Positions 1 through 64,000 of a DNA stretch of 64,000 nucleotides are shown one piece after another (positions within the stretch are counted from its first letter, which is position 1; each line of letters opens with the position of its first letter). Origin of the DNA: Onthophagus taurus (taxonomy: Eukaryota > Arthropoda > Insecta > Coleoptera > Scarabaeidae). The position numbers were made by a program, and so were the translations under genes. The DNA lies in contig NC_091973.1 of the NCBI RefSeq assembly GCF_036711975.1, positions 2,604,001-2,668,000 on the forward strand, written 5' to 3'. The notes under the pieces were generated by a model. The model saw only the letters and a program-made list of their open reading frames with translations. It was not told where the DNA came from and ran no database searches.

Positions 1-1247
1 TCAACTGTAAGCGGTCGAGTAACAGGATAACTCCAACGTTGTTGGCGGTCGTAGTAGTGATAAGCATTAAATCCCGCTGCTAACATGGTAAATTCCCCCA
101 AATAACCAATGAAATAATTGGTTCCCCGGAATACGAAAGCGTTCCGAAAAGCTTCATGCCATTTCCCCGGAAGAAATGTTCCCCCTTCAATCGGAATGAG
201 GGCGTTTATCAAACAGTTGCTTATAACCATATAAATCATGGCATAGGTGAAGATTTGGATCATTTTGACAAGCCATTTCCAGTTTAATTTCGAATGGTGA
301 ACGTAATAAAGCATGTAGGCGTCGTGAGACATCCATGGACCAAAAACAACGCTGGCCGGGCAAAATAAATAACCCAAAAATTCCTTATAAGATACACGTT
401 TTAAACTGTAATCATCAATCGATATACTAATAGTTTTCATAGCCATTATCACCATAATTACACGACATTCCTGCCAGTTACTCGGATATGGGTAAAAAAA
501 TTCCCTAAATTAAACAAAACAAAAAATTTACAAAAATATATCAGTAAAAACAAATTTTTTTACCCTAAACAAAGAATTCCTGTCAAAGTAACCGCAACAA
601 TATATACAGGACGGATGATTTGAACTTCTCTATTCATCAAAATCTTGAGACGTACTATCAACATCAAAATCATTGTCAAAAATCCTAGAATTAAACCCAT
701 ATCCCCCGAGGCACAATTCAATTGCAATGCCAGGTATCCAAGCACAATTGACATAAAATGATATCTACGGTACGATGGGCGACCTAAAATGGTTACAAAA
801 TCAATAAAATTTGCTAAAAACAAACTAGTTTAACTTACGATAACGTACTACAAAATTGAAAATTAAATTTAGTACAAACACCGATCCCATCAGCATAATC
901 AACTCCGAAACTGGTGGTCTAATACACATCAGGATGATCTCACGTAAGAACTTACACTGGTCTGGGTACCTGTTTATAAATATATCAATTTAATCTATTT
1001 ATTAATCTAAATTAAATGCACTTACAGAAAATAAACTTTATGCAGTAATGGTGGAAGAATAATCATCCAGAAAAAAGCTAACAGCAAAATTTGGAAGCTC
1101 CATTTCATAAAACTCCAAGTTTTGGACCAATTCGACCCCGCTTTTAAAAATTAATAATAAAAAACGATTTTTATAACGGTTTATAAAATTAAAATAAAAC
1201 TTACTTTCCAAAGGTAACTCAATTTCCTCCACTTCTACTCTCTCCAT
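1..1247 (-). CDS. porcupine: Porcupine-like O-acyltransferase, copy A (partial at the window's left edge)
   Basis: This is an MBOAT-family protein resembling Porcupine, the ER membrane enzyme that attaches palmitoleate to a serine of Wnt ligands. Visible exons (minus strand): 1205-1247, 1026-1140, 839-969, 564-783 and 1-504, with GT-AG introns. The 131- and 220-nt exons have exactly the same lengths as in copies B and C. The last visible exon carries the family landmarks FGPW, KWHEAFRNAFVFRG and NYFIGYLGEFTM. The WN-I-P motif and the catalytic-histidine exon lie outside the window, so activity cannot be judged. The start ATG at 1245-1247 gives a first exon of only 43 nt, against 79 and 88 nt in the paralogues, so the N-terminus is shorter and less certain. 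Hydrophobic segments throughout fit a multipass protein. No internal stop is seen. Family call is strong; true orthologue versus paralogue is not settled. Confidence 0.85.
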
Positions 1248-1515
1248 TTTCGTAAGCTTTTCTTAATCACCAGCAAAAAATAGACTAGACTAGAAACTTT
1301 ATTTAGGATTAAGGTGACTTACTTTGTCGCAGATAGTTTAGAAAAATGTTTCAAACACAAACTACAACAGCGTGATGAATGCTATAGCGGCGCCACCGAT
1401 GTCGGTAACTGTAATTTTTAGGTTATGTCATTATCAGATTAATTATTTAAAAAAAAACGGCAAAATCAATTACTGCGTAATTTTAACGGAGTTATATTCA
1501 ACAACTTCAACTTAC

Positions 1516-1610
1516 GGGAGTTCTCGATAAATAATTTAACTCGAAATGCACGTTATTTACCACGAAAAACCGAGCCAACATGAGATTCGGACGTACACAA
1601 AATGGCGGCA
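1516..1610 (-). promoter_or_regulatory. Probable noncoding first exon and promoter of porcupine copy A
   Basis: Read on the minus strand, a segment beginning at a GCCGCCATTTT motif (1599-1609, resembling a YY1/Pho site) runs to a consensus donor GTAAGTT at 1515 and down. A related segment lies upstream of copy B at 4815-4932. This looks like a 5' UTR exon spliced to the coding exon at 1247. It is inferred only from the donor and paralogue similarity. A GC-rich patch near 1650-1670 lies just upstream. The rest of 1611-2290 is AT-rich with no gene seen. Confidence 0.4.
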
Positions 1611-2290
1611 ATTTTTAAGGTTAGGAATCGGTTTGGTAATTTTGAATTTAAGCGCCGCGCATGCGCGGTAACTACCACGAATTCAAGTGTTGAAATAACG
1701 ATTTTAATAACGAAATTTATTTATTGAAAATTTTGTTTTTCAAGCAAAGTAGATTAATAACTCGTAAAACTACGAATTCAGCAAATTTTCATATTTTTCT
1801 TGACATTTATGCATCTGAGAGGAAAAATGAAAGAGAGCAATTTGTTTTAAAAGTTTTTTTGTAATATGCTCCGAATTCCGAGTATTTTATCATGAAAAAT
1901 TGATTAATTTTGGTCGTTTTAAATGAGTTATGTTAGAATCTTAGCTTTGTTTGCTTCATTTTTTTTTGAATATGACAGATAATAGAATATATTTTGTCAT
2001 ATCAAGCAGTAGTCGAGATAATTGTTGTAACAACTAAAATCATACTCATATTTACATTTTTAAATTTTTTTTATTAGAAAATCATTACAAAAAATACAAA
2101 ACACAATTGAAATTGTGACAAAAACTATTTCTACGCGAACACAACATTATTTTTTTTTAATATAAACGTATTTCAAAGTAAACGAAAACTAAACATTAAT
2201 TCTAAACAATTTTTTTTAACTATAGTAAGTAGTAGTAATTTAGCACAGCCTTTAGGAATGCAGAATATAAATTTAGTCATCTAAAGGGTT

Positions 2291-4122
2291 TTAAGATATA
2301 AACAACATGGTTGCCCACCAAACCAACATAAGAAAGTGGGTTTGCACGCCGAATTCATCCTCCCATATTTCATACAATTCGTAAATTGTGGTTCTCTCGA
2401 ATTTCCTATCCATAACGTAACCCAAATAAGCCAAATGAGATACGTTTATTACCATGTTAAAACCGTTAATAATCAAAGTAATGGGATTCCAAGGGCCGAA
2501 ACGATGCTCGCATTCGTCGTCACAAGGATTAACGCAACAACAGCAGTCAAACCAGTAAGCTAATTTATCTTGGATGATTTCTTGAGAATATGATAAAATT
2601 CCCATTGTAAGCAAAATCAACATCATACGTGCGTTGAAGCCATTCAATAATAACGCCAACACAAACGTCATAGTGAGTCCACAAACATAATTAATTTCTG
2701 AAAATGGACTGTAAACGCCTAAAAGATAAAAAAATATTAGTAAAAAAATAATTATAACAAAAAAAAAGCACTTACAATCTTTGAAAAAACGATAAGCTGG
2801 AATATTCCAGTTTTTTAGAACAACAGCCATTGATCTTGGACATTCAATATTCGATGGCCGAGCAACGGGATAATCCCAACGTTGTTCCTCATCATAATGT
2901 TGATAAGCATTAAATCCTGCGGTAAGCATAGTAAATTCAGCCATATATCCGGTGCAATAATTGCTGGACCGGAATGCGAAACTGTTTCGAAGAGCTTCGT
3001 GCCATTTCATTGGGATATAGAAAGCGTCTGAAATTGGAGTTATGCTTTGTACCAAACAGTTGCTTAGAATCATGTGTGCCATAGCGTAGGTGAAGGCTTG
3101 AATCGTTTGGGTGAACCATTTTGCACTCAATTTTTGACGATGAACATTATTAAGAGTGTAGGTGTCCATGGACATCCACGGGCCAAAGAGAACGCTGGCC
3201 GGGCAAAGCAAATAACCTACTAACTCTACAGTAGTAATACGTTTTAAACAGTAATCGTCGGTTGATATGCTAATAACTTTCATAGTCATTACCATCATAA
3301 TGGCGCGACTTCCCTCCCAAACACGTTCATAAGGAAAGAAAAACTCCCTACAAGAAAAGATTAATTAATTAAAAAATACTTTAAAATAATTTAGTATTTA
3401 CCCCAAGCAAAGAATAGTGGTCAAAATCAACGTAATGGTGTATACAGGCCGGATTATTTGCCTGTCCCTCTCAACAAAAACTTTAAGTCGATTTACCAAC
3501 AAAAAAATTATCAACATAAACACCATAATTACAACCATGCATTTCGCGTTGCAATTTATTTGCAATAAAACATATCCAATAGTAGCTGACATAACATGAT
3601 ATTGACGGGAAGTTAGGCGCCCTTAAATTATTATAGCATAAATAAAGTTTATTAAAAAAAAATCATTTAACTCACGACAACGCAGAATGAAATTAAATAA
3701 TAAATTAAGCGCAACGGCCGATGAAATGAGTATAATGAATCCTTTTACAGTTGGTCTAGTACAAACCAAGACGAACTCTCTAATAACTTCACCCAGCTCC
3801 TCACCTCTGTACAATAAATAATCAATAATAATTCATTTAATAAGTAATTAACCAACTTACACAAAAAAATCGTTATCCATTATTGGCGGAATAATAAATA
3901 ACCAAAAGAGAGCCAGCAGGATAATTTGTAATAACCATTCCGTTAAATACAAAGATGTTTTAAAGACTCTCTCAGCATCCCAATCTGTACATCATGATAA
4001 TAAAAACATAAAAAAGAAAAAATAAATAAATAAAAAAATTTACCGTCAAATGAGAAATCTCGGCGCCATATTCTAAACCGTATGTATCTATCATACAAAA
4101 ATCGAGGCACAAATCTGTCCAT
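2291..4122 (-). CDS. porcupine: Porcupine-like MBOAT protein, copy B, catalytic histidine replaced by Asn
   Basis: Complete six-exon gene: 4044-4122, 3861-3984, 3676-3806, 3402-3621, 2776-3347 and 2291-2718. The sum is 1,554 nt, or 517 aa plus stop, close to the usual 450-525 aa. It shares four exon lengths (131, 220, 572, 428) with copy C. Landmarks are KWHEALRNSFAFRSSNY, the NWNIP motif (Asn366) and SHLAYLG near the C-terminus. Oddity: where Porcupines have LLHG (the conserved MBOAT histidine, 35 residues after the WN asparagine), this copy reads LLLNG, Asn401. The codon is AAT. The frame is otherwise open, so this looks like a maintained pseudoenzyme or a recently disabled copy rather than an obvious pseudogene. 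The intron at 2719-2775 happens to lack stops, so a naive ORF reads through it. Likely still a multipass ER membrane protein. Confidence 0.87.
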
Positions 4123-4350
4123 TTTTGCAGATTTTCTCTCTTAATCTTCTTAATCTAGAAAGAATATGAACTAAAATTAGATCAGATCTTTTTATCAAAG
4201 ATTAATTTTCTTTTTCCCACATCTTTAAACAACATATTTCTAGGAGAAAACCAGTTGATGTCGAATATATTTGGAGAACAATTGAAAAAACCAAGTCTTG
4301 TACTTAGACAAAGAAATAGAGCGAATTAGACAACGTCATAATGCAATTAG

Positions 4351-4578
4351 ATGAGAAATTTATTACACACAAAAATAGAAGTGTTTAGAATTTCGCTAAA
4401 ATGGTTGAAAACATATTTAAGAAATACTCTAAGTGAGGATAGATTAAATAGAATGTATATTTATCCTTCAATAACAATTACGTTGGAAGAAATGTTGGAT
4501 GAATTTCAAAAAAGATCTTCTGGAACACTAGCCTTAGAAAATAATCAAATCTTATGTTTGCGCATGCGCTGTGTTTAA
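4351..4578 (+). pseudogene. Relic of a hAT-type transposase C-terminus
   Basis: A 75-codon open frame includes a stretch like LKTYLRNTLSEDRLN followed by EEMLDEF. This resembles the C-terminal dimerisation region of hAT transposases and domesticated ZMYM-like proteins (pattern: IKTYLRSTM..ERL...). No catalytic region is seen upstream. It lies between porcupine copies B and C. Probably an old insertion fragment rather than a gene; the assignment rests on a short motif. Confidence 0.45.
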
Positions 4579-4814
4579 AACTACTCATAAAAATAATTTT
4601 CTTTATTAAACATTTAAAATCCGATTAAATTGTGAACAAAAAACATTCTTAAACATAATAAAAACTACTTTAATAAAAAATGTATCTATTACGAAGATAA
4701 AAAAGCATCTCAAAATCAACAATTTAGTATGGTTTTTAGGTTATGTTGTGATTAATTTGAAAAAAGGAGTATTTTGTCTTTTTTACTTCGTAAAATATAA
4801 CAACTTTAACTTAC

Positions 4815-4932
4815 AGCAGTTTTTGTTGAGCTTTTAACACTGAATTCACGTTGTTTATCAATAATTTGAACAAAACCACGAAAAACAAGGAGATTGAAAC
4901 AAACGTTGGAGCGTCGTTAATAAAATGGCGGC
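4815..4932 (-). promoter_or_regulatory. Probable noncoding first exon and promoter of porcupine copy B
   Basis: On the minus strand the segment starts with GCCGCCATTTT (4922-4932) and ends at a GTAAGTT donor (4814 and down). It shares the order of motifs, including TTTTTCGTGGT, with the segment upstream of copy A. It is 0.7 kb upstream of the copy B start codon, so it would be a 5' UTR exon. Inferred, not proven. Confidence 0.4.
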
Positions 4933-5175
4933 TGCTGTCAAATTCAAAATGCGTCTCTGGCGCCATAACGGCGACAAATCCAACTAAATTATATTGTTGC
5001 AACAACGATTTTTCTAATTATTTCAATTTGAGATTAAATTAATAATAAAAACATTACACTAAAGTATATTGGGGCAAATTTATTTCCAAAAATAGAGTTA
5101 AAAAGTACCCCAACAAAAATGAGGTTATGTGTCCAAAAATTAACAAAACAAAAAAAAACGTTAAAATTCGCTTAC

Positions 5176-5290
5176 CCCGTAAAATATGATTTATTGTAAT
5201 TTGTGGGAGTATATTTAAACACCTTTACACTGAAATTTACGAAGTATTTTGGATGAAAGCTACTAAAAATGAAATAAACTTAGGAACTGA
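5176..5290 (-). promoter_or_regulatory. Third copy-like upstream segment, possibly orphan promoter
   Basis: A diverged segment begins on the minus strand with CCGCCATTACG (near 5290) and ends at a GTAAGCG donor (5175 and down), in the same layout as the two first-exon candidates upstream of copies A and B. It lies between copy C's stop codon and copy B's promoter. It could be an alternative first exon of copy B or the remnant of a deleted copy. From about 5350 to 5799 I see only AT-rich DNA and copy C's 3' UTR. Confidence 0.3.
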
Positions 5291-5799
5291 CGTAATGGCG
5301 GTTACCATCAAGGTTGGAGCAGAAGCTGTGAGGTGGCGTGCTGGTTCACCGGAAGTCCGGAAGCACAGAAACTAACAATTATTGTTAGATATTCTGGGGC
5401 GGAAGTGTTACTTGGAAAAAGGCGGTAAATTTCAAAAATTTTTTATTTAACATAAATATTAACTATTGGGATATTAATTGATTACTTGAGAAATATAATG
5501 TAAACAAGTTATTTTAAAATAAATTTTATTAGAAAATCGTTACAAAACCTACAATACATCAAACTCGTCACTATAAAAATTTATTTCTACTACAAAATAA
5601 TACTGTTTCTTTACACAAATGTGAGTACTTTTAATGCAAAACTAAATAAACATTCTTCAAAATAAACGAAAACTAAATATTGACTCTATAAAAAAACATG
5701 GCCTTTTTGTTCTTAAGGCACCGTTTCTTTGGTATTAATAATAGACTTAACACAGCCTTTAAAAACTGAGAGAAAATCAACTCAACCATCTAGAGTATT

Positions 5800-7629
5800 T
5801 TAAACCACAAACATCATGGTTCCAAACCAGATCAAAATAACATGATGCGTAAACAAACCAAAATCATCATCCCATGTATGATAAATATCCCAAATTGTGC
5901 TCCGATCAAAGTTTTCGTCCATAATATGCCCCAAATAGGCTAAATGAAAGACGTTCAAAATCATGTTAATCCCGTTAATAAACAAAGTGATTGGGTGCCA
6001 AAATCCGAAACGATGTCCACAATTTTCTCGGCAAGCATTTATGCGGCAACAACAATTAAACCACTTTGATAATTTATCCTGAACGACTTGTTGGGAATGG
6101 GACAAAATTCCCAAACTTAATAAAATTATGGTTATGCGGGTATTCAAACCATGCAGCAATGACGATACCAAAAAAGTCAAAAAAATTGCGAAACCTCGGC
6201 TCACTACTAAATACGGAATGTAAACATCTAAAAAAAAATTATTTTTAAAAAATTATTAAACGAAATTATTTAACATTTACTTTCTTTCAAAAAACGATGA
6301 ACTGGAATATTCCAATTCCGCACAACAACCGCCATAGATCTTGGAACCTCAGTCGCAAACGGTCGAGTTATTGGATAATGCCAACGTTCTTGAGGATCAT
6401 TATGTTTATAAGCATTAAACCCAGCTGAAATCATAGTAAATTCAGACATATAACCGATAAAATAATTGCTGGCCCGGAATACGAAAGCATTTCGGAAAGC
6501 TTCGTGCCACTTGCAAGGAATGAACATAGCGTTTAGAGTCGGAACGAAAGCGCGTCCCAAACAATTCGATAAAACCATGAATACCATGGCATAAGTAAAA
6601 GTTTGAACCATTTTAACAGCCCATTTCCAGTTTAGCCTCGAATGATTAACGTAATTAAGTGTGTAAGTTTCCAAAGATATCCATGGCCCAAAAAGAACGG
6701 TAGCCGGGCAAAGCAAATAACCTAATAACTCAATGCAAGATATTCGCTTTAAATAGTAATCGTCATTAGACAAACTCATAGTTTTCATAGCCATTATCAT
6801 CATAATGCCACGACATTCTTGCCAATTACGCGGATTCGGGAATATAATCTCCCTAAAAGAAAATAATTAAAAAATTTGAAATTTTTTTAAAAATTATTTA
6901 CCCCAAACAAAGAATACCGATCAAAATCAACGAAACAAGGTATATAGGGCGTATCATTCCAACCTCCCTCACCATTAAATCCTTAACGCGTCTTACCAAG
7001 AAAAAAATTATCATGATAAATCCTAAAATTAAGATCATATTCCTGGTGTAACAATTTATTTGTAATACGATATATCCAATAATAGTGGACATAATGTGGT
7101 ATTCCCGGCAACTTGGGCGGCCTAAAATAAATGTAATATAAACAAAATTTGTTAAAAAACATGAATTTATCGTACGAAAACGCAGAATTAAATTGAAAAT
7201 TAAATTAAGTACCACGATCGTTATAATGCGTGTAATTAAATCTTGAACGGATGGTTTAACACAAACTGTAATGATCTGCTGAATGATTCCACCTCGCTCC
7301 GGATCCCTGTAAATTAAATTAAATTAAAGACTAAAATAAAGAATAAAGTAAATTTGATGAACTTACACTAAATAACCGTTGTGCATAAACGGTTGAAAAA
7401 CAACCAACCAGAAAAGAGCTAATAAAATTATTTCAAAACTCCACTTCATCAAATATAAAAAACTTTTAAACATTTTTCCGCAATCTAGGTACAAAAACAA
7501 AGAAATAAACAAATTTGTAGAATGTTTTCATAAAATCTTACCTTCCAAAGAAAAATTTTGACTCCATAATTTTAACGCTATGAATCGGTCACCGAAGAAA
7601 CGAGGTACGAAATGAATCCTTTTCACCAT
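5800..7629 (-). CDS. porcupine: Porcupine-like Wnt O-acyltransferase, copy C, catalytic residues present
   Basis: Complete six-exon gene: 7542-7629, 7367-7484, 7176-7306, 6902-7121, 6281-6852 and 5800-6227. The sum is 1,557 nt, or 518 aa plus stop. Porcupine (MBOAT family) transfers palmitoleate to Wnt in the ER membrane. Landmarks: FGPW, KWHEAFRNAFVFRAS, NYFIGYMSEFTM, PRSMAVVVRNWNIPVHRF (Asn367), then SSLLHGLNTR with His402 at the catalytic position 35 residues later, and FHLAYLG. Hydrophobic stretches recur throughout. It is the copy most likely to be the working enzyme, since copy B has Asn at the equivalent of His402. All three copies lie head to tail on the same strand. The start ATG is the first in frame after a stop. 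Orthology to porcupine is strong; enzyme activity is inferred. Confidence 0.9.
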
Positions 7630-7849
7630 TTTTTCTTATTGATTATAATTGGAATAAAGATAAAAAAATCTCTGCAAAAATACTTTATTTTAAATAGTTA
7701 ACAAATTCTATTTCTTTCAGTGTTATGAGAGCTGTAACACTGAACTGTTTGATTAATATCGTGTATATAGATTGATTTATTCGCAAATAAAAGCAAAATT
7801 AACAGAAAACATTTTGGGATGGTAAAAGGAGAGGAAGACAGAGCTATTT

Positions 7850-9515
7850 GGAACGGCCGAGATTACTTCATATATCATGAATAATACGTGGGGAGACAAT
7901 TTCATGCCTGTATTTGCTTTGTAGACGTCGGCCGCCCCCAAGTACTGTTCGTGATATAAGAAACAATCTCGGCCGACTTCGAAGATGTCGGCCGCCCCAA
8001 GTATTATGACTTGCATCATAAACTTGTTAATAGTATCACTCAGGATTCAGAGTGTAAAACCAAGTCATAGAATAACTAGAAATGACACTTCTCTCGAAAG
8101 AAGCGAGTACTGCTACAAACAATACTTGGGACGGCCGACGTCTTCGAAGTCGGCCGAGGTTACTTCCTATATCCTCGGCCGCCCCAAATATCTTGTGATA
8201 TAGGAAGTAACTTCGAAGACGTCACCGTACTGGAGGCGGCCGACGTCTTCGAAGTCGGCCGAGATTGTTTCTTATATCGTGAACAATACTTGGGGCGGCC
8301 GACATCTTCGAAGTCGGCCGAGATAATTTAATTCCTATATTTGTTTTGTAGACGTCGGCCGACCCAACTATTGCTTGTGATATAGGAAGTAACCTCGGCC
8401 GACTTCGAAGACGTCGGCCGCCCCAAGTACGGCGACGCCTTCGAAGTCGACCGAGGTTACTTCCCATATTATGAACAATACTTGGGGCGGCCGACGTCTT
8501 CGAAGTCGGCCGAGATAATTTAATTCCTATATTTGTTTTGTAGACGTCGGCCGACCCAACTATTGCTTGTGATATAGGAAGTAACCTCGGCCGACTTCGA
8601 AGACGTCGGCCGCCCCAAGTATTACTTGTGATATAGGAAGTAACCTCGGCCGACTTCGAAGACGTCGGCCGCCCCAGGTATTACTTGTGATATAGGAAGT
8701 AACCTCGGCCGACTTCGAAGACGTCGGCCGCCCCAAGTACGGCGACGCCTTCGAAGTCGACCGAGGTTACTTCCCATATTATGAACAATACTTGGGGCGG
8801 CCGACGTCTTCGAAGTCGGCCGAGATAATTTAATTCCTATATTTGTTTTGTAGACGTCGGCCGACCCAACTATTGCTTGTGATATAGGAAGTAACCTCGG
8901 CCGACTTCGAAGACGTCGGCCGCCCCAAGTATTACTTGTGATATAGGAAGTAACCTCGGCCGACTTCGAAGACGTCGGCCGCCCCAAGTATTACTTGTGA
9001 TATAGGAAGTAACCTCGGCCGACTTCGAAGACGTCGGCCGCCCCAAGTACGGCGACGCCTTCGAAGTCGACCGAGGTTACTTCCCATATTATGAACAATA
9101 CTTGGGGCGGCCGACGTCTTCGAAGTCGGCCGAGATAATTTAATTCCTATATTTGTAGACGTCGGCCGACCCAAGTATTGCTTGTGATATAGGAAGTAAC
9201 CTCGGCCGACTTCCAAGACGTCGGCCGCCCCAAGTATTACGTGTGATATAGGAAGTAACTTCGAAGACGTCACCGTACTTGAGGCGGCCGACGTCTTCGA
9301 AGTCGGCCGAGATTGTTTCTTATATCATGAACAATACTTGGGGCGGCCGACATCTTCGAAGTCGGCCGAGATAATTTAATTTCTATATTTGTTTTGTAGA
9401 CGTCGGCCGCCCCAAATATCTTGTGATATAGGAAGTAACCTCGAAGACGTCGCCATACTTGGGGCGGCCGACGTCTTCGAAGACGTCGGCCGCCCCAAGT
9501 ATCATGACTTGCATC
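7850..9515. repeat. Palindromic-module satellite array 1
   Basis: About two dozen copies of a 25-bp quasi-palindrome with arms CGGCCGAC and GTCGGCCG around TTCGAAGAC, in both orientations, separated by AT-rich linkers. A composite unit recurs with spacings of about 300 and 312 bp (marker near 8438, 8738 and 9050). Some members are truncated or carry GACG..CTTCGAAGTCGAC variants. It lies between porcupine copy C and TIM50. Apparent proteins rich in LGRLRRRRPP or GAADVFEVGR are simply translations of this module. Confidence 0.9.
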
Positions 9516-9580
9516 ATAAACTTGTTAATAGTATCACTCAGGATTCAAAGTGTAAAACCAAGTCATAGAATAACTAAAAA
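8020..9580 (+). repeat. Direct repeat of about 70 bp at both sides of satellite array 1
   Basis: Unique-looking DNA from about 8020-8090 recurs almost unchanged at about 9513-9580 (both contain CTTGTTAATAGTATCACTCA). The two copies are about 1.49 kb apart and bracket most of the array. This indicates duplication of a flank together with satellite. Confidence 0.8.
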
Positions 9581-9584
9581 TGTG

Positions 9585-10274
9585 ATACATCTTCTAAAGG
9601 ATGTGACCCAGTGTTCTTTCTGGTTATTCTATGACTCTAGTATGCGATGCAGAATGCTTCAATTCAACGGACACAACAGATAACATTTCAAAAGTTACAT
9701 TATCTTTAAAATTTGAGAAGTGATACCTGCTAATAAAAAAAAACGTCAAAAAAATTTTATCTAGAAAAATCATAAATTTATTTACATTGGAAGTACATAA
9801 GGAATAATATCCCGGACAATGACACAGTACGCATGCTTGGATTACTTGGATTGATAAAGTTTAATTTAACAAAAATGATGATAACTTCTTACCGTATAAA
9901 TTGGAATGTCTCGAATGCGCAGAAAAGCACGTTAAACACTTTAATAATATATTTAACGCTTAATCCGTTGAAAATGGGGTAATAAAACTTAACCTCAACA
10001 ATCCAATACACCAGTATGTTAATTTATTAACACTAGATGGCGCAATTGTACTTGCAAGAATGCAACATTTTTTTGTAAAACAAAAGTAATCAAATTTAAG
10101 TAATTTTAATTAAAACCAAAATAAATACAATTAAATTAATTAAACATTAGTCATCAAATAAAACACAAATTTAAAAAATTATTTTTGTTAAGATTCTTCG
10201 TCTTTTGTTTTGTTATATTTGGTACCTGTGAATCATTTTGATTATTTGACAGTTGCCGGTTTCGTTATGATAAA
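9585..10274. promoter_or_regulatory. TIM50 upstream region with a CTCF-like motif
   Basis: No gene is seen. The sequence ACTAGATGGCGC at 10032-10043 fits the core CTCF consensus (A-S-Y-A-G-R-K-G-G-C-R-S) and lies about 230 bp before the TIM50 start. The remainder is AT-rich. Whether the motif is bound is unknown. Confidence 0.4.
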
Positions 10275-11513
10275 ATGTTTAGAATATCGTTTAATACGGT
10301 AAATTTACTAAATGCGAGTTTAAAATGGTGTAATTTACCCCAAAAAGGGCGAAGAACATTAATACAGTTCGTCCCAAGGTTCACGCAGACAGCCTTTTAT
10401 TCTAAAGGTAACACATTTCTTATAGGTTATGTCCACCTTATAACTTAATTTTAATTATTAGACGCACGCGATGTGAAATCTCCACTTGCAACGTTAATCC
10501 AACAACAAAACCAGGAACAGAAGCAAGAAATTCCACAACCTGATGATACCAAAACGGAGAAACAAAAAAATAAAGAGAAATCATGGCGACACATGAAATA
10601 CACTTTTATATTTTTTGCTGTTTCATTAACATGTGGTGGCTTTTATTTAATCACAGAATTAGGTAGTCCTAAATATGATGATAATGGTGAACTTATTGTC
10701 GATCAGTTCACTGAGTTGCCTGTTGTGAAACAATATATTTTAAGAACACTAAGCGAGTTAGATTATTACAGCCAAGTTAGCAATTTCATTATTGAAATAT
10801 TTATTTTATTTTTAACTTTATTTTTTTTATAGCTCATTAAAGAACCATCCCGCGAGAAATTACTTCCAGACTTAATAAATCATCCGATGTATCACCCGAA
10901 ATACACTTTAGTTTTAGAATTTACTGATGTTATTGTTCATCCTGATTGGACTTATAAAACAGGATGGAGATTTAAAAAACGTCCTGGATTAGACAATTTC
11001 TTGGAAAGTCTACATGGAACTTACGAAGTTGTCATTTACACCGCCGAGCAAGGAATAACCGTTTATCCAATAATCGACGCATTAGATCAAAGAAGCTTAA
11101 TAAACTACAAACTCGTTCGGGATGCAACACTTTTTGTTGATGGAAAACACGTTAAAGATCTGGATAAACTCAATCGAGATCTCTCAAAAGTAATCGTCGT
11201 CGATTGGAACGGCGATTGCACCAAATACCATCGAGACAATGTCCTAAAAGTTCCTCGATGGAATGGAAACGACGATGATACCGATTTATTAACGTTATCG
11301 TCATTTTTATTGGCTATTTCCCACAGTCAAATTGACGACGTTCGGGATGTTCTCAAAGTTTATCATCAATTTGATGACCCTTTGCTGGTTTATAAAGAAC
11401 GCCAAAAAAGACTTATTGAACAAGCAGAAGCTGAAGCTGAACAAGAAAGAGATAAAACCTCAGCTCAATCGCCTATTAGTCGTTGGCGACCAACGTTTTT
11501 CAAAAAATTTTAA
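10275..11513 (+). CDS. TIM50: Mitochondrial import inner membrane translocase subunit TIM50
   Basis: TIM50 is the receptor subunit of the TIM23 complex. It hands presequence proteins from the outer membrane to the inner-membrane channel. Exons: 10275-10407, 10462-10775 and 10833-11513, totalling 1,128 nt or 375 aa plus stop. The N-terminus is rich in basic and hydroxylated residues and lacks early acids, like a matrix-targeting presequence. A single membrane segment lies at about residues 91-110. The C-terminal FCP1/NIF-like domain faces the intermembrane space and includes GWRFKKRPG, IYTAEQG, RDATLFVDGKHVKDL and RWNGNDDDTDLL. In the FCP1 catalytic D-x-D-x-T position this protein reads E178-F-T180-D-V, so phosphatase activity is not expected, as in other animal TIM50 proteins. 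The C-terminus is a charged coiled tail. It is flanked on both sides by satellite arrays. Family call is secure. Confidence 0.95.
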
Positions 11514-11599
11514 ATTTAATTATGTATTCTCTTTTTTAATTAAACATAATTGTTAAAAAAATTATTTATTTTATTGTTAATGTATACACTGGCCACCAA

Positions 11600-12975
11600 A
11601 AAGTCAGTAATACTCCAAGTATTAGTCATGACACTTGGAGCAGCCGACATTATTATTCTTAACCTGCTTGAAATTTATGGAAAAAGTAATCTCGGCCGAC
11701 TTCGAAGACGTCGGCCGCCCCAAGTAACATGGACAATACCATAAGTCTACCCTGGTTAAAATTTATGGAAATAATCTCGGCCGACTTCAAAGACGTCGGC
11801 CGCACCAAGTATTGGCCATGATATTGGGGGGCGGCCGACGTCTTCGAAGTCGGCCGAGGTTATTTTTTCCATAAATTTCAAGCATGATACTCTTATTGTA
11901 TTGTTTATCATATTGGGGGCGGCCGACGTCTTCGAAGTCGGCCGAGGTTATTTTTTCCATAAATTTCAAACAGCATAGACTTATTGTATGGTTCATGATA
12001 CTTGGAGCGGCTGACGTCTTCGAAGTCGGCCGACATTATTACTCTTAACCTGCTTGAAATTTATGGAAAAAGTAATCTCGGCCGACTTCGAAGACGTCGG
12101 CCGCCCCAAGTAGCATGGACAATACAATAAGTCTACCCTGGTTAAAATTTATGGAAATAATCTCGGCCGACTTCAAAGACGTCGGCCGCACCAAGTATTA
12201 GCCATGATATTGGGGGGCGGCCGACGTCTTCGAAGTCGGCCGAGGTTATTTTTTCCATAAATTTCAAGCAGGGTACTCTTCTTGTATTGTTTATCATACT
12301 GGGGGCGGCCGACGTCTTCGAAGTCGGCCGAGGTTATTTTTTCCATAAATTTCAAACAGCATAGACTTATTGTATGGTTCATGATACTTGGAGCGGCTGA
12401 CGTCTTCGAAGTCGGCCGACATTATTACTCTTAACCTGCTGGAAATTTATGGAAAAAGTAATCTCGGCCGACTTCGAAGACGTCGGCCGCCCCAAGTAGC
12501 ATGGACAATACAATAAGTCTACCCTGGTTAAAATTTATGGAAATAATCTCGGCCGACTTCAAAGACGTCGGCCGCACCAAGTATTAGCCATGATATTGGG
12601 GGGCGGCCGACGTCTTCGAAGTCGGCCGAGGTTATTTTTTCCATAAATTTCAAGTAGGGTACTCTTATTGTATTGTTTATCATACTGGGGGCGGCCGACG
12701 TCTTCGAAGTCGGCCGAGGTTATTTTTTCCATAAATTTCAAACAGCATAGACTTATTGTATGGTTCATGATACTTGGAGCGGCTGACGTCTTCGAAGTCG
12801 GCCGACATTATTACTCTTAACCTGCTTGAAATTTATGGAAAAGTAATCTCGGCCGACTTCGAAGACGTCGGCCGCCCAAGTAGCATAGATAATACAATAA
12901 GTCTACCCTCTACACCATGTATTGGTTATCACACTGGGGGCGGCCGACGTCTTCGAAATCGAATAAGACTTATTG
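11600..12975. repeat. Palindromic-module satellite array 2 with 386-bp higher-order repeat
   Basis: About 17 copies of the 25-bp module in alternating orientation. Linkers contain ATAAATTTCAAGCAG-like DNA or its complement. A complete higher-order unit repeats every 386 bp: the same minus-strand frame recurs at 11787, 12173 and 12559. A fourth unit decays after 12890. The array starts within 90 bp of the TIM50 stop codon and may include its 3' end. The segment 12976-13405 has no gene, only AT-rich DNA and one TGACGTCA palindrome near 13047. Confidence 0.9.
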
Positions 12976-13405
12976 TATTTTTCATGCTACTTAGTTCAGC
13001 ATTTCAGAATTTGCTAATTCAAAGTGTGAAATAATTACCTATGCGTGACGTCACGAACTTACATACAGTAATCTTAGATTCTTCCTTTATACAAAAATTG
13101 GTTGATTTTGATAAGGATTGTTGACATCTAGAGTTTTCTTATTAGTTCTAATTATTAATAAAAAAAGTAAATTATTGCATAAATATAAAAACTTTATTTT
13201 TAAGTACAAACTCAACATTTGATGAGATTATTAGATGAACACAAAAAAAAACATCATTCTAAGTCAGTCTTAAATCTGATAATCTCAAAATAAATAGTAT
13301 AACGCACATAACACGTCGTCTTAATAGACATTTTTTTAATAATAATACAGTTTTTATCAAAAAGTTATCTTTTATCACAAGTTATCACAATAATACGCAT
13401 GCATT

Positions 13406-16400
13406 TTAATGATCGAAGTCTTTAAAAACGTCGATCACGGATACTCGAGATGACAACTTGATCATGTCGTTAAAATGAACGTGAGGAATCTGGACGTTAC
13501 CTTCGAGTTGTTCGTCACTTTTTACCAAAACGAAAACCTTTCTTGGGTCGTTTTTAAAACGTTTCAATGCGTCTAAAAGTTTTTTAATCGAGGTTTGGGG
13601 CAAATTCGAAATTTGCAAACATAGAAATATTAATTGTGGGTTCTTCTCTAAGAAATTTTCAAACGGTTTGGCACTAATTACTTCTACGCTGCGACATTTA
13701 ATGTAAAGTCGTTTTAAACGGACTTCTAGACTGTTTGCCAGCGCAGTAAATAAGCGATCTATTGATATGTTACACGGATGTTCATATCTAAGAGAAATAA
13801 TATTTTTGTCACGTTAATATGATAAGTCATGATATTTACCTTAAGTCTTGTAATGTTTTTGCATAAGGCAAAGCATTGCATAACATAAAATGCAATTTCG
13901 TGTTATGCGTTTTTGATCTGATTCTTAATGAAACTAAACTTTTACATTCTTGTAAAATCTTAAAAATGAAATGATTGTAAATAATATTGTTATTATTTAA
14001 ATAAATTTTAATACCTTTGTTAAAAATACTCCGGATATTAAATGAGGGATTTCATCGATAGTTAATTTCTCTAATTTTTTAAAATTGGCTATATTTTCAA
14101 TCGCTGTATTATTAATATACACCGTATTAACGGTTCTAGCACAACCCCAAAGTTCTAACTCTGTTAAGTGCGGGGTGTTAGTGGCTAATCTTGATAATAA
14201 GCACTCGGCTGGTATTCCATTTCCAATTCGAGGGCGTTTTGTGGGTTGCGGAATATTAAATTCAGCATCATCTAATAATAAAAACAATTAAAACAATTTT
14301 TCTATAAATGTAAAAGAAACTTACGTAATGCTGCGCACATATTTAACGCAGTTTTTTGCAATTCTCGGCTATTTTCATACAAAAGGATATTGCGTATATG
14401 TTCGTGGTAATTATCAGTACACGTCGGGCTATGATGTATAAAATTCAACTCATCAAACATCATCGTACCTAATTTCGAATGATCGTAAAATAATTCCTAA
14501 AAATTAAACTAAATTTATCGTAATTCTTATTTAAAAAAAAAACAAGCATACGTTAAACTGTTTACGCGAGAAAGGAGAGGAACAGCGCCTCAAACGAAGT
14601 AAATGTAACCAATTCACGTCTTCGTATTGTCGATCCCACAGCATTGACATAGTAACATCAAGCCTTTTATAAACGGCAAATTGGTCTCGAACGTGTGATA
14701 CAAACATTTTAGTCAAATTGTTAGCTAGAATTGTATCGCGAACGCACGCAAAATTTATCGCCAACGTAGTTATATCCTGTACGTTGCGCGGAAGCGATAT
14801 CATTTTCCAATCATGAATTGTTGGCAAACCAATTTCAATTATCTAAAATTAAGATTAACTTTGTGTTAATTAAAACTTAACCATGCCTTTATTGCAAATA
14901 GATGAGTAATACACAATGCGTTTCTAAATTATCACACTAAGATAATATATAAATAATAACCATAAATTAATAATAACAATTTGGATAAAGAAAATCCAAA
15001 TTTGTACATTTGGATTTTCGAGTGGCCAGAAACTCTAAATAATCTTGAACAAGATGAAGTGTCAACTTCTCACCCACTCTGGGCACGACAATCCACCAGA
15101 TGGGTAAGCTTAATTAAGAGATCAGGAACAGAGTAGACAAAGCTTACTATGTCCTGAGTCTAAATAATCTCGGCCGACTTCGAAGACGTCGGCCGCCGTA
15201 AGTATTGTTCGTGATACTTGATTAAAAAAAGAGTGAACAAGGCTACCAAGGTTTACTATGCCCTGAGTCAAGAGACCAGGACAAGGGTTTATAAAGCGGT
15301 CATTTAACCTATACTTACCTATGGCAGTGAAAGCTGGACCGCAAATACAAAGGACATCAGTAGGGTTAATGCGGTCCAAATGAAATGCCTATGGAGCGCT
15401 GCAAAAAAGACACAGCCGTTTTGGAGAAGAGCTCAATATACAGCCGGTCGAGAGGATGATTGAGGATAGATGAGAGCTGTCCTGGTTTGGCCACGTAAAA
15501 CGAGGTGAGGAAACCACGGATGATCCACAAGCGAGGAAAGACTATGCAGCAGCGCAAGGGTCTTGCTGGGGAGAGGAAAAACTTCAGAAGAATAATTTTG
15601 CTTTATTAAGTCGAGGTCGCTTGTGGCTAGTGATGTAAAAAAAGTAACAATTCGTTATACGAGTACTCGTTACTCCGCGAGATCCAAAGTAACTGTTACC
15701 GTATCACATCGGTACCAGTTACTTTGGATCTAACAGTTACTTTTTCCAAAGGCCAAGTATTGTTGGATAGGTGAAATCGACTTAAAAGTCGAAATGCGCA
15801 ACAAAATTTATTTTTACATTGCAATAATAAGCTGTAATATCTTTTATTGTTGTTTTAATATTTTTATTTTATTTTATTATTGCTTGTTTTATAGAAGAAG
15901 TTTTGTTTTCCATTGTTAATGTGTTACTACTTTCAAATATTTTTGTTATATAATAAGTGAAACGTAAGTTATTAATAATTAAATAATAATAATTAAGAAA
16001 AATTCTTCGTTATAATATGCAGTGAAAAAGTAAATCCCATAACCTACACTCTATTTTTTGATATTAGTGCACAGTGCATAATAGCGTAACAAACACAATA
16101 TAATATACGTACAGTATTTGTTTTCAAAAATAAGTGTAATATAAAATAAATTCATATAAGTATGTAGTCCAACTAAAACGAGTAATCGAACCTCGAGCGC
16201 AAACTAGTACTGGAACCTCAAGCGCAAACGATTACTTGTAACGAGTAACGAGTACAAAGTAACGAATACTTTTTCTGAAAGTAACGGATAGTTACAAATA
16301 CTAAAAAGTAACTAAACTTTACATCACTACTTGTGGCCGAGGTACTATAATATATGATGCCACATATTGCATTTATGTGATATCATAAGTATCAAATACC

Positions 16401-18644
16401 AGAATGCAAAAATAACCTCGGCCGCCCCCAGTATCATGACCAATACTTGGTGCGGCCGAGATTATTTCCATAAATTTTAACCAGGGTAGACTTATTGTAT
16501 TGTCCACGCTACTTGAAGCGGCCGACGTCTTCGAAGTCGGCCGAGATTACTTTTTTCATAAATTTCAAGCAGGTTAAGAGTAATAATGTCGGCCGACTTC
16601 GAAGATGTCAGCCGCTCCAAGTATCATGAACCATACAATAAGTCTATGCTGTGAAATTTATGGAAAAAATAACCTCGGCCGACTTCGAAGACGTCGGCCG
16701 CCCCCAGTATCATAAACAATGCAATAAGAGTATCCTGCTTGAAATTTATGGAAAAAATAACCAGCTATTATTCGTGATACTTGGGTTGGGTTGCATATAG
16801 GCGAAAATCATGCTCTGTCACGGACAATACTAGAAATAATCTCGGCCGTATTACGCTCCCAGTATTACGCTCCCAATACTTAGTGCGGCCGACGTCTTTG
16901 AAGTAGGCCGAGATTATTTCCATAAATTTTAACCAGGGTAGACATATTGTATTCTCCATGCTACTTGGGGCGGCCGACGTCTTCGAAGTCGGCCGAGATT
17001 ACTTTTTCCATAAATTTCAAGCAGGTTAAGAGTAATAATGTCGGCCGACTTCGAAGACGTCGGCCGCTCCAAGTATCATGAACAATACAACAAGTCTATC
17101 TTGCTTGAAATTAATGGAAAAAGTAACCTCTGCCGACTTCGAAGACGTCGGCTGCCCCCAGTATCATGAACAATACAATAAGAGTATCCTGCTTGAAATT
17201 TATGGAAAAAATAACCAGCTATTATTCGTGATACTTGGGTTGGGTTGCATATAGGCGAAAATCATGCTCTATCACGAACAATACTAGAAATAATCTCGCT
17301 CCCAGTATTACGCTCCCAATACTTAGTGCGGCAGACGTCTTTGAAGTAGGCCGAGATTATTTCCATAAATTTTAACCAGGGTAGACTTATTGTATTCTCC
17401 ATGCTACTTGGGGCGGCCGACGTCTTCGAAGTCGGCCGAGATTACTTTTCCATAAATTTCAAGCAGGTTAAGAGTAATAATGTCCACTCCAAGTATCATA
17501 AACAATACAATAAGAGAATCCCGCTTGAAATTTATGGAAAAAGTAACCTCGGCCGACTTCGAAGACGTCGGCCGCCCCCAATATCATGAACAATACAATA
17601 AGAGTACCCTGCTTGAAGTTTATGGAAGAAATATCTTATGGAAACAATACTTAGCAGGGTAGATGTATTATATTCATACAGGTCATGACACTTGTGGCGG
17701 CCGACGTCTGCGAAGTTTATGTCTCTTAACATGCTTGAAGTTTATGTATATCTCGGCCGACTTCAAAGACGTCGGCCGCCCCAAGTATCGTGTACAATAC
17801 TTAGCAGGGTAGATTTATTATATTGTTTATAATACTTGGGGCGGCCGACATCTTCGAAGTCGGCCGAGATTATTTCTTATAAATAGCAAATAATAGAATA
17901 TTAAGTTTGGAGCATTAACATTTTGTCATCTATGTACAGAATGATATGTTTAAAAGTTCCCTAATTGAAATAAACAAGATAAAATTATCGTACCCATAAT
18001 TCGGCAAGTGGATTAAATTTTCCTAGGGTATGTAATATTAAATGTAGCAATCCTACGGCAAAACTTTCAATATGAAAGTAAAAATGAGTTAGTTTTGGAA
18101 GATGCTGAATAACTTCTTTACAAAACGTTCTTCTGAGAATGGTTACGCCTAAACGTTCCAACTAAAAAATGAAATTTATGTAAAAGGGGGTAAAAAATAC
18201 ATAAGTACTGAAGTATTACGCTAGGTAAAGCTCTGTACACTGTCACATCAGATTTTCTGAGACCTAGTTTAGTATCAATCACATACAATTCTTTCAAATG
18301 AAGCAGTTTCATAATATTCTTCCGTAAATCGTATGCAGATATCCAGTAAATCGATGTGAGATTCAACGACGTTATGTGAAGACACGTAGGATTTTTAACT
18401 AAAAAATTTTCTAAGTGGACCTTATTAAAATGGTAGCAATTTGTTACGTTTACATGACTAAAAGTAAAATAAATAATTTGTAAATAATTGGACAGAGATA
18501 AACATAACCTCACCTTATCACGCAACGAGAAGTTGAGACATATACAAATCTAGGGTGGACTTGTCGTAGATTTAAAACATCCGGAGTGTCGAGATATGAG
18601 CATATTATCTCTAAAATTTCAGTAGGCAGTTGAGTTATATCCAT
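13406..18644 (-). CDS. F-box and leucine-rich-repeat protein
   Basis: Likely the substrate-recognition subunit of an SCF ubiquitin ligase. Exons: 18514-18644, 18220-18457, 17994-18161, 14552-14842, 14325-14496, 14015-14271, 13840-13958 and 13406-13787. The sum is 1,758 nt, or 585 aa plus stop. The F-box is at the N-terminus, about residues 5-40 (LPTEILEIICSYLDTPDVLN), and is the site expected to bind SKP1. The remainder has degenerate leucine-rich repeats, for example LKELYVIDTKL, TELELWGCA, LEKLTIDEIPHL and LKRLYIKC. The third intron (14843-17993) is about 3.15 kb, against tens of bases for the others, and is filled with repeats and transposon debris. The donor at 18219 (GTAATA) was chosen because it alone keeps the frame. 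A short divergent motif, TAGATGTCGC, lies 77 bp upstream of the start. I cannot assign a specific orthologue; F-box class is confident. Confidence 0.8.
15111..15590 (+). pseudogene. Relic of a LINE reverse transcriptase C-terminus
   Basis: A broken reading frame includes RVYKAVI, then a stop, then PILTYGSESWT and further MKCLW. This resembles the post-thumb region of non-LTR reverse transcriptases (pattern: YKT..RP...YG.E.WT). Several stops follow. A single palindromic module (about 15160-15215) interrupts it, and flanking sequence ending in CCTGAGTC is present on both sides. It sits in the large intron of the F-box gene. Confidence 0.6.
15628..16329. mobile_element. Non-autonomous hAT element with intact 8-bp target duplication
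   Basis: The 702-bp element starts TAGTGATGTAAA and ends TTTACATCACTA, forming terminal inverted repeats. Immediate flanks are identical 8-mers, CTTGTGGC at 15620-15627 and 16330-16337, which is the hAT target-duplication length. Interior repeats of AGTAAC and GTTACT type are subterminal, and no transposase frame is present. Removing the element restores a GCCGAGG-type motif like the monomers at 52.8-53.7 kb, so it inserted into a member of that other repeat family. Confidence 0.88.
16410..17885. repeat. Palindromic-module satellite array 3, inside the F-box gene intron
   Basis: About 13 modules, several mutated (for example GTCTTTGAAGTAGG), with linkers carrying ATAAATTTCAAGCAGG and TTGGGTTGGGTTGCATATAG. 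A roughly 450-bp block is repeated (compare 16735-17020 with 17180-17440). The array would be transcribed within the F-box pre-mRNA. Confidence 0.88.
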
Positions 18645-19163
18645 CTTTGAGTGTTTAATTTAAAAAATATCAGGCCCAATTCATAGAGAAATCTTACCGC
18701 TACAGATGTTCATAAAACACTAGCGACATCTACATCATTTTCAAACTTCAAACTAATATGAGTTTTATAGGCATAAACAAAACTTTATTTTTATTTACAA
18801 GTATAAATAATCTCAAATTCCTTCACGATTAATATTTTATCATTTCTTGCTAATATAGATTAAATTACAACAAAAAGTATTATTTTGCAAAATTTTTGCG
18901 ATTTCTTCTTCCGGAACCAACACAGCAAAATGTATTGGCGCGAAAATTCAAATTTATATTATAATTAATTTATCTGGAATCATTTCTCTTTCTCATTTTA
19001 GGTATTATGAAAGGGAAACTACTTCTTTTAAGAAATTACAGCAATAAATTATAGAAATACATGGTGTATAATAATATGGTGAACTTGTTTTATGATAAAA
19101 TTGCTGAAAATTTTAAAAGCTTCAAACAAAACTCATTAATAAGAGTCCTATCATCATCATCAT
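18645..19163. other. Upstream region of the F-box gene, no gene seen
   Basis: AT-rich DNA. The only motif noted is TAGATGTCGCTA (minus strand, 18721-18732), close to the F-box gene start. A TCATCATCATC tract at about 19152 leads into the LINE tail. Confidence 0.4.
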
Positions 19164-19316
19164 CAGCCCCTTCTTGCCCACTGCTGAACATAGAGCTTCT
19201 CAAAACATTTCCAGTATTCTCTGTTCTGGGCCATTGCAATCCAATTCCAGAATTTTCTTCTCATTGTTAACCTAGCCACATGCAAGGTCCATCTCTATTT
19301 CAAGTACAGGTATGTT
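19164..19316 (+). mobile_element. Fragment of a non-LTR retrotransposon 3' tail
   Basis: After a TCATCATCATCAGCC tract comes CCCACTGCTGAACATAGAG and TCTGTTCTGGGCCA. This resembles a dispersed insect LINE tail I know from general experience (CCACTGCTGGACATAGG). No coding potential. Identification is by remembered pattern only. Confidence 0.5.
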
Positions 19317-19319
19317 CCA

Positions 19320-20725
19320 AGTATTGTTCGTGATGTAAGAAATAATCTCGGCCGACTTCGAAGACGTCGGCCGCCCCAAGTATCATGAACAATACTTAGG
19401 GCGGCCGACGTCTTCGAAGTCGGCCGAGATTATATCTTCCATAAATTTCAAACAGGGTAGACTAATTGTATTGTTCATGATATTTGGGGCGGCCGACGTC
19501 TTCGAAGTCGGCCGAGGTTGTTTTTCTTAACCTACTTGAAATTTATGGATGAAATAATCTCGGCCGACTTCGAAGACGTCGGCCGCCCCAAGTATCATGA
19601 ACAATACTTAGGGCGGCCGACGTCTTCGAAGTCGGCCGAGATTATATCTTGCATAAATATCAAACAGAGTAGACGTATTGTATTGTTCATGATATTTGGG
19701 GCGGCCGACGTCTTCGAAGTCGGTCGAGGTTGTTTTTCTTAACCTACTTGAAATTTATGGATGAAATAATCTCGGCCGACTTCGAAGACGTCGGCCGCCC
19801 CAAGTATTCCTCGTGATATAAGAAATAGTCTCGGCCGACTTCGAAGACGTCGGCCGCCCCAAGTATCATGAACAATACTTAGGGCGGCCGACGTCTTCGA
19901 AGTCGGCCGAGATTATATCTTCCATAAATTTCATACAGGGTAGACTTATTGTATTGTTCATGATATTTGGGGCGGCCGACGTCTTCGAAGTCGGCCGAGG
20001 TTGTTTTTCTTAATCTGCGTGAAATTTTTGGAAGAAATAATCTCGGCCGACTTCGAAGACGTCGGCCGCCCCAAGTATTCCTCGTGATATAAGAAATAGT
20101 CTCGGCCGACTTCGAAGACGTCGGCCGAATTAAGTATTGTTCGTCATGCTTGGGGCGGCCGACGTCTTCGAAGTCGGCCGAGACTATTTCTTATATTACG
20201 AAGAATACTTGGGGCGGCCGACGTCTTCGAAATCGGCCGAGATTATATCTTCCATAAATTTCAAACAGAGTAGACGTATTGTATTGTTCATGATATTTGG
20301 GGCGGCCGACGTCTTCGAAGTCGGCCGAGGTTGTTTTTCTTAACCTACTTGAAATTTATGGATGAAATAATCTCGGCCGACTTCGAAGACGTCGGCCGCC
20401 TCAAGTATCATGAACAATACTTAGGGCGGCCGAGATTATATCTTCCATAAATTTCAAACAGGGTAGACTTAATGTATTGTTCATGATATTTGGGGCGGCC
20501 GACGTCTTCGAAGTCGGCCGAGGTTGTTTTTCTTAATCTGCGTGAAATTTTTGGAAGAAATAATCTCGGCCGACTTTGAAGACGTCGGCCGCCCCAAGTA
20601 TTCTTCGTGATATAAGAAATAGTCTCGGCCGACTTCGAAGACGTCGGCCGTCCCAAGCATGACGAACAATACTTAATTCGGCCGTCTTCGAAGTCGGCCG
20701 AGATTATTTCTTCCACAAATTTCAA
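19320..20725. repeat. Palindromic-module satellite array 4
   Basis: About 20 modules, mostly exact, in head-to-head and tail-to-tail pairs. The tight pair type has two modules facing each other across CCCCAAGTAT, about 8 bases, ATACTTGGGG (one base changed in places). Wider linkers carry ATAAATTTCAAACAG and TTGTATTGTTCATGAT. It lies between the LINE tail and the 3' end of NOMO. The stretch 20726-20944 is NOMO 3' flank. Confidence 0.9.
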
Positions 20726-20944
20726 GCAAGGTAGACTTGGTTTCACGAATTTAGAAAATTTTCATATTTTTCTTTTTATTCAGTACGGACTAACCAGAAG
20801 AAACACCGTTAAAGCAACAACCTAAAACTTTGTGAAAATCTAAAAGGTTATCACACACATACAAAAAATAACACTCTATATCACTAAACAATTTTATTAA
20901 CTTATCCTATTACTCTTTAATACAACAAAAAAAATGCTAATAAA

Positions 20945-23900
20945 TTAAATCTTTTTTGGTTTGCTTTTCTTTTTCGTAGCATTTATGCTTTGTACGATTT
21001 GATCAATATCATTATTATCATTATTGTACTCTTTGTCTTGATTTCGCGTTTTAAAATTAACGATACCGTCAATGTTAAGTTTCGAGACGACTTCTTTGAC
21101 GGAGATTAGAACCTTATCGATGTTATAAATCGCAACCATAACTAGGAAAATAAACAGTAAAGTCCAAACGGATGTTTGCTTGATGTTGTGATCCGTAACG
21201 TTTGCTTTAATTGCAAAGTTTAATTCGACGTATTTAAACGATGTATTCGCCGTGAAATATTCAATAGGTAATTTAAATTTGGTGTAGTGTGGTAAAGTTG
21301 TTTCTAATTGAACTGAATATTGTTTATTGTCCAAAGGGACTGATGGTAATTGAATTAAAACTCCGTTGTTGTAATCTTCGGTTATTTTATAGCCGGTTGT
21401 ATCAATTTTCGTTTGCGATACAAGTCCAGCTGGTGAGCTTTCCCGGCTTAGTTTGACTCTTAATGACCGATAATGTTCCGGATTTGCGGTAAATACCCTT
21501 CCAAGAATATCAATCGATTGGGGTTGCCGAAAAACAACCAATTTTACATCCTCTATATCTTTATTAATCGCGTCTAATTCAATTACGCTCGGAGCCGCGC
21601 GCTCAAAATGATCACCTTTCACTTGGAGATTATAGGAACAATACGGCAATAATCCCCGAATTCTAAATTGACCGTTTGACTCGGAGGATGACTCTTCGGA
21701 ATATTGAGAACAATTTTTTAACCCCGATGCTATAACCGTTATTTTTTCTTCCGGTTCATTATTTAATGATGTTACTCGACCATAAACGCTGTAAGCTACA
21801 CGACGCCCTCTACACAAAAAATAAAATAAATAATATAAAAAAATTAAAAAAGGAAATCTTACTTTAATGTTACATGAACCGTCGCTCCTTCTTTAACATC
21901 GATAATTTTTGACGAGGGGTCAAAACTGTATTCTTTCATCATCGGACGTAAAAAGTACTCACTCGGACTTAACGATTGAAACACAATCCTCCCATCTTCA
22001 TTAGTTTGAAGATTACTTCTATAACTTTGATCTCCTGATAACGATAATAACGCGCCCTTAAACGATTCAATAAAATAAAATAATCAATTTTAATGAAACT
22101 AAACATTACTTGTAACGGTAAATTATTATTTTGGTCGATAACTTCAACGATAATCTCGGCCAATTTATGAGCCATAAAATTTCCTTGATCATCAGGGCCG
22201 ACTAAAACATAAGAATCTTTTGCCGCAGTCACTTGGTATTGTTTTGAATCGTCTAATGGGTGGAATTGATAAAAACCATCAGAATCAGTTTCGTTCATTA
22301 ACGTTTCGGAATTATCGGAAGAAACGGTGATTTGGACGCCACCTAAAGGGGGAGTAACGCGCCCTTTGAAAACGCGCCCCTTAACCGCTTCGAAAACGTC
22401 CTTCATATCTTTACAATCGTCGCTTCCTTCGATTAATAAAATTGGTGGGTTGAAATATAAAACATCCGATTCTGGGATTAAAATCGCCGATTCTTGAGGG
22501 CTAAGATATAATTCTAACGTGTATTGGTTGTTTTTGTAAGTTAATGGATCGGAAATTGATTTTTGCCCATCAACATTAATTTTGACCGTTATATTGCCGA
22601 AATCTTTATTACATTTAATTCCAATATTGTGATGATGTTTCAAAGCAACGATCACAATTTCATTATTTTCACTTTCAGTGTCATATTCAATTTGATTCGT
22701 TGCGTAAGTGTGACAACTCGACAAAACAAAATTGTATTTCCCGTAACTTTCAACGCACTTCAACGTACGACCTTGTTGAATTTCCAACACGCTAGTTTCG
22801 CGATTCGGAAGTTTATACGAAATCTTCGCGTCATGCGTCGACGAAAATATAATCGTGTATCCAACTTGTATAAACGTTGGAACTGTTAAAACCGTGCTTG
22901 TAATTGAAATGATGTGTTTATCTTGTTTCCAACACAAACGATTCGGCGTTAAAAGCACTTCGTACATTCCCGGTCGAATATCTGTGAAAATGTATGTATC
23001 GCCTTTTATGTCCATACTAATATCTTTCTCATCTTGGGCTACGTCATTTATAATTGGGCGTAAAATAATTTTTAAAGACGAACAATCTTTTTGACGACGA
23101 CAATCGACTTTTCCGGATACTGTTGCTTTTAATTGAGAAAATGTGATATCTAATAAGGGTTTTTTTGATATTTCTACTGTATGAGACACTGGGAAGAACC
23201 TAAAAAATATTTATTATGAAAAATTATATAGGATTGTATCATCAAATTATTTTCTTACTGAATTCCTTGTTGTTTATCATTCTCATTAACTAAAACTTGA
23301 ATTTGATATTTCCCCGGTTTAAGATATTCACAAAATTTGCCGGTTTCAGGTTCTGTATGGATGGTAAAATGTTGTGTTGACCCAATACGAGTTATACTAA
23401 CACTTTGTGACTGTTCGCTGATGACGTGGCCACAAAATAAATATGATGCGGGATAAATTTCAGGTAATTGCGATATGCTAGGGTTAATTTTAACAGTTTT
23501 TTGATCGAATTGATAGTTATCCGCGCGTACGGATAAAGTGTAAACTCCGGCCTTAATTTTTTCTAATGCGTAAATTCCATTTTGGTCTGTTTTTGCGACT
23601 TCTTCGGCGTTTAGGTAGATTGTACCATCGATTAAAGGTCGGCCACCTTCTGAGGTTAATACTCTTCCAAAAATACTAAAACCTATTATCTAAACGTATA
23701 AAATTTGTTTAATTTCATTGTTGTATTTAAATTTTATGGTTTTTTTACCTCGAACGATTGTGGTAGTTGGTAACTGTTATGTTCGACTGTAAATTCAATA
23801 GATTGTGGTGAAAAATGTATATTTTGGCCGCGATAAAATGGAACAATGCGATATTTTCCTATAGGAACTGTTGAAAATGAAAAGAATCCTTTTTCATCTG

Positions 23901-26596
23901 ATTCTACGTAACATAAATAATTATCTTCAATTTTTATATTATCAGGTGGTGTTTGCACGCAATCTTCTATTTTTAAATTCATGTTTTTCTCTGAATACAA
24001 AATTAAAGTAGCCCCTTTAATATTTTCCCCATAACTTTTTACGTAACCACTAACATCATAACCAGCTATAATTAACGATTTTGCTGGTAATTCCGTGTTT
24101 CCCTCTGCTACAGTTACAACAACCGTATCTCTTATAATTTTCCATCTAAAAAAATGAAGACGTGCAGTTTAATTAAATCATTTCGATTTATTTTACGTAC
24201 TTCGTGTGTGAAATCACCACAGTATGTAAACCAGGATAAACAGGTGTAAAGAAAAATAATCCATTTTCAGATGTAACAGTTGTACGTACTTCTGAATCTG
24301 TTTTAAGTTTTACTTCAATGCCTAAAGGACCGTTAGAACTACCCAAACTCTCCACCTATTTCAAAAATAATTTTAAATTAATTAATTAATATTATTAATT
24401 ATCAGGTAATGAGTAATAAGGTGTTACATTTTTGCTTTAACCCTCGAAAAACGACTTATGGCGAAAATATAATCTATTATCAAGGCTGATGTATACCGTG
24501 ATTATGGCACGTGGCAGATTCAAAGAAGATAGAAAAAAAGTGGATAAATTAGCACCTATACGGGAAGTATCGGATATGTTTGCAGAAAATTGTAGGGGGT
24601 TTTACGAGGCATCAAATACTGGTGCAGTAGATGTACAACTAATATCTAAAAGAATGGAAAATCATGAAACTTTAAGGCAATTTTTCTCGAAAATTTTCTT
24701 ATGTATTAATTTTTGCTGTACCAAATCCAGAAAAAAATTCTCTTTCATATTCCGTAATAAAAATGGGGATTGCTATTTGAAAAAAATAGCAATGACGTCA
24801 TAACTAGTTTAAAAATGGCGGAAAAAATTTATAATCTAGACCAAGACCTCTTCAGTTTACATTTTGCGCCTAAAATATTGTTCATGACACATGGGGCGGC
24901 CGACGTCTTCGAAGTCGGCCGAGATTATTTCTAATATTATTCCTAATAGAGCATGATCTTCGCCTATATGCAACCCAACCCAACCCAAGTATCAAGAATA
25001 ATACCCGAATATATCTGTTCTGTGATAATACTTGGGGCGGCCGACGTCTTCGAAGTCGGCCGAGATTATTTCTGTTGATATAAGAAATAATACCACCCCA
25101 GGTATTATTCGTGATACTTGGGTTGGGTAGCATATAGGCGAAGATCATGCTCTATCACAAAGAATACTAGAAATAATCTCGGCCGACTTCGAAGACGTCG
25201 GCCGCCCTATGTATTATTCGTGATACTTGGGTTGGGTTGCATATAGGCGAAGATCATGCTCTATCACGAAGAATACTAGAAATAATCTCGGCCGACTTCG
25301 AAGACGTCGGCCGCCCCAAGTGTCATGAAACAATACTTTGGGCGGCCGACGTCTTCGAAGTCGGCCGCCCTATGTATTATTCGTGATACTTGGGTTGGGT
25401 TGCATATAGGCGAAGATCATGCTGTATCACGAAGAATACTAGAAATAATCTCGGCCGACTTCGAAGACGTCGGCCGCCCCAAGTGTCATGAACAATTCTT
25501 TGGGCGGCCGACGTCTTCGAAGTCGGCCGAGATTATTATTGCTCTATCATGAATAATACTTGAAATAATCTCGGCCGACTTCGAAGACGTCGGCCGCCCC
25601 AAGTGTCATTAGGGCGCCTGATTGTTCATGATACTTGGAGTGAGATTATTTTTTATATCACAAATAGTACTTGTTCAATACCAAGACCTCTCCAGTTTAC
25701 ATTTTTGTCTACATTACAACAATTAAGATTTTGATTACTATTCACCACTCCTCTTATTATTATAATTTTTGAAAACGTCGCCCAAGATCTTTGGAGATAA
25801 TCATGACTTGGTCTTACAGATCAAAGTATTATGGTTAATGTATTTGGGGGCGGCAGACGTCTTCAAAGTCAGCAGTGGTCAGTAGAGAACATGGTTTGTA
25901 ACCAAAATTATATGGGCACAAATGAAAATGAAATGGCAGATTAGTTAATATCAACATTTTCTTGCAGTTTAGAATTCTGAAAGTGTAATTCCAAACATTT
26001 TCTTAATGTTTACAGTTTGGCCTCAATATCATATATACCAGGACTTTGGTAGATATTGGACATATTGGATATTATCATAATTATACACTCATTTCAAATA
26101 CATATTTATTACCTTTCCTGTAATACCAAATCCCTTAAATTTAAAATTAATATCATGCCCCTGACTACAAATATCATTCTTTCCATCTATGTTAACATTA
26201 ATTCTTATTGGATCAAAACTCCAACCTGGTGGGGGTTCAAGCTAAAAAAAGATATTTAAAGTAGCTTAAATAAAAAAAGATAACCTCAAACATTACCTGT
26301 AAGATATATTCGCCCTTATCATATAAAGGAATAAAATAATACCCATTATTTGGAGCGCAATTAGTCTGATCTTTAACTATACCCTGTTTCGTCAACCTGC
26401 AAATTAATAAATTAAAAAAAAAAAAATGCTAAGTAACGATATTAATGGAAACTTACAATTTAACGACGACTTTGGAAAAATCAATGGGGACGTGGCTTTT
26501 GATGAAGCCCCCGCAGCCCAAAACATCGTTCGCAGTAACGCATATAATATAGCTTAATAATAATGAACATAAAATGACTAGCTTTTCATTAAACAT
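20945..26596 (-). CDS. NOMO: NOMO (nodal modulator), ER translocon-associated BOS complex subunit
   Basis: NOMO is a type I ER membrane protein. With Nicalin and TMEM147 it forms part of the multipass translocon that inserts membrane proteins. Exons: 26457-26596, 26297-26396, 26113-26241, 24201-24355, 23749-24145, 23259-23689, 22110-23199, 21863-22056 and 20945-21809. The sum is 3,501 nt, or 1,166 aa plus stop (human about 1,222). A signal peptide occupies about residues 1-22. It is followed by GCGGFIKSHV, PNNGYYFIPLYDKGEY and EPPPGWSFDP, and then serial immunoglobulin-like/carboxypeptidase-regulatory-like modules with recurrent GFSIFGRV-type starts. A membrane segment lies at about 1091-1109 and the tail ends KPKKI, a K-x-K-x-x ER-retrieval form. 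The 1.76-kb intron 24356-26112 holds a piggyBac relic and satellite. The ATG at 26594-26596 is chosen because it immediately precedes the signal peptide. Architecture matches the family throughout. Confidence 0.93.
24489..24690 (+). pseudogene. piggyBac-family transposase relic in a NOMO intron
   Basis: The frame contains KVDKLAPIREVSDMFAENC followed by AVDVQLIS. This matches the piggyBac (DDE_Tnp_1_7) pattern around the first catalytic aspartate (DKLAPIR..F..F..NC......VDE.L). Neither end of an element nor the rest of the transposase is evident. It lies antisense to NOMO. Confidence 0.65.
24880..25900. repeat. Palindromic-module satellite array 5, inside a NOMO intron
   Basis: About 8 good modules between 24895 and 25605 plus a decayed one near 25855. 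Linkers contain the second recurrent motif, TTGGGTTGGGTTGCATATAG followed by GCGAAGATCATGCTCTATCA, four times. No gene is seen up to the exon ending at 26113. Confidence 0.88.
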
Positions 26597-27018
26597 TATA
26601 AAAAATTCGGCGATGTAGCATTTGTTAACCTCACAATTGCACAATTAACCTCTTTTTTTGTACGTTGCCCATAAATGTCAAAATGGAATTTCGTTCAATC
26701 ACACATAGATGACGCTTAAGCCTGTTTAAGTAAGGTAGAAACTACAAATGAAACCAAAACATGCCTATAGATGTCGCCTTTTACTATTAGGTATCTACTT
26801 TATCGATAAATGTCAAGACGTGGCCAGTGCGTGGCTGTCATCGCATGCATACGTAACCTCTCACTTCGAGTAAACTTTCCAACTTTGACTTTCGTAGTCG
26901 TATGGAAGCAGTCATCATTTGCGCTTCGCAAAAAAAATTAAAGAAAGGTAAAATTATAACAGAAACTAGCCATAAAAGAACCAAATCTAATTCAAAATCT
27001 TATTCTTTTTGTATCTAG
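26597..27018. promoter_or_regulatory. Divergent promoter between NOMO and SSR2 with a DRE motif
   Basis: Only 422 bp separate the two start codons. A perfect DRE octamer TATCGATA (DREF site, typical of insect housekeeping promoters) is at 26801-26808. TAGATG-N-CGC motifs occur at 26706-26715 and 26767-26776. SSR2 appears to have a noncoding first exon ending at 26947 and an intron 26948-27018 whose acceptor AG abuts its ATG. No TATA box is obvious. Confidence 0.65.
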
Positions 27019-27655
27019 ATGTTTCAGAAAGTATTGTTTTTCCTCCTCCTCGCCGTTTTAACGGTAAACTGCAACACGGACGAGGAATCCAGTCCCAGAC
27101 TGTTGGTGTTTAAGCAAATTTTGAATAAATATCTCGTTGAAAATATGGACATCGTTGTTAAATATACTTTATTTAATGTTGGGAGCGCCGCTGCTATTGA
27201 TGTTAGGTTAGTTGAAACCGGATTTCACCCTGAAGCTTTTCAATTAGTTGGAGGGCAATATGAAGCTGCTATCGATAGGATTGCTCCACAGACCAATGTG
27301 ACACATGTTGTTGTTGTTAGACCCATTCAATATGGATATTTTAACTTTACTAGTGCTAAAGTTAATTATAAAATGTCTGATGAAGCTAAAACAGTGAGTT
27401 TTATTATAAAATTATTTAAATTATTAAAAATTAATGTTTTTTTTTATTTTTTAGTATCAAGTATCCTTTAGCAGTGAGCCTGGAGAAGGTGCCATAAGTG
27501 CTTTCCGTGACTACGATAGGAAATTCTCTTCACACGTATTTGATTGGCTGGCTTTTGCTGTAATGACAATGCCATCTTTAGCAATTCCCTTCTTCCTTTG
27601 GTACAGCAGCAAGAGCAAATACGAAAAATTAGCAAAACCTGTCAAAAAGCATTAG
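27019..27655 (+). CDS. SSR2: Translocon-associated protein subunit beta (TRAP-beta, SSR2)
   Basis: TRAP-beta is a single-pass subunit of the TRAP complex that sits beside Sec61 and assists translocation of secretory proteins into the ER. Coding exons are 27019-27393 and 27455-27655, 576 nt or 191 aa plus stop (family about 183-190). A signal peptide covers about residues 1-18. The luminal beta-sandwich domain includes [14 protein letters not shown] and an N-glycosylation site in QTNVTHVV. The C-terminus has [17 protein letters not shown] leading into a membrane helix and a short lysine-rich cytosolic tail ending KPVKKH. It is divergent from NOMO, another ER-translocon component. Identification is secure. 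Confidence 0.95.
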
Positions 27656-27842
27656 ATTTATTTTGTTAATTGTAGTTATTAATTTTTTTATTTATCGTAC
27701 AAAACATTCTTCAACATTCATCTTCAACACAGAATGTCATTAACTTTGTTATTACAAATGAAATAAAAACAACATTTCTTTTTCTAATTTTGACGTTTTA
27801 TTTAAATCAAAATAAATATAAAAGTACTAAAACTGAAAAATC

Positions 27843-29963
27843 GAACTGGTAACAATTTATTATAAACGTGTGGCAACACTGTAATAGATCCCAATCTCGC
27901 CCCAAATATTGTTCGTGATATAAGAAACAATCTAGGTCTTTGGATACGAAATCCTACCCTAAAGCCTGTTCTTCGCCTTACTAGAAATAATCTCGGCCGA
28001 CTTCGAAGACGTCGGCCGCCCCAAGTGTCATGAATAATACTTAGGGCGACCGTATTGATCATGCTATTTGGGGCGGCCGACGTCTTCGAAGTCGGCTGTG
28101 ATTATATCTCTTAATCTACTTGAAATGTATGGAAAAAATAATCTATATGCAACCCAACCCAAATATCACGAACAATACCTGGGGCGGCCGACGTTTTCGA
28201 AGTCGGCCGAGATTATTTTTGTTAATATAAGAGATAATCTCGGCCGACTTCGAAGACGCCCCAAGTGTCATGAATAATACTTAGGGCAGCCGACGTCTTC
28301 GAAGTCGGCCGAGATTATATCTCTTAATCTGCTTGAAATGTATGGAAAAAATGATCTCCTATATGCAACCCAACCCAAGTATCATGAACAATACCTGGGG
28401 CGGCCGACGTCTTTGAAGTCGGCCGAGATTATTTTTGTTAATATAAGAAATCATCTCGGCCGATTTCGAAGACGTCGACCGCCCCAGGTATTATTCGTGA
28501 TACTTAGGTTGGGTTGGATTGCATATAGGCGAAGATGCTCTATCATGAACAATACTAGAAATAATCTCGGCCGACTTCGAAAACGTCGGCCGCCCCAAGT
28601 GTCATGAATAATACTTAGGGCGACCGTATTGATCATGCTATTTGGGGCGGCCGACGTCTTCGAAGTCGGCTGTGATTATATCTCTTAATCTGCTTGAAAT
28701 GTATGGAAAAAATGATCTCCTATATGCAACCCAACTCAAGTATCACGAACAATACCTGGGGCGGCCGAGATTATCTCTTATACTAACAAAAATAATCTCG
28801 GCCGACTTCGAAGACGTTGGCCGCCCCAGGTATTATTCGTGATACTTAGGTTGGGTTGGATTGCATATAGGCGAAGATGCTCTATCATGAACAATACTAG
28901 AAATAATCTCGGCCGACTTCGAAGACGTCGGCCGCCCCAAGTGTCATGAATAATACTTAGGGCGGCCGTATTGGTCATGCTACTTGGGGCGGCCGACGTC
29001 TTCGAAGTCGGCCGAGATTATATCTCTTAATCTGCTTGAAATGTATGGAAAAAATGATCTCCTATATGCAACCCAACTCAAGTATCACGAACAATACCTG
29101 GGGCGGCCGAGATTATCTCTTATACTAACAAAAATAATCTCGGCCGACTTCGAAGACGTCGGCCGCCCCAGGTATTATTCGTGATACTTAGGTTGGGTTG
29201 GATTGCATATAGGCGAAGATGACGCTCTATCATGAAAACTACTAGAAATAATCTCGGCCGACTTCGAAGACGTCGGCCGCCCCAAGTGTCATGAATAATA
29301 CTTAGGGCGGCCGTATTGGTCATGCTACTTGGGGCGGCCGACGTCTTCGAAGTCGGCCGAGATTATATCTCTTAATCTGCTTGAAATGTATGGAAAAAAT
29401 GATCTCCTATATACAACCCAACCCAAGTATCACGAACAATACCTGGGGCGGCCGAGATTATCTCTTATACTAACAAAAATAATCTCGGCCGACTTCGAAG
29501 ACGTCGTCCGCCCCAGGTATTATTCGTGATACTTAGGTTGAGCTGGATTGCATATAGGCGAAGATAATGCTCTATAATGAACAATACTAGAAATAATCTC
29601 GGCCGACTTCGAAGACGTCGGCCGCCCCAAGTGTCATGAACAATACTTGGGGCGGCCGACGTCTTCGAAGTCGGCCGAGATTATTCCTCTTAATCTGCTT
29701 GAAATTAATGGAAAAAAATAATCTCGGCCTAAGTATTGTTGGTGATACTTGGGGCAGCCAAGATTATTTTTTATATCACGAACAATACTTGTAGCGGCCG
29801 ATGTCTACGATGCAAATAAAGAAATTAATTGATTTTCGGAATATACTACAAAAAAAACTTTTAGAAGAAAAGTTGTAGAGAATTTAAAAATACTAACTAA
29901 AAGTTCATTAATCGATTGAAATATGAACTGGTAACAATTTATTATAAACGTGTGGCAACACTG
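27843..29963 (+). repeat. 39-bp direct repeat flanking satellite array 6
   Basis: An identical 39-bp sequence beginning GAACTGGTAACAATTTATTA occurs at 27843-27881 and at 29925-29963, on either side of the satellite. Similarity extends weakly beyond. One copy is next to the SSR2 3' end, the other just upstream of staufen. Confidence 0.88.
27890..29815. repeat. Palindromic-module satellite array 6 with 342-345-bp repeat
   Basis: About 18 modules. A composite unit containing two to three modules, the GGTTGGGTTGGATTGCATAT linker and CTTAATCTGCTTGAAATGTA repeats with periods of 342 and 345 bp (same frame at 28642, 28984 and 29329). The array sits between SSR2 and staufen. Confidence 0.9.
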
Positions 29964-29989
29964 CAACAGGCCGCAACCGATTTAAACAT

Positions 29990-30431
29990 GGCCGCATGTT
30001 AGACAAAATTTTTCTTTCTTGTTTGCCAACGTATTTAAAACGATTTAGTAGTGGTGTTTGTTAGTTTATTGGATGTTCTATTTATTTCTGTAGTGCCCCG
30101 TATTGTAAATTAATAGTAAAAAATTGGTAAGTGTACCGCGAGGGGGCGCAAAATAACCGATAATTCGTCGAACCGGCAACATTCCTAATACTGACAGTGT
30201 TCTCTTTAAATATAAACACCTTAACCGACACGAAAAAACCAACGTTTATATAAAGGTTTATGTTTTAATTCAATATGAATGTCATCTATTTTTGTCAATA
30301 ACGGTGTTTTGTAAAAAATGAATTGTAGAAATTCATTTAGAACGAAAAAGTGCGTGTCAATAAATTTAAGTTGTCTTTAAATGATAACGTAATTTCGCGG
30401 TATGCTTACTTACGAGGTTTTTGTTCTTTAG
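29990..30431 (+). promoter_or_regulatory. Staufen 5' region with CTCF-like motif
   Basis: No coding exon. CCGCGAGGGGGCGC at 30137-30150 fits the long CTCF consensus (CCGCG-N-GG-N-GGC). A plausible noncoding first exon ends near 30128 at a GGTAAGTG donor and would join the acceptor at 30431. Both are inferences from motif alone. Confidence 0.4.
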
Positions 30432-30437
30432 TAGAAA

Positions 30438-33400
30438 ATGATGAGGCATCCAGAACATCATCAACTACCGCCTACAATGCAAAGAAATAATAGGTACACA
30501 ACTGTTACTGTTTATTTTAGTGGACAAGCATTACATTACATGTTTATCAATTTTAGAATGAACGTCCAACAAATGACGCAGCCTGCACAGAGAATGCTGA
30601 TGACTGTACCTGGATCTCCTCATTCCAGTATGCAAATATTCCAAATATATTTTGAATTATTAATATTTTTAACTTCGTAGGTGTGCTCGTGTCCATGCCT
30701 GGACCTGGACCAACGTTAATTACAACTACCATTGCTCCGATACCACAACATCCCCAACAACCATCCAAAACAAATTCCGTTCCAGGTAATCTTCATTTAA
30801 TTTCTATTATTTATTTATGATGGTAAGCAATTTAATATGACTTTATATTTAGATAAACTAATATTAAGATGCAAATAATTCCAAACATTATTTACTGATG
30901 CTTTACACTATACAAATATATATTCACAATCTCTAGAATTTATTTATTATTTGAGCTTTTTCATTTAGCTTTTTCCCGAGCGAATCTCGAGCGTTTTAGA
31001 AAGACAAATTGATTCATTTTGGTCGTTTTAAATATCTCTTATATTAACAAAAATAATCTCGGCCGATTCGAAGACGTCGGCCGCCCCAGGTATTATTCGT
31101 GATACTTAGGTTGGGTTGGATTGCATATAGGCGAAGATGATGCTCTATCATGAACACTACTAGAAATAATCTCGGCCGACTTCGAAGATGTCGGCCGCCC
31201 CAAGTGTCATGAATAATACTTAGGGCGACCGTATTGATCATGCTATTTGGGGCGGCCAACGTCTTCGAAGTCGGCCGAGATTATATCTCTTAATCTGCTT
31301 AAAATGTATGGAAAAAATAATCTTCTATATGCAACCCAACCCAAGTATCACGAACAATACCTGGGGCGGCCGACGTCTTCGAAGTCGGCCGAGATTATTT
31401 CTTCCATACATTTCAAGCAAGTTAAGAGAAATAATCTCGGCCGACTATCATTATATGGGTATCTTTTAAATAATATCCTATATATCTTGGTTTTCTGGAA
31501 TTGAAACTAATTGGGTGACCATCAATCTACCATATATTTTTAGTAGTTAAGATAGGATTCAGAAAAAAAGCATTTTTACCTTGATTAACTTATTCATTCA
31601 CGCTATAATTGGACTTTCAAAAGAAAAGTGACTCTACCTAACATTCTTTTTTGGGATAATTGACATTTGTAAACAAATCTAACCTTAGCCAAAACATTTT
31701 CTGGACAATGTTAAAAAGAAAAAACCGAGGAGCCGAAAATTTTCAAATTTACATGTTACATAGTTCTAAATTAACTCGCATTTCTTCGAAGTAATTTTTG
31801 ATAAGTTCCTTGGAAACATAAATGGAATACTTTTTCTGTTTTATCGGTAATTCGTGTTTAGATTGTTAAGAAAGCGTTGTTGTTTTAGTATATTACGATC
31901 AACGTACGACTCATTCTCATAACATGAGTTCCGATGATCAGCAACAATCGCAGCAGCAGCAATCGCCGCAACAATCTCAACAGACGCAACACACTCAGCA
32001 TGCACACCAGACGCAGCACCGCCAATCGGAGAACCCCGTAGACCCACAGCAGCAACAGAACCCGCCATCAAACACTACTACTTCTTCAGCGTTGCCCATT
32101 TTGGCAAACATAAAAGAGAAAACCCCCATGTGCTTAGTGAACGAGCTCGCTCGGTACAACAAGATCCAGCATCAGTATCGGCTGACGGGCGAGCAGGGGC
32201 CCGCACACAAGAAGATATTCACGGTAACGCTGAAACTCGACAACGAGGAGTACGAAGCGGAAGGACCCAGTATCAAGAAAGCACAACATTCGGCCGCCGC
32301 CCAAGCTCTCGCCAAAACGCAGCTGAAGCATCCGCCACCCAAAACGGCTCGGAACAACCGTCAGGGCGTACGAGTGACCTCTACTGGAATGGTAACGCCA
32401 ACCGTCGAATTAAATGCTCTCGCGATGAAACGGGGCGAACGGACCGTTTACGTTGTTGAAAATGGTCCGGGACATCATCAACAGACTTACGTACCTCAAC
32501 CAACGGGATACTATCCGAGACACGGATTATACAGTCCGCAAGGACAACCCAGGTACAATTGCGATATGAGGCGTAACCATCCCATGAGAGGACATTATAA
32601 TTCCTACGACAACAGGTATTACAATCAAATACGGCCACCGTTTCAACAACACGGGAACGCCGAAATTTGTTCTGTTCTTTTACGAATCGCTGATAGGGAA
32701 TATTCCGGGACCGGTTTGACAGTACAAGCTGCGCGGCACGACGCTGCGTCGAAAGCGATCGAAGATATCAAAAGATTAAACGCGGAAGAGGGTCGAGATA
32801 GTGAAGGTGAAGGTAGCACTATTGAGCAAACGATTGAAAACGGCGAAACAGACGTAAACGCGGATTTAAAGTCACCGATATCGCTAGTTCACGAAATTGC
32901 GTTAAAACGGCATCTCAGCGTCGCTTTTGAGGTGCTGAGCGAAAAGGGCCCGCCACACATGAAGGTCTTTATAACGCAATGTAAAATCGGTGACATCGTC
33001 GTTGAAGGTGAAGGTAACGGAAAGAAAAAATCGAAAAAGCGCGCCGCGGAAAAAATGCTTGAAAAATTAGCCAAATTTCCACCTTTACCTTCAACATCCA
33101 CTTCGAATAGTTTAAAAAAGAAACGGGTGACAAATAAGAAAAAGACCCGAAATTTGATAAAACTTAATTCGGATAAATCATCCGAATACGCCGAAGAAAT
33201 TAATCCGATTTCCCGTCTAATTCAAATACAACAAGCGAACAAAGAAAAAGAACCCGTTTACACGGTGATCGAAGAACGTGGCGCTCCTCGTCGTCGAGAA
33301 TTTGTCATTCAAGCTTCCGTGAATGGCATTTCTTGTAATGGAATTGGACCCAATAAAAAAATCGCCAAGCGAAGTGCTGCTCAAGCTCTACTCAATGCAC

Positions 33401-34084
33401 TCGGCTATTCAAACGCTCCAATGTCACCACCAAAACCAAACGTAATCAACGGAAACGCAAAAGTAAGTCAATTAATTTCTTAATAAAAATAATTCAATAA
33501 ATTTTTTTAAGGTCGATAAAGAAGTGTCCACACCAGAAACGGCAGAAAAACCTCGCAAAGTAACGTTTATGGAAGAAAAACCAGCAGAGGTGTCATCGGG
33601 CGTTGTTGGAGGTAGCGGAGGTCGTCAGTTGGTACCTGGATTATTGCTTGTGGGCGATCAATCAATAACGATGCAAAATAAATCGAAAGATTGCTCGCAA
33701 TCAACCGTTAATGGAGCCACGACCGAGAAAAAAGCACCGAAACTTCCTCCAACACCTCCTCAAGGTGTTCGATCGAAGGATAAACTTCTCTATTTAGCCC
33801 AGCTAATGGATATTCATGTACAATTTTCCGATTTTCCAAAAGCAAATCATGAACAGTATTTAACACTTGTTTCTCTTAACACAAATCCACCTCAGGTACA
33901 ACTAAAATTGTGTCTTAACTTAATTAATAACTTTTTTATTAATTATATATTGTAGGTTTGTCACGGTGAAGGTCCAACAACGGAAGCATCGCACGAAAAA
34001 GCGTCATTGGAGGCATTGAATGTGCTGTCTGAACTGGGCCTGGACAACATAGCGCCGTGTAAAGAACCGGTAGCCGATACGTAA
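30438..34084 (+). CDS. stau: Staufen double-stranded RNA-binding protein
   Basis: Staufen binds structured mRNAs and directs their localisation and translation. Exons: 30438-30493, 30557-30627, 30681-30785, 31889-33462, 33512-33895 and 33956-34084, totalling 2,319 nt or 772 aa plus stop. All five dsRNA-binding domains are visible: dsRBD1 about 156-221, dsRBD2 about 247-373 and split by a Pro/Tyr/Arg-rich insertion as in known Staufens, dsRBD3 about 406-472 (KKKSKKRAAEKMLEKL), dsRBD4 about 516-583, and the divergent C-terminal dsRBD5 about 690-757, which in flies binds Miranda. The N-terminus is Gln-rich (residues about 95-135). The three small 5' exons keep the frame with exon 4 only through the acceptor at 31887-31888, so a start inside exon 4 (31924) is an alternative. 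Intron 3 (30786-31888) contains a satellite array. Confidence 0.95.
31036..31445. repeat. Palindromic-module satellite array 7, inside staufen intron 3
   Basis: Four modules plus fragments, with the TTGGGTTGGATTGCATAT and CTTAATCTGCTT linkers seen in array 6. It is the right-most occurrence of this repeat family; none is seen from 31.5 to 64 kb. The rest of the intron is AT-rich. Confidence 0.88.
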
Positions 34085-37000
34085 ATGGTCTACCTCGAGT
34101 AATAAAAAAAGAGTTCGGAAAAAAATTAAAAACAAAAATTAAAAAAAAAAAAAGAACAATGATCAGTTTCGTTTTTTATATATATAATCTAGTGGGTTGT
34201 ATTGAATCCATTGGATGTATTTATAAAAAAAAAAAATTTATTTATTGCTTGAGCACTATTCCCGTACGCTTTTAATGGGCAGAAAACGTAATGTGGAATG
34301 ATGTTGACGAATTGATTTTGATGTACTATACCGACTCGTCATGAACACTAAGGAATAAGAAAAAAAATCTAATCTATTATATTTATCTTGAATATAAAGC
34401 TTATATTGATATCTTAGAGGAAGTTTAATTCGTCGTTGCGTTATTTTTCGATGTAAGAACGAAAGAGAGTCCGGGTATAAAAAGAATATATAGTCGCAGT
34501 TTTCTGAGATACCAATAGTGAATCTTTTTGTTTGGGATAATAGAGAGGGCGCAACGGGAATCCAATTAAATTATGAATCAACTAATACAAACAACGTGTG
34601 CATGATGAGTTCCCGAATAACGTTGAGTTTTACCCGGCCAAAAAAAAAAAATTGAAAAGAAAAATTCTTTTAAAAAGTAATTTTACGAATCGAAGACGTG
34701 AAATTATAATTGTAATGTTATTTATTACTTGTAACTGTATAAACTATGTGGATGAATTGTTAATAAGCTGTATTCATACGTATCATGTTTCAGTATTTTT
34801 CGAATATCGACGTATGCTAGTCGATAATCCATCACTAAATAGTTACGCTTGTCATTTTCAATTATCCCGTTCTTCCCCTTTTTTAATGTTATTCGACCGT
34901 ATTTGTATTTTTATTTTTTGTTTTCATTTTCGTAATCAATTAAAAAAAAAAACAATCAAGTTTTATTTAAGAAAAATTAAGTTTTGTTTTTTAAAAAATA
35001 TTACCAAGTGTGTTCTTTGTTTCTATTTGTTTTAATTTGTTTTGTTACTGCGTAGCGGTGCGAGCGTGAACACGTACGAACGAGTTTTAGGTAGAAAACA
35101 CATTTTTCTTCCAATTTTAGTGTATAAATATTTATGCAAACATTGGAGGGAGCAGTTATCACATTTCTGTGTAGACGTACATGTACATTTCTTTGCAGTA
35201 TGCATGTACCACAGTGAATTTGAATTCAATAAATTATATCACCTGTATATTGTTTTCCTTTTTTTTTTTTTCAACCTTTTTGAATTTAGGAGATAATCGA
35301 TGCTGGAAGAATCTCTCTGTCTCTCTCCAATGATACAGCGCTACAATGGCGACGACTTCGTCTTTGAAGACGTTGACCGCTATCACAAAGCCTTTCAAAC
35401 GTTTAGGGCAAATCAATATCAGTCGCACAATATGTTCTTCATTATCTCAAGCGAGTTTTGTCTGACTTTATTATATAGATTTCTAACCATGACTCGCTGT
35501 TGTTCTCTCCATATTTTGGAAAATAATGAATACAGCTCTGGAGATCTTGTTTTTTGTTTGTGATAGAATTCTTAGATCTCGACTCTCTTCTTCCTAGTCT
35601 TGTGTGGTAAATAAGGTTTGAAAAAATACGAATAAAATAAAACAAAAATAAAAGAATTAATTTCATCGCAGGATAAAATTGAATAAAATTAATATGTTTA
35701 ACCATTTTTATGTAATTTTTATTTAAAAAAACTTCATTTGAGACATACAATTTTTATATAAAAAAATTAGCTTATATAATATTGCGAATATTATCAACAT
35801 TGAGTTGCTCTAAAGTATATGATGGAATGGTGACGCAGTTGACATTGGTTGTTAGAGTATCTGCTATTCCGGAAATTAATGTTTTTACATAGGCTTCCCT
35901 TTGGGCTGTTTGCATTACATAAACCATCTACAACTTAAAATAAATTTTTTTTTTAATAAATTTTCACAACTTGAAACAAAGTAAATGAGACAAAACAATT
36001 CTTAGAATGGTTCGAGTAATATGATATATCTTGTTAAATATATAATCTTTAAAAAAAAATTAATAAAATTTAAACCGTATCAACCAATAAAAAAATAATT
36101 CGTATTCGAATCGAAAAGAAAAATTAATAAAATAACAATTATTTTTAAAGAAAATAAAAATGTACATCGTCTTTCCTAATATTTACGTAAAAACTTAATT
36201 TACGTAATAAGAGATACGCTAAGAGTATGTATGGAAAGAAAAAATGTAGCTTAAACGTAACAGAGAGCTATTACTAGTAGCTAAAAAAATCTAGTCTAAT
36301 TCGAAATATAAGAACTTATTGGCTAATGCATACTCAAAAATATACAGATATAATTCTTAAATCAGTACCGTAAAAAAATGCTATTAAGAGAAAAAAATAA
36401 AAATAAATGAGGACTACTAAAATGGAGAAACGAAACTAAGTCGTGTACCTTCTAATTGTAAATCATTTCTTTTGTTTCACATATTTATGTTTTCGATTTA
36501 ATTTGAACGGCGTAAAGCATGTCAGGTACGGTTTGAAAAAGTAAATCTTCGCTTTTTTTTGTTATTCGGAGGCGATCGTGTGCTAAGTCAGAGACGACAG
36601 ATGACAAGTGTCTGAGGGCTACATTAACAAAAAAAAAATAAAAATACACCGAATAGTCTATATGGCATCGCTCGCGGACGCTATGGCTTGTGTTTTATGT
36701 ACACAATAACGCGTAAAAAATATAAAATAAAATATCATTCTGAAGCTATATACAGTACGAGTATAAAGGGATTCCGCACGTGGAAGTGTTACGAAAACTG
36801 TGCACCCATGAGATCATACACATGTCACCACCAACCACTTTTCTTCGCCGCGACGCGTGCGGAACGTCGCGACATAAAATAATAATAATAAAACAAGGGG
36901 CTAACAATAACTTACACTCGGAAATTATCCATCTCAACAATCTTTCATATAAACAATAATAATAAAAATTCTAATTAACATTTTTCTTTTGTCTTAAACG

Positions 37001-37091
37001 TTAGAATCCTTTCATAATATAAAAAAAAAACAATCACAACAAAGAAGTACTTGAGGACCGGGAAAAAACTTAAACTTTAAAGTTGAGCACG
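34085..37091. other. Convergent 3' flanks of staufen (+) and grainyhead (-)
   Basis: No coding exon is recognisable. The staufen side is AT-rich with long A and T tracts and AATAAA signals (for example near 35228). The grainyhead side, right of about 35750, has several minus-strand polyadenylation-like signals. Small open frames here have no domain and no repeat-free codon signature. The exact transcript ends cannot be set from sequence. Confidence 0.4.
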
Positions 37092-40000
37092 TCAGTGGTC
37101 GGATAATTCTACGAATGTTATGTCAAAGAGATCTTCATCTACCGTCTTTAGCTCGAGCAAGAACAGGTCTTCATTACAATAATAGGCCACCATGTCATCG
37201 TCCATCTTGGCCAAAATGCTGCAACACAATATTAAATTAATTTAATACTCAACAGCTATAGTTTTGATTCATTAATTAAGAGAAATCTTTACATTTCGTT
37301 TATCATAAGATTGAAACATGCAAGGTGATCTCTTAATTAATAATATTTAGTTCAAAAAGTGACTTTCTACCTTGCTTGAAACCTTCTTTAGATTAGTAAA
37401 GCGTTAAAATATAAGGGGAATAATAACGTTCACCGCTGACACGGGGTACGCATGGGGTTAGACTACCACTACTAACTCCAAGGATGGCTATTAGAACTTA
37501 CCCCTTTTTGTTTTTTCGAAACAAGTTATTTATACTCGAAGCAGAAATTTTGTACTTATTCTCAATCTGCAAAATAAGGAAAAAACAGAATTAAATCTTT
37601 CGCTCGCCGGCTTCTGTCTTTCTATATTTAGCGTAGATTTAGAAGAAGTACTGAGCTTTTTTTTTATTGAGCGCGGACAATAGTGGTAGTGATTTAGTCG
37701 GTCTTAGTGTTTTTATTTAATTATTAAATTTTAAGTGTTAATCGTCATGCGACGCGCGGTTAATGTTACACCGGCCGCTCTCTCTTTGCGCTCCGGACGG
37801 AACATAAAAGCCCAGTACGTCCAGGTCCATGCACTCAAGCGGAAGCCAAGCTAGCTTACGACCATCCCTCCCATCCATTTCCACACACTTTACATATCTT
37901 CCAATATATCTTTATAAATTCAAATCGTTCTTAATAATCTATATTTATTAATACTATTATCTAGTCAGTTTCTTTTAATTTATAAAGATATTTTTTAGGA
38001 AGATCAAAATTGTGTAGCATCAAAATTTCTTTCTTACCGCATTTAAAAGACCAGCTGTAGTAGGTGGGACAACATGAAGAGGAGTATAAACCTCTTCCGA
38101 TTCCTGTCGCACATAAAGCATGACCCGTTCGTTTAATGGTGGTGGTCCAGCACTGCCCATTCCCCCCAAATTTGATCCGATCAACTTCGCCCTCTTGAGT
38201 GGGGGCGAAAACATCCCTCCGGCATCGACGCCTAAACTACTTTCGAGAATATTGTCCTTTTTGTCGGCGTCCGGCGGAAAATGATTGTGGAACTTGAGCG
38301 TGGGTGTGGTAGGAGTTTTGGCGGCGGCGTGAAGCAGAAATGGGGACCCAGCTTTCACGTGTTCCACAGGTCCGTTCAGTGATGTGTCAGTGTCGTGGCC
38401 ATAGAAACTCTGGAGCTCCATCGATGTCAGCTGCGGAAACACCAAAGACTACACTCGATCAAGTTGTTCTGATGGGGTCATTTTAAAGATGATTTACCAA
38501 CCTTTTCGATGTCTTCGGCGGGCGAAAATAAAACCGGCGGTTTTATGAGGTCGATCATAGAATAAAATTCGGAACGTTCACACATCGGGTGGTAAAGCTC
38601 ATCTAACTTCTTTCTTCCGGTTGCCGTCATTTTTCTTTTGGCTGCTCGTCTTTCTTCATCGCGCGTTTTTCTTTCAGCACCCTAAAATAACGCGAATTAA
38701 TAAATATATTAATAAAACGAAAAAAAAAAAATAGAAATTACCTTATCACAAAATACTTTTATTTGGCAGTATCCTCTATGGAAAATATTTGTATCTCTTG
38801 GATCCTCATAAGTATCTATTTGCAAATGTAAAGGAAGCCCCTTTACACCCTTCTGACTACTGAAATCAGTGCTAAGACATTGAACAGCTATATTTATTTT
38901 TGCTGCGCTTTCCATTGGATTCCAATAAACAGCAATAGCATTATGAGCTACTTCTTCGATGCATCCCACTAATCCAACACTATTTTTTGTATCTACACAA
39001 AATTAAAAAAAAATAATTTCTGAAATCTATAATTTTTTTTTTGTAAACCACTCACCATCATTATTTAAAACAATGAATAGCATGTAATATGTAGGTTAAA
39101 GTAATTTAAATTAAATACGAAATAATTTTTTTGTTGCTTACCGGCGTCTAAGATGCGTTGTTTAACCGAATGTTGACGACCGTGCCAAAATTGCCACGCT
39201 TTGATCTCATCTTCAGGACTCTTTTCTTCCCTGAACATGAGCATGACTATACTCTAAAATGATTAATAAAAAAAATAAAAAGAAAACGTTAATCTTGAGT
39301 TTTGGCATATCAAAGGGAGTAATCTTCTTCGGTATCTGGGTCATTGAAAAGTATACAGTCGTTATCATGCAGGAAAACCGGTTTAACTGGATTTTTGGTA
39401 CCACTAGGGGTGAAGAAGAGTACCCCCTATGTCTCCCAAAGAAACAACCCCGTGGGAAGAAAATTTCTTTGATTATTTTTTTGCAATTTACCTTGACTGT
39501 TTGTGATTTAAGTTGTTTATTAGGATCATCAATAAATTCTAATGTGATCCCATAAAACTGTCCTTTATTGATGTAAGTTATACGGTCGTCCTCTCGCCTT
39601 TGAGATGTAGATATCGGTGTTTCCAAGAAGTATTTAAATCCTACGTTGGAAATTCTGAAAAGAAAAGAAGGATTGCTAAACCTTCATAATGTTATTTCAT
39701 AAAACGTATTTGATGTTTTTGAAAATGAGTTAAAAAAGAGTTCAGAATTAAGTTTGACTACAACCAAATAAGAAACTTTTAAAGTAGTCGCCACTTAAAA
39801 CTGTAATTTTAACGTTATGTAATGTTTAAGAAAACGTAACTGGGTTTATGTAAAGTTTTTTGAAAAACTGGTGAATAATAATGGGTACGAGTGCGTTATA
39901 TGGCTTCCGCGGAAGAGGCCGTGTGACAAGTGTTGTTCGAGACCTCTGACCGTCGTGACAATTCCGGGCCATAGCGCGACCGGTCGAGGTAATTCCGGGA

Positions 40001-43000
40001 ACAAACCGGATTCACTCACATTTTCGGAATCTGGATCTTGTCGGCGTCGTTCTGTCTGCCGAAATCGTGCCACGGCCTACTCCGGTTGCTGGTTTGGGAG
40101 CCCGGCGATTGCGATGTGGCGTTTCCCCTCTGGCTGATGGTCAAGGGATCCAAAAGTCCGGGGTTGGTCTGGCAAAGTTCCGTATAATCGAAAGACTAAT
40201 TAAAAGAAACAAAAATAATTTGTTGTTATCTGAAAATTGAAATAAAATCACCTGTTGCATCGTGGTTTGGTCTCTAGGGGTTATGGCATCGGCACCAATT
40301 CCACTATCCGGACTTGGTAGATCCACGGTGAGCCCGGCCGCGGTAGCCGCGGCGATAACTCCCTTCGTGTGGTAAGGTTGTCGAACATAACGCTCGACAA
40401 ACCCTGACGTGGAGGTGGTTCCTCCGACGCCAGCGGTTGTTTCGTCTCCATATGTCAATTGGCTTTGACGTAGTTGTCCCGTGTAAGCAGGTTCCGGAGT
40501 ACCAGCTCCGGAAGTAACGGTGTTAAAATATTCTCGATATCCGTAAGGTTCAGAAACTGAAAACGTCACGGAACTCCCCGATCTAACCGATGACGTGGTG
40601 GAATAGCTAGCTCCCAAACCACTTTGAGCACTGTATTGGGTGACGTGATCGCCGTAAGGGATCGGAGATGGGGTTCCGCTTCCGCTGTGGGGATTGCTCA
40701 TAGACGTAAAAATTTGCGCCCCGTACATCGCGGGTTTTAGTCCGTCCGAAGAGACGAACTCTATGGGTCCAGCTCCGGGTCCGGCACCGGATCCTTCGGC
40801 TAAGAGACTGCTGTGGGTTGAGGTTGGCGTCCCATTGACCGACCTGGAGCCGTGTTGGGGAGACTTTAATCCGTGGTGGTTTTCATCTTTGATGGAGTTG
40901 ACGTCGACTACGAGATCGCCGGGTTGTCCCGACAATAACACGACCTTGTGACGGGGCTGTTTACTGACGACGATGGAGCCGTCCAGCCCCGGCGACGAGG
41001 TGTCGAGCTTGCGGTGGTGGCTAAGATCCTCTGGTTCACGTTTAACTATTTGCAAGTTCTGGTTAGCTGAGCTCGGCGCGTACCCGACGTGTTGGTTGAT
41101 GAATAAACCCTGGATATCTTGCGGGCTGAGTTGCCCGGTTAAAGGCGGGGCCAAATCTAAACCCGCCCCGCTTACCAATCCATTGGTCGCCTTCAGCTGC
41201 GACGTCAGGATACTGCCTGCCTGCGAGCTCGTCCTGTAATAAATACGTTGCGTCACAACACGTGGAGGGGACCGCAGGAACCGTTCTTACTATCGTTAGG
41301 TGCGGATTTTCTCTTCGGTCTAATCGATAGGCTACTACTATTTGCTACTCGTTACGTTTGAGTAACCTCTAAATCCACAACGCACACGTCTTGTATCTTT
41401 TTAAATTATTTTAACACCCAACAATAAACATTCAAATTAGTTTTTTTTAGTATGATTTTTCCATAAAAATTCATAAAACGTAATTCATTCATACGTAAAG
41501 ATAAAACATAAATACGACGACTTTGAAAAAGATGGAGATACTTAATTTGAATTAAGAAATATTATGAGAAAAGATGACCTTGGAAAAAGATATTTCAAAC
41601 ACAAAAGAATTTATACTTGAAAAGAACCATAGATAAGACCCAATAAGTTAAAACGTAGAAAATAATAAAAAAGAATCTGCCCTTGAACAACAAAAAAGGA
41701 ATTTCAAGAGAAGAGATAAGGTAAGATAAAAAAAGAAAGTTTTTTTTGTTTTGTTAAAAATGATTAAGTAAATGATGGGGTAAAAACGTTGCGATTTTTC
41801 TTTCGGTCTAAGATCCATCGATTACTGACAATTTTTTGTGGCAAAGCAAATATTTGCTCTCGCACAAGGATGACTATAAGATTCATATATGCAAAACGTT
41901 GTCATCACTCACCGTATTGTGAGGACGGGGTGAACCCTTTCGCACCGGAGGCAATTTGACGGCATTGTGCCCTTCGGTGTCGGTATTGAGTCCCGAGGTG
42001 CATCACTGTCTTTGCTATAAAAGAACGGAGCACCCCTCGCTCAGCCGGAAGTGATATACGACACTTCAAAATTTTATTGATGCCCTTTTTTCTGCACAAT
42101 ATCTCTCGGTGAATTTTAATGGCGTTTCGTGCATATTTTAGCAGACCGTTAGAGGAGCCCGAGGACCTCGCCGTTACCGGGAAATTTTTTAAAACGACGC
42201 CATAAAAGAGTTGTTTGTACGACGAAATGACCGCCGGTTCATGTTTGAGGTTATACGCTCGGATAACGAGCGCCCATTTTCACGCAAAAACTAGTCCCGT
42301 CGTGTAACAAGTGTTATTGCAGTTCATGCTCTTACGGTCCTCTCCTATACAGCCCTCTGAGAATTGTTTTTATTTAAAAAAATTTTTTATTCAACCACAA
42401 CATGTATTCTCACACCGAAAAATTAAGTAAACTGGATCGATTAATGAATTCAATTCAATTTCAACAGGAGGTTCAATTCCGGAGATTAGTAAATCTTTCT
42501 ACCTACCGGGGTATTGCATTCATGTTTTGACGTAGTACGGAAAGGTGAAAAAAGGGCGACCTACGTATAACGTATACCTTATCAGCAATGATCGAAATTA
42601 TTCAAGAGGTAGAATAAAAATAATCCTTGTTTATTTAAAGACCCTTCCGTACCGGTTCGTCTCCAACCCGGGGCTAAAAGATCTACATAAATTGCTACCG
42701 CGCGGCGTTATTCACAATGCCCTAACATGTGTAACTCTAATCCCACTTATTAAAATTCCGCTGATCTGCGCTTTCTTTGCTCGATCTCGTAACGCGATAC
42801 TAGAGGGGGAAACTCAATTTGCTCGAGCTCAGAGAAATCATTATTTCCGAATTGCGCCTTAATAGAATGCACAATTAGCAGTGGACTATAGACAGTTAGT
42901 TACCATAAACGCCGCACGCGGCTCTCGAGGTGTCCTCAAGGTGACCGCGCCACGTTCAACTCACAGACAACACCAACCTCTACTCAAACAAATATGCATA

Positions 43001-43400
43001 TACACTACAAATCTATCTTAAACACTAAAAAACTTAAAATCTATTAAAGGGCCAAATGATCAAATCACGTAAAACGATACTAAACACCTGAGGTAACGCA
43101 TACAAAACGGATAATACTTACGGCCAAATATCCGCCAATTTATCCTTAGCGTCGGCCGTTAACGGCGGCAATTTGTAGTATTCGTAGATAAGGCCCATCG
43201 TAGTGGCCTGATCCTCGGCGCCACCCCCAATGTTTAGCATAGCCGTCGTGGCAGCAGTCAACGGGTGCTCGTAGTATGCTCTCCAAGTTTGGTGTTCCTC
43301 GGAAGGAGACTGGCCTCCTTCAGGAATCTCGGCCATAACCCGGTGACCAGCCACCGAGAATCCCGCCTCCTCCTCCGACTCTAAACTATTACTTCGCTTT
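37092..43400 (-). CDS. grh: Grainyhead transcription factor (5' end missing)
   Basis: Grainyhead is a CP2-family transcription factor controlling epithelial and neuroblast genes. Exons: 43122-43400, 41913-42014, 40252-41233, 40020-40195, 39492-39654, 39142-39253, 38742-38992, 38502-38681, 38038-38430, 37502-37566 and 37092-37218. The in-window part encodes about 942 aa plus stop. The N-terminal conserved block has [17 protein letters not shown] and [10 protein letters not shown]. The CP2 DNA-binding domain spans [55 protein letters not shown] and [20 protein letters not shown]. The C-terminal dimerisation region has [20 protein letters not shown] and [20 protein letters not shown]. The exon at 43400 begins mid-codon, so at least one 5' exon lies further right. 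The donor after EDIEK must be the weak GTTGGT (38500-38501) to keep frame; the stronger GTAAAT 4 nt later would shift it. Exon 41913-42014 is exactly 102 nt and skippable in frame. Confidence 0.95.
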
Positions 43401-45885
43401 CTGCAAAATAAAATAGAATACCCGCATGAAGTCACATAAACATCATGCGGAACAACAAAACACTAAATTTACACTTCGCAAAGTGAGATGTTATCTTTTT
43501 GGTTAATAAAAATAATTTGGTTCATCACCTGCTTGAAGTGATTTTTACAATTTGAATAAAAATTTAAATAAACGATGTGGTTTGAAATCAAAAGATATAA
43601 ATTTAGTAAAATGTTTTGTGAAAACTAAGATATCTAAAGTATTTCTAACAAGTTTGAAAAACGAGTGGCGCGACACATCTGCGGTCCTTGTTGAGAGCAG
43701 TATATACAGAGAGCTGGGAGTGGTCGGATATGGGTTTTCGATCGAGTTGAATGAAATGGTTCGACTTTCGCGTATATATCAGCCCGAGCAGACATTGTCC
43801 TTTTTTTTACGAACTCGCCCGAGTCGCATGGCGTCTGGTCTCGCAGCGCGACGAAATCTTTTTCACCGACTTCGCCTTGCGCGGAGCCTTTACATAACCT
43901 TACACACGGGCGCAATTAACCTCACGGATTATATCTTGGTTTTTCGGACCGATCTAGTTTTTAAATGTCAGCTTAACTCTAATGTTAAATTTGATATTTA
44001 CGTATGCGCTTAACCTTTAGAGAAAAAAACAAGCGAAAACCATTGTGACACCGGACCGAAATTAATCGTTGCACAAGTGGAATTAATATCAACAAAAAAA
44101 AATTACTACTGCTGCTGTAATTAGAAATAGTGTGGCCTCGCCCAAATTAACCTTTAAAATTTTACAAATCCGGGCTACAAGGGTCACATTGATTTGATAT
44201 GTTAATAAATTCTGATGTAATGATTTCTTAAGAAAAAAAAATAAGTATAAAGAGGGTTAAGATTTACTAGTTAAAACTTTTAAAGTGTATTTTCGCGTTC
44301 AGCATTAGCGACTTTGCGCGACTATAAAACGCCCAGTCTTGTATTAACACTTTGGGACGACCGTCCGTTTTATGGTTCCGATTTTACAGTCGGCTCATTT
44401 ACCAAACTTATTTATTAAACGTGGAGTTTATCGCGGGACGTTCGTCGGTTATAAATGCGAGACCCTCTCTCTTGGAAAATCCCACGAATCCAAACTGACC
44501 GGTGTGTACCTTCGGTTACAAAAAAATCTACGGGAGGGTAAGGACAGAGGTCAACTTAACCGGTTCTAACCCTTACTGTCCATCAGGGAAAGATTCCAGT
44601 AGATATACACGAGGGGGGTGATAGTTGAAAGACGGATTTAAGTTCCAAAGGACGCGATAGCGTGGTTAGAATAAACACAATTTGCGCAGATGCTCGCAAG
44701 GTTATTTAAAGAAGCACTATGCAATAAATCATCTGGCAAATAAACAGTCAGTCGTCGCGCAAAAAAAATTCAACGTCCAAGTTAACACTCGGAAGAATTC
44801 GAATTTTATGCAAATGCAAAGTTGTTCGTTGGTTTTTGCGATATCCCCCGTTTGACGCTTTGATCGGTGCCAACATTTATCGGGCCTTATAATTATATCG
44901 CGCGATTATATCTCTTTTTTTCGTTCCCGATCAAACTGTAATTATAGAAAGGCTTTAATGGGCGATTTTGCTTTTATTATGTCTGCATCTTAATCGATTA
45001 AGTCGATTACATCGCGTCGAGGAACCAGAATTTTACACTCCAACTCGATCCCGCAAGAACTTTTTCAACGGCGATTATAACCGCGATTGTTACACTCGTC
45101 CGCTTGATTAAAAATGACGAAATTCTCGAGAATAACACACGAGAAAAGAGGGGAATCGATAATTGATCGGCGCAATTAAAATTGATTGCCCAAAGACTTT
45201 GCACCGAAATAAAATCTTTTAAATGACCTGCGTAAGGTTAATTATTATTTATTTCAGAAGGTCGGGAGGAAACAAAAAATATGATGTTGTAGTTTTATAG
45301 AATTAAATCATCTTCTATATTTCAATACGATAAAAAGATATAAAAAGATGAATATAAAGTTGGGTTGGGCGTTATGAATCGTCAAGGGTGGTCTACGGAC
45401 GTGTTAACCCTTGGATACAAACCGCCAAAAGTTCGTACAAGAAGGGAACGAAGCGCACATATAGCTCCGGGAGATGAGATGCCATCACAATAACAATTGT
45501 TGCTCGCACAAAGGGTCGCTTTTTTAAGAGTAGGCAAGTCGCTCGCGTCTTCTTTGTGCTTACGCGAGCAGGTAACTAGATGCCGTCTGCACGGACGCTT
45601 GCTCACATCAACACTCCTCAATATCAATCAGGTCTGCACCTATCCAATACCGTATGACTTCATTTCGTACAAGATTGACAACCATCCAAATCGACATTCG
45701 TGCCAAACGAACTTTGAACCATTCATCTTCCTTTTACAATTTCTATACCATTTTTTATATCTTATTATTTAGTTTACGCGTCAAATACCATAATACATAT
45801 TTTTTTTTATTCATATTGACATCTTTTACTAATCAAGTTTGATTGAAATACAAAATAAAATATATATTAATTAATATTATTACCA
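43401..45885. other. Noncoding DNA upstream of or in the first intron of grainyhead
   Basis: No exon found. GC-richer stretches (43640-43930, 44280-44580, 44990-45200, 45380-45620) alternate with AT-rich DNA. On the plus strand CTATAAAACG near 44320 resembles a TATA box but no coding exon follows. Its position suggests cis-regulatory sequence for grh. Confidence 0.3.
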
Positions 45886-45889
45886 GCAA

Positions 45890-47535
45890 AACCATTAAGA
45901 CGGCTAAACCCGAATGTTTCTGGTTCTAGATCTAGTGTTAGTTCTATTTTAATTGTATACAAATAGACAAAAATCTAGTGCTGAACAATAACTAGACCTA
46001 ACACTAGTACTGGAACTAACACTATACCTTAAGAGCCACACTACAAGTCTAGTGTTAGTTCTAGTATTGCACTAGCACTATTACCAGAACTAACACAAGA
46101 CCTAGAACTAGAATCATTCGGGTTTAGCCGTCTTGAGAGACGTGCGGCTAAACCCGAATGATTCTAGTTCTAGGTCTTGTGTTAGTTCTAGTGCAAAATT
46201 GGAACTACCACTAGACCTAGAACTAGAATCATTCGGGTTTAGCCGTCTTGAGAGACGTGCGGCTAAACCCGAATGATTCTAGTTCTAGGTCTAGTGTTAG
46301 TTCTAGTTTTACACTAGCACTATTACTAGAACGAACACAAGACCTAGAACACTAGACTTAGAACTAGAATCATTCGGATTTAGCCGCAAGTCTCTCAAGA
46401 CGGCTAAACCCGAATGATTCTAGTTCTAGGTCTAGAGTTAGTTCCACTTTTAGTTCAATAAAAATATTCAAAACTCTAACGTGCAATAACAATTAAAACT
46501 AGAACTAGCACTAGAACTAACACCTAGAACTAGAATCATTCGGGTTTAGCCGTCTTGAGAGACTTGCGGCTAAACCCGAATGCTTCTAGTTCTAAGTCTA
46601 GTGTTAGTTCTAGTTTTAATTGTCATTCAGCGTTAGATTGTGGTATATTTTGATTGAACGAAAAGTAGAACTAACACTAGATTTAGAACCAGAAACATTC
46701 GGGTTTAGCCGCACGTCTCTCAAGACGGCTAAACCCGAATGATTCTAGTTCTAGGTCTTGTGTTCGTTCTAGTAATAGTGCTAGTGTAAAACTAGAACTA
46801 ACACTAGACCTAGATCTAGAATCATTCGGGTTTAGCCGCACGTCTCTCAAGACGGCTAAACCCGAATGATTCTAGTTCTAGGTCTAGTGTTAGTTCCACT
46901 TTTAGTTCAATAAAAATATTCAAAACTCTAACGTTGAATAACAATTAAAACTAGAACTAGCACTAGAACTAACACCTAGAACTAGAATCATTCGGGTTTA
47001 GCCGTCTTGAGAGACTTGCGGCTAAACCCGAATGCTTCTAGTTCTAAGTCTAGTGTTAGTTCTAGTTTTAATTGTCATTCAGCGTTAGATTGTGGTATAT
47101 TTTGATTGAACGAAAAGTAGAACTAACACTAGATTTAGAACCAGAAACATTCGGGTTTAGCCGCACGTCTCTCAAGACGGCTAAATCCGAATGATTCTAG
47201 TTCTAGGTCTTGTGTTCGTTCTAGTAATAGTGCTAGTGTAAAACTAGAACTAACACTAGACCTAGAACTAGAATCATTCGGGTTTAGCCGCACGTCTCTC
47301 AAGACGGCTAAACCCGAATGATTCTAGTTCTAGGTCTAGTGTTAGTTCCACTTTTAGTTCAATAAAAATATTCCAAACTCTAACGTTGAATAACAATTAA
47401 AACTAGAACTAGCACTAGAACTAACACCAGACCTAGAACTAGAATCATTCGGGTTTAGCCGTCTTAAGAGACGTGCGGCTAAACCCGAATGATTCTAGTT
47501 CTAGGTCTAGTGCTAGTTCTACTTTTCGTTCAATA
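45890..47535. repeat. CTAG-rich inverted-repeat satellite, about 450-bp higher-order unit
   Basis: About ten hairpin cores, each CGGGTTTAGCCG, a 14-bp TCTTGAGAGACGTG-type loop, then CGGCTAAACCCG. Outward on both sides run long tracts built from CTAG, GTTCTAG and GTGTTAG. A marker, TTTTAGTTCAATAAAAATAT, recurs near 46448, 46902 and 47350, giving a period of about 450 bp. Neighbouring tracts are complementary, so the array could fold into long hairpins. It is unrelated in sequence to the palindromic module family. Confidence 0.9.
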
Positions 47536-49940
47536 AAAATATACAATAATCTACAAAATATTTTGTGCAGGTTTTAGTGTATTAATATATCTGTAGAGAT
47601 TCATATGATCTATGAGATATATATCATATGATATGTAGAAATTAGATGATTACATTACAATATATGTGTGAGATTTTGTTATATAATGGCCAGAAAGATC
47701 ATTTGGTAATAAATGTGCCTATGACATTCAAAATTTTGCTCATTGATGCAGATGGATTAAAAACATTTGATGTCTGAATGATGGAAAGGACCGTATGGCA
47801 TCAAACGTCTACAATAACAATGTTATTTCATGTTATCCCGTAATTTAAAAATATTTTCGCGACATATTGATACATATATTTAATGGCGACTTGCAAATAT
47901 CTGAGATGTAAACGATAACATGATCTATTTATATGATATGTAAATATTACAAGTCTACCACAAAGTTTAAGTTTTTGGTAATTAGCTTCACACCTGATGT
48001 GTTAATGCTAAGAAGATTTTTTCTATATGATATGGAAACATCAGATATAATATATTAAACGTGATGTGTCATATGTGATTCATCCGGAAATTCAGGCCAA
48101 ACTTTGAAATCGTTAGAGTATCAATCTGGCAGTAATTCGATGACTCAGACAAAATCCAACGAGAAAATATCATCAGCAGAGCAACGAAATCTTCTTTTTT
48201 TCAGCTACTCTTCCTCAAGTCTCTATTAAACTAAATGTCTTAATCGCTTATTATGCTACTGATGCAGAATTATATAGTGCAAAAAAATATAGTGCAGAAG
48301 ATATCAAGATGACGTCAAGTATCAATTCTCATATTGCACTGTATTATATACATTTAAATAGATTCTTCAATTTATAAATAATTATTAATTAGGTCGAATA
48401 TCTGTATGATATATGATAATAAGCATCAAATATCTACATGACTATGTTGCCATAATAATATATAAACATTGATATAATTCAAAACAATTAATAATGATTA
48501 TATATATATATAATTAAAAAGAGTATAAAAGTGGTGTATTGTAATGTGTAATGGTATATTATGATTTTATAGTCGATACTCGTTGTGCGAGATATTAGAA
48601 ATTGAAATCTCGTAATGCAAGACGTATAAAATTGCTAATTCGCTTCGAGAGCCACGCCCGCGGTAGTTGATTAATTATGTAGACGAGGAAAACGGCTTTT
48701 CGTTTCTTTGGCGGTCGTAAATCTTAAAGATCGGAGAGTCGGCCGCGATCCGTTTTTCGGGCGTGATGTGCCAGGGGTGCAAACACAAATAGTCTGCATT
48801 ATTTGCAGTTGGAATGCAAAAATTGGCCTCATATTTCACTCGAGACGAGATACATATGTTAATTTTATAGCATCCCTTAAACCCTTTTCGAAATGCTGCT
48901 CAACGTATTTTTTTGTACGCAAAACGTGAGAAGCTGCTATGTAATTTTTTGTTGTTTTATTTGTTGTTGTATGATATTTATGATTTATGAAAAATAGTCT
49001 TTATGTATGGGTTATATAATATGTGACTTGTTAGGTACGTCAATTAATCGAAAAAAAGAAAATGCTAAACGGCTGTCAAGATATTACGTTGATGGAAAGT
49101 ATTCGGTCCGGTTCAATTAACGATTCGGTTACGTACTTTCGATAACTGGAAGAAAAAGCGGCTCTTTGTTATAAATCAAGTGGCAGCGCTGAATTTTCTG
49201 GCGCATGAATAATGCATGCGGCCGGGACTTCATAGTTGCTGACGATATATCATCGACCGCACTATATTTAATATAAGGCCATCCGGAGACGCGCGCAGAA
49301 TGCTGATAAGCCCATCTAATTTCGAACTGTGAAAGATCTCCACCCTTCGCAGGCGGCTGCCGCGTACCGCAAAAAGAACCGGTCGCTCGACGCGAAAAAA
49401 AAACCCATTGTGTACATATTTTAATATATTACACAATCGCGATGGCCCATAAATATGTTCTTCTTTTGAATGGGGATGCTTTGGTCGCCATTGTAATTCA
49501 ACCGGCCTCCTCGAATTGCAAATTGGAGAACCACCACCACTGCTATTTCTATTTTTCACAACTTGCCAATCGTAAATTATTAATAAAAAGCAGAAACACA
49601 CTTTTGCACATATTCATGTTGGGAAGTTTTCTTTTCGGTATGGGTAATATTATTGACATTTTTGCCCACAGCACGTAGGCAGTCTGCTTCTAGACTTTAC
49701 CATTGTCCTCTGTATCTCATACGTAGGACGTCATTTACAAATAGGATCTAGATCAGAAAGAAATTTCTAGTGTTACATAACACGTTCGTATGCGAGGCGT
49801 ACTCAATGACAGGTAAGTATTATGAAAGATAAAAGTTAGAAAGAAATGAATACTTTTCAGTACTATTAAATTACCTAAAAACATCCCACATCTTCAATCT
49901 ATAAGTTAAGTAAATAAATATAAAATCAATAAAAAATAAA
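47536..49940. other. AT-rich noncoding DNA with a GC-richer island
   Basis: 47540-48560 is very AT-rich with many ATATGATATG-type words; no gene is seen. 48570-48800 and 49080-49550 are richer in CpG and contain no credible exon. Possible regulatory DNA of grh by location only. Confidence 0.3.
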
Positions 49941-50090
49941 TTAATACCGGTTTCGGCTAGTAGGCCATCATCAGCTGAATTCATTTTTACTTTAAAATTT
50001 TTTAAGTTCTTAACTTATGTCTGAGTTTTTTGTTCATTTTTGACAATTCAGCTGATGATGGCCTACTACCTAAATTTTATATTTATTTAC
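49941..50090 (-). ncRNA. Inverted repeat with hammerhead-ribozyme-like core
   Basis: A 24-bp sequence at 49958-49981 is repeated in inverse at 50045-50068. On the minus strand the first copy reads CTGATGA, T, GGC-CTACTA-GCC, GAAAC. This is the conserved core order of a hammerhead (CUGANGA, stem II, GAAA), as found in terminal repeats of Penelope-like retroelements. The plus-strand copy has TAAA in place of GAAA and is probably dead. The extra U before stem II departs from the canonical core. Likely a transposon remnant. Confidence 0.4.
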
Positions 50091-50099
50091 TTTTATAAC

Positions 50100-52750
50100 T
50101 AGTAACATGGATTACCAAAGATATATAAGTTAAGTGTTTTGTTTGAATTTAAAGTATAGATGATGAGGTATGGTGCGGTTTGCGAGTCGGGATAATTTTT
50201 TATCACATGAAAAGATATGCGAAATATTTTAAGGGGTCCGCAGAAAGTGGTCAGCGAAAGGAACTGGTTCTCTTTCGGGCCCCCAAAACGCGCAAAAAGA
50301 GCGCGTATTTATATAAACGTATGGGCCCGGATGACCGCGATAGCTCGGTTTAATGCAACAACCCTTTTTGTCCGGCCGAATCCCCTTTTCTCTTCCCAAG
50401 GGATTTTCTACCCTTCGATTTACACCACGAAAGACCCGAAGGCCGGTGGAGACATTGCCCATTTTCGGTCGCCAATTAAAAACCCGGCGACCTCTGACAT
50501 TATACACGAACGGCGAACGACAAAACCGTACAAAGTAACCGAAAAGTCCAAGGCGACAAGGCCAACTATGTCCACGAGCGAAACGGACGAACGATATCCC
50601 GAACTTTCGATAAATTTCGATCCGAAGCCGCCGAGGTGAAAGTAAAAAGGTCTGGTTTCGCGTCAGGAAGCGGTGCAAGTTCTCCATGGAGGTTGAATAC
50701 CAGTTTGCGTGCATTTTACAACAGGTGCCCAAAAAATCTCACCCAGTGTATCAAATGCTAATACACCTTTTTTCCCAAGGGGCAAAGGTCACTTTTGTAT
50801 TTATACAACAACAACATAAATTAATTAATTTCTTTCAATTTAGATAATTAAGTTTTTATAATTTCATCATACTTGACACATAAAAATTTAATTTTTAAAA
50901 TTATTGAATAATGACACAATTCAATATTTTGTTAATATGATTGAAAGTTAAGGTCTCGTTAAAGAGTAATTAGACGCCTTAAATACGTTGCACAGTGCAT
51001 TAAAAAGAGTTTCTACTGTACAAGAAAAGATGTAGTGCTAATGAACGAGTCGGAATGGTTGAAAGGGTTGTAGCAGGTAGGGGGTAACTTCGGGGGTCAC
51101 ATTGACCCCGCTTTCGACCGAACGCAGTCGATTTCCAGCACGACTTTTTTCTCTTTTTTTTCTCTGCAGAGCGAAAATTCCGATTTACAGAGAAAATTTC
51201 TTAGAAAACTCTAGTTTCTCTCATGTATACCGTTCTTTTCCTGGATTACTCGTATCATATAAAGAAAAACTAATATATCAATAATTTTGAACTAATCTAA
51301 AAATAAAAGTTAGGTAACTCGACGTTATTGATAATATAAACAAGATAATTTCATTATTATTTATGTTTTTGTTAATTTTTGTTTGAGATGGTAAAAAAGG
51401 CGATTATAAATTGACCACGACAGGTTGATTTTTTTTTAATTTACGACACTTGTATTCTTACCAAAATTTTTTATCCTCGATGAAACACACCGAAAAGACG
51501 AGTTGGTGTATGTACCCAAAAAGAAAATGAAAATACTAATAATAAAGTTGGATGTAACAATCACACAAAAACACGTTCACCACGGGGACCGACGTCGCGA
51601 CGCCTTGTACACTACATATTCGATAACAGCGTCGGTAACGTGTCGAAGTCTCTGCCGCAACGACCATAGACAGACTGGACTGACCAGGTAACTTTGTACC
51701 GCCCATTAAGTTTACAGGTAGCCACAATTTCAAGTATACACGCACGTCGTCCGGTCAGATCCACACAGGACGGCGCATGCGCAGGCGTCGCTTCATAAGT
51801 CGACTCCCGGGACTCCGTGGTCCTTGATTTTCGTATCTACCAAAAATTTTCAAATCATTCTCGCCAACATTTCCATTAACACGAAACTAATAAAAACACC
51901 CATTATATACATTAATAAAAGATTAATAAATACATAAAAAATTGTTGAATGAATTCTTTTTTTTTTTCCAATTTTTTTTTATTAATCCACAGATGGAATT
52001 ATAAATTTATAATTTCCGTATAAATGGATGTGGCGATAAAGTATTAAGTTTTAGTGGAAACCATTAAAAAAAAAGATTTTAAAATTTAAGATTGCGGAGC
52101 GAAAGCGATTTCGACCTTGGGACGATCCCCGGTTGGGTTCCTTTCGGTCTGTTTTCTTTTGTTTTTCAATTAAAAACTCGAGCTTATCTCGCGAAAAAGA
52201 TTATAACTAATAGAGTGAATTAAACCTTTAATTGAGAGGCGCCATAATGAGAGGGCCTGAGCGGAGAGACTCAACTAAATTACAATGCTTGAATTTCGCA
52301 TTAAGCTATCTCGACCGGCTTCGGACTCTTCTAATTATCGAAGATTTACATGTTGCACCCGCAAATGACGTCATCGAATCTCACGCGACGCACAATGATG
52401 GAATTTGCAATGTTAATCTGATATCTATTTTTTTTAATCACTATCCGAGTATTACATCAAAACATTAATAAATTAATTCCATTCTCATAATGAAAAAAAT
52501 AAAGACTATTTTTTTTAGGATTGAAATTTAACGCGTTGACCTGCTCGTTTAATTACTTTTCCAGGTGACATTTAGAAAGATTTATGGCAAATTTTACGAT
52601 TTTTATTAAGTTGAGGTTATGTTTCAAGAGTCATGTGTCCAAATTAAAACCACACACATTCACAATATCACTAAATGTCACTCAAATGCTTTAAATGAGA
52701 TGGGGTAGGTGTAATTTCCTTACTATTTATGTTAATATTTGTTTTCATCT
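50100..52750. other. Noncoding DNA with CpG-rich islands
   Basis: 50210-50660 is strikingly GC/CpG-rich for this window and open on both strands by composition, but shows no splice-consistent coding or domain. 51550-51810 and 52080-52400 are smaller islands. Intervening DNA is AT-rich. Candidate enhancer regions of grh, from position and composition only. Confidence 0.3.
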
Positions 52751-52754
52751 AGAA

Positions 52755-53690
52755 ATCTCGCTTGCGGCCGAGGCGCTACATGATACCATAGGGACATAAA
52801 ACCACATTGTTTTCAACAGCGTATTATATAAATAAGCCGAGGTCGCTTGCGGCCGAGGCATTACATTGATATCATATCAATATAAAAATACATCGTTTTC
52901 AACGACGTATGAATTAAGTAAGCCGAGGTCGCTTGCGGCCGAGGCGCTACATGGTACCATATTGACATAAAACCACACTGTTTTCAACAACGTATGATAT
53001 AAACAAGCCGAGGTCGCTTGCGGCCGAGGCATCAGATTGATACCATATTCACATAAAAATACATACTTTTCAACGATGTATCAGTTAATTAAGCCGAGGT
53101 CGCTTGCGGGCGAGGCGCTACATGATTCCATATTGGCATAAAACCACACTGTTTTCAACAACGTATGAATTAATTGAGCCGAGGTTACTTGCGGCCGAGG
53201 TATTACATTGATACCATATCCACATAAACATACACCCTCCTTTTCAACGACGTATGAATTAAGTAAGCCGAGGTCGCTTGCGGCCGAGGCGCTACATGAT
53301 ACCATATTGACATAAAACCACACTGTTTTCAACAACGTATGATATAAACAAGCCGAGGTCGCTTGCGGCCGAGGCATCAGATTGATACCATATTCACATA
53401 AAAATACATACTTTTCAACGATGTATCAGTTAATTAGGCCGAGGTCGCTTGCGGGCGAGGCGCTACATGATTCCATATTGGCATAAAACCACACTGTTTT
53501 CAACAACGTATGAATTAATTGAGCCGAGGTCGCTTGCGGCCGAGGCATTACATTGATACCATATCCACATAAACATACACTCTCCTTTTCAACGACGTAT
53601 GAATTAATTACTACATGATACCATATTGACATAAAACCACACTGCTTTCAACAACGTATGACCATATCCACATAAAAATACACTGTCCGC
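52755..53690. repeat. 86-bp monomer satellite with GCCGAGG motif
   Basis: About ten monomers, each starting GCCGAGGTCGCTTGCGGCCGAGG less a base or so, spaced by about 86 bp. Two linker types alternate (CACTGTTTTCAACAACGTAT and TTTTCAACGACGTATGAATT). A four-monomer block of about 345 bp is repeated (52921 versus 53266). A single member of this family is the target of the hAT insertion at 15.6 kb. Confidence 0.9.
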
Positions 53691-53797
53691 CTGTCCAAAC
53701 GCCAATTTACTCAACAGCCACGATCAAATTATTTTTCAACCCAAACCAATCCAACCCAACTTAACCCAACCTACAACTACATCGGTAATAATAACGA

Positions 53798-54720
53798 AAC
53801 TTTAATGTGTTTTCAGAGATGGCACCGCACTATTTTGCTCGGGATTACTCGTCGGTACCACGTGATCAACATGTGGTGTGATACAGCTAAAATTTAACGG
53901 TCATCTACTAAACGAGTCGGAACTCGATAGCGTCTCGAGACCTGATTTACGCGATATAGAAAGAAAGAACGATTATTTTTATTTTAATTATGTTTGCCAA
54001 AATAAAACATTCATGATGTGAAATTAGTGGAACTTCCGGAAGATTTTACATACGAGTTCCTTGTGAAGATTGGTAAGTATGTGCAACTTGATGCAACTAT
54101 ATATAGGAAACTTATAGAAGACTCATTAGATGCAGTTTTGATGGTGACTCGGTTGGAAACTTTAAAATGAATTAAGTATTATATTTATTATATATGTATA
54201 TAAAAAGAATTTAATTTTTTTAAATTTAAGTTATAACAATATATTACAGGTAAAAATAAAAACAAATATTTTATAATTTTGATTTTTATTACAAACGTAA
54301 AACTTCCCTAAAAATACTCCACTTCCTATTAAAAATTAACACTAATAAGTGGAAGATACACACTATTTAGTGATATTTTGTCAATTAATAGAGTAAAATT
54401 AGAGCGAATTTTTAATAATTTACACTGATTAGATTAGAAATGTATCTAATTAGAGTCACGACAACATCTAGTTAGATTACATATAATACACTGTTATAGA
54501 GTAATGATTTTACACTATTTAATAAACACCATCTTCTCACTATTTAGTGTAAATTTTTAATCTATTCACCTACACTATATAGTGCAAGAAAATAACTCTA
54601 AATAAATTGGACCGATCTGAACCATGTTTTAGAGTTGATTTTTACTCTATATTTTTTCCTGTGTATTTATGATTGATATCATAATCATAAATAGGCCATC
54701 TCTGAAAACACATTAAAGTT
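53798..54720. mobile_element. DNA segment bounded by perfect 26-bp inverted repeats
   Basis: AACTTTAATGTGTTTTCAGA and six further bases (53798-53823) recur exactly in inverse at 54695-54720. The 923-bp interval holds AT-rich DNA with repeated ACTATTTAGTG words from about 54350 to 54600 and an ACAGG-AAAAA-like pair near 54248 and 54655. No target duplication or transposase is seen, so the class is unknown; it could be two insertions of one element. Confidence 0.45.
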
Positions 54721-54853
54721 CTTCCCGAAATTCCAGAAGATGGTGATAAAACTTAGAGAAATTCTAGAAAGAAGAAGATTAGATCCATTACTTCCTTATA
54801 TCGAATACAAAGGATTGAAATTTTTGATGGACCCTGGTGCAGAATGTTTTTAA
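54719..54853 (+). pseudogene. Possible retrotransposon protease relic
   Basis: A 44-codon frame ends with KGLKFLMDPGAECF and a stop. The DPGAE stretch after a hydrophobic run resembles the D-T-G-A active site of retroelement aspartic proteases with Thr changed to Pro. Short and isolated, so tentative. Confidence 0.3.
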
Positions 54854-57700
54854 TTAGTTCAGAACTATTTAATGACGCTGAATTTTGTTAATAATAATTA
54901 AATAAGGTGCGTCATACCCTCCATTATTTCTAAAAATTCCTAACAGGGAAGTTATTCCGACCCTCAATGTTAAGCAAAATAGTTTTGATAATTTATTAAT
55001 AATTATCTTTTTTATGAATTATTATTTGAAATAACGCAATTTCTACATATTGTTATTTAACTAAGAATAATATTAAATGGAATCAGATTTGAACAAAGGA
55101 AAGTCTCCCGCGTACGTCGATATCATGTTGATATATCGAATTTCATCTTTCCGGAGAGTTGATCCTATTGTCTAAAGTCTTCGTAAACTGTAAAGTCTAA
55201 ATAAATATGAAGAGGGGCAACGATGTCGGTTATATTTGAGTAAGAGGTTGTATCTGCGATTATGCACGAAACGAAAGGAAGACAATATGGAAAGGACGGT
55301 GGTCATCGTGGAAATATAAAAAGCGTCCCGGGTGTAGAAAGAGCCGTTGAAGAAAAAGGGTTGTGTTGGAAGTCCGGGCAACCTGCGCGAATCTTATTAC
55401 CTACAGGAGCCGTTTGTGTTGACCCTTAGGGGATAATGGACGGTCACCCATTGAAAAAGGGCCTATGTATGATAGGTGTCGAATACCCCATGCGTCAAAT
55501 AAAGCTGGTCATCGTTATTAGGTCTTCGGGGTAGACAGACCCGATTTGCATAGGTCCCTAAAAACTACCCGCTGGTTATTTATTCTTTTCCTTTTTTTTA
55601 AGGTTCCCTTTTTATATTAAAAAAAATATTAACCAATTATAAATTTTTCGTAATCAAATATATTATTACGCACTCTCGTTAAACTCTGACCCAATTTTCG
55701 ACCTTATTAAGTCAGTAAATAAGGGCGGCTCGCGGGAGCGAACGTGAGTAATGGCCGCCTTCGGTTATCTCTCCTTTAATTATACATCTTCGGCGAGGAG
55801 CGCTTAAAATGGGGGACAATGGTCGGCCCCAAGGCGAGTACAGATTGGGGAAAGGGCGTACGTACCCGGAGAATGGATGTATTTAAAATAAAGGCCACAT
55901 TTAGAAAGGTACGCTGGCCCAGACGGACAAAAACAAAAAGAACCACCGGCCCGAGTGATTTTCGTTTTAAAGATCAAAGTGCGTTTCTGGTGTAAGAGGG
56001 TCACCTCTTGAAACGGAGAGCCAACGCGGTGGGGACGACGACCACACTGCCGAAAATCGGGTTGCCGCAATCAAATTTCACCATGCTTTTCACCAACAGC
56101 TTTTTTTTTAGTATTATTCCACCCATATAATATACTGTATATATTTTTTGAAAAATAAATCACAAACTATATTGATTAAAGGTTGACGAGAAATCGATTG
56201 TGAAAAGTGTGTTTTTTTGCGTAGTGTAAGACATAAGGAGAAAATCGTGAGTTACGAGTCGATATATCATGAAAAAGGCTCGGCTTAGAAAAAGGCGAGG
56301 CACTTTCGGCAATTATGTGTTACAGTTTAATGGGTAGATAATTTGAATTATTAGTCGATTTATGCGTTTCTAGGTATAATAAATACGGGTCGCGTATAAT
56401 CTGGAATGGCCGAAAATTGACAAGCAATAATTACGGTAGATTCTAGAGGATGTTTCGACACGCCGCGGCGGAAGGATTTATGTGCGTAAAACTGTTCTTT
56501 GAGAAGTACGTTTTGGGAGATATAAAAAGAGATTTTATTTGTTTTTTATTATATTTGATTGATTGGTAAATTATTTATTGATGTAAACTAATTAAAATTC
56601 CGGTGGGGATTTTATGTACGTTGGCGCAGAAAAGTTTCCGTACGGGCAGGTGGCGATAAGTGAGGTCCATTTTCCAATTAGACAGATAGTCCAGGGTACA
56701 TAACAAATCACTTATCGACTTTTAATTAACTAAACCCATAAAAATAATATTTCCTCTCGGTGAACACGAAGTCCCACGGCCCTTTCGGATCTTGTCACTC
56801 GAAATTACGACCGACACGGCGCCTTATACATAAATCTCGACTACGAAAAAAAAAAAAAAATAATAATAATAAGAGGAAAAAAACCAGCTCAACGATCCTA
56901 TATTCAGATAACTCTTAATTATGACGCCTTATTACATTATGCTAATTAGTAGTGACCTCCTAAAAATAGAGCGTAAAATTTACGTGTCAAGTATATTATC
57001 GATTTAACAGCATAAATTTACCAAAAATATTTCAACAATCCAAAAAACCAATAAAAACGAATTAAGTATGTATTAATTAAGCCAATTTGAACAGCTTATC
57101 GTTGCGCAATTGAGAGGGGAAAAGAAAAAATTTTACTTGGCCGCGCTATTAACATATCTTGGCAAAAATGTGAGCACCGTATAAATTAGCAATAATGATT
57201 CTGTTTACAAGCGTTCGACTCAGAAGACCGCGCGAGATGCTATTATTAAATTGTGCGAATACGTTCGCAATTAGTCGCGCAGAATTAATTAACAGCCGAG
57301 AAACCCGGGGGGGAATAAGGCAGGAACGACGAAAAAGCGCGCGGGCTGCCGCGACTCCGACGTCGCTTTATTTCAATACTAGGTTAGGCCGGGAGCCTTC
57401 TAGACCGAAGTTCATGAATACCTTCATAGATCGAGATAGTAGAGTAGCAAGCAGTAGTGGGTGTAGTAACCGCAACGGGCGGTAAGTGGGGGCAACGTCG
57501 ACTACAGAGTGGCCTTGTAAAGGTCGGATTTATATTTGCCGGTGTCTGTTAACCTTTGCGAGGTCAACTTAGAGTAATTGCTCGATTCGCACGTTGAATA
57601 AACGAGAAACTTCCACACCCTCTTTTTTTTAAATACCTATATTACTAAACATATCACTTATCAAAAAAACTAAACTTACCTTTACAAGTTCATTTTATTT
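54854..57700. other. Noncoding DNA with CpG-rich islands, part 2
   Basis: No exon recognised. Islands at 55120-55600, 55720-56100 and 57100-57560 are richer in CpG; the last contains long open frames on one strand without any domain. Remaining DNA is AT-rich with poly-A at 56846-56862. Confidence 0.3.
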
Positions 57701-57710
57701 AGAAATTTAC

Positions 57711-57740
57711 TAGTTTCGACACTTTTACGACATTATCAGG
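57711..57740 (-). ncRNA. Degenerate hammerhead-like motif
   Basis: On the minus strand CTGATAA is followed by TGTCGTAAAAGTGTC and GAAAC. The layout matches the motif at 49.95 kb, but the core G is replaced by A, so cleavage is not expected. Probably a retroelement remnant. Confidence 0.3.
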
Positions 57741-57794
57741 ATTAAAAAAAAAACATTTTCATTCATAATAATAATTAAAATATATATATATATA

Positions 57795-57901
57795 TAGGGT
57801 GTTTCATAATATATATAGCTTGTCCAAAAGATTCTATCACCGAATTTTTTGGACAAGCTATCACATCCTGAAGTCCTGCGCATATATTATGAAACACCCT
57901 G
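57795..57901. mobile_element. Short MITE of about 107 bp
   Basis: Ends are AGGGTGTTTCATAATATA on the left and the complementary TATATTATGAAACACCCT on the right. Both sides are TA, consistent with a TA target. A second inner pair, AGCTTGTCCAAAA and TTTTGGACAAGCT, strengthens the fold. No coding capacity. Tc1/mariner-derived MITE by its ends. Confidence 0.75.
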
Positions 57902-57909
57902 TATATATG

Positions 57910-60570
57910 GCTTGGTTACGGAAGTCAATATCATATTGTAGCTGACATGCTTAGGGTGTGCAAGACTACAGCGAGACACTAATTAACTGGAGTGCAGTGG
58001 GAATTGCATTATCGAGTTAATATTGTAAGTTATATATCTAATAGTTAACAAACATAGAAGGCAATAAGAAATTTTGAATAATAAAAGGAACAATGGTAAC
58101 TGCCCAATATGATGGCCATTAAAAAGCAAGAAATGCTGAATGGCAAAAAAGTAAATAATGGAAAACTTAAAATGTTGACTTAATAATTTAGAAATAGAAG
58201 TAAAGTATCAAAGGCAGAATGCAATTGCAGAAACAAGTAGTGCAGAATAAAGAAGTATCAATGCAGACGAAGCCAAAAAGTACAAAGCCAGAATTTTGAA
58301 ACTCAAATTAAAAAGAATCCAATATTTTAGTATCTTTTAGTAATTACAAAGTTTAAAATGAAATTATATCTGATTAAAAGGGTGATGGTATCATAACGAT
58401 GGTGTTAACATTCTTAAGTGTATCAGAAATGGTCTCCACAAAGCGTTAAAGTGTAAAAACGTGCGGTTAATTGTGCTTATTCTAGCATGTAAAATACGGC
58501 GCCAGCCGGAAACAACGTGCAAATTGATTTAAAGCGACTTGTATAAATTCCTTAACGCCGAGCGATTTTCGTCGGAGTTGACGTTTGATTTAGTTTTTTT
58601 GTTTGGCATTGCTGTTTTTATTAATTTTGAACGATGAGCGCGTTGCGTTCCCAGAAATCTACAAACTCATTATTGGCGAATTTCGTGACCGGCGCGTCGC
58701 GGTTTTAATATTAATCGCAGCGCGTGGAATCTGTACAAAAACTTGCGCCCGATCCTTAATTTTATTAATAGTGTCGTTCGCAACGCAGGTGGGGCTGACG
58801 ATCGTGGAAACTCACCACCGAGATCCGATCCGATTGTCGCTCACATTTAATTGATTCGATCCTTCTGTCCCGACTGACGAAGAATTTTAATTAATTTACT
58901 CCGTATTAATTATGATTAATTTAATAATAGTCGAACCAAGAACAAGTTTTATGTTAACAAATTTTTTCGGTTTATTTTTCAAGTATTACTTGGACTTTTT
59001 TTGTCTCACTATAATTTTAATTAGAGGATTTTGATTAAAATAATCTTTTAAAATAAAAAAAAGGTTTTGTGGTGTATATAGACCCGAAGCATAAAAGTCA
59101 TAAACGACAAGGCGGGTATCCATTTCGAGCGGTGCGTAACCTCAGGCTGAGAAGAGAGTATAATTTAAAATTTCGGTGTGGTCGTAAGCGATCATTTGGC
59201 CCATTTCGAGATAGTATCGGCGCTCTTAGGAAGAATATAAAGTATGTACTTACTAAGCGATGGCAAGTCCGGGGCTCGTGATACGTACCTGAAAAGAGAG
59301 AGAGAGAGATCGTGTAGTTTTACAGCGTGAAAAACGTCCTTCAATTAACGAATAGGCCGCAGCAAAAGAGGGAGAGAGAGAGAGGAAGAGAGACCGACGT
59401 ACGGCGACCGGCTTTCTCCTTAAGACCGACGTCTATTTGTAAATGTTAATTATCTCGAACGTTCGATATTCGTAGAAAGCGTTCACCGAAACATAATGCA
59501 TTACTTAATAACCGCCCAGCAAATGTTGTATATTGGCAGTTTAAGCGAATTCCGTCAGTTTCGCTACGAATTACGCAGCCTTCGACGAGATAATTGTTTT
59601 AATAAATTTCAATATTTTTTTTACCTTCTGTCGGCTACGCCTTGGCGTTTAGCGACTCTAGTAATGTCCAAGGTCAAACATTTATTGTGTTTGTATTCGA
59701 TATTTATATCTGACCTATCTGGTCTCTATTATCTCAACTAAAAACACCGACAAAACAAAGAAAAAAAAATTAATCTTTGTTTATTACAATAAAGTTATAT
59801 TTTCTATTTTCTCCAGTTTAATGACTTGATAATCGTTAAAAAAAAAAAGAAACGATGAACATGGTATTTATGTTCAACCGAATTGAATCGTGCATTCTTT
59901 TTACAGAAATTACACTTTACGATTATGTGCAAGATTTCTTTCTAAGGCCCATTAAGAAAATATTGCCTGTCGTATAATGACTCATTGGCGAAGAGTAAAA
60001 AAAAAGAGAAAAACGCTGCTGGAATCCCGGTTTCGCTCGATGTTTCACTCGTCCAACAGAGTTGACGGGATATTTGAATTTTCGTTCATCCGATGTCGTT
60101 TTAATTGTTACTCCCCTCCACGCCATCACAGCGATCCCGGGAGAAAATCGCTGGAAAACCATCGTCCCGCTCGTTATTGCCTTTTATATACGCGAAACTT
60201 CGTTTCCCAGAGCCTCGTCTCCAGCAGCAATTTGTAATTTCAATTATTTAGAGAAAAAAACCCCTATCGGTAATAATTGCCCGTACATTTAGAGAAATAA
60301 TCAACTTAACGGCCATTTAAATACACTGAGCTATTTCAAAATTACAATACCAAATCGCATTAACTGCCTCCCATTAGCGCTATCTCGAACTGCTAACTGC
60401 CGCACAAGTTCGTCGCAGCAGCTCTCTAATTTTCCTTTTTCTCACTACACGGATAGTTTTTTGAGATAAGAATTTTTTATACCTTCTTAGAAAGTGTACC
60501 ACATCCTATTATATCTATTTCTAACTTTTATATTATTTCATTAACTAATAAATTTATCAATTTTTAATTT
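57910..60570. other. Noncoding DNA with GAGA tracts and CpG islands
   Basis: Islands lie at 58490-58870, 59060-59600 and 59970-60260. Two AG repeats at 59294-59309 and about 59366-59392 could be GAGA-factor sites. No exon is supported. Position suggests grh regulatory DNA. Confidence 0.35.
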
Positions 60571-60573
60571 ATC

Positions 60574-60612
60574 CTGAAGATTACTATAAAAGGTCGAAAC
60601 TTGATGGTGACA
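60574..60612 (+). ncRNA. Hammerhead-like motif upstream of the mariner-type element
   Basis: CTGAAGA is followed by TTACTATAAAAGGT and CGAAAC, again the order CUGANGA, imperfect stem II, GAAA. One stem-II pair is broken. Likely a remnant of a Penelope-like retroelement terminal repeat. Confidence 0.35.
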
Positions 60613-60679
60613 AAATTTTTATTTTTGATTAAATTGAACACACTAATGCACAATTATGGCAACACGATTCATTCATATA

Positions 60680-61799
60680 CAGGGTGATTTATTAGCTCAC
60701 CATCAAATTTTGACATATGATAGCTAATTTTAATTTTTATGTCATAATTAACTGCAAAATTTTTAATATTGTTCAAAATAGCCTCCTTCTGCTAGAATAC
60801 ATGCTTCACAACGACGAATTAAAGAGTTCTTTAGCCGAATTAAAATGTCTGGTTGATTTCTTATTTCAGTAGCAGCCATTTCTATTCTGTTTAATAACTG
60901 GTTTCGTGTATTAATTTCCACTTGATACATAATTTGTTTCATTTGACCCCATGAGTAGAAATCCATTACTAGACCATTATTACCAATTCACTTGTTTGGA
61001 AAATATTGGTTTAACCACTCGACAACTACTCTTCCGAGATGACCATCGTGCTAGTACCACATATTTTTAATTACATTAAGAGGTATATCTTCAAGTAAAT
61101 CCAAAAGTGTATTGTTCCAAAAAAATATTGTTAAATATTCCACCCCAAACGTTGATGCTGACACGTTTTTGTAATGCCCAGATATGTTCATTATGGTAAT
61201 TATTTATACCATCTCGTGTAAAACATGATTCATCACCTGTCCAGAGAACATTTGAAATGAAGTCATTATTTTGGACATGTTGCTGCAATAACCGTTGCTG
61301 ATTATCTCCTGGCTGTAGAGCTTGAATATTCTGTTTACGATCGGATGAAGGACTTCGCATTGACATGTTGTGTGCTATTCTTTGAGTGCTGATGGAAGGA
61401 TTATCAATTACAGCTTCTTCGTCCTCTACATTAACACATGCGGTCGAATAGCTTTTGCTGGATCAGGATTACCTGTTTCTCGAAGTGTTCTGAAAGAATC
61501 GCTAAAAACTGAATAATATGGCAAATGACACGAAAAGTATATCAGCATACTCTTTAGTGCTATAAGTCTACATTTTGAGTTTCTTCTTGTATGTAATAAT
61601 TAAACATATTACAATGACAACTTTGTTTTTGTTGAATGTCTGATTTGACTGACTATTAATAAATTCGCTGCAGAGAACTTTAAAGTGTTATAATTTCGTA
61701 GATAATTGAAATAGGACATATGTTCATTAAAATTTTTTGTTGGTAATTAGATTAGCTATCATATGTCAAAGTTTGATGGTGAGCTAATAAATCAGCTTG
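60680..61799 (-). mobile_element. Tc1/mariner-superfamily transposon with decayed transposase
   Basis: The 1,120-bp element has terminal inverted repeats of about 49 bp with only a few mismatches (60680-60728 and 61751-61799) and TA on both sides (60678-60679, 61800-61801). On the minus strand the transposase debris reads FRTLRETGNPDP, then ISTQRIAHNMS, IQALQPGDNQQRL, a first-catalytic-Asp region VLWTGDESCFTRDGI, FNVWGG-like SINVWGGIF, and a C-terminal NSLIRRCEACILAEGGYFEQ. Frameshifts and stops break it (frames 61091-61366 and 60763-60966 remain open). It belongs with insect elements whose transposases have the LRRCEACI...GGHFEH ending. Not autonomous. Confidence 0.85.
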
Positions 61800-61802
61800 T
61801 AT

Positions 61803-64000
61803 AGAGAAATATGAGATACTGCAAACTTTATAAAAATGAAATTGAATGTAGATAAAAGATTTTACGTAATAAGTATTGTGTGTTTTGAAATGTGAATGTA
61901 TGGATATACAACAAAGTATGTAGTCAAGAGTAGAACGACGAAATAATTAATTGTCCGGGAAAGTAAATTGAATTTACGAGCGGCAAAAGCAACGGGAACT
62001 TTTGAGTTCGCTTTCTCGCAGTGGCAATTGCACAATTGGTCGGTTCGATTATGTCTCGCAGATGTTGTTTGCGTCTTGAGTCTGGACGAAACGTAAAAAG
62101 TCGCCGAAAAGAGGTGTGCTTGAATGTCAAGGCAAATATGGCGTCGGTTCGGGACGTAGATCGCGCGAAGGTCGCCCAATTTACCGGCGTTCATTGTGCC
62201 GGTAAATCGCGTAAAATTCAATTAAACGAGGAAGTGAGCCGGCGTTCGAAGGCTGCCCTCGGTGTCCTACCTCAACAACGTTTTTGTGGTCCCGCTCTGT
62301 TATAACTGGTTTCAGAGTGGTAGTAGTAGCTACTTCTCAAAGTGCGCTCAAATCAGGTTTCGGGCGCTAGAGAGATCATCGTCATTTGTTGTTGCGGCGG
62401 CAGCGCGTTTTTCTGCCGTCCATTCACCGGCGGCCAATATTTACAAAGAGATTATCGCCCGACCGGATGAGAGCTATTCCTTATCCACCGGCTAACTAGT
62501 TTTCCCAGGTCTCATTCATAATTGCTGACGCTCTATCGCGCGCCCGTACGACTCCTCTACGGACGTGCGCAACCGGTTCAAAACGCGTTGCTCTCGTGTA
62601 CTACGGGCGGAACTAACTTACACAACCTGTTTCTTCTGCTTTTTTTTTAACCGAGCAATCTCGGACCAAAATAAACACGAATTTACCGTTTCTACCGCGC
62701 GACTCGCCCATCAATACGTAGATCAGATCTCCCAAACTTCTCAACCTACTCGAAACTTATCTTCATCCTATCATTATTTATTTATTTTTCTTTACAACTG
62801 GATCAAATTGTTATCTCCTCGAGAATTATCAATTCGAGTGTTTCGATCGGATAAGGTTAGAAGACGTTGGTTGAAAAGACCTCTCAATCATAATCCAGAT
62901 TGTTTTTGCCAGCAGCACGGAATGGCAGTAAAGAAGCGCTCCGCTCTAGCAAAAAGATCTTCGAACGCCGGGATAAGAGGGTAATTTGTGCCCGTAGAGT
63001 CGAGTCCCCATATAAAGCGGGTACCCAAAGCAGATTAAACGATCATTAATTACGTTTTATGCCCGGGTATAAAAACGCGACACAATTCGATACAGATCGA
63101 AAAGTTAGATTCCCACGACGCGTCGGTAATGCATCATTCTCCCGGTACCTGAAGAAGAAGGAGAAGACGACGACATCCGACGTTTCGGCGTGCCTTAATT
63201 GTCTTTGCGTCAACGACCCTCTCTTTACCTGCCAAAAATTATGACGTTTCAATTCATTTTATTCCTAACGTCATTATTATTAAATCGAATTTCTCTTCCA
63301 TCGCGTATGTATAAGCAATTACGAGAGGAGGCAATTTGTTAACGAAGATATTCCGCTAGCGCCGTCTCTGTCGGCTTAAATATTCCGCAACGATACCACA
63401 CCCATGGCATTGCTCTGCCAACTGCCCACGACGTTCACGCGGACCTCTTTAAATTAAACCTCGACCGATCGCGGTTCGGGAGCAAAACAAAGATTCCGAA
63501 AGAGACGGGGAATTAGGGGGATTCACTCGAAGCGAAAGAAGAAGAAGAAGAGAATACTAAGAAGAAAAGTAACAAGAGATGATGAGGGGGAGATGGGGGT
63601 TAGCTTAAGCGCGAAGGGCGCGTGCGTGCGCGAGGCTCGCACATGAGCACAAAAACGTCCGAGCGCGCGGAGTCACGAACTTTGAAAAATATCCATTCCG
63701 TTTTTGGTATGTCTGCCCTTGAGCGGACCGAAGAATCTTGTAACCGAGCCGAGTAGAGTCGAGGACCTACGAACGTCCTCGATGTGACGGTCTGCGCGCG
63801 TGGAATTGGACAATTTATAAACGTCTCGAAATAATTAAAACTTTTACTAACTAAACTATTAACGCTATACTTAGACAACACGTTTAATAACTATTTTCAA
63901 AGCCAAATTTTATTTATTTCACACTTTATATACATATAACCAAAAATATTTTCGAAAGCTTAAAGATCTTGAGATATCTTTAATACACATTTTTTCATTA
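61803..64000. other. CpG-rich noncoding DNA at the right edge
   Basis: 61960-62560, 62860-63220 and 63350-63800 are CpG-rich with purine tracts (63536-63600) and contain no recognised exon, although several chance frames are open. TATAAA-like words occur at 63011 and 63067. A promoter or further grh 5' exon may lie here or beyond, but I cannot show one. Confidence 0.3.

Follow-up and report, generated by a model that had tools for sequence, protein, structure and literature searches.

A 64-kb stretch of the Onthophagus taurus genome (the window) holds a cluster of short palindromic repeats that are probably a gene-associated minisatellite, that is, a short satellite DNA with a conserved box, which has spread locally through tandem duplication and the repair of breaks. 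A locally spread minisatellite with a slow-changing box belongs to a kind already known, and the cluster shows its characteristics: tandem head-to-tail monomers with higher-order units, in which copies within an array are most alike (concerted evolution). The loci and the examples referred to below are as follows, with cores counted at up to two mismatches (92 in all, the solo module contributing 1).

7854-9510, array A: 17 cores; 310-bp and 192-bp higher-order units, 59-bp monomers, 28-bp palindrome at 9465
8588-8646, + strand: example of the basic head-to-tail 59-bp monomer in array A, core plus 34-bp linker
11605-12965, array B: 16 cores; 386-bp higher-order unit repeated 3.3 times
15160-15222, + strand, solo module C: exact core (15171) with L and R flanks
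16410-17911, array D: 11 cores; half-core modules (one CGGCCG) at 16419 and 16453
19318-20738, array E: 19 cores; units of 212 and 271 bp, inverted R-R pairs at a spacing of 53 bp
19338-19440, + strand: example of an R-R inverted pair in array E, core spacing 53 bp; folding energy of the single DNA strand -54.5 kcal/mol
24866-25674, array F: 8 cores without a mismatch; the one at 25343 has an R flank on each side
25851-25875, - strand: decayed single copy that differs from the core at four positions; it lies past the right-hand duplicate and hence outside array F as bounded here
27898-29812, array G: 17 cores; unit of about 342 bp
31049-31446, array H: 3 cores, one further core with a deletion and one truncated

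The 25-bp core, CGGCCGACTTCGAAGACGTCGGCCG, occurs exactly 32 times on the + strand and 31 times on the - strand of the window, and 96 times when up to four mismatches are allowed (63 matches with none, 25 with one, 4 with two, 3 with three and 1 with four). The matches at 9465 and 9468 are one perfect 28-bp palindrome read twice, hence there are 95 core sites, in good agreement with the original prediction of about one hundred nested palindromes, which also gave the arms, centre, six CpG, double CGGCCG, TTCGAA and GACGTC correctly. All matches lie at 7970-31391, in the seven arrays predicted, but also in the solo and the decayed copy; the solo copy at 15171 is to be added to the original description. 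Outside the cluster, no match with six or fewer mismatches was found in the window, a more permissive profile search returned one weak match (35354-35380, E 0.042), and in 20 first-order Markov simulations of 64 kb the best match was 8-10 mismatches away from the core. The same simulations contain CGGCCG 5.15 times on average, compared with 213 times in the window, whose G+C is 36.7%. The exact core was not detected in viral_contigs or genome_contigs, neither of which is meant for animal genomes, so these zeros mean little. Four pieces of the core of 15-16 letters occurred in none of the PMC papers searched, and neither a tRNA nor an Rfam family reaching the gathering score was found in the window.

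The repeat loci avoid all coding pieces identified, hence their placement in introns and intergenic DNA was a fair description. Array F probably lies within an intron of NOMO, and array H is upstream of the main staufen open frame, sharing most of its linker 12-mers with array G. A transposase relic adjoins array F.

The repeat exceeds the core, forming an oriented module L(AATAATCT)-core-R(CCCCAAGTAT) with a basic monomer of 59 bp (59-bp core spacing was seen 10 times), which occurs in both tandem and inverted forms and is rebuilt into higher-order units of 109-386 bp, duplicated within arrays in 2.0 to 3.6 repeats each. Seven higher-order periods show 94-98% matches and the remainder 71-92%, which bears out the recent amplification suggested from the sequence. 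Where blocks could be aligned across the 21 array pairs, linkers of different arrays differ by 13-34%. Rather than random filler, they represent a restricted number of shared types. The blocks of array B that match array D best do so in inverted orientation. Possible traces of rearrangement inside the box include two cores with R on both sides (the perfect palindrome at 9465, and 25343) and approximately five half-core deletions, with half-core L/R modules at 8176, 16419, 16453, 20427 and the set 28762/29104/29449; these look as if 19 bp had vanished between the two CGGCCG motifs. Flank order is still L/R in 71 of 78 complete cores, with none reversed, one carrying R on both sides and six in which the flank rule left one flank unclassed.

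At the level of the module, the core evolves at roughly a third of the rate of adjoining flank sites (1.04 steps per site against 3.2 for the next 20 flank sites on a flank-only tree, p = 9e-6), and its seven A/T sites show no changes, compared with 37 changes at 13 such sites in the flanks. The profile behind both modules and tree had cores with at most two mismatches as its training set and required matches of at least 45 bits, hence it favours intact cores, and a count anchored on the flanks was therefore made. Of the 150 pairs found by searching with flanks only (gaps of 0-40), 84 have a 25-bp gap, and in these 84 the core was 1.7% different and the flanks 10% and 9%, with flanks limited to two mismatches each and pairs at other gaps, half-cores among them, omitted from the rate. 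The predicted excess of core over linker conservation thus holds for the module, but is weak in recent copies, where core constancy is marginal at best. Recent higher-order copies, some of them overlapping units of array A, differ at 18/849 core and 60/1953 linker positions (p = 0.17) over 10 comparisons, a total that leaves out the second E pair, the first G pair and H against G. Removal of one pair misaligned at its end gives 11/770 and 51/1799 (p = 0.035), whilst all 13 comparisons give 32/1110 and 96/2543; for H against G, also misaligned at its end, the core is the more diverged (9/95 against 11/250). Long gapped self-alignments show the core less diverged than the linkers in 8 of 9 identity bins, however they wander between arrays and were not used for rates. 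Between arrays, 132/3532 core and 1855/7854 linker positions differ, an uncertain linker alignment that is good only for the linker range. The exact cores of array F beside its 10% diverged duplicates were dropped as proof of selection; two unit periods of this array have 98% matches, which suggests that it probably expanded after insertion.

A near lack of TpG decay had been taken to suggest that the CpGs are unmethylated, an argument which fails as made. All 26 inferred core changes fall on G/C sites. The 12 positions that belong to a CpG took 19 of these, against 7 for the 6 remaining G/C positions, so CpG sites have not escaped change. Observed/expected CpG is 1.39 outside the cluster and 1.07 within it excluding cores, and observed/expected TpG outside the cluster is 0.92.

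Maintenance of the core as a hairpin had also been suggested, and we consider it highly improbable, whether as a DNA cruciform or as an RNA stem (e.g. a siRNA source or editing target). The core and R-R pairs do fold better than shuffles, as does, by a wide margin, the 809-nt + strand of array F (z = -51 against 20 shuffles), but inverted repeats give strong folding by themselves. Among the 96 core matches, none of 26 changed arm pairs was compensated, where G-T was scored as broken, copies rather than independent events were counted and the 9465 palindrome entered twice. Compensation was likewise absent (0/2) in a second, unrelated palindromic family, CATTCGGGTTTAGCCG, at 46.1-47.5 kb, and selection on a hairpin was therefore dropped.

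Direct duplications bracket some of the loci. Array F lies between two 31-bp copies (24835-24865 and 25675-25705, 28/31 identical) and array G between copies at 27795-27894 and 29872-29976 with 76% identity over 106 columns, of which the last 52 bp have 47 identical positions as counted by hand from the alignment. Solo module C is flanked by LINE-like sequence in two diverged copies of 53 columns (15109-15160 and 15217-15269). The two disagree in 28% of columns, whereas the module looks near consensus, so this duplication may predate the insertion, and its link to the insertion is less certain than for F and G. Duplications thus abut three of eight loci, compared with none of 300 random segments, under an abutting rule fixed after the cases had been seen. 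No flanking duplication was found at the other five (A, B, D, E and H), except for module sequence at H. Nearer arrays share more linker sequence (Spearman -0.48, exact one-sided Mantel p = 0.015; seven arrays, solo C left out), and all eight loci fall within 23.6 of the 64 kb (p = 0.005 under independent placement, in a test run only after the cluster had been seen).

These observations can be compared with two other explanations, the one that the arrays are repeats carried to each locus inside a non-autonomous DNA transposon (foldback or Helitron-like) whose transposase or replication initiator binds the box, the other that the box is a functional site for an insulator, enhancer, centromere-type or chromatin protein under host selection. 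We regard the transposon as unlikely. Inverted and tandem repeats are combined in the foldback element Tetris (PMC4079207) and satellite-like arrays are reported in HINE elements (PMC7492417), and the relic next to array F and the similar R-type sequence with which arrays E and G start, judged by eye, fit such an origin. Array ends otherwise vary by locus (also by eye), however, the copies are clustered, and the duplications of 31, 53 and about 52-106 bp have no single length and are absent at five of eight loci; a transposon with a constant target duplication was dropped on these grounds. A transposon source nonetheless keeps some probability, which counts against local spread, and its autonomous element could lie elsewhere.

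A binding site under host selection appears more doubtful still. It would account for the slow core, its unchanging A/T sites and the exactness of even the solo copy at 15171, but copy number, spacing and orientation all vary, recent copies differ little between core and linker, and homogenisation gives the same pattern. The essential bases of the CENP-B box are NTTCGNNNNANNCGGGN; the best match to this box lacked two of the nine, was equalled by 226 of 2000 shuffled modules, and was rejected.

Local spread of a minisatellite remains the best explanation, although weakened by the five loci without duplication and by the marginal core constancy in recent copies. The unit would be the 59-bp L-core-R module with its 25-bp quasi-palindromic box. 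Module-bearing DNA (an excised circle, repair copy or template switch) may have been captured at staggered double-strand breaks nearby, whose filled-in ends would form the flanking duplications, and arrays would then have been enlarged by unequal exchange. Least certain is why the box stays constant: exchange may act on it and homogenise it, or a protein may bind it, two causes which are not separated here. Equally tentatively, self-complementary box ends would permit exchange in both orientations.

Drosophila 1.688 repeats are short, gene-associated euchromatic satellite arrays, both intronic and intergenic. The short arrays of Tribolium TCAST-like elements also lie in introns and between genes, but are described on all chromosomes without significant local homogenisation (PMC3411249), whereas here the copies cluster in 24 kb of a single window and near arrays are more alike. 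Nematode satellites of the Meloidogyne type, for which recombination or transposition was proposed, are described as having conserved boxes in diverged monomers, mixed simple and higher-order arrays, and the box at rearrangement junctions (PMC3694981). The boxes and the mixed arrays are shared here, as is a box less variable than the rest of the monomer; as to junctions, the two R/R cores and about five half-core deletions stand beside 71 of 78 complete cores that keep the L/R order. Their Box 1 resembles the CENP-B box, unlike the present core, whose match is not beyond chance; furthermore, “palindrom” and “inverted” are absent from the main text of that paper, while the present arrays are strongly inverted and lie among genes. 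Tetris of Drosophila virilis and its satellite share the modular, rearranged, tandem and inverted structure (PMC4079207), but no terminal inverted repeats or constant ends were recognised here, the ends being judged by eye. In molluscs, one satellite family is reported to break inside a palindrome (PMC5139131), which similarly ties a palindrome to array junctions, although those junctions are with other DNA and the traces of exchange and deletion here fall inside the conserved box.

The second family in the window resembles the first in its constant palindromic core, graded flank decay, both orientations and higher-order units; its core and a shifted 24-mer had no match in viral_contigs, which is not meant for animal genomes. 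Conceivably, though we think it improbable, this genome has a general process by which short CpG-rich quasi-palindromes become arrays that spread locally and have near-invariant boxes, the palindrome driving copying and in-box exchange keeping constancy.

The cluster resembles satellite DNA caught mid-spread among ordinary genes, on a scale of a few kilobases. With nearly one hundred copies, datable flanking duplications and a box traceable through rearrangement, it would allow a test of whether satellite boxes are kept by selection or by copying recombination.

The 25-bp core, a CpG-dense quasi-palindrome containing CGGCCG twice, is present in the window as 63 exact copies (32 on the plus and 31 on the minus strand) and as 96 matches at ≤4 mismatches, two of which are a single perfect palindrome counted once per strand. 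Every match falls within 7970–31391, in seven arrays, one solo copy at 15171 and, at 25851, a decayed copy carrying 4 mismatches, which bears out the original prediction of about one hundred palindrome copies at 7850–31445. No core at ≤6 mismatches was found in the rest of the window, and beyond the cluster a permissive search by profile picked up a single weak match (35354–35380, E 0.042). In every one of 20 simulated windows the closest match to the core still carried 8–10 mismatches, which excludes a chance origin of the copies. The gene surroundings of the arrays are listed here, with genes named from Pfam matches for some and otherwise from reading of translations.

7854–9510, array A: between an MBOAT (porcupine-like) gene at 6270–6866 and a TIM50-like gene (NIF domain), by Pfam
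11605–12965, array B: next after the TIM50-like gene
15160–15222 and 16410–17911, solo module C and array D: flanked by other open frames at 13406–14842 and by an F-box start at 18644 (Pfam)
19318–20738, array E: between the F-box start (18644) and NOMO
24866–25674, array F: NOMO coding pieces (Pfam) on one side and, near 26.6 kb, a probable start exon (by eye) on the other
27898–29812, array G: between a TRAP-beta gene and staufen, by Pfam
31049–31446, array H: between short coding-like pieces at 30440–30790 (by eye) and the main staufen frame

The open frames at 13406–14842 and the F-box start are perhaps one gene. Two similar porcupine-like open frames lie in tandem at 2291–7323 on the minus strand (likeness by eye), where only 6270–6866 passed Pfam MBOAT, and a grainyhead-like gene piece (38020–38448, GRHL1_C, E 2e-10) lies downstream of staufen. 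Gene content suggests an animal host, probably an insect.

The core forms the centre of an oriented module, with a AATAATCT-like flank (L) on one side and a CCCCAAGTAT-like flank (R) on the other. L and R kept a fixed orientation around 71 of the 78 complete cores bounded by CGGCCG; six others had one flank unclassed by our simple rule, one had R on both sides and none was reversed. Among the 92 cores at ≤2 mismatches, the simplest spacing was 59 bp head to tail (n = 10), with R–R pairs 53–54 bp apart (n = 10) and L–L pairs 71 bp apart (n = 9). Higher-order units of 192, 310, 386, 212, 109, 163 and ~342 bp are repeated 2.0 to 3.6 times with 94–98% matches, the remaining periods listed for the same arrays showing 71–92%. 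Traces of recombination include two R-bearing halves joined at TTCGAA into a perfect 28-bp palindrome (9465) and a full core flanked by R on both sides (25343); an exact search for an L/L counterpart found none. Half-core modules, with a single CGGCCG and both flanks, occur at 8176, 16419, 16453 and 20427, and one higher-order unit holds such a module in each of three copies (28762, 29104, 29449); every half-core fits a 19-bp loss between the two CGGCCG. Array A has at its edge (7854) one more single-CGGCCG module, weakly classed.

A search with the flanks only (L and R at any gap of 0–40 bp, each capped at 2 mismatches) returned 150 pairs, 138 inside the cluster and 84 at gap 25. In these 84 the core was exact in 55 and carried one change in 24, two in four and three in one, a difference of 1.7% per site which covers gap-25 pairs only, other gaps being left out (nine at gap 6, mostly half-cores), against 10% and 9% in the flanks despite their cap. 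On a flank-only tree of 96 profile matches of at least 45 bits, changes per site numbered 1.04 in the core, compared with 2.7 over the 10 L sites and 3.7 over the first 10 R sites (core versus these 20 sites, p = 9e-6). Across 10 comparisons of recent higher-order copies, 18 of 849 core and 60 of 1953 linker positions differed (p = 0.17); without one pair misaligned at its end, dropped after the result had been seen, the counts were 11/770 and 51/1799 (p = 0.035), and in all 13 comparisons 32/1110 and 96/2543. The predicted conservation of the core above its linkers is thus clear over the longer history of the family but weak in its newest copies.

Selection on the core as a hairpin had been proposed. 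Folding is predicted for the core (−9.8 kcal/mol) and more strongly for two R–R pairs tested (−54.5 and −57.7 kcal/mol), and the plus strand of array F folds far better than its shuffles (z = −51, 20 shuffles), but none of 26 changed arm pairs in the core was compensated, which argues against it. All 26 core changes fell at G/C sites and none at the seven A/T sites; CpG positions, 12 of the 18 G/C positions, took 19 of the 26 and were therefore not spared. This removes the core from the earlier argument that a lack of TpG decay marks unmethylated CpGs. Heavy methylation would be expected to leave strong CpG depletion, and no ratio here shows it (CpG observed/expected 1.39 outside the cluster, 1.44 inside and 1.07 inside without cores; TpG 0.92 outside), and the ratios are consistent with little CpG decay across the entire window, to which the core contributes nothing further.

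Linker 12-mers were most often common to arrays G and H (0.66 of the smaller set) and B and D (0.38), and sharing dropped with distance (Spearman −0.48, exact one-sided Mantel p = 0.015, seven arrays). Local spread is reported for X-linked satellites of Drosophila. Direct duplications abut solo C (53 columns, 72%), array F (31 bp, 28 identical) and array G (106 columns, 76%; 47 of the last 52 bp identical by hand count from the alignment); none was found at A, B, D or E, and only module sequence at H. Of 300 random segments drawn outside the cluster, the two other satellites excluded, 14 showed a direct repeat (E ≤1e-4) within the 600-bp flanks and none had one abutting both edges, with array edges taken from the profile search and the abutting rule fixed after the cases had been seen. 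As the duplications are long and unequal, the arrays may have been captured at staggered breaks rather than placed by a transposase; that at solo C may be older than its module. Around solo C, 15240–15450 reads as a piece of a LINE-like reverse transcriptase gene. Adjoining array F inside NOMO is a transposase relic (24441–24803, Pfam DDE_Tnp_1_7, 22.7 bits, cut-off 22.4), presumably piggyBac-like.

Published work describes nematode satellite monomers that diverge outside conserved boxes, for which a part in rearrangement is proposed (PMC3694981), gene-associated satellite arrays in a beetle (PMC3411249), a foldback element as the source of a satellite (PMC4079207), Helentron-borne arrays (PMC7492417) and satellite junctions that fall inside a palindrome (PMC5139131). 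Since conserved boxes, gene-associated arrays and foldback- or Helentron-linked satellites are all already in print, the core family is best filed with this known kind.

Other repeats were also observed. A satellite of 85 bp that contains TCGCTTGCGGCCGAGG occupies 52758–53610 in about 10 copies, and similar sequence flanks, by eye, a MITE near 15.6–16.4 kb. This MITE (15631–16331), hAT-like by eye, has ends TAGTGATGTAAA and TTTACATCACTA and an 8-bp direct repeat CTTGTGGC, and sits within satellite-like DNA. By eye, an open frame at 61091–61462 looks like part of a mariner-type transposase; it had no Pfam match at E 0.01.

A second, unrelated palindromic family occupies 45900–47530 (copies at 46.1–47.5 kb), with a 46-bp quasi-palindrome of 16-bp arms CATTCGGGTTTAGCCG present in 10 copies at ≤8 mismatches (five per orientation), a unit of 452 bp and CTAGAACTAG-rich linkers. 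Identity per site is 98.7% in its core, 92.5–94% in the next 20 bp and 72–80% in the 20 bp further out, and its arms hold two changed pairs, both broken. The two families are alike in their conserved-core plan, hence the less probable reading, in which palindromes would drive the local spread of arrays, is worth keeping.
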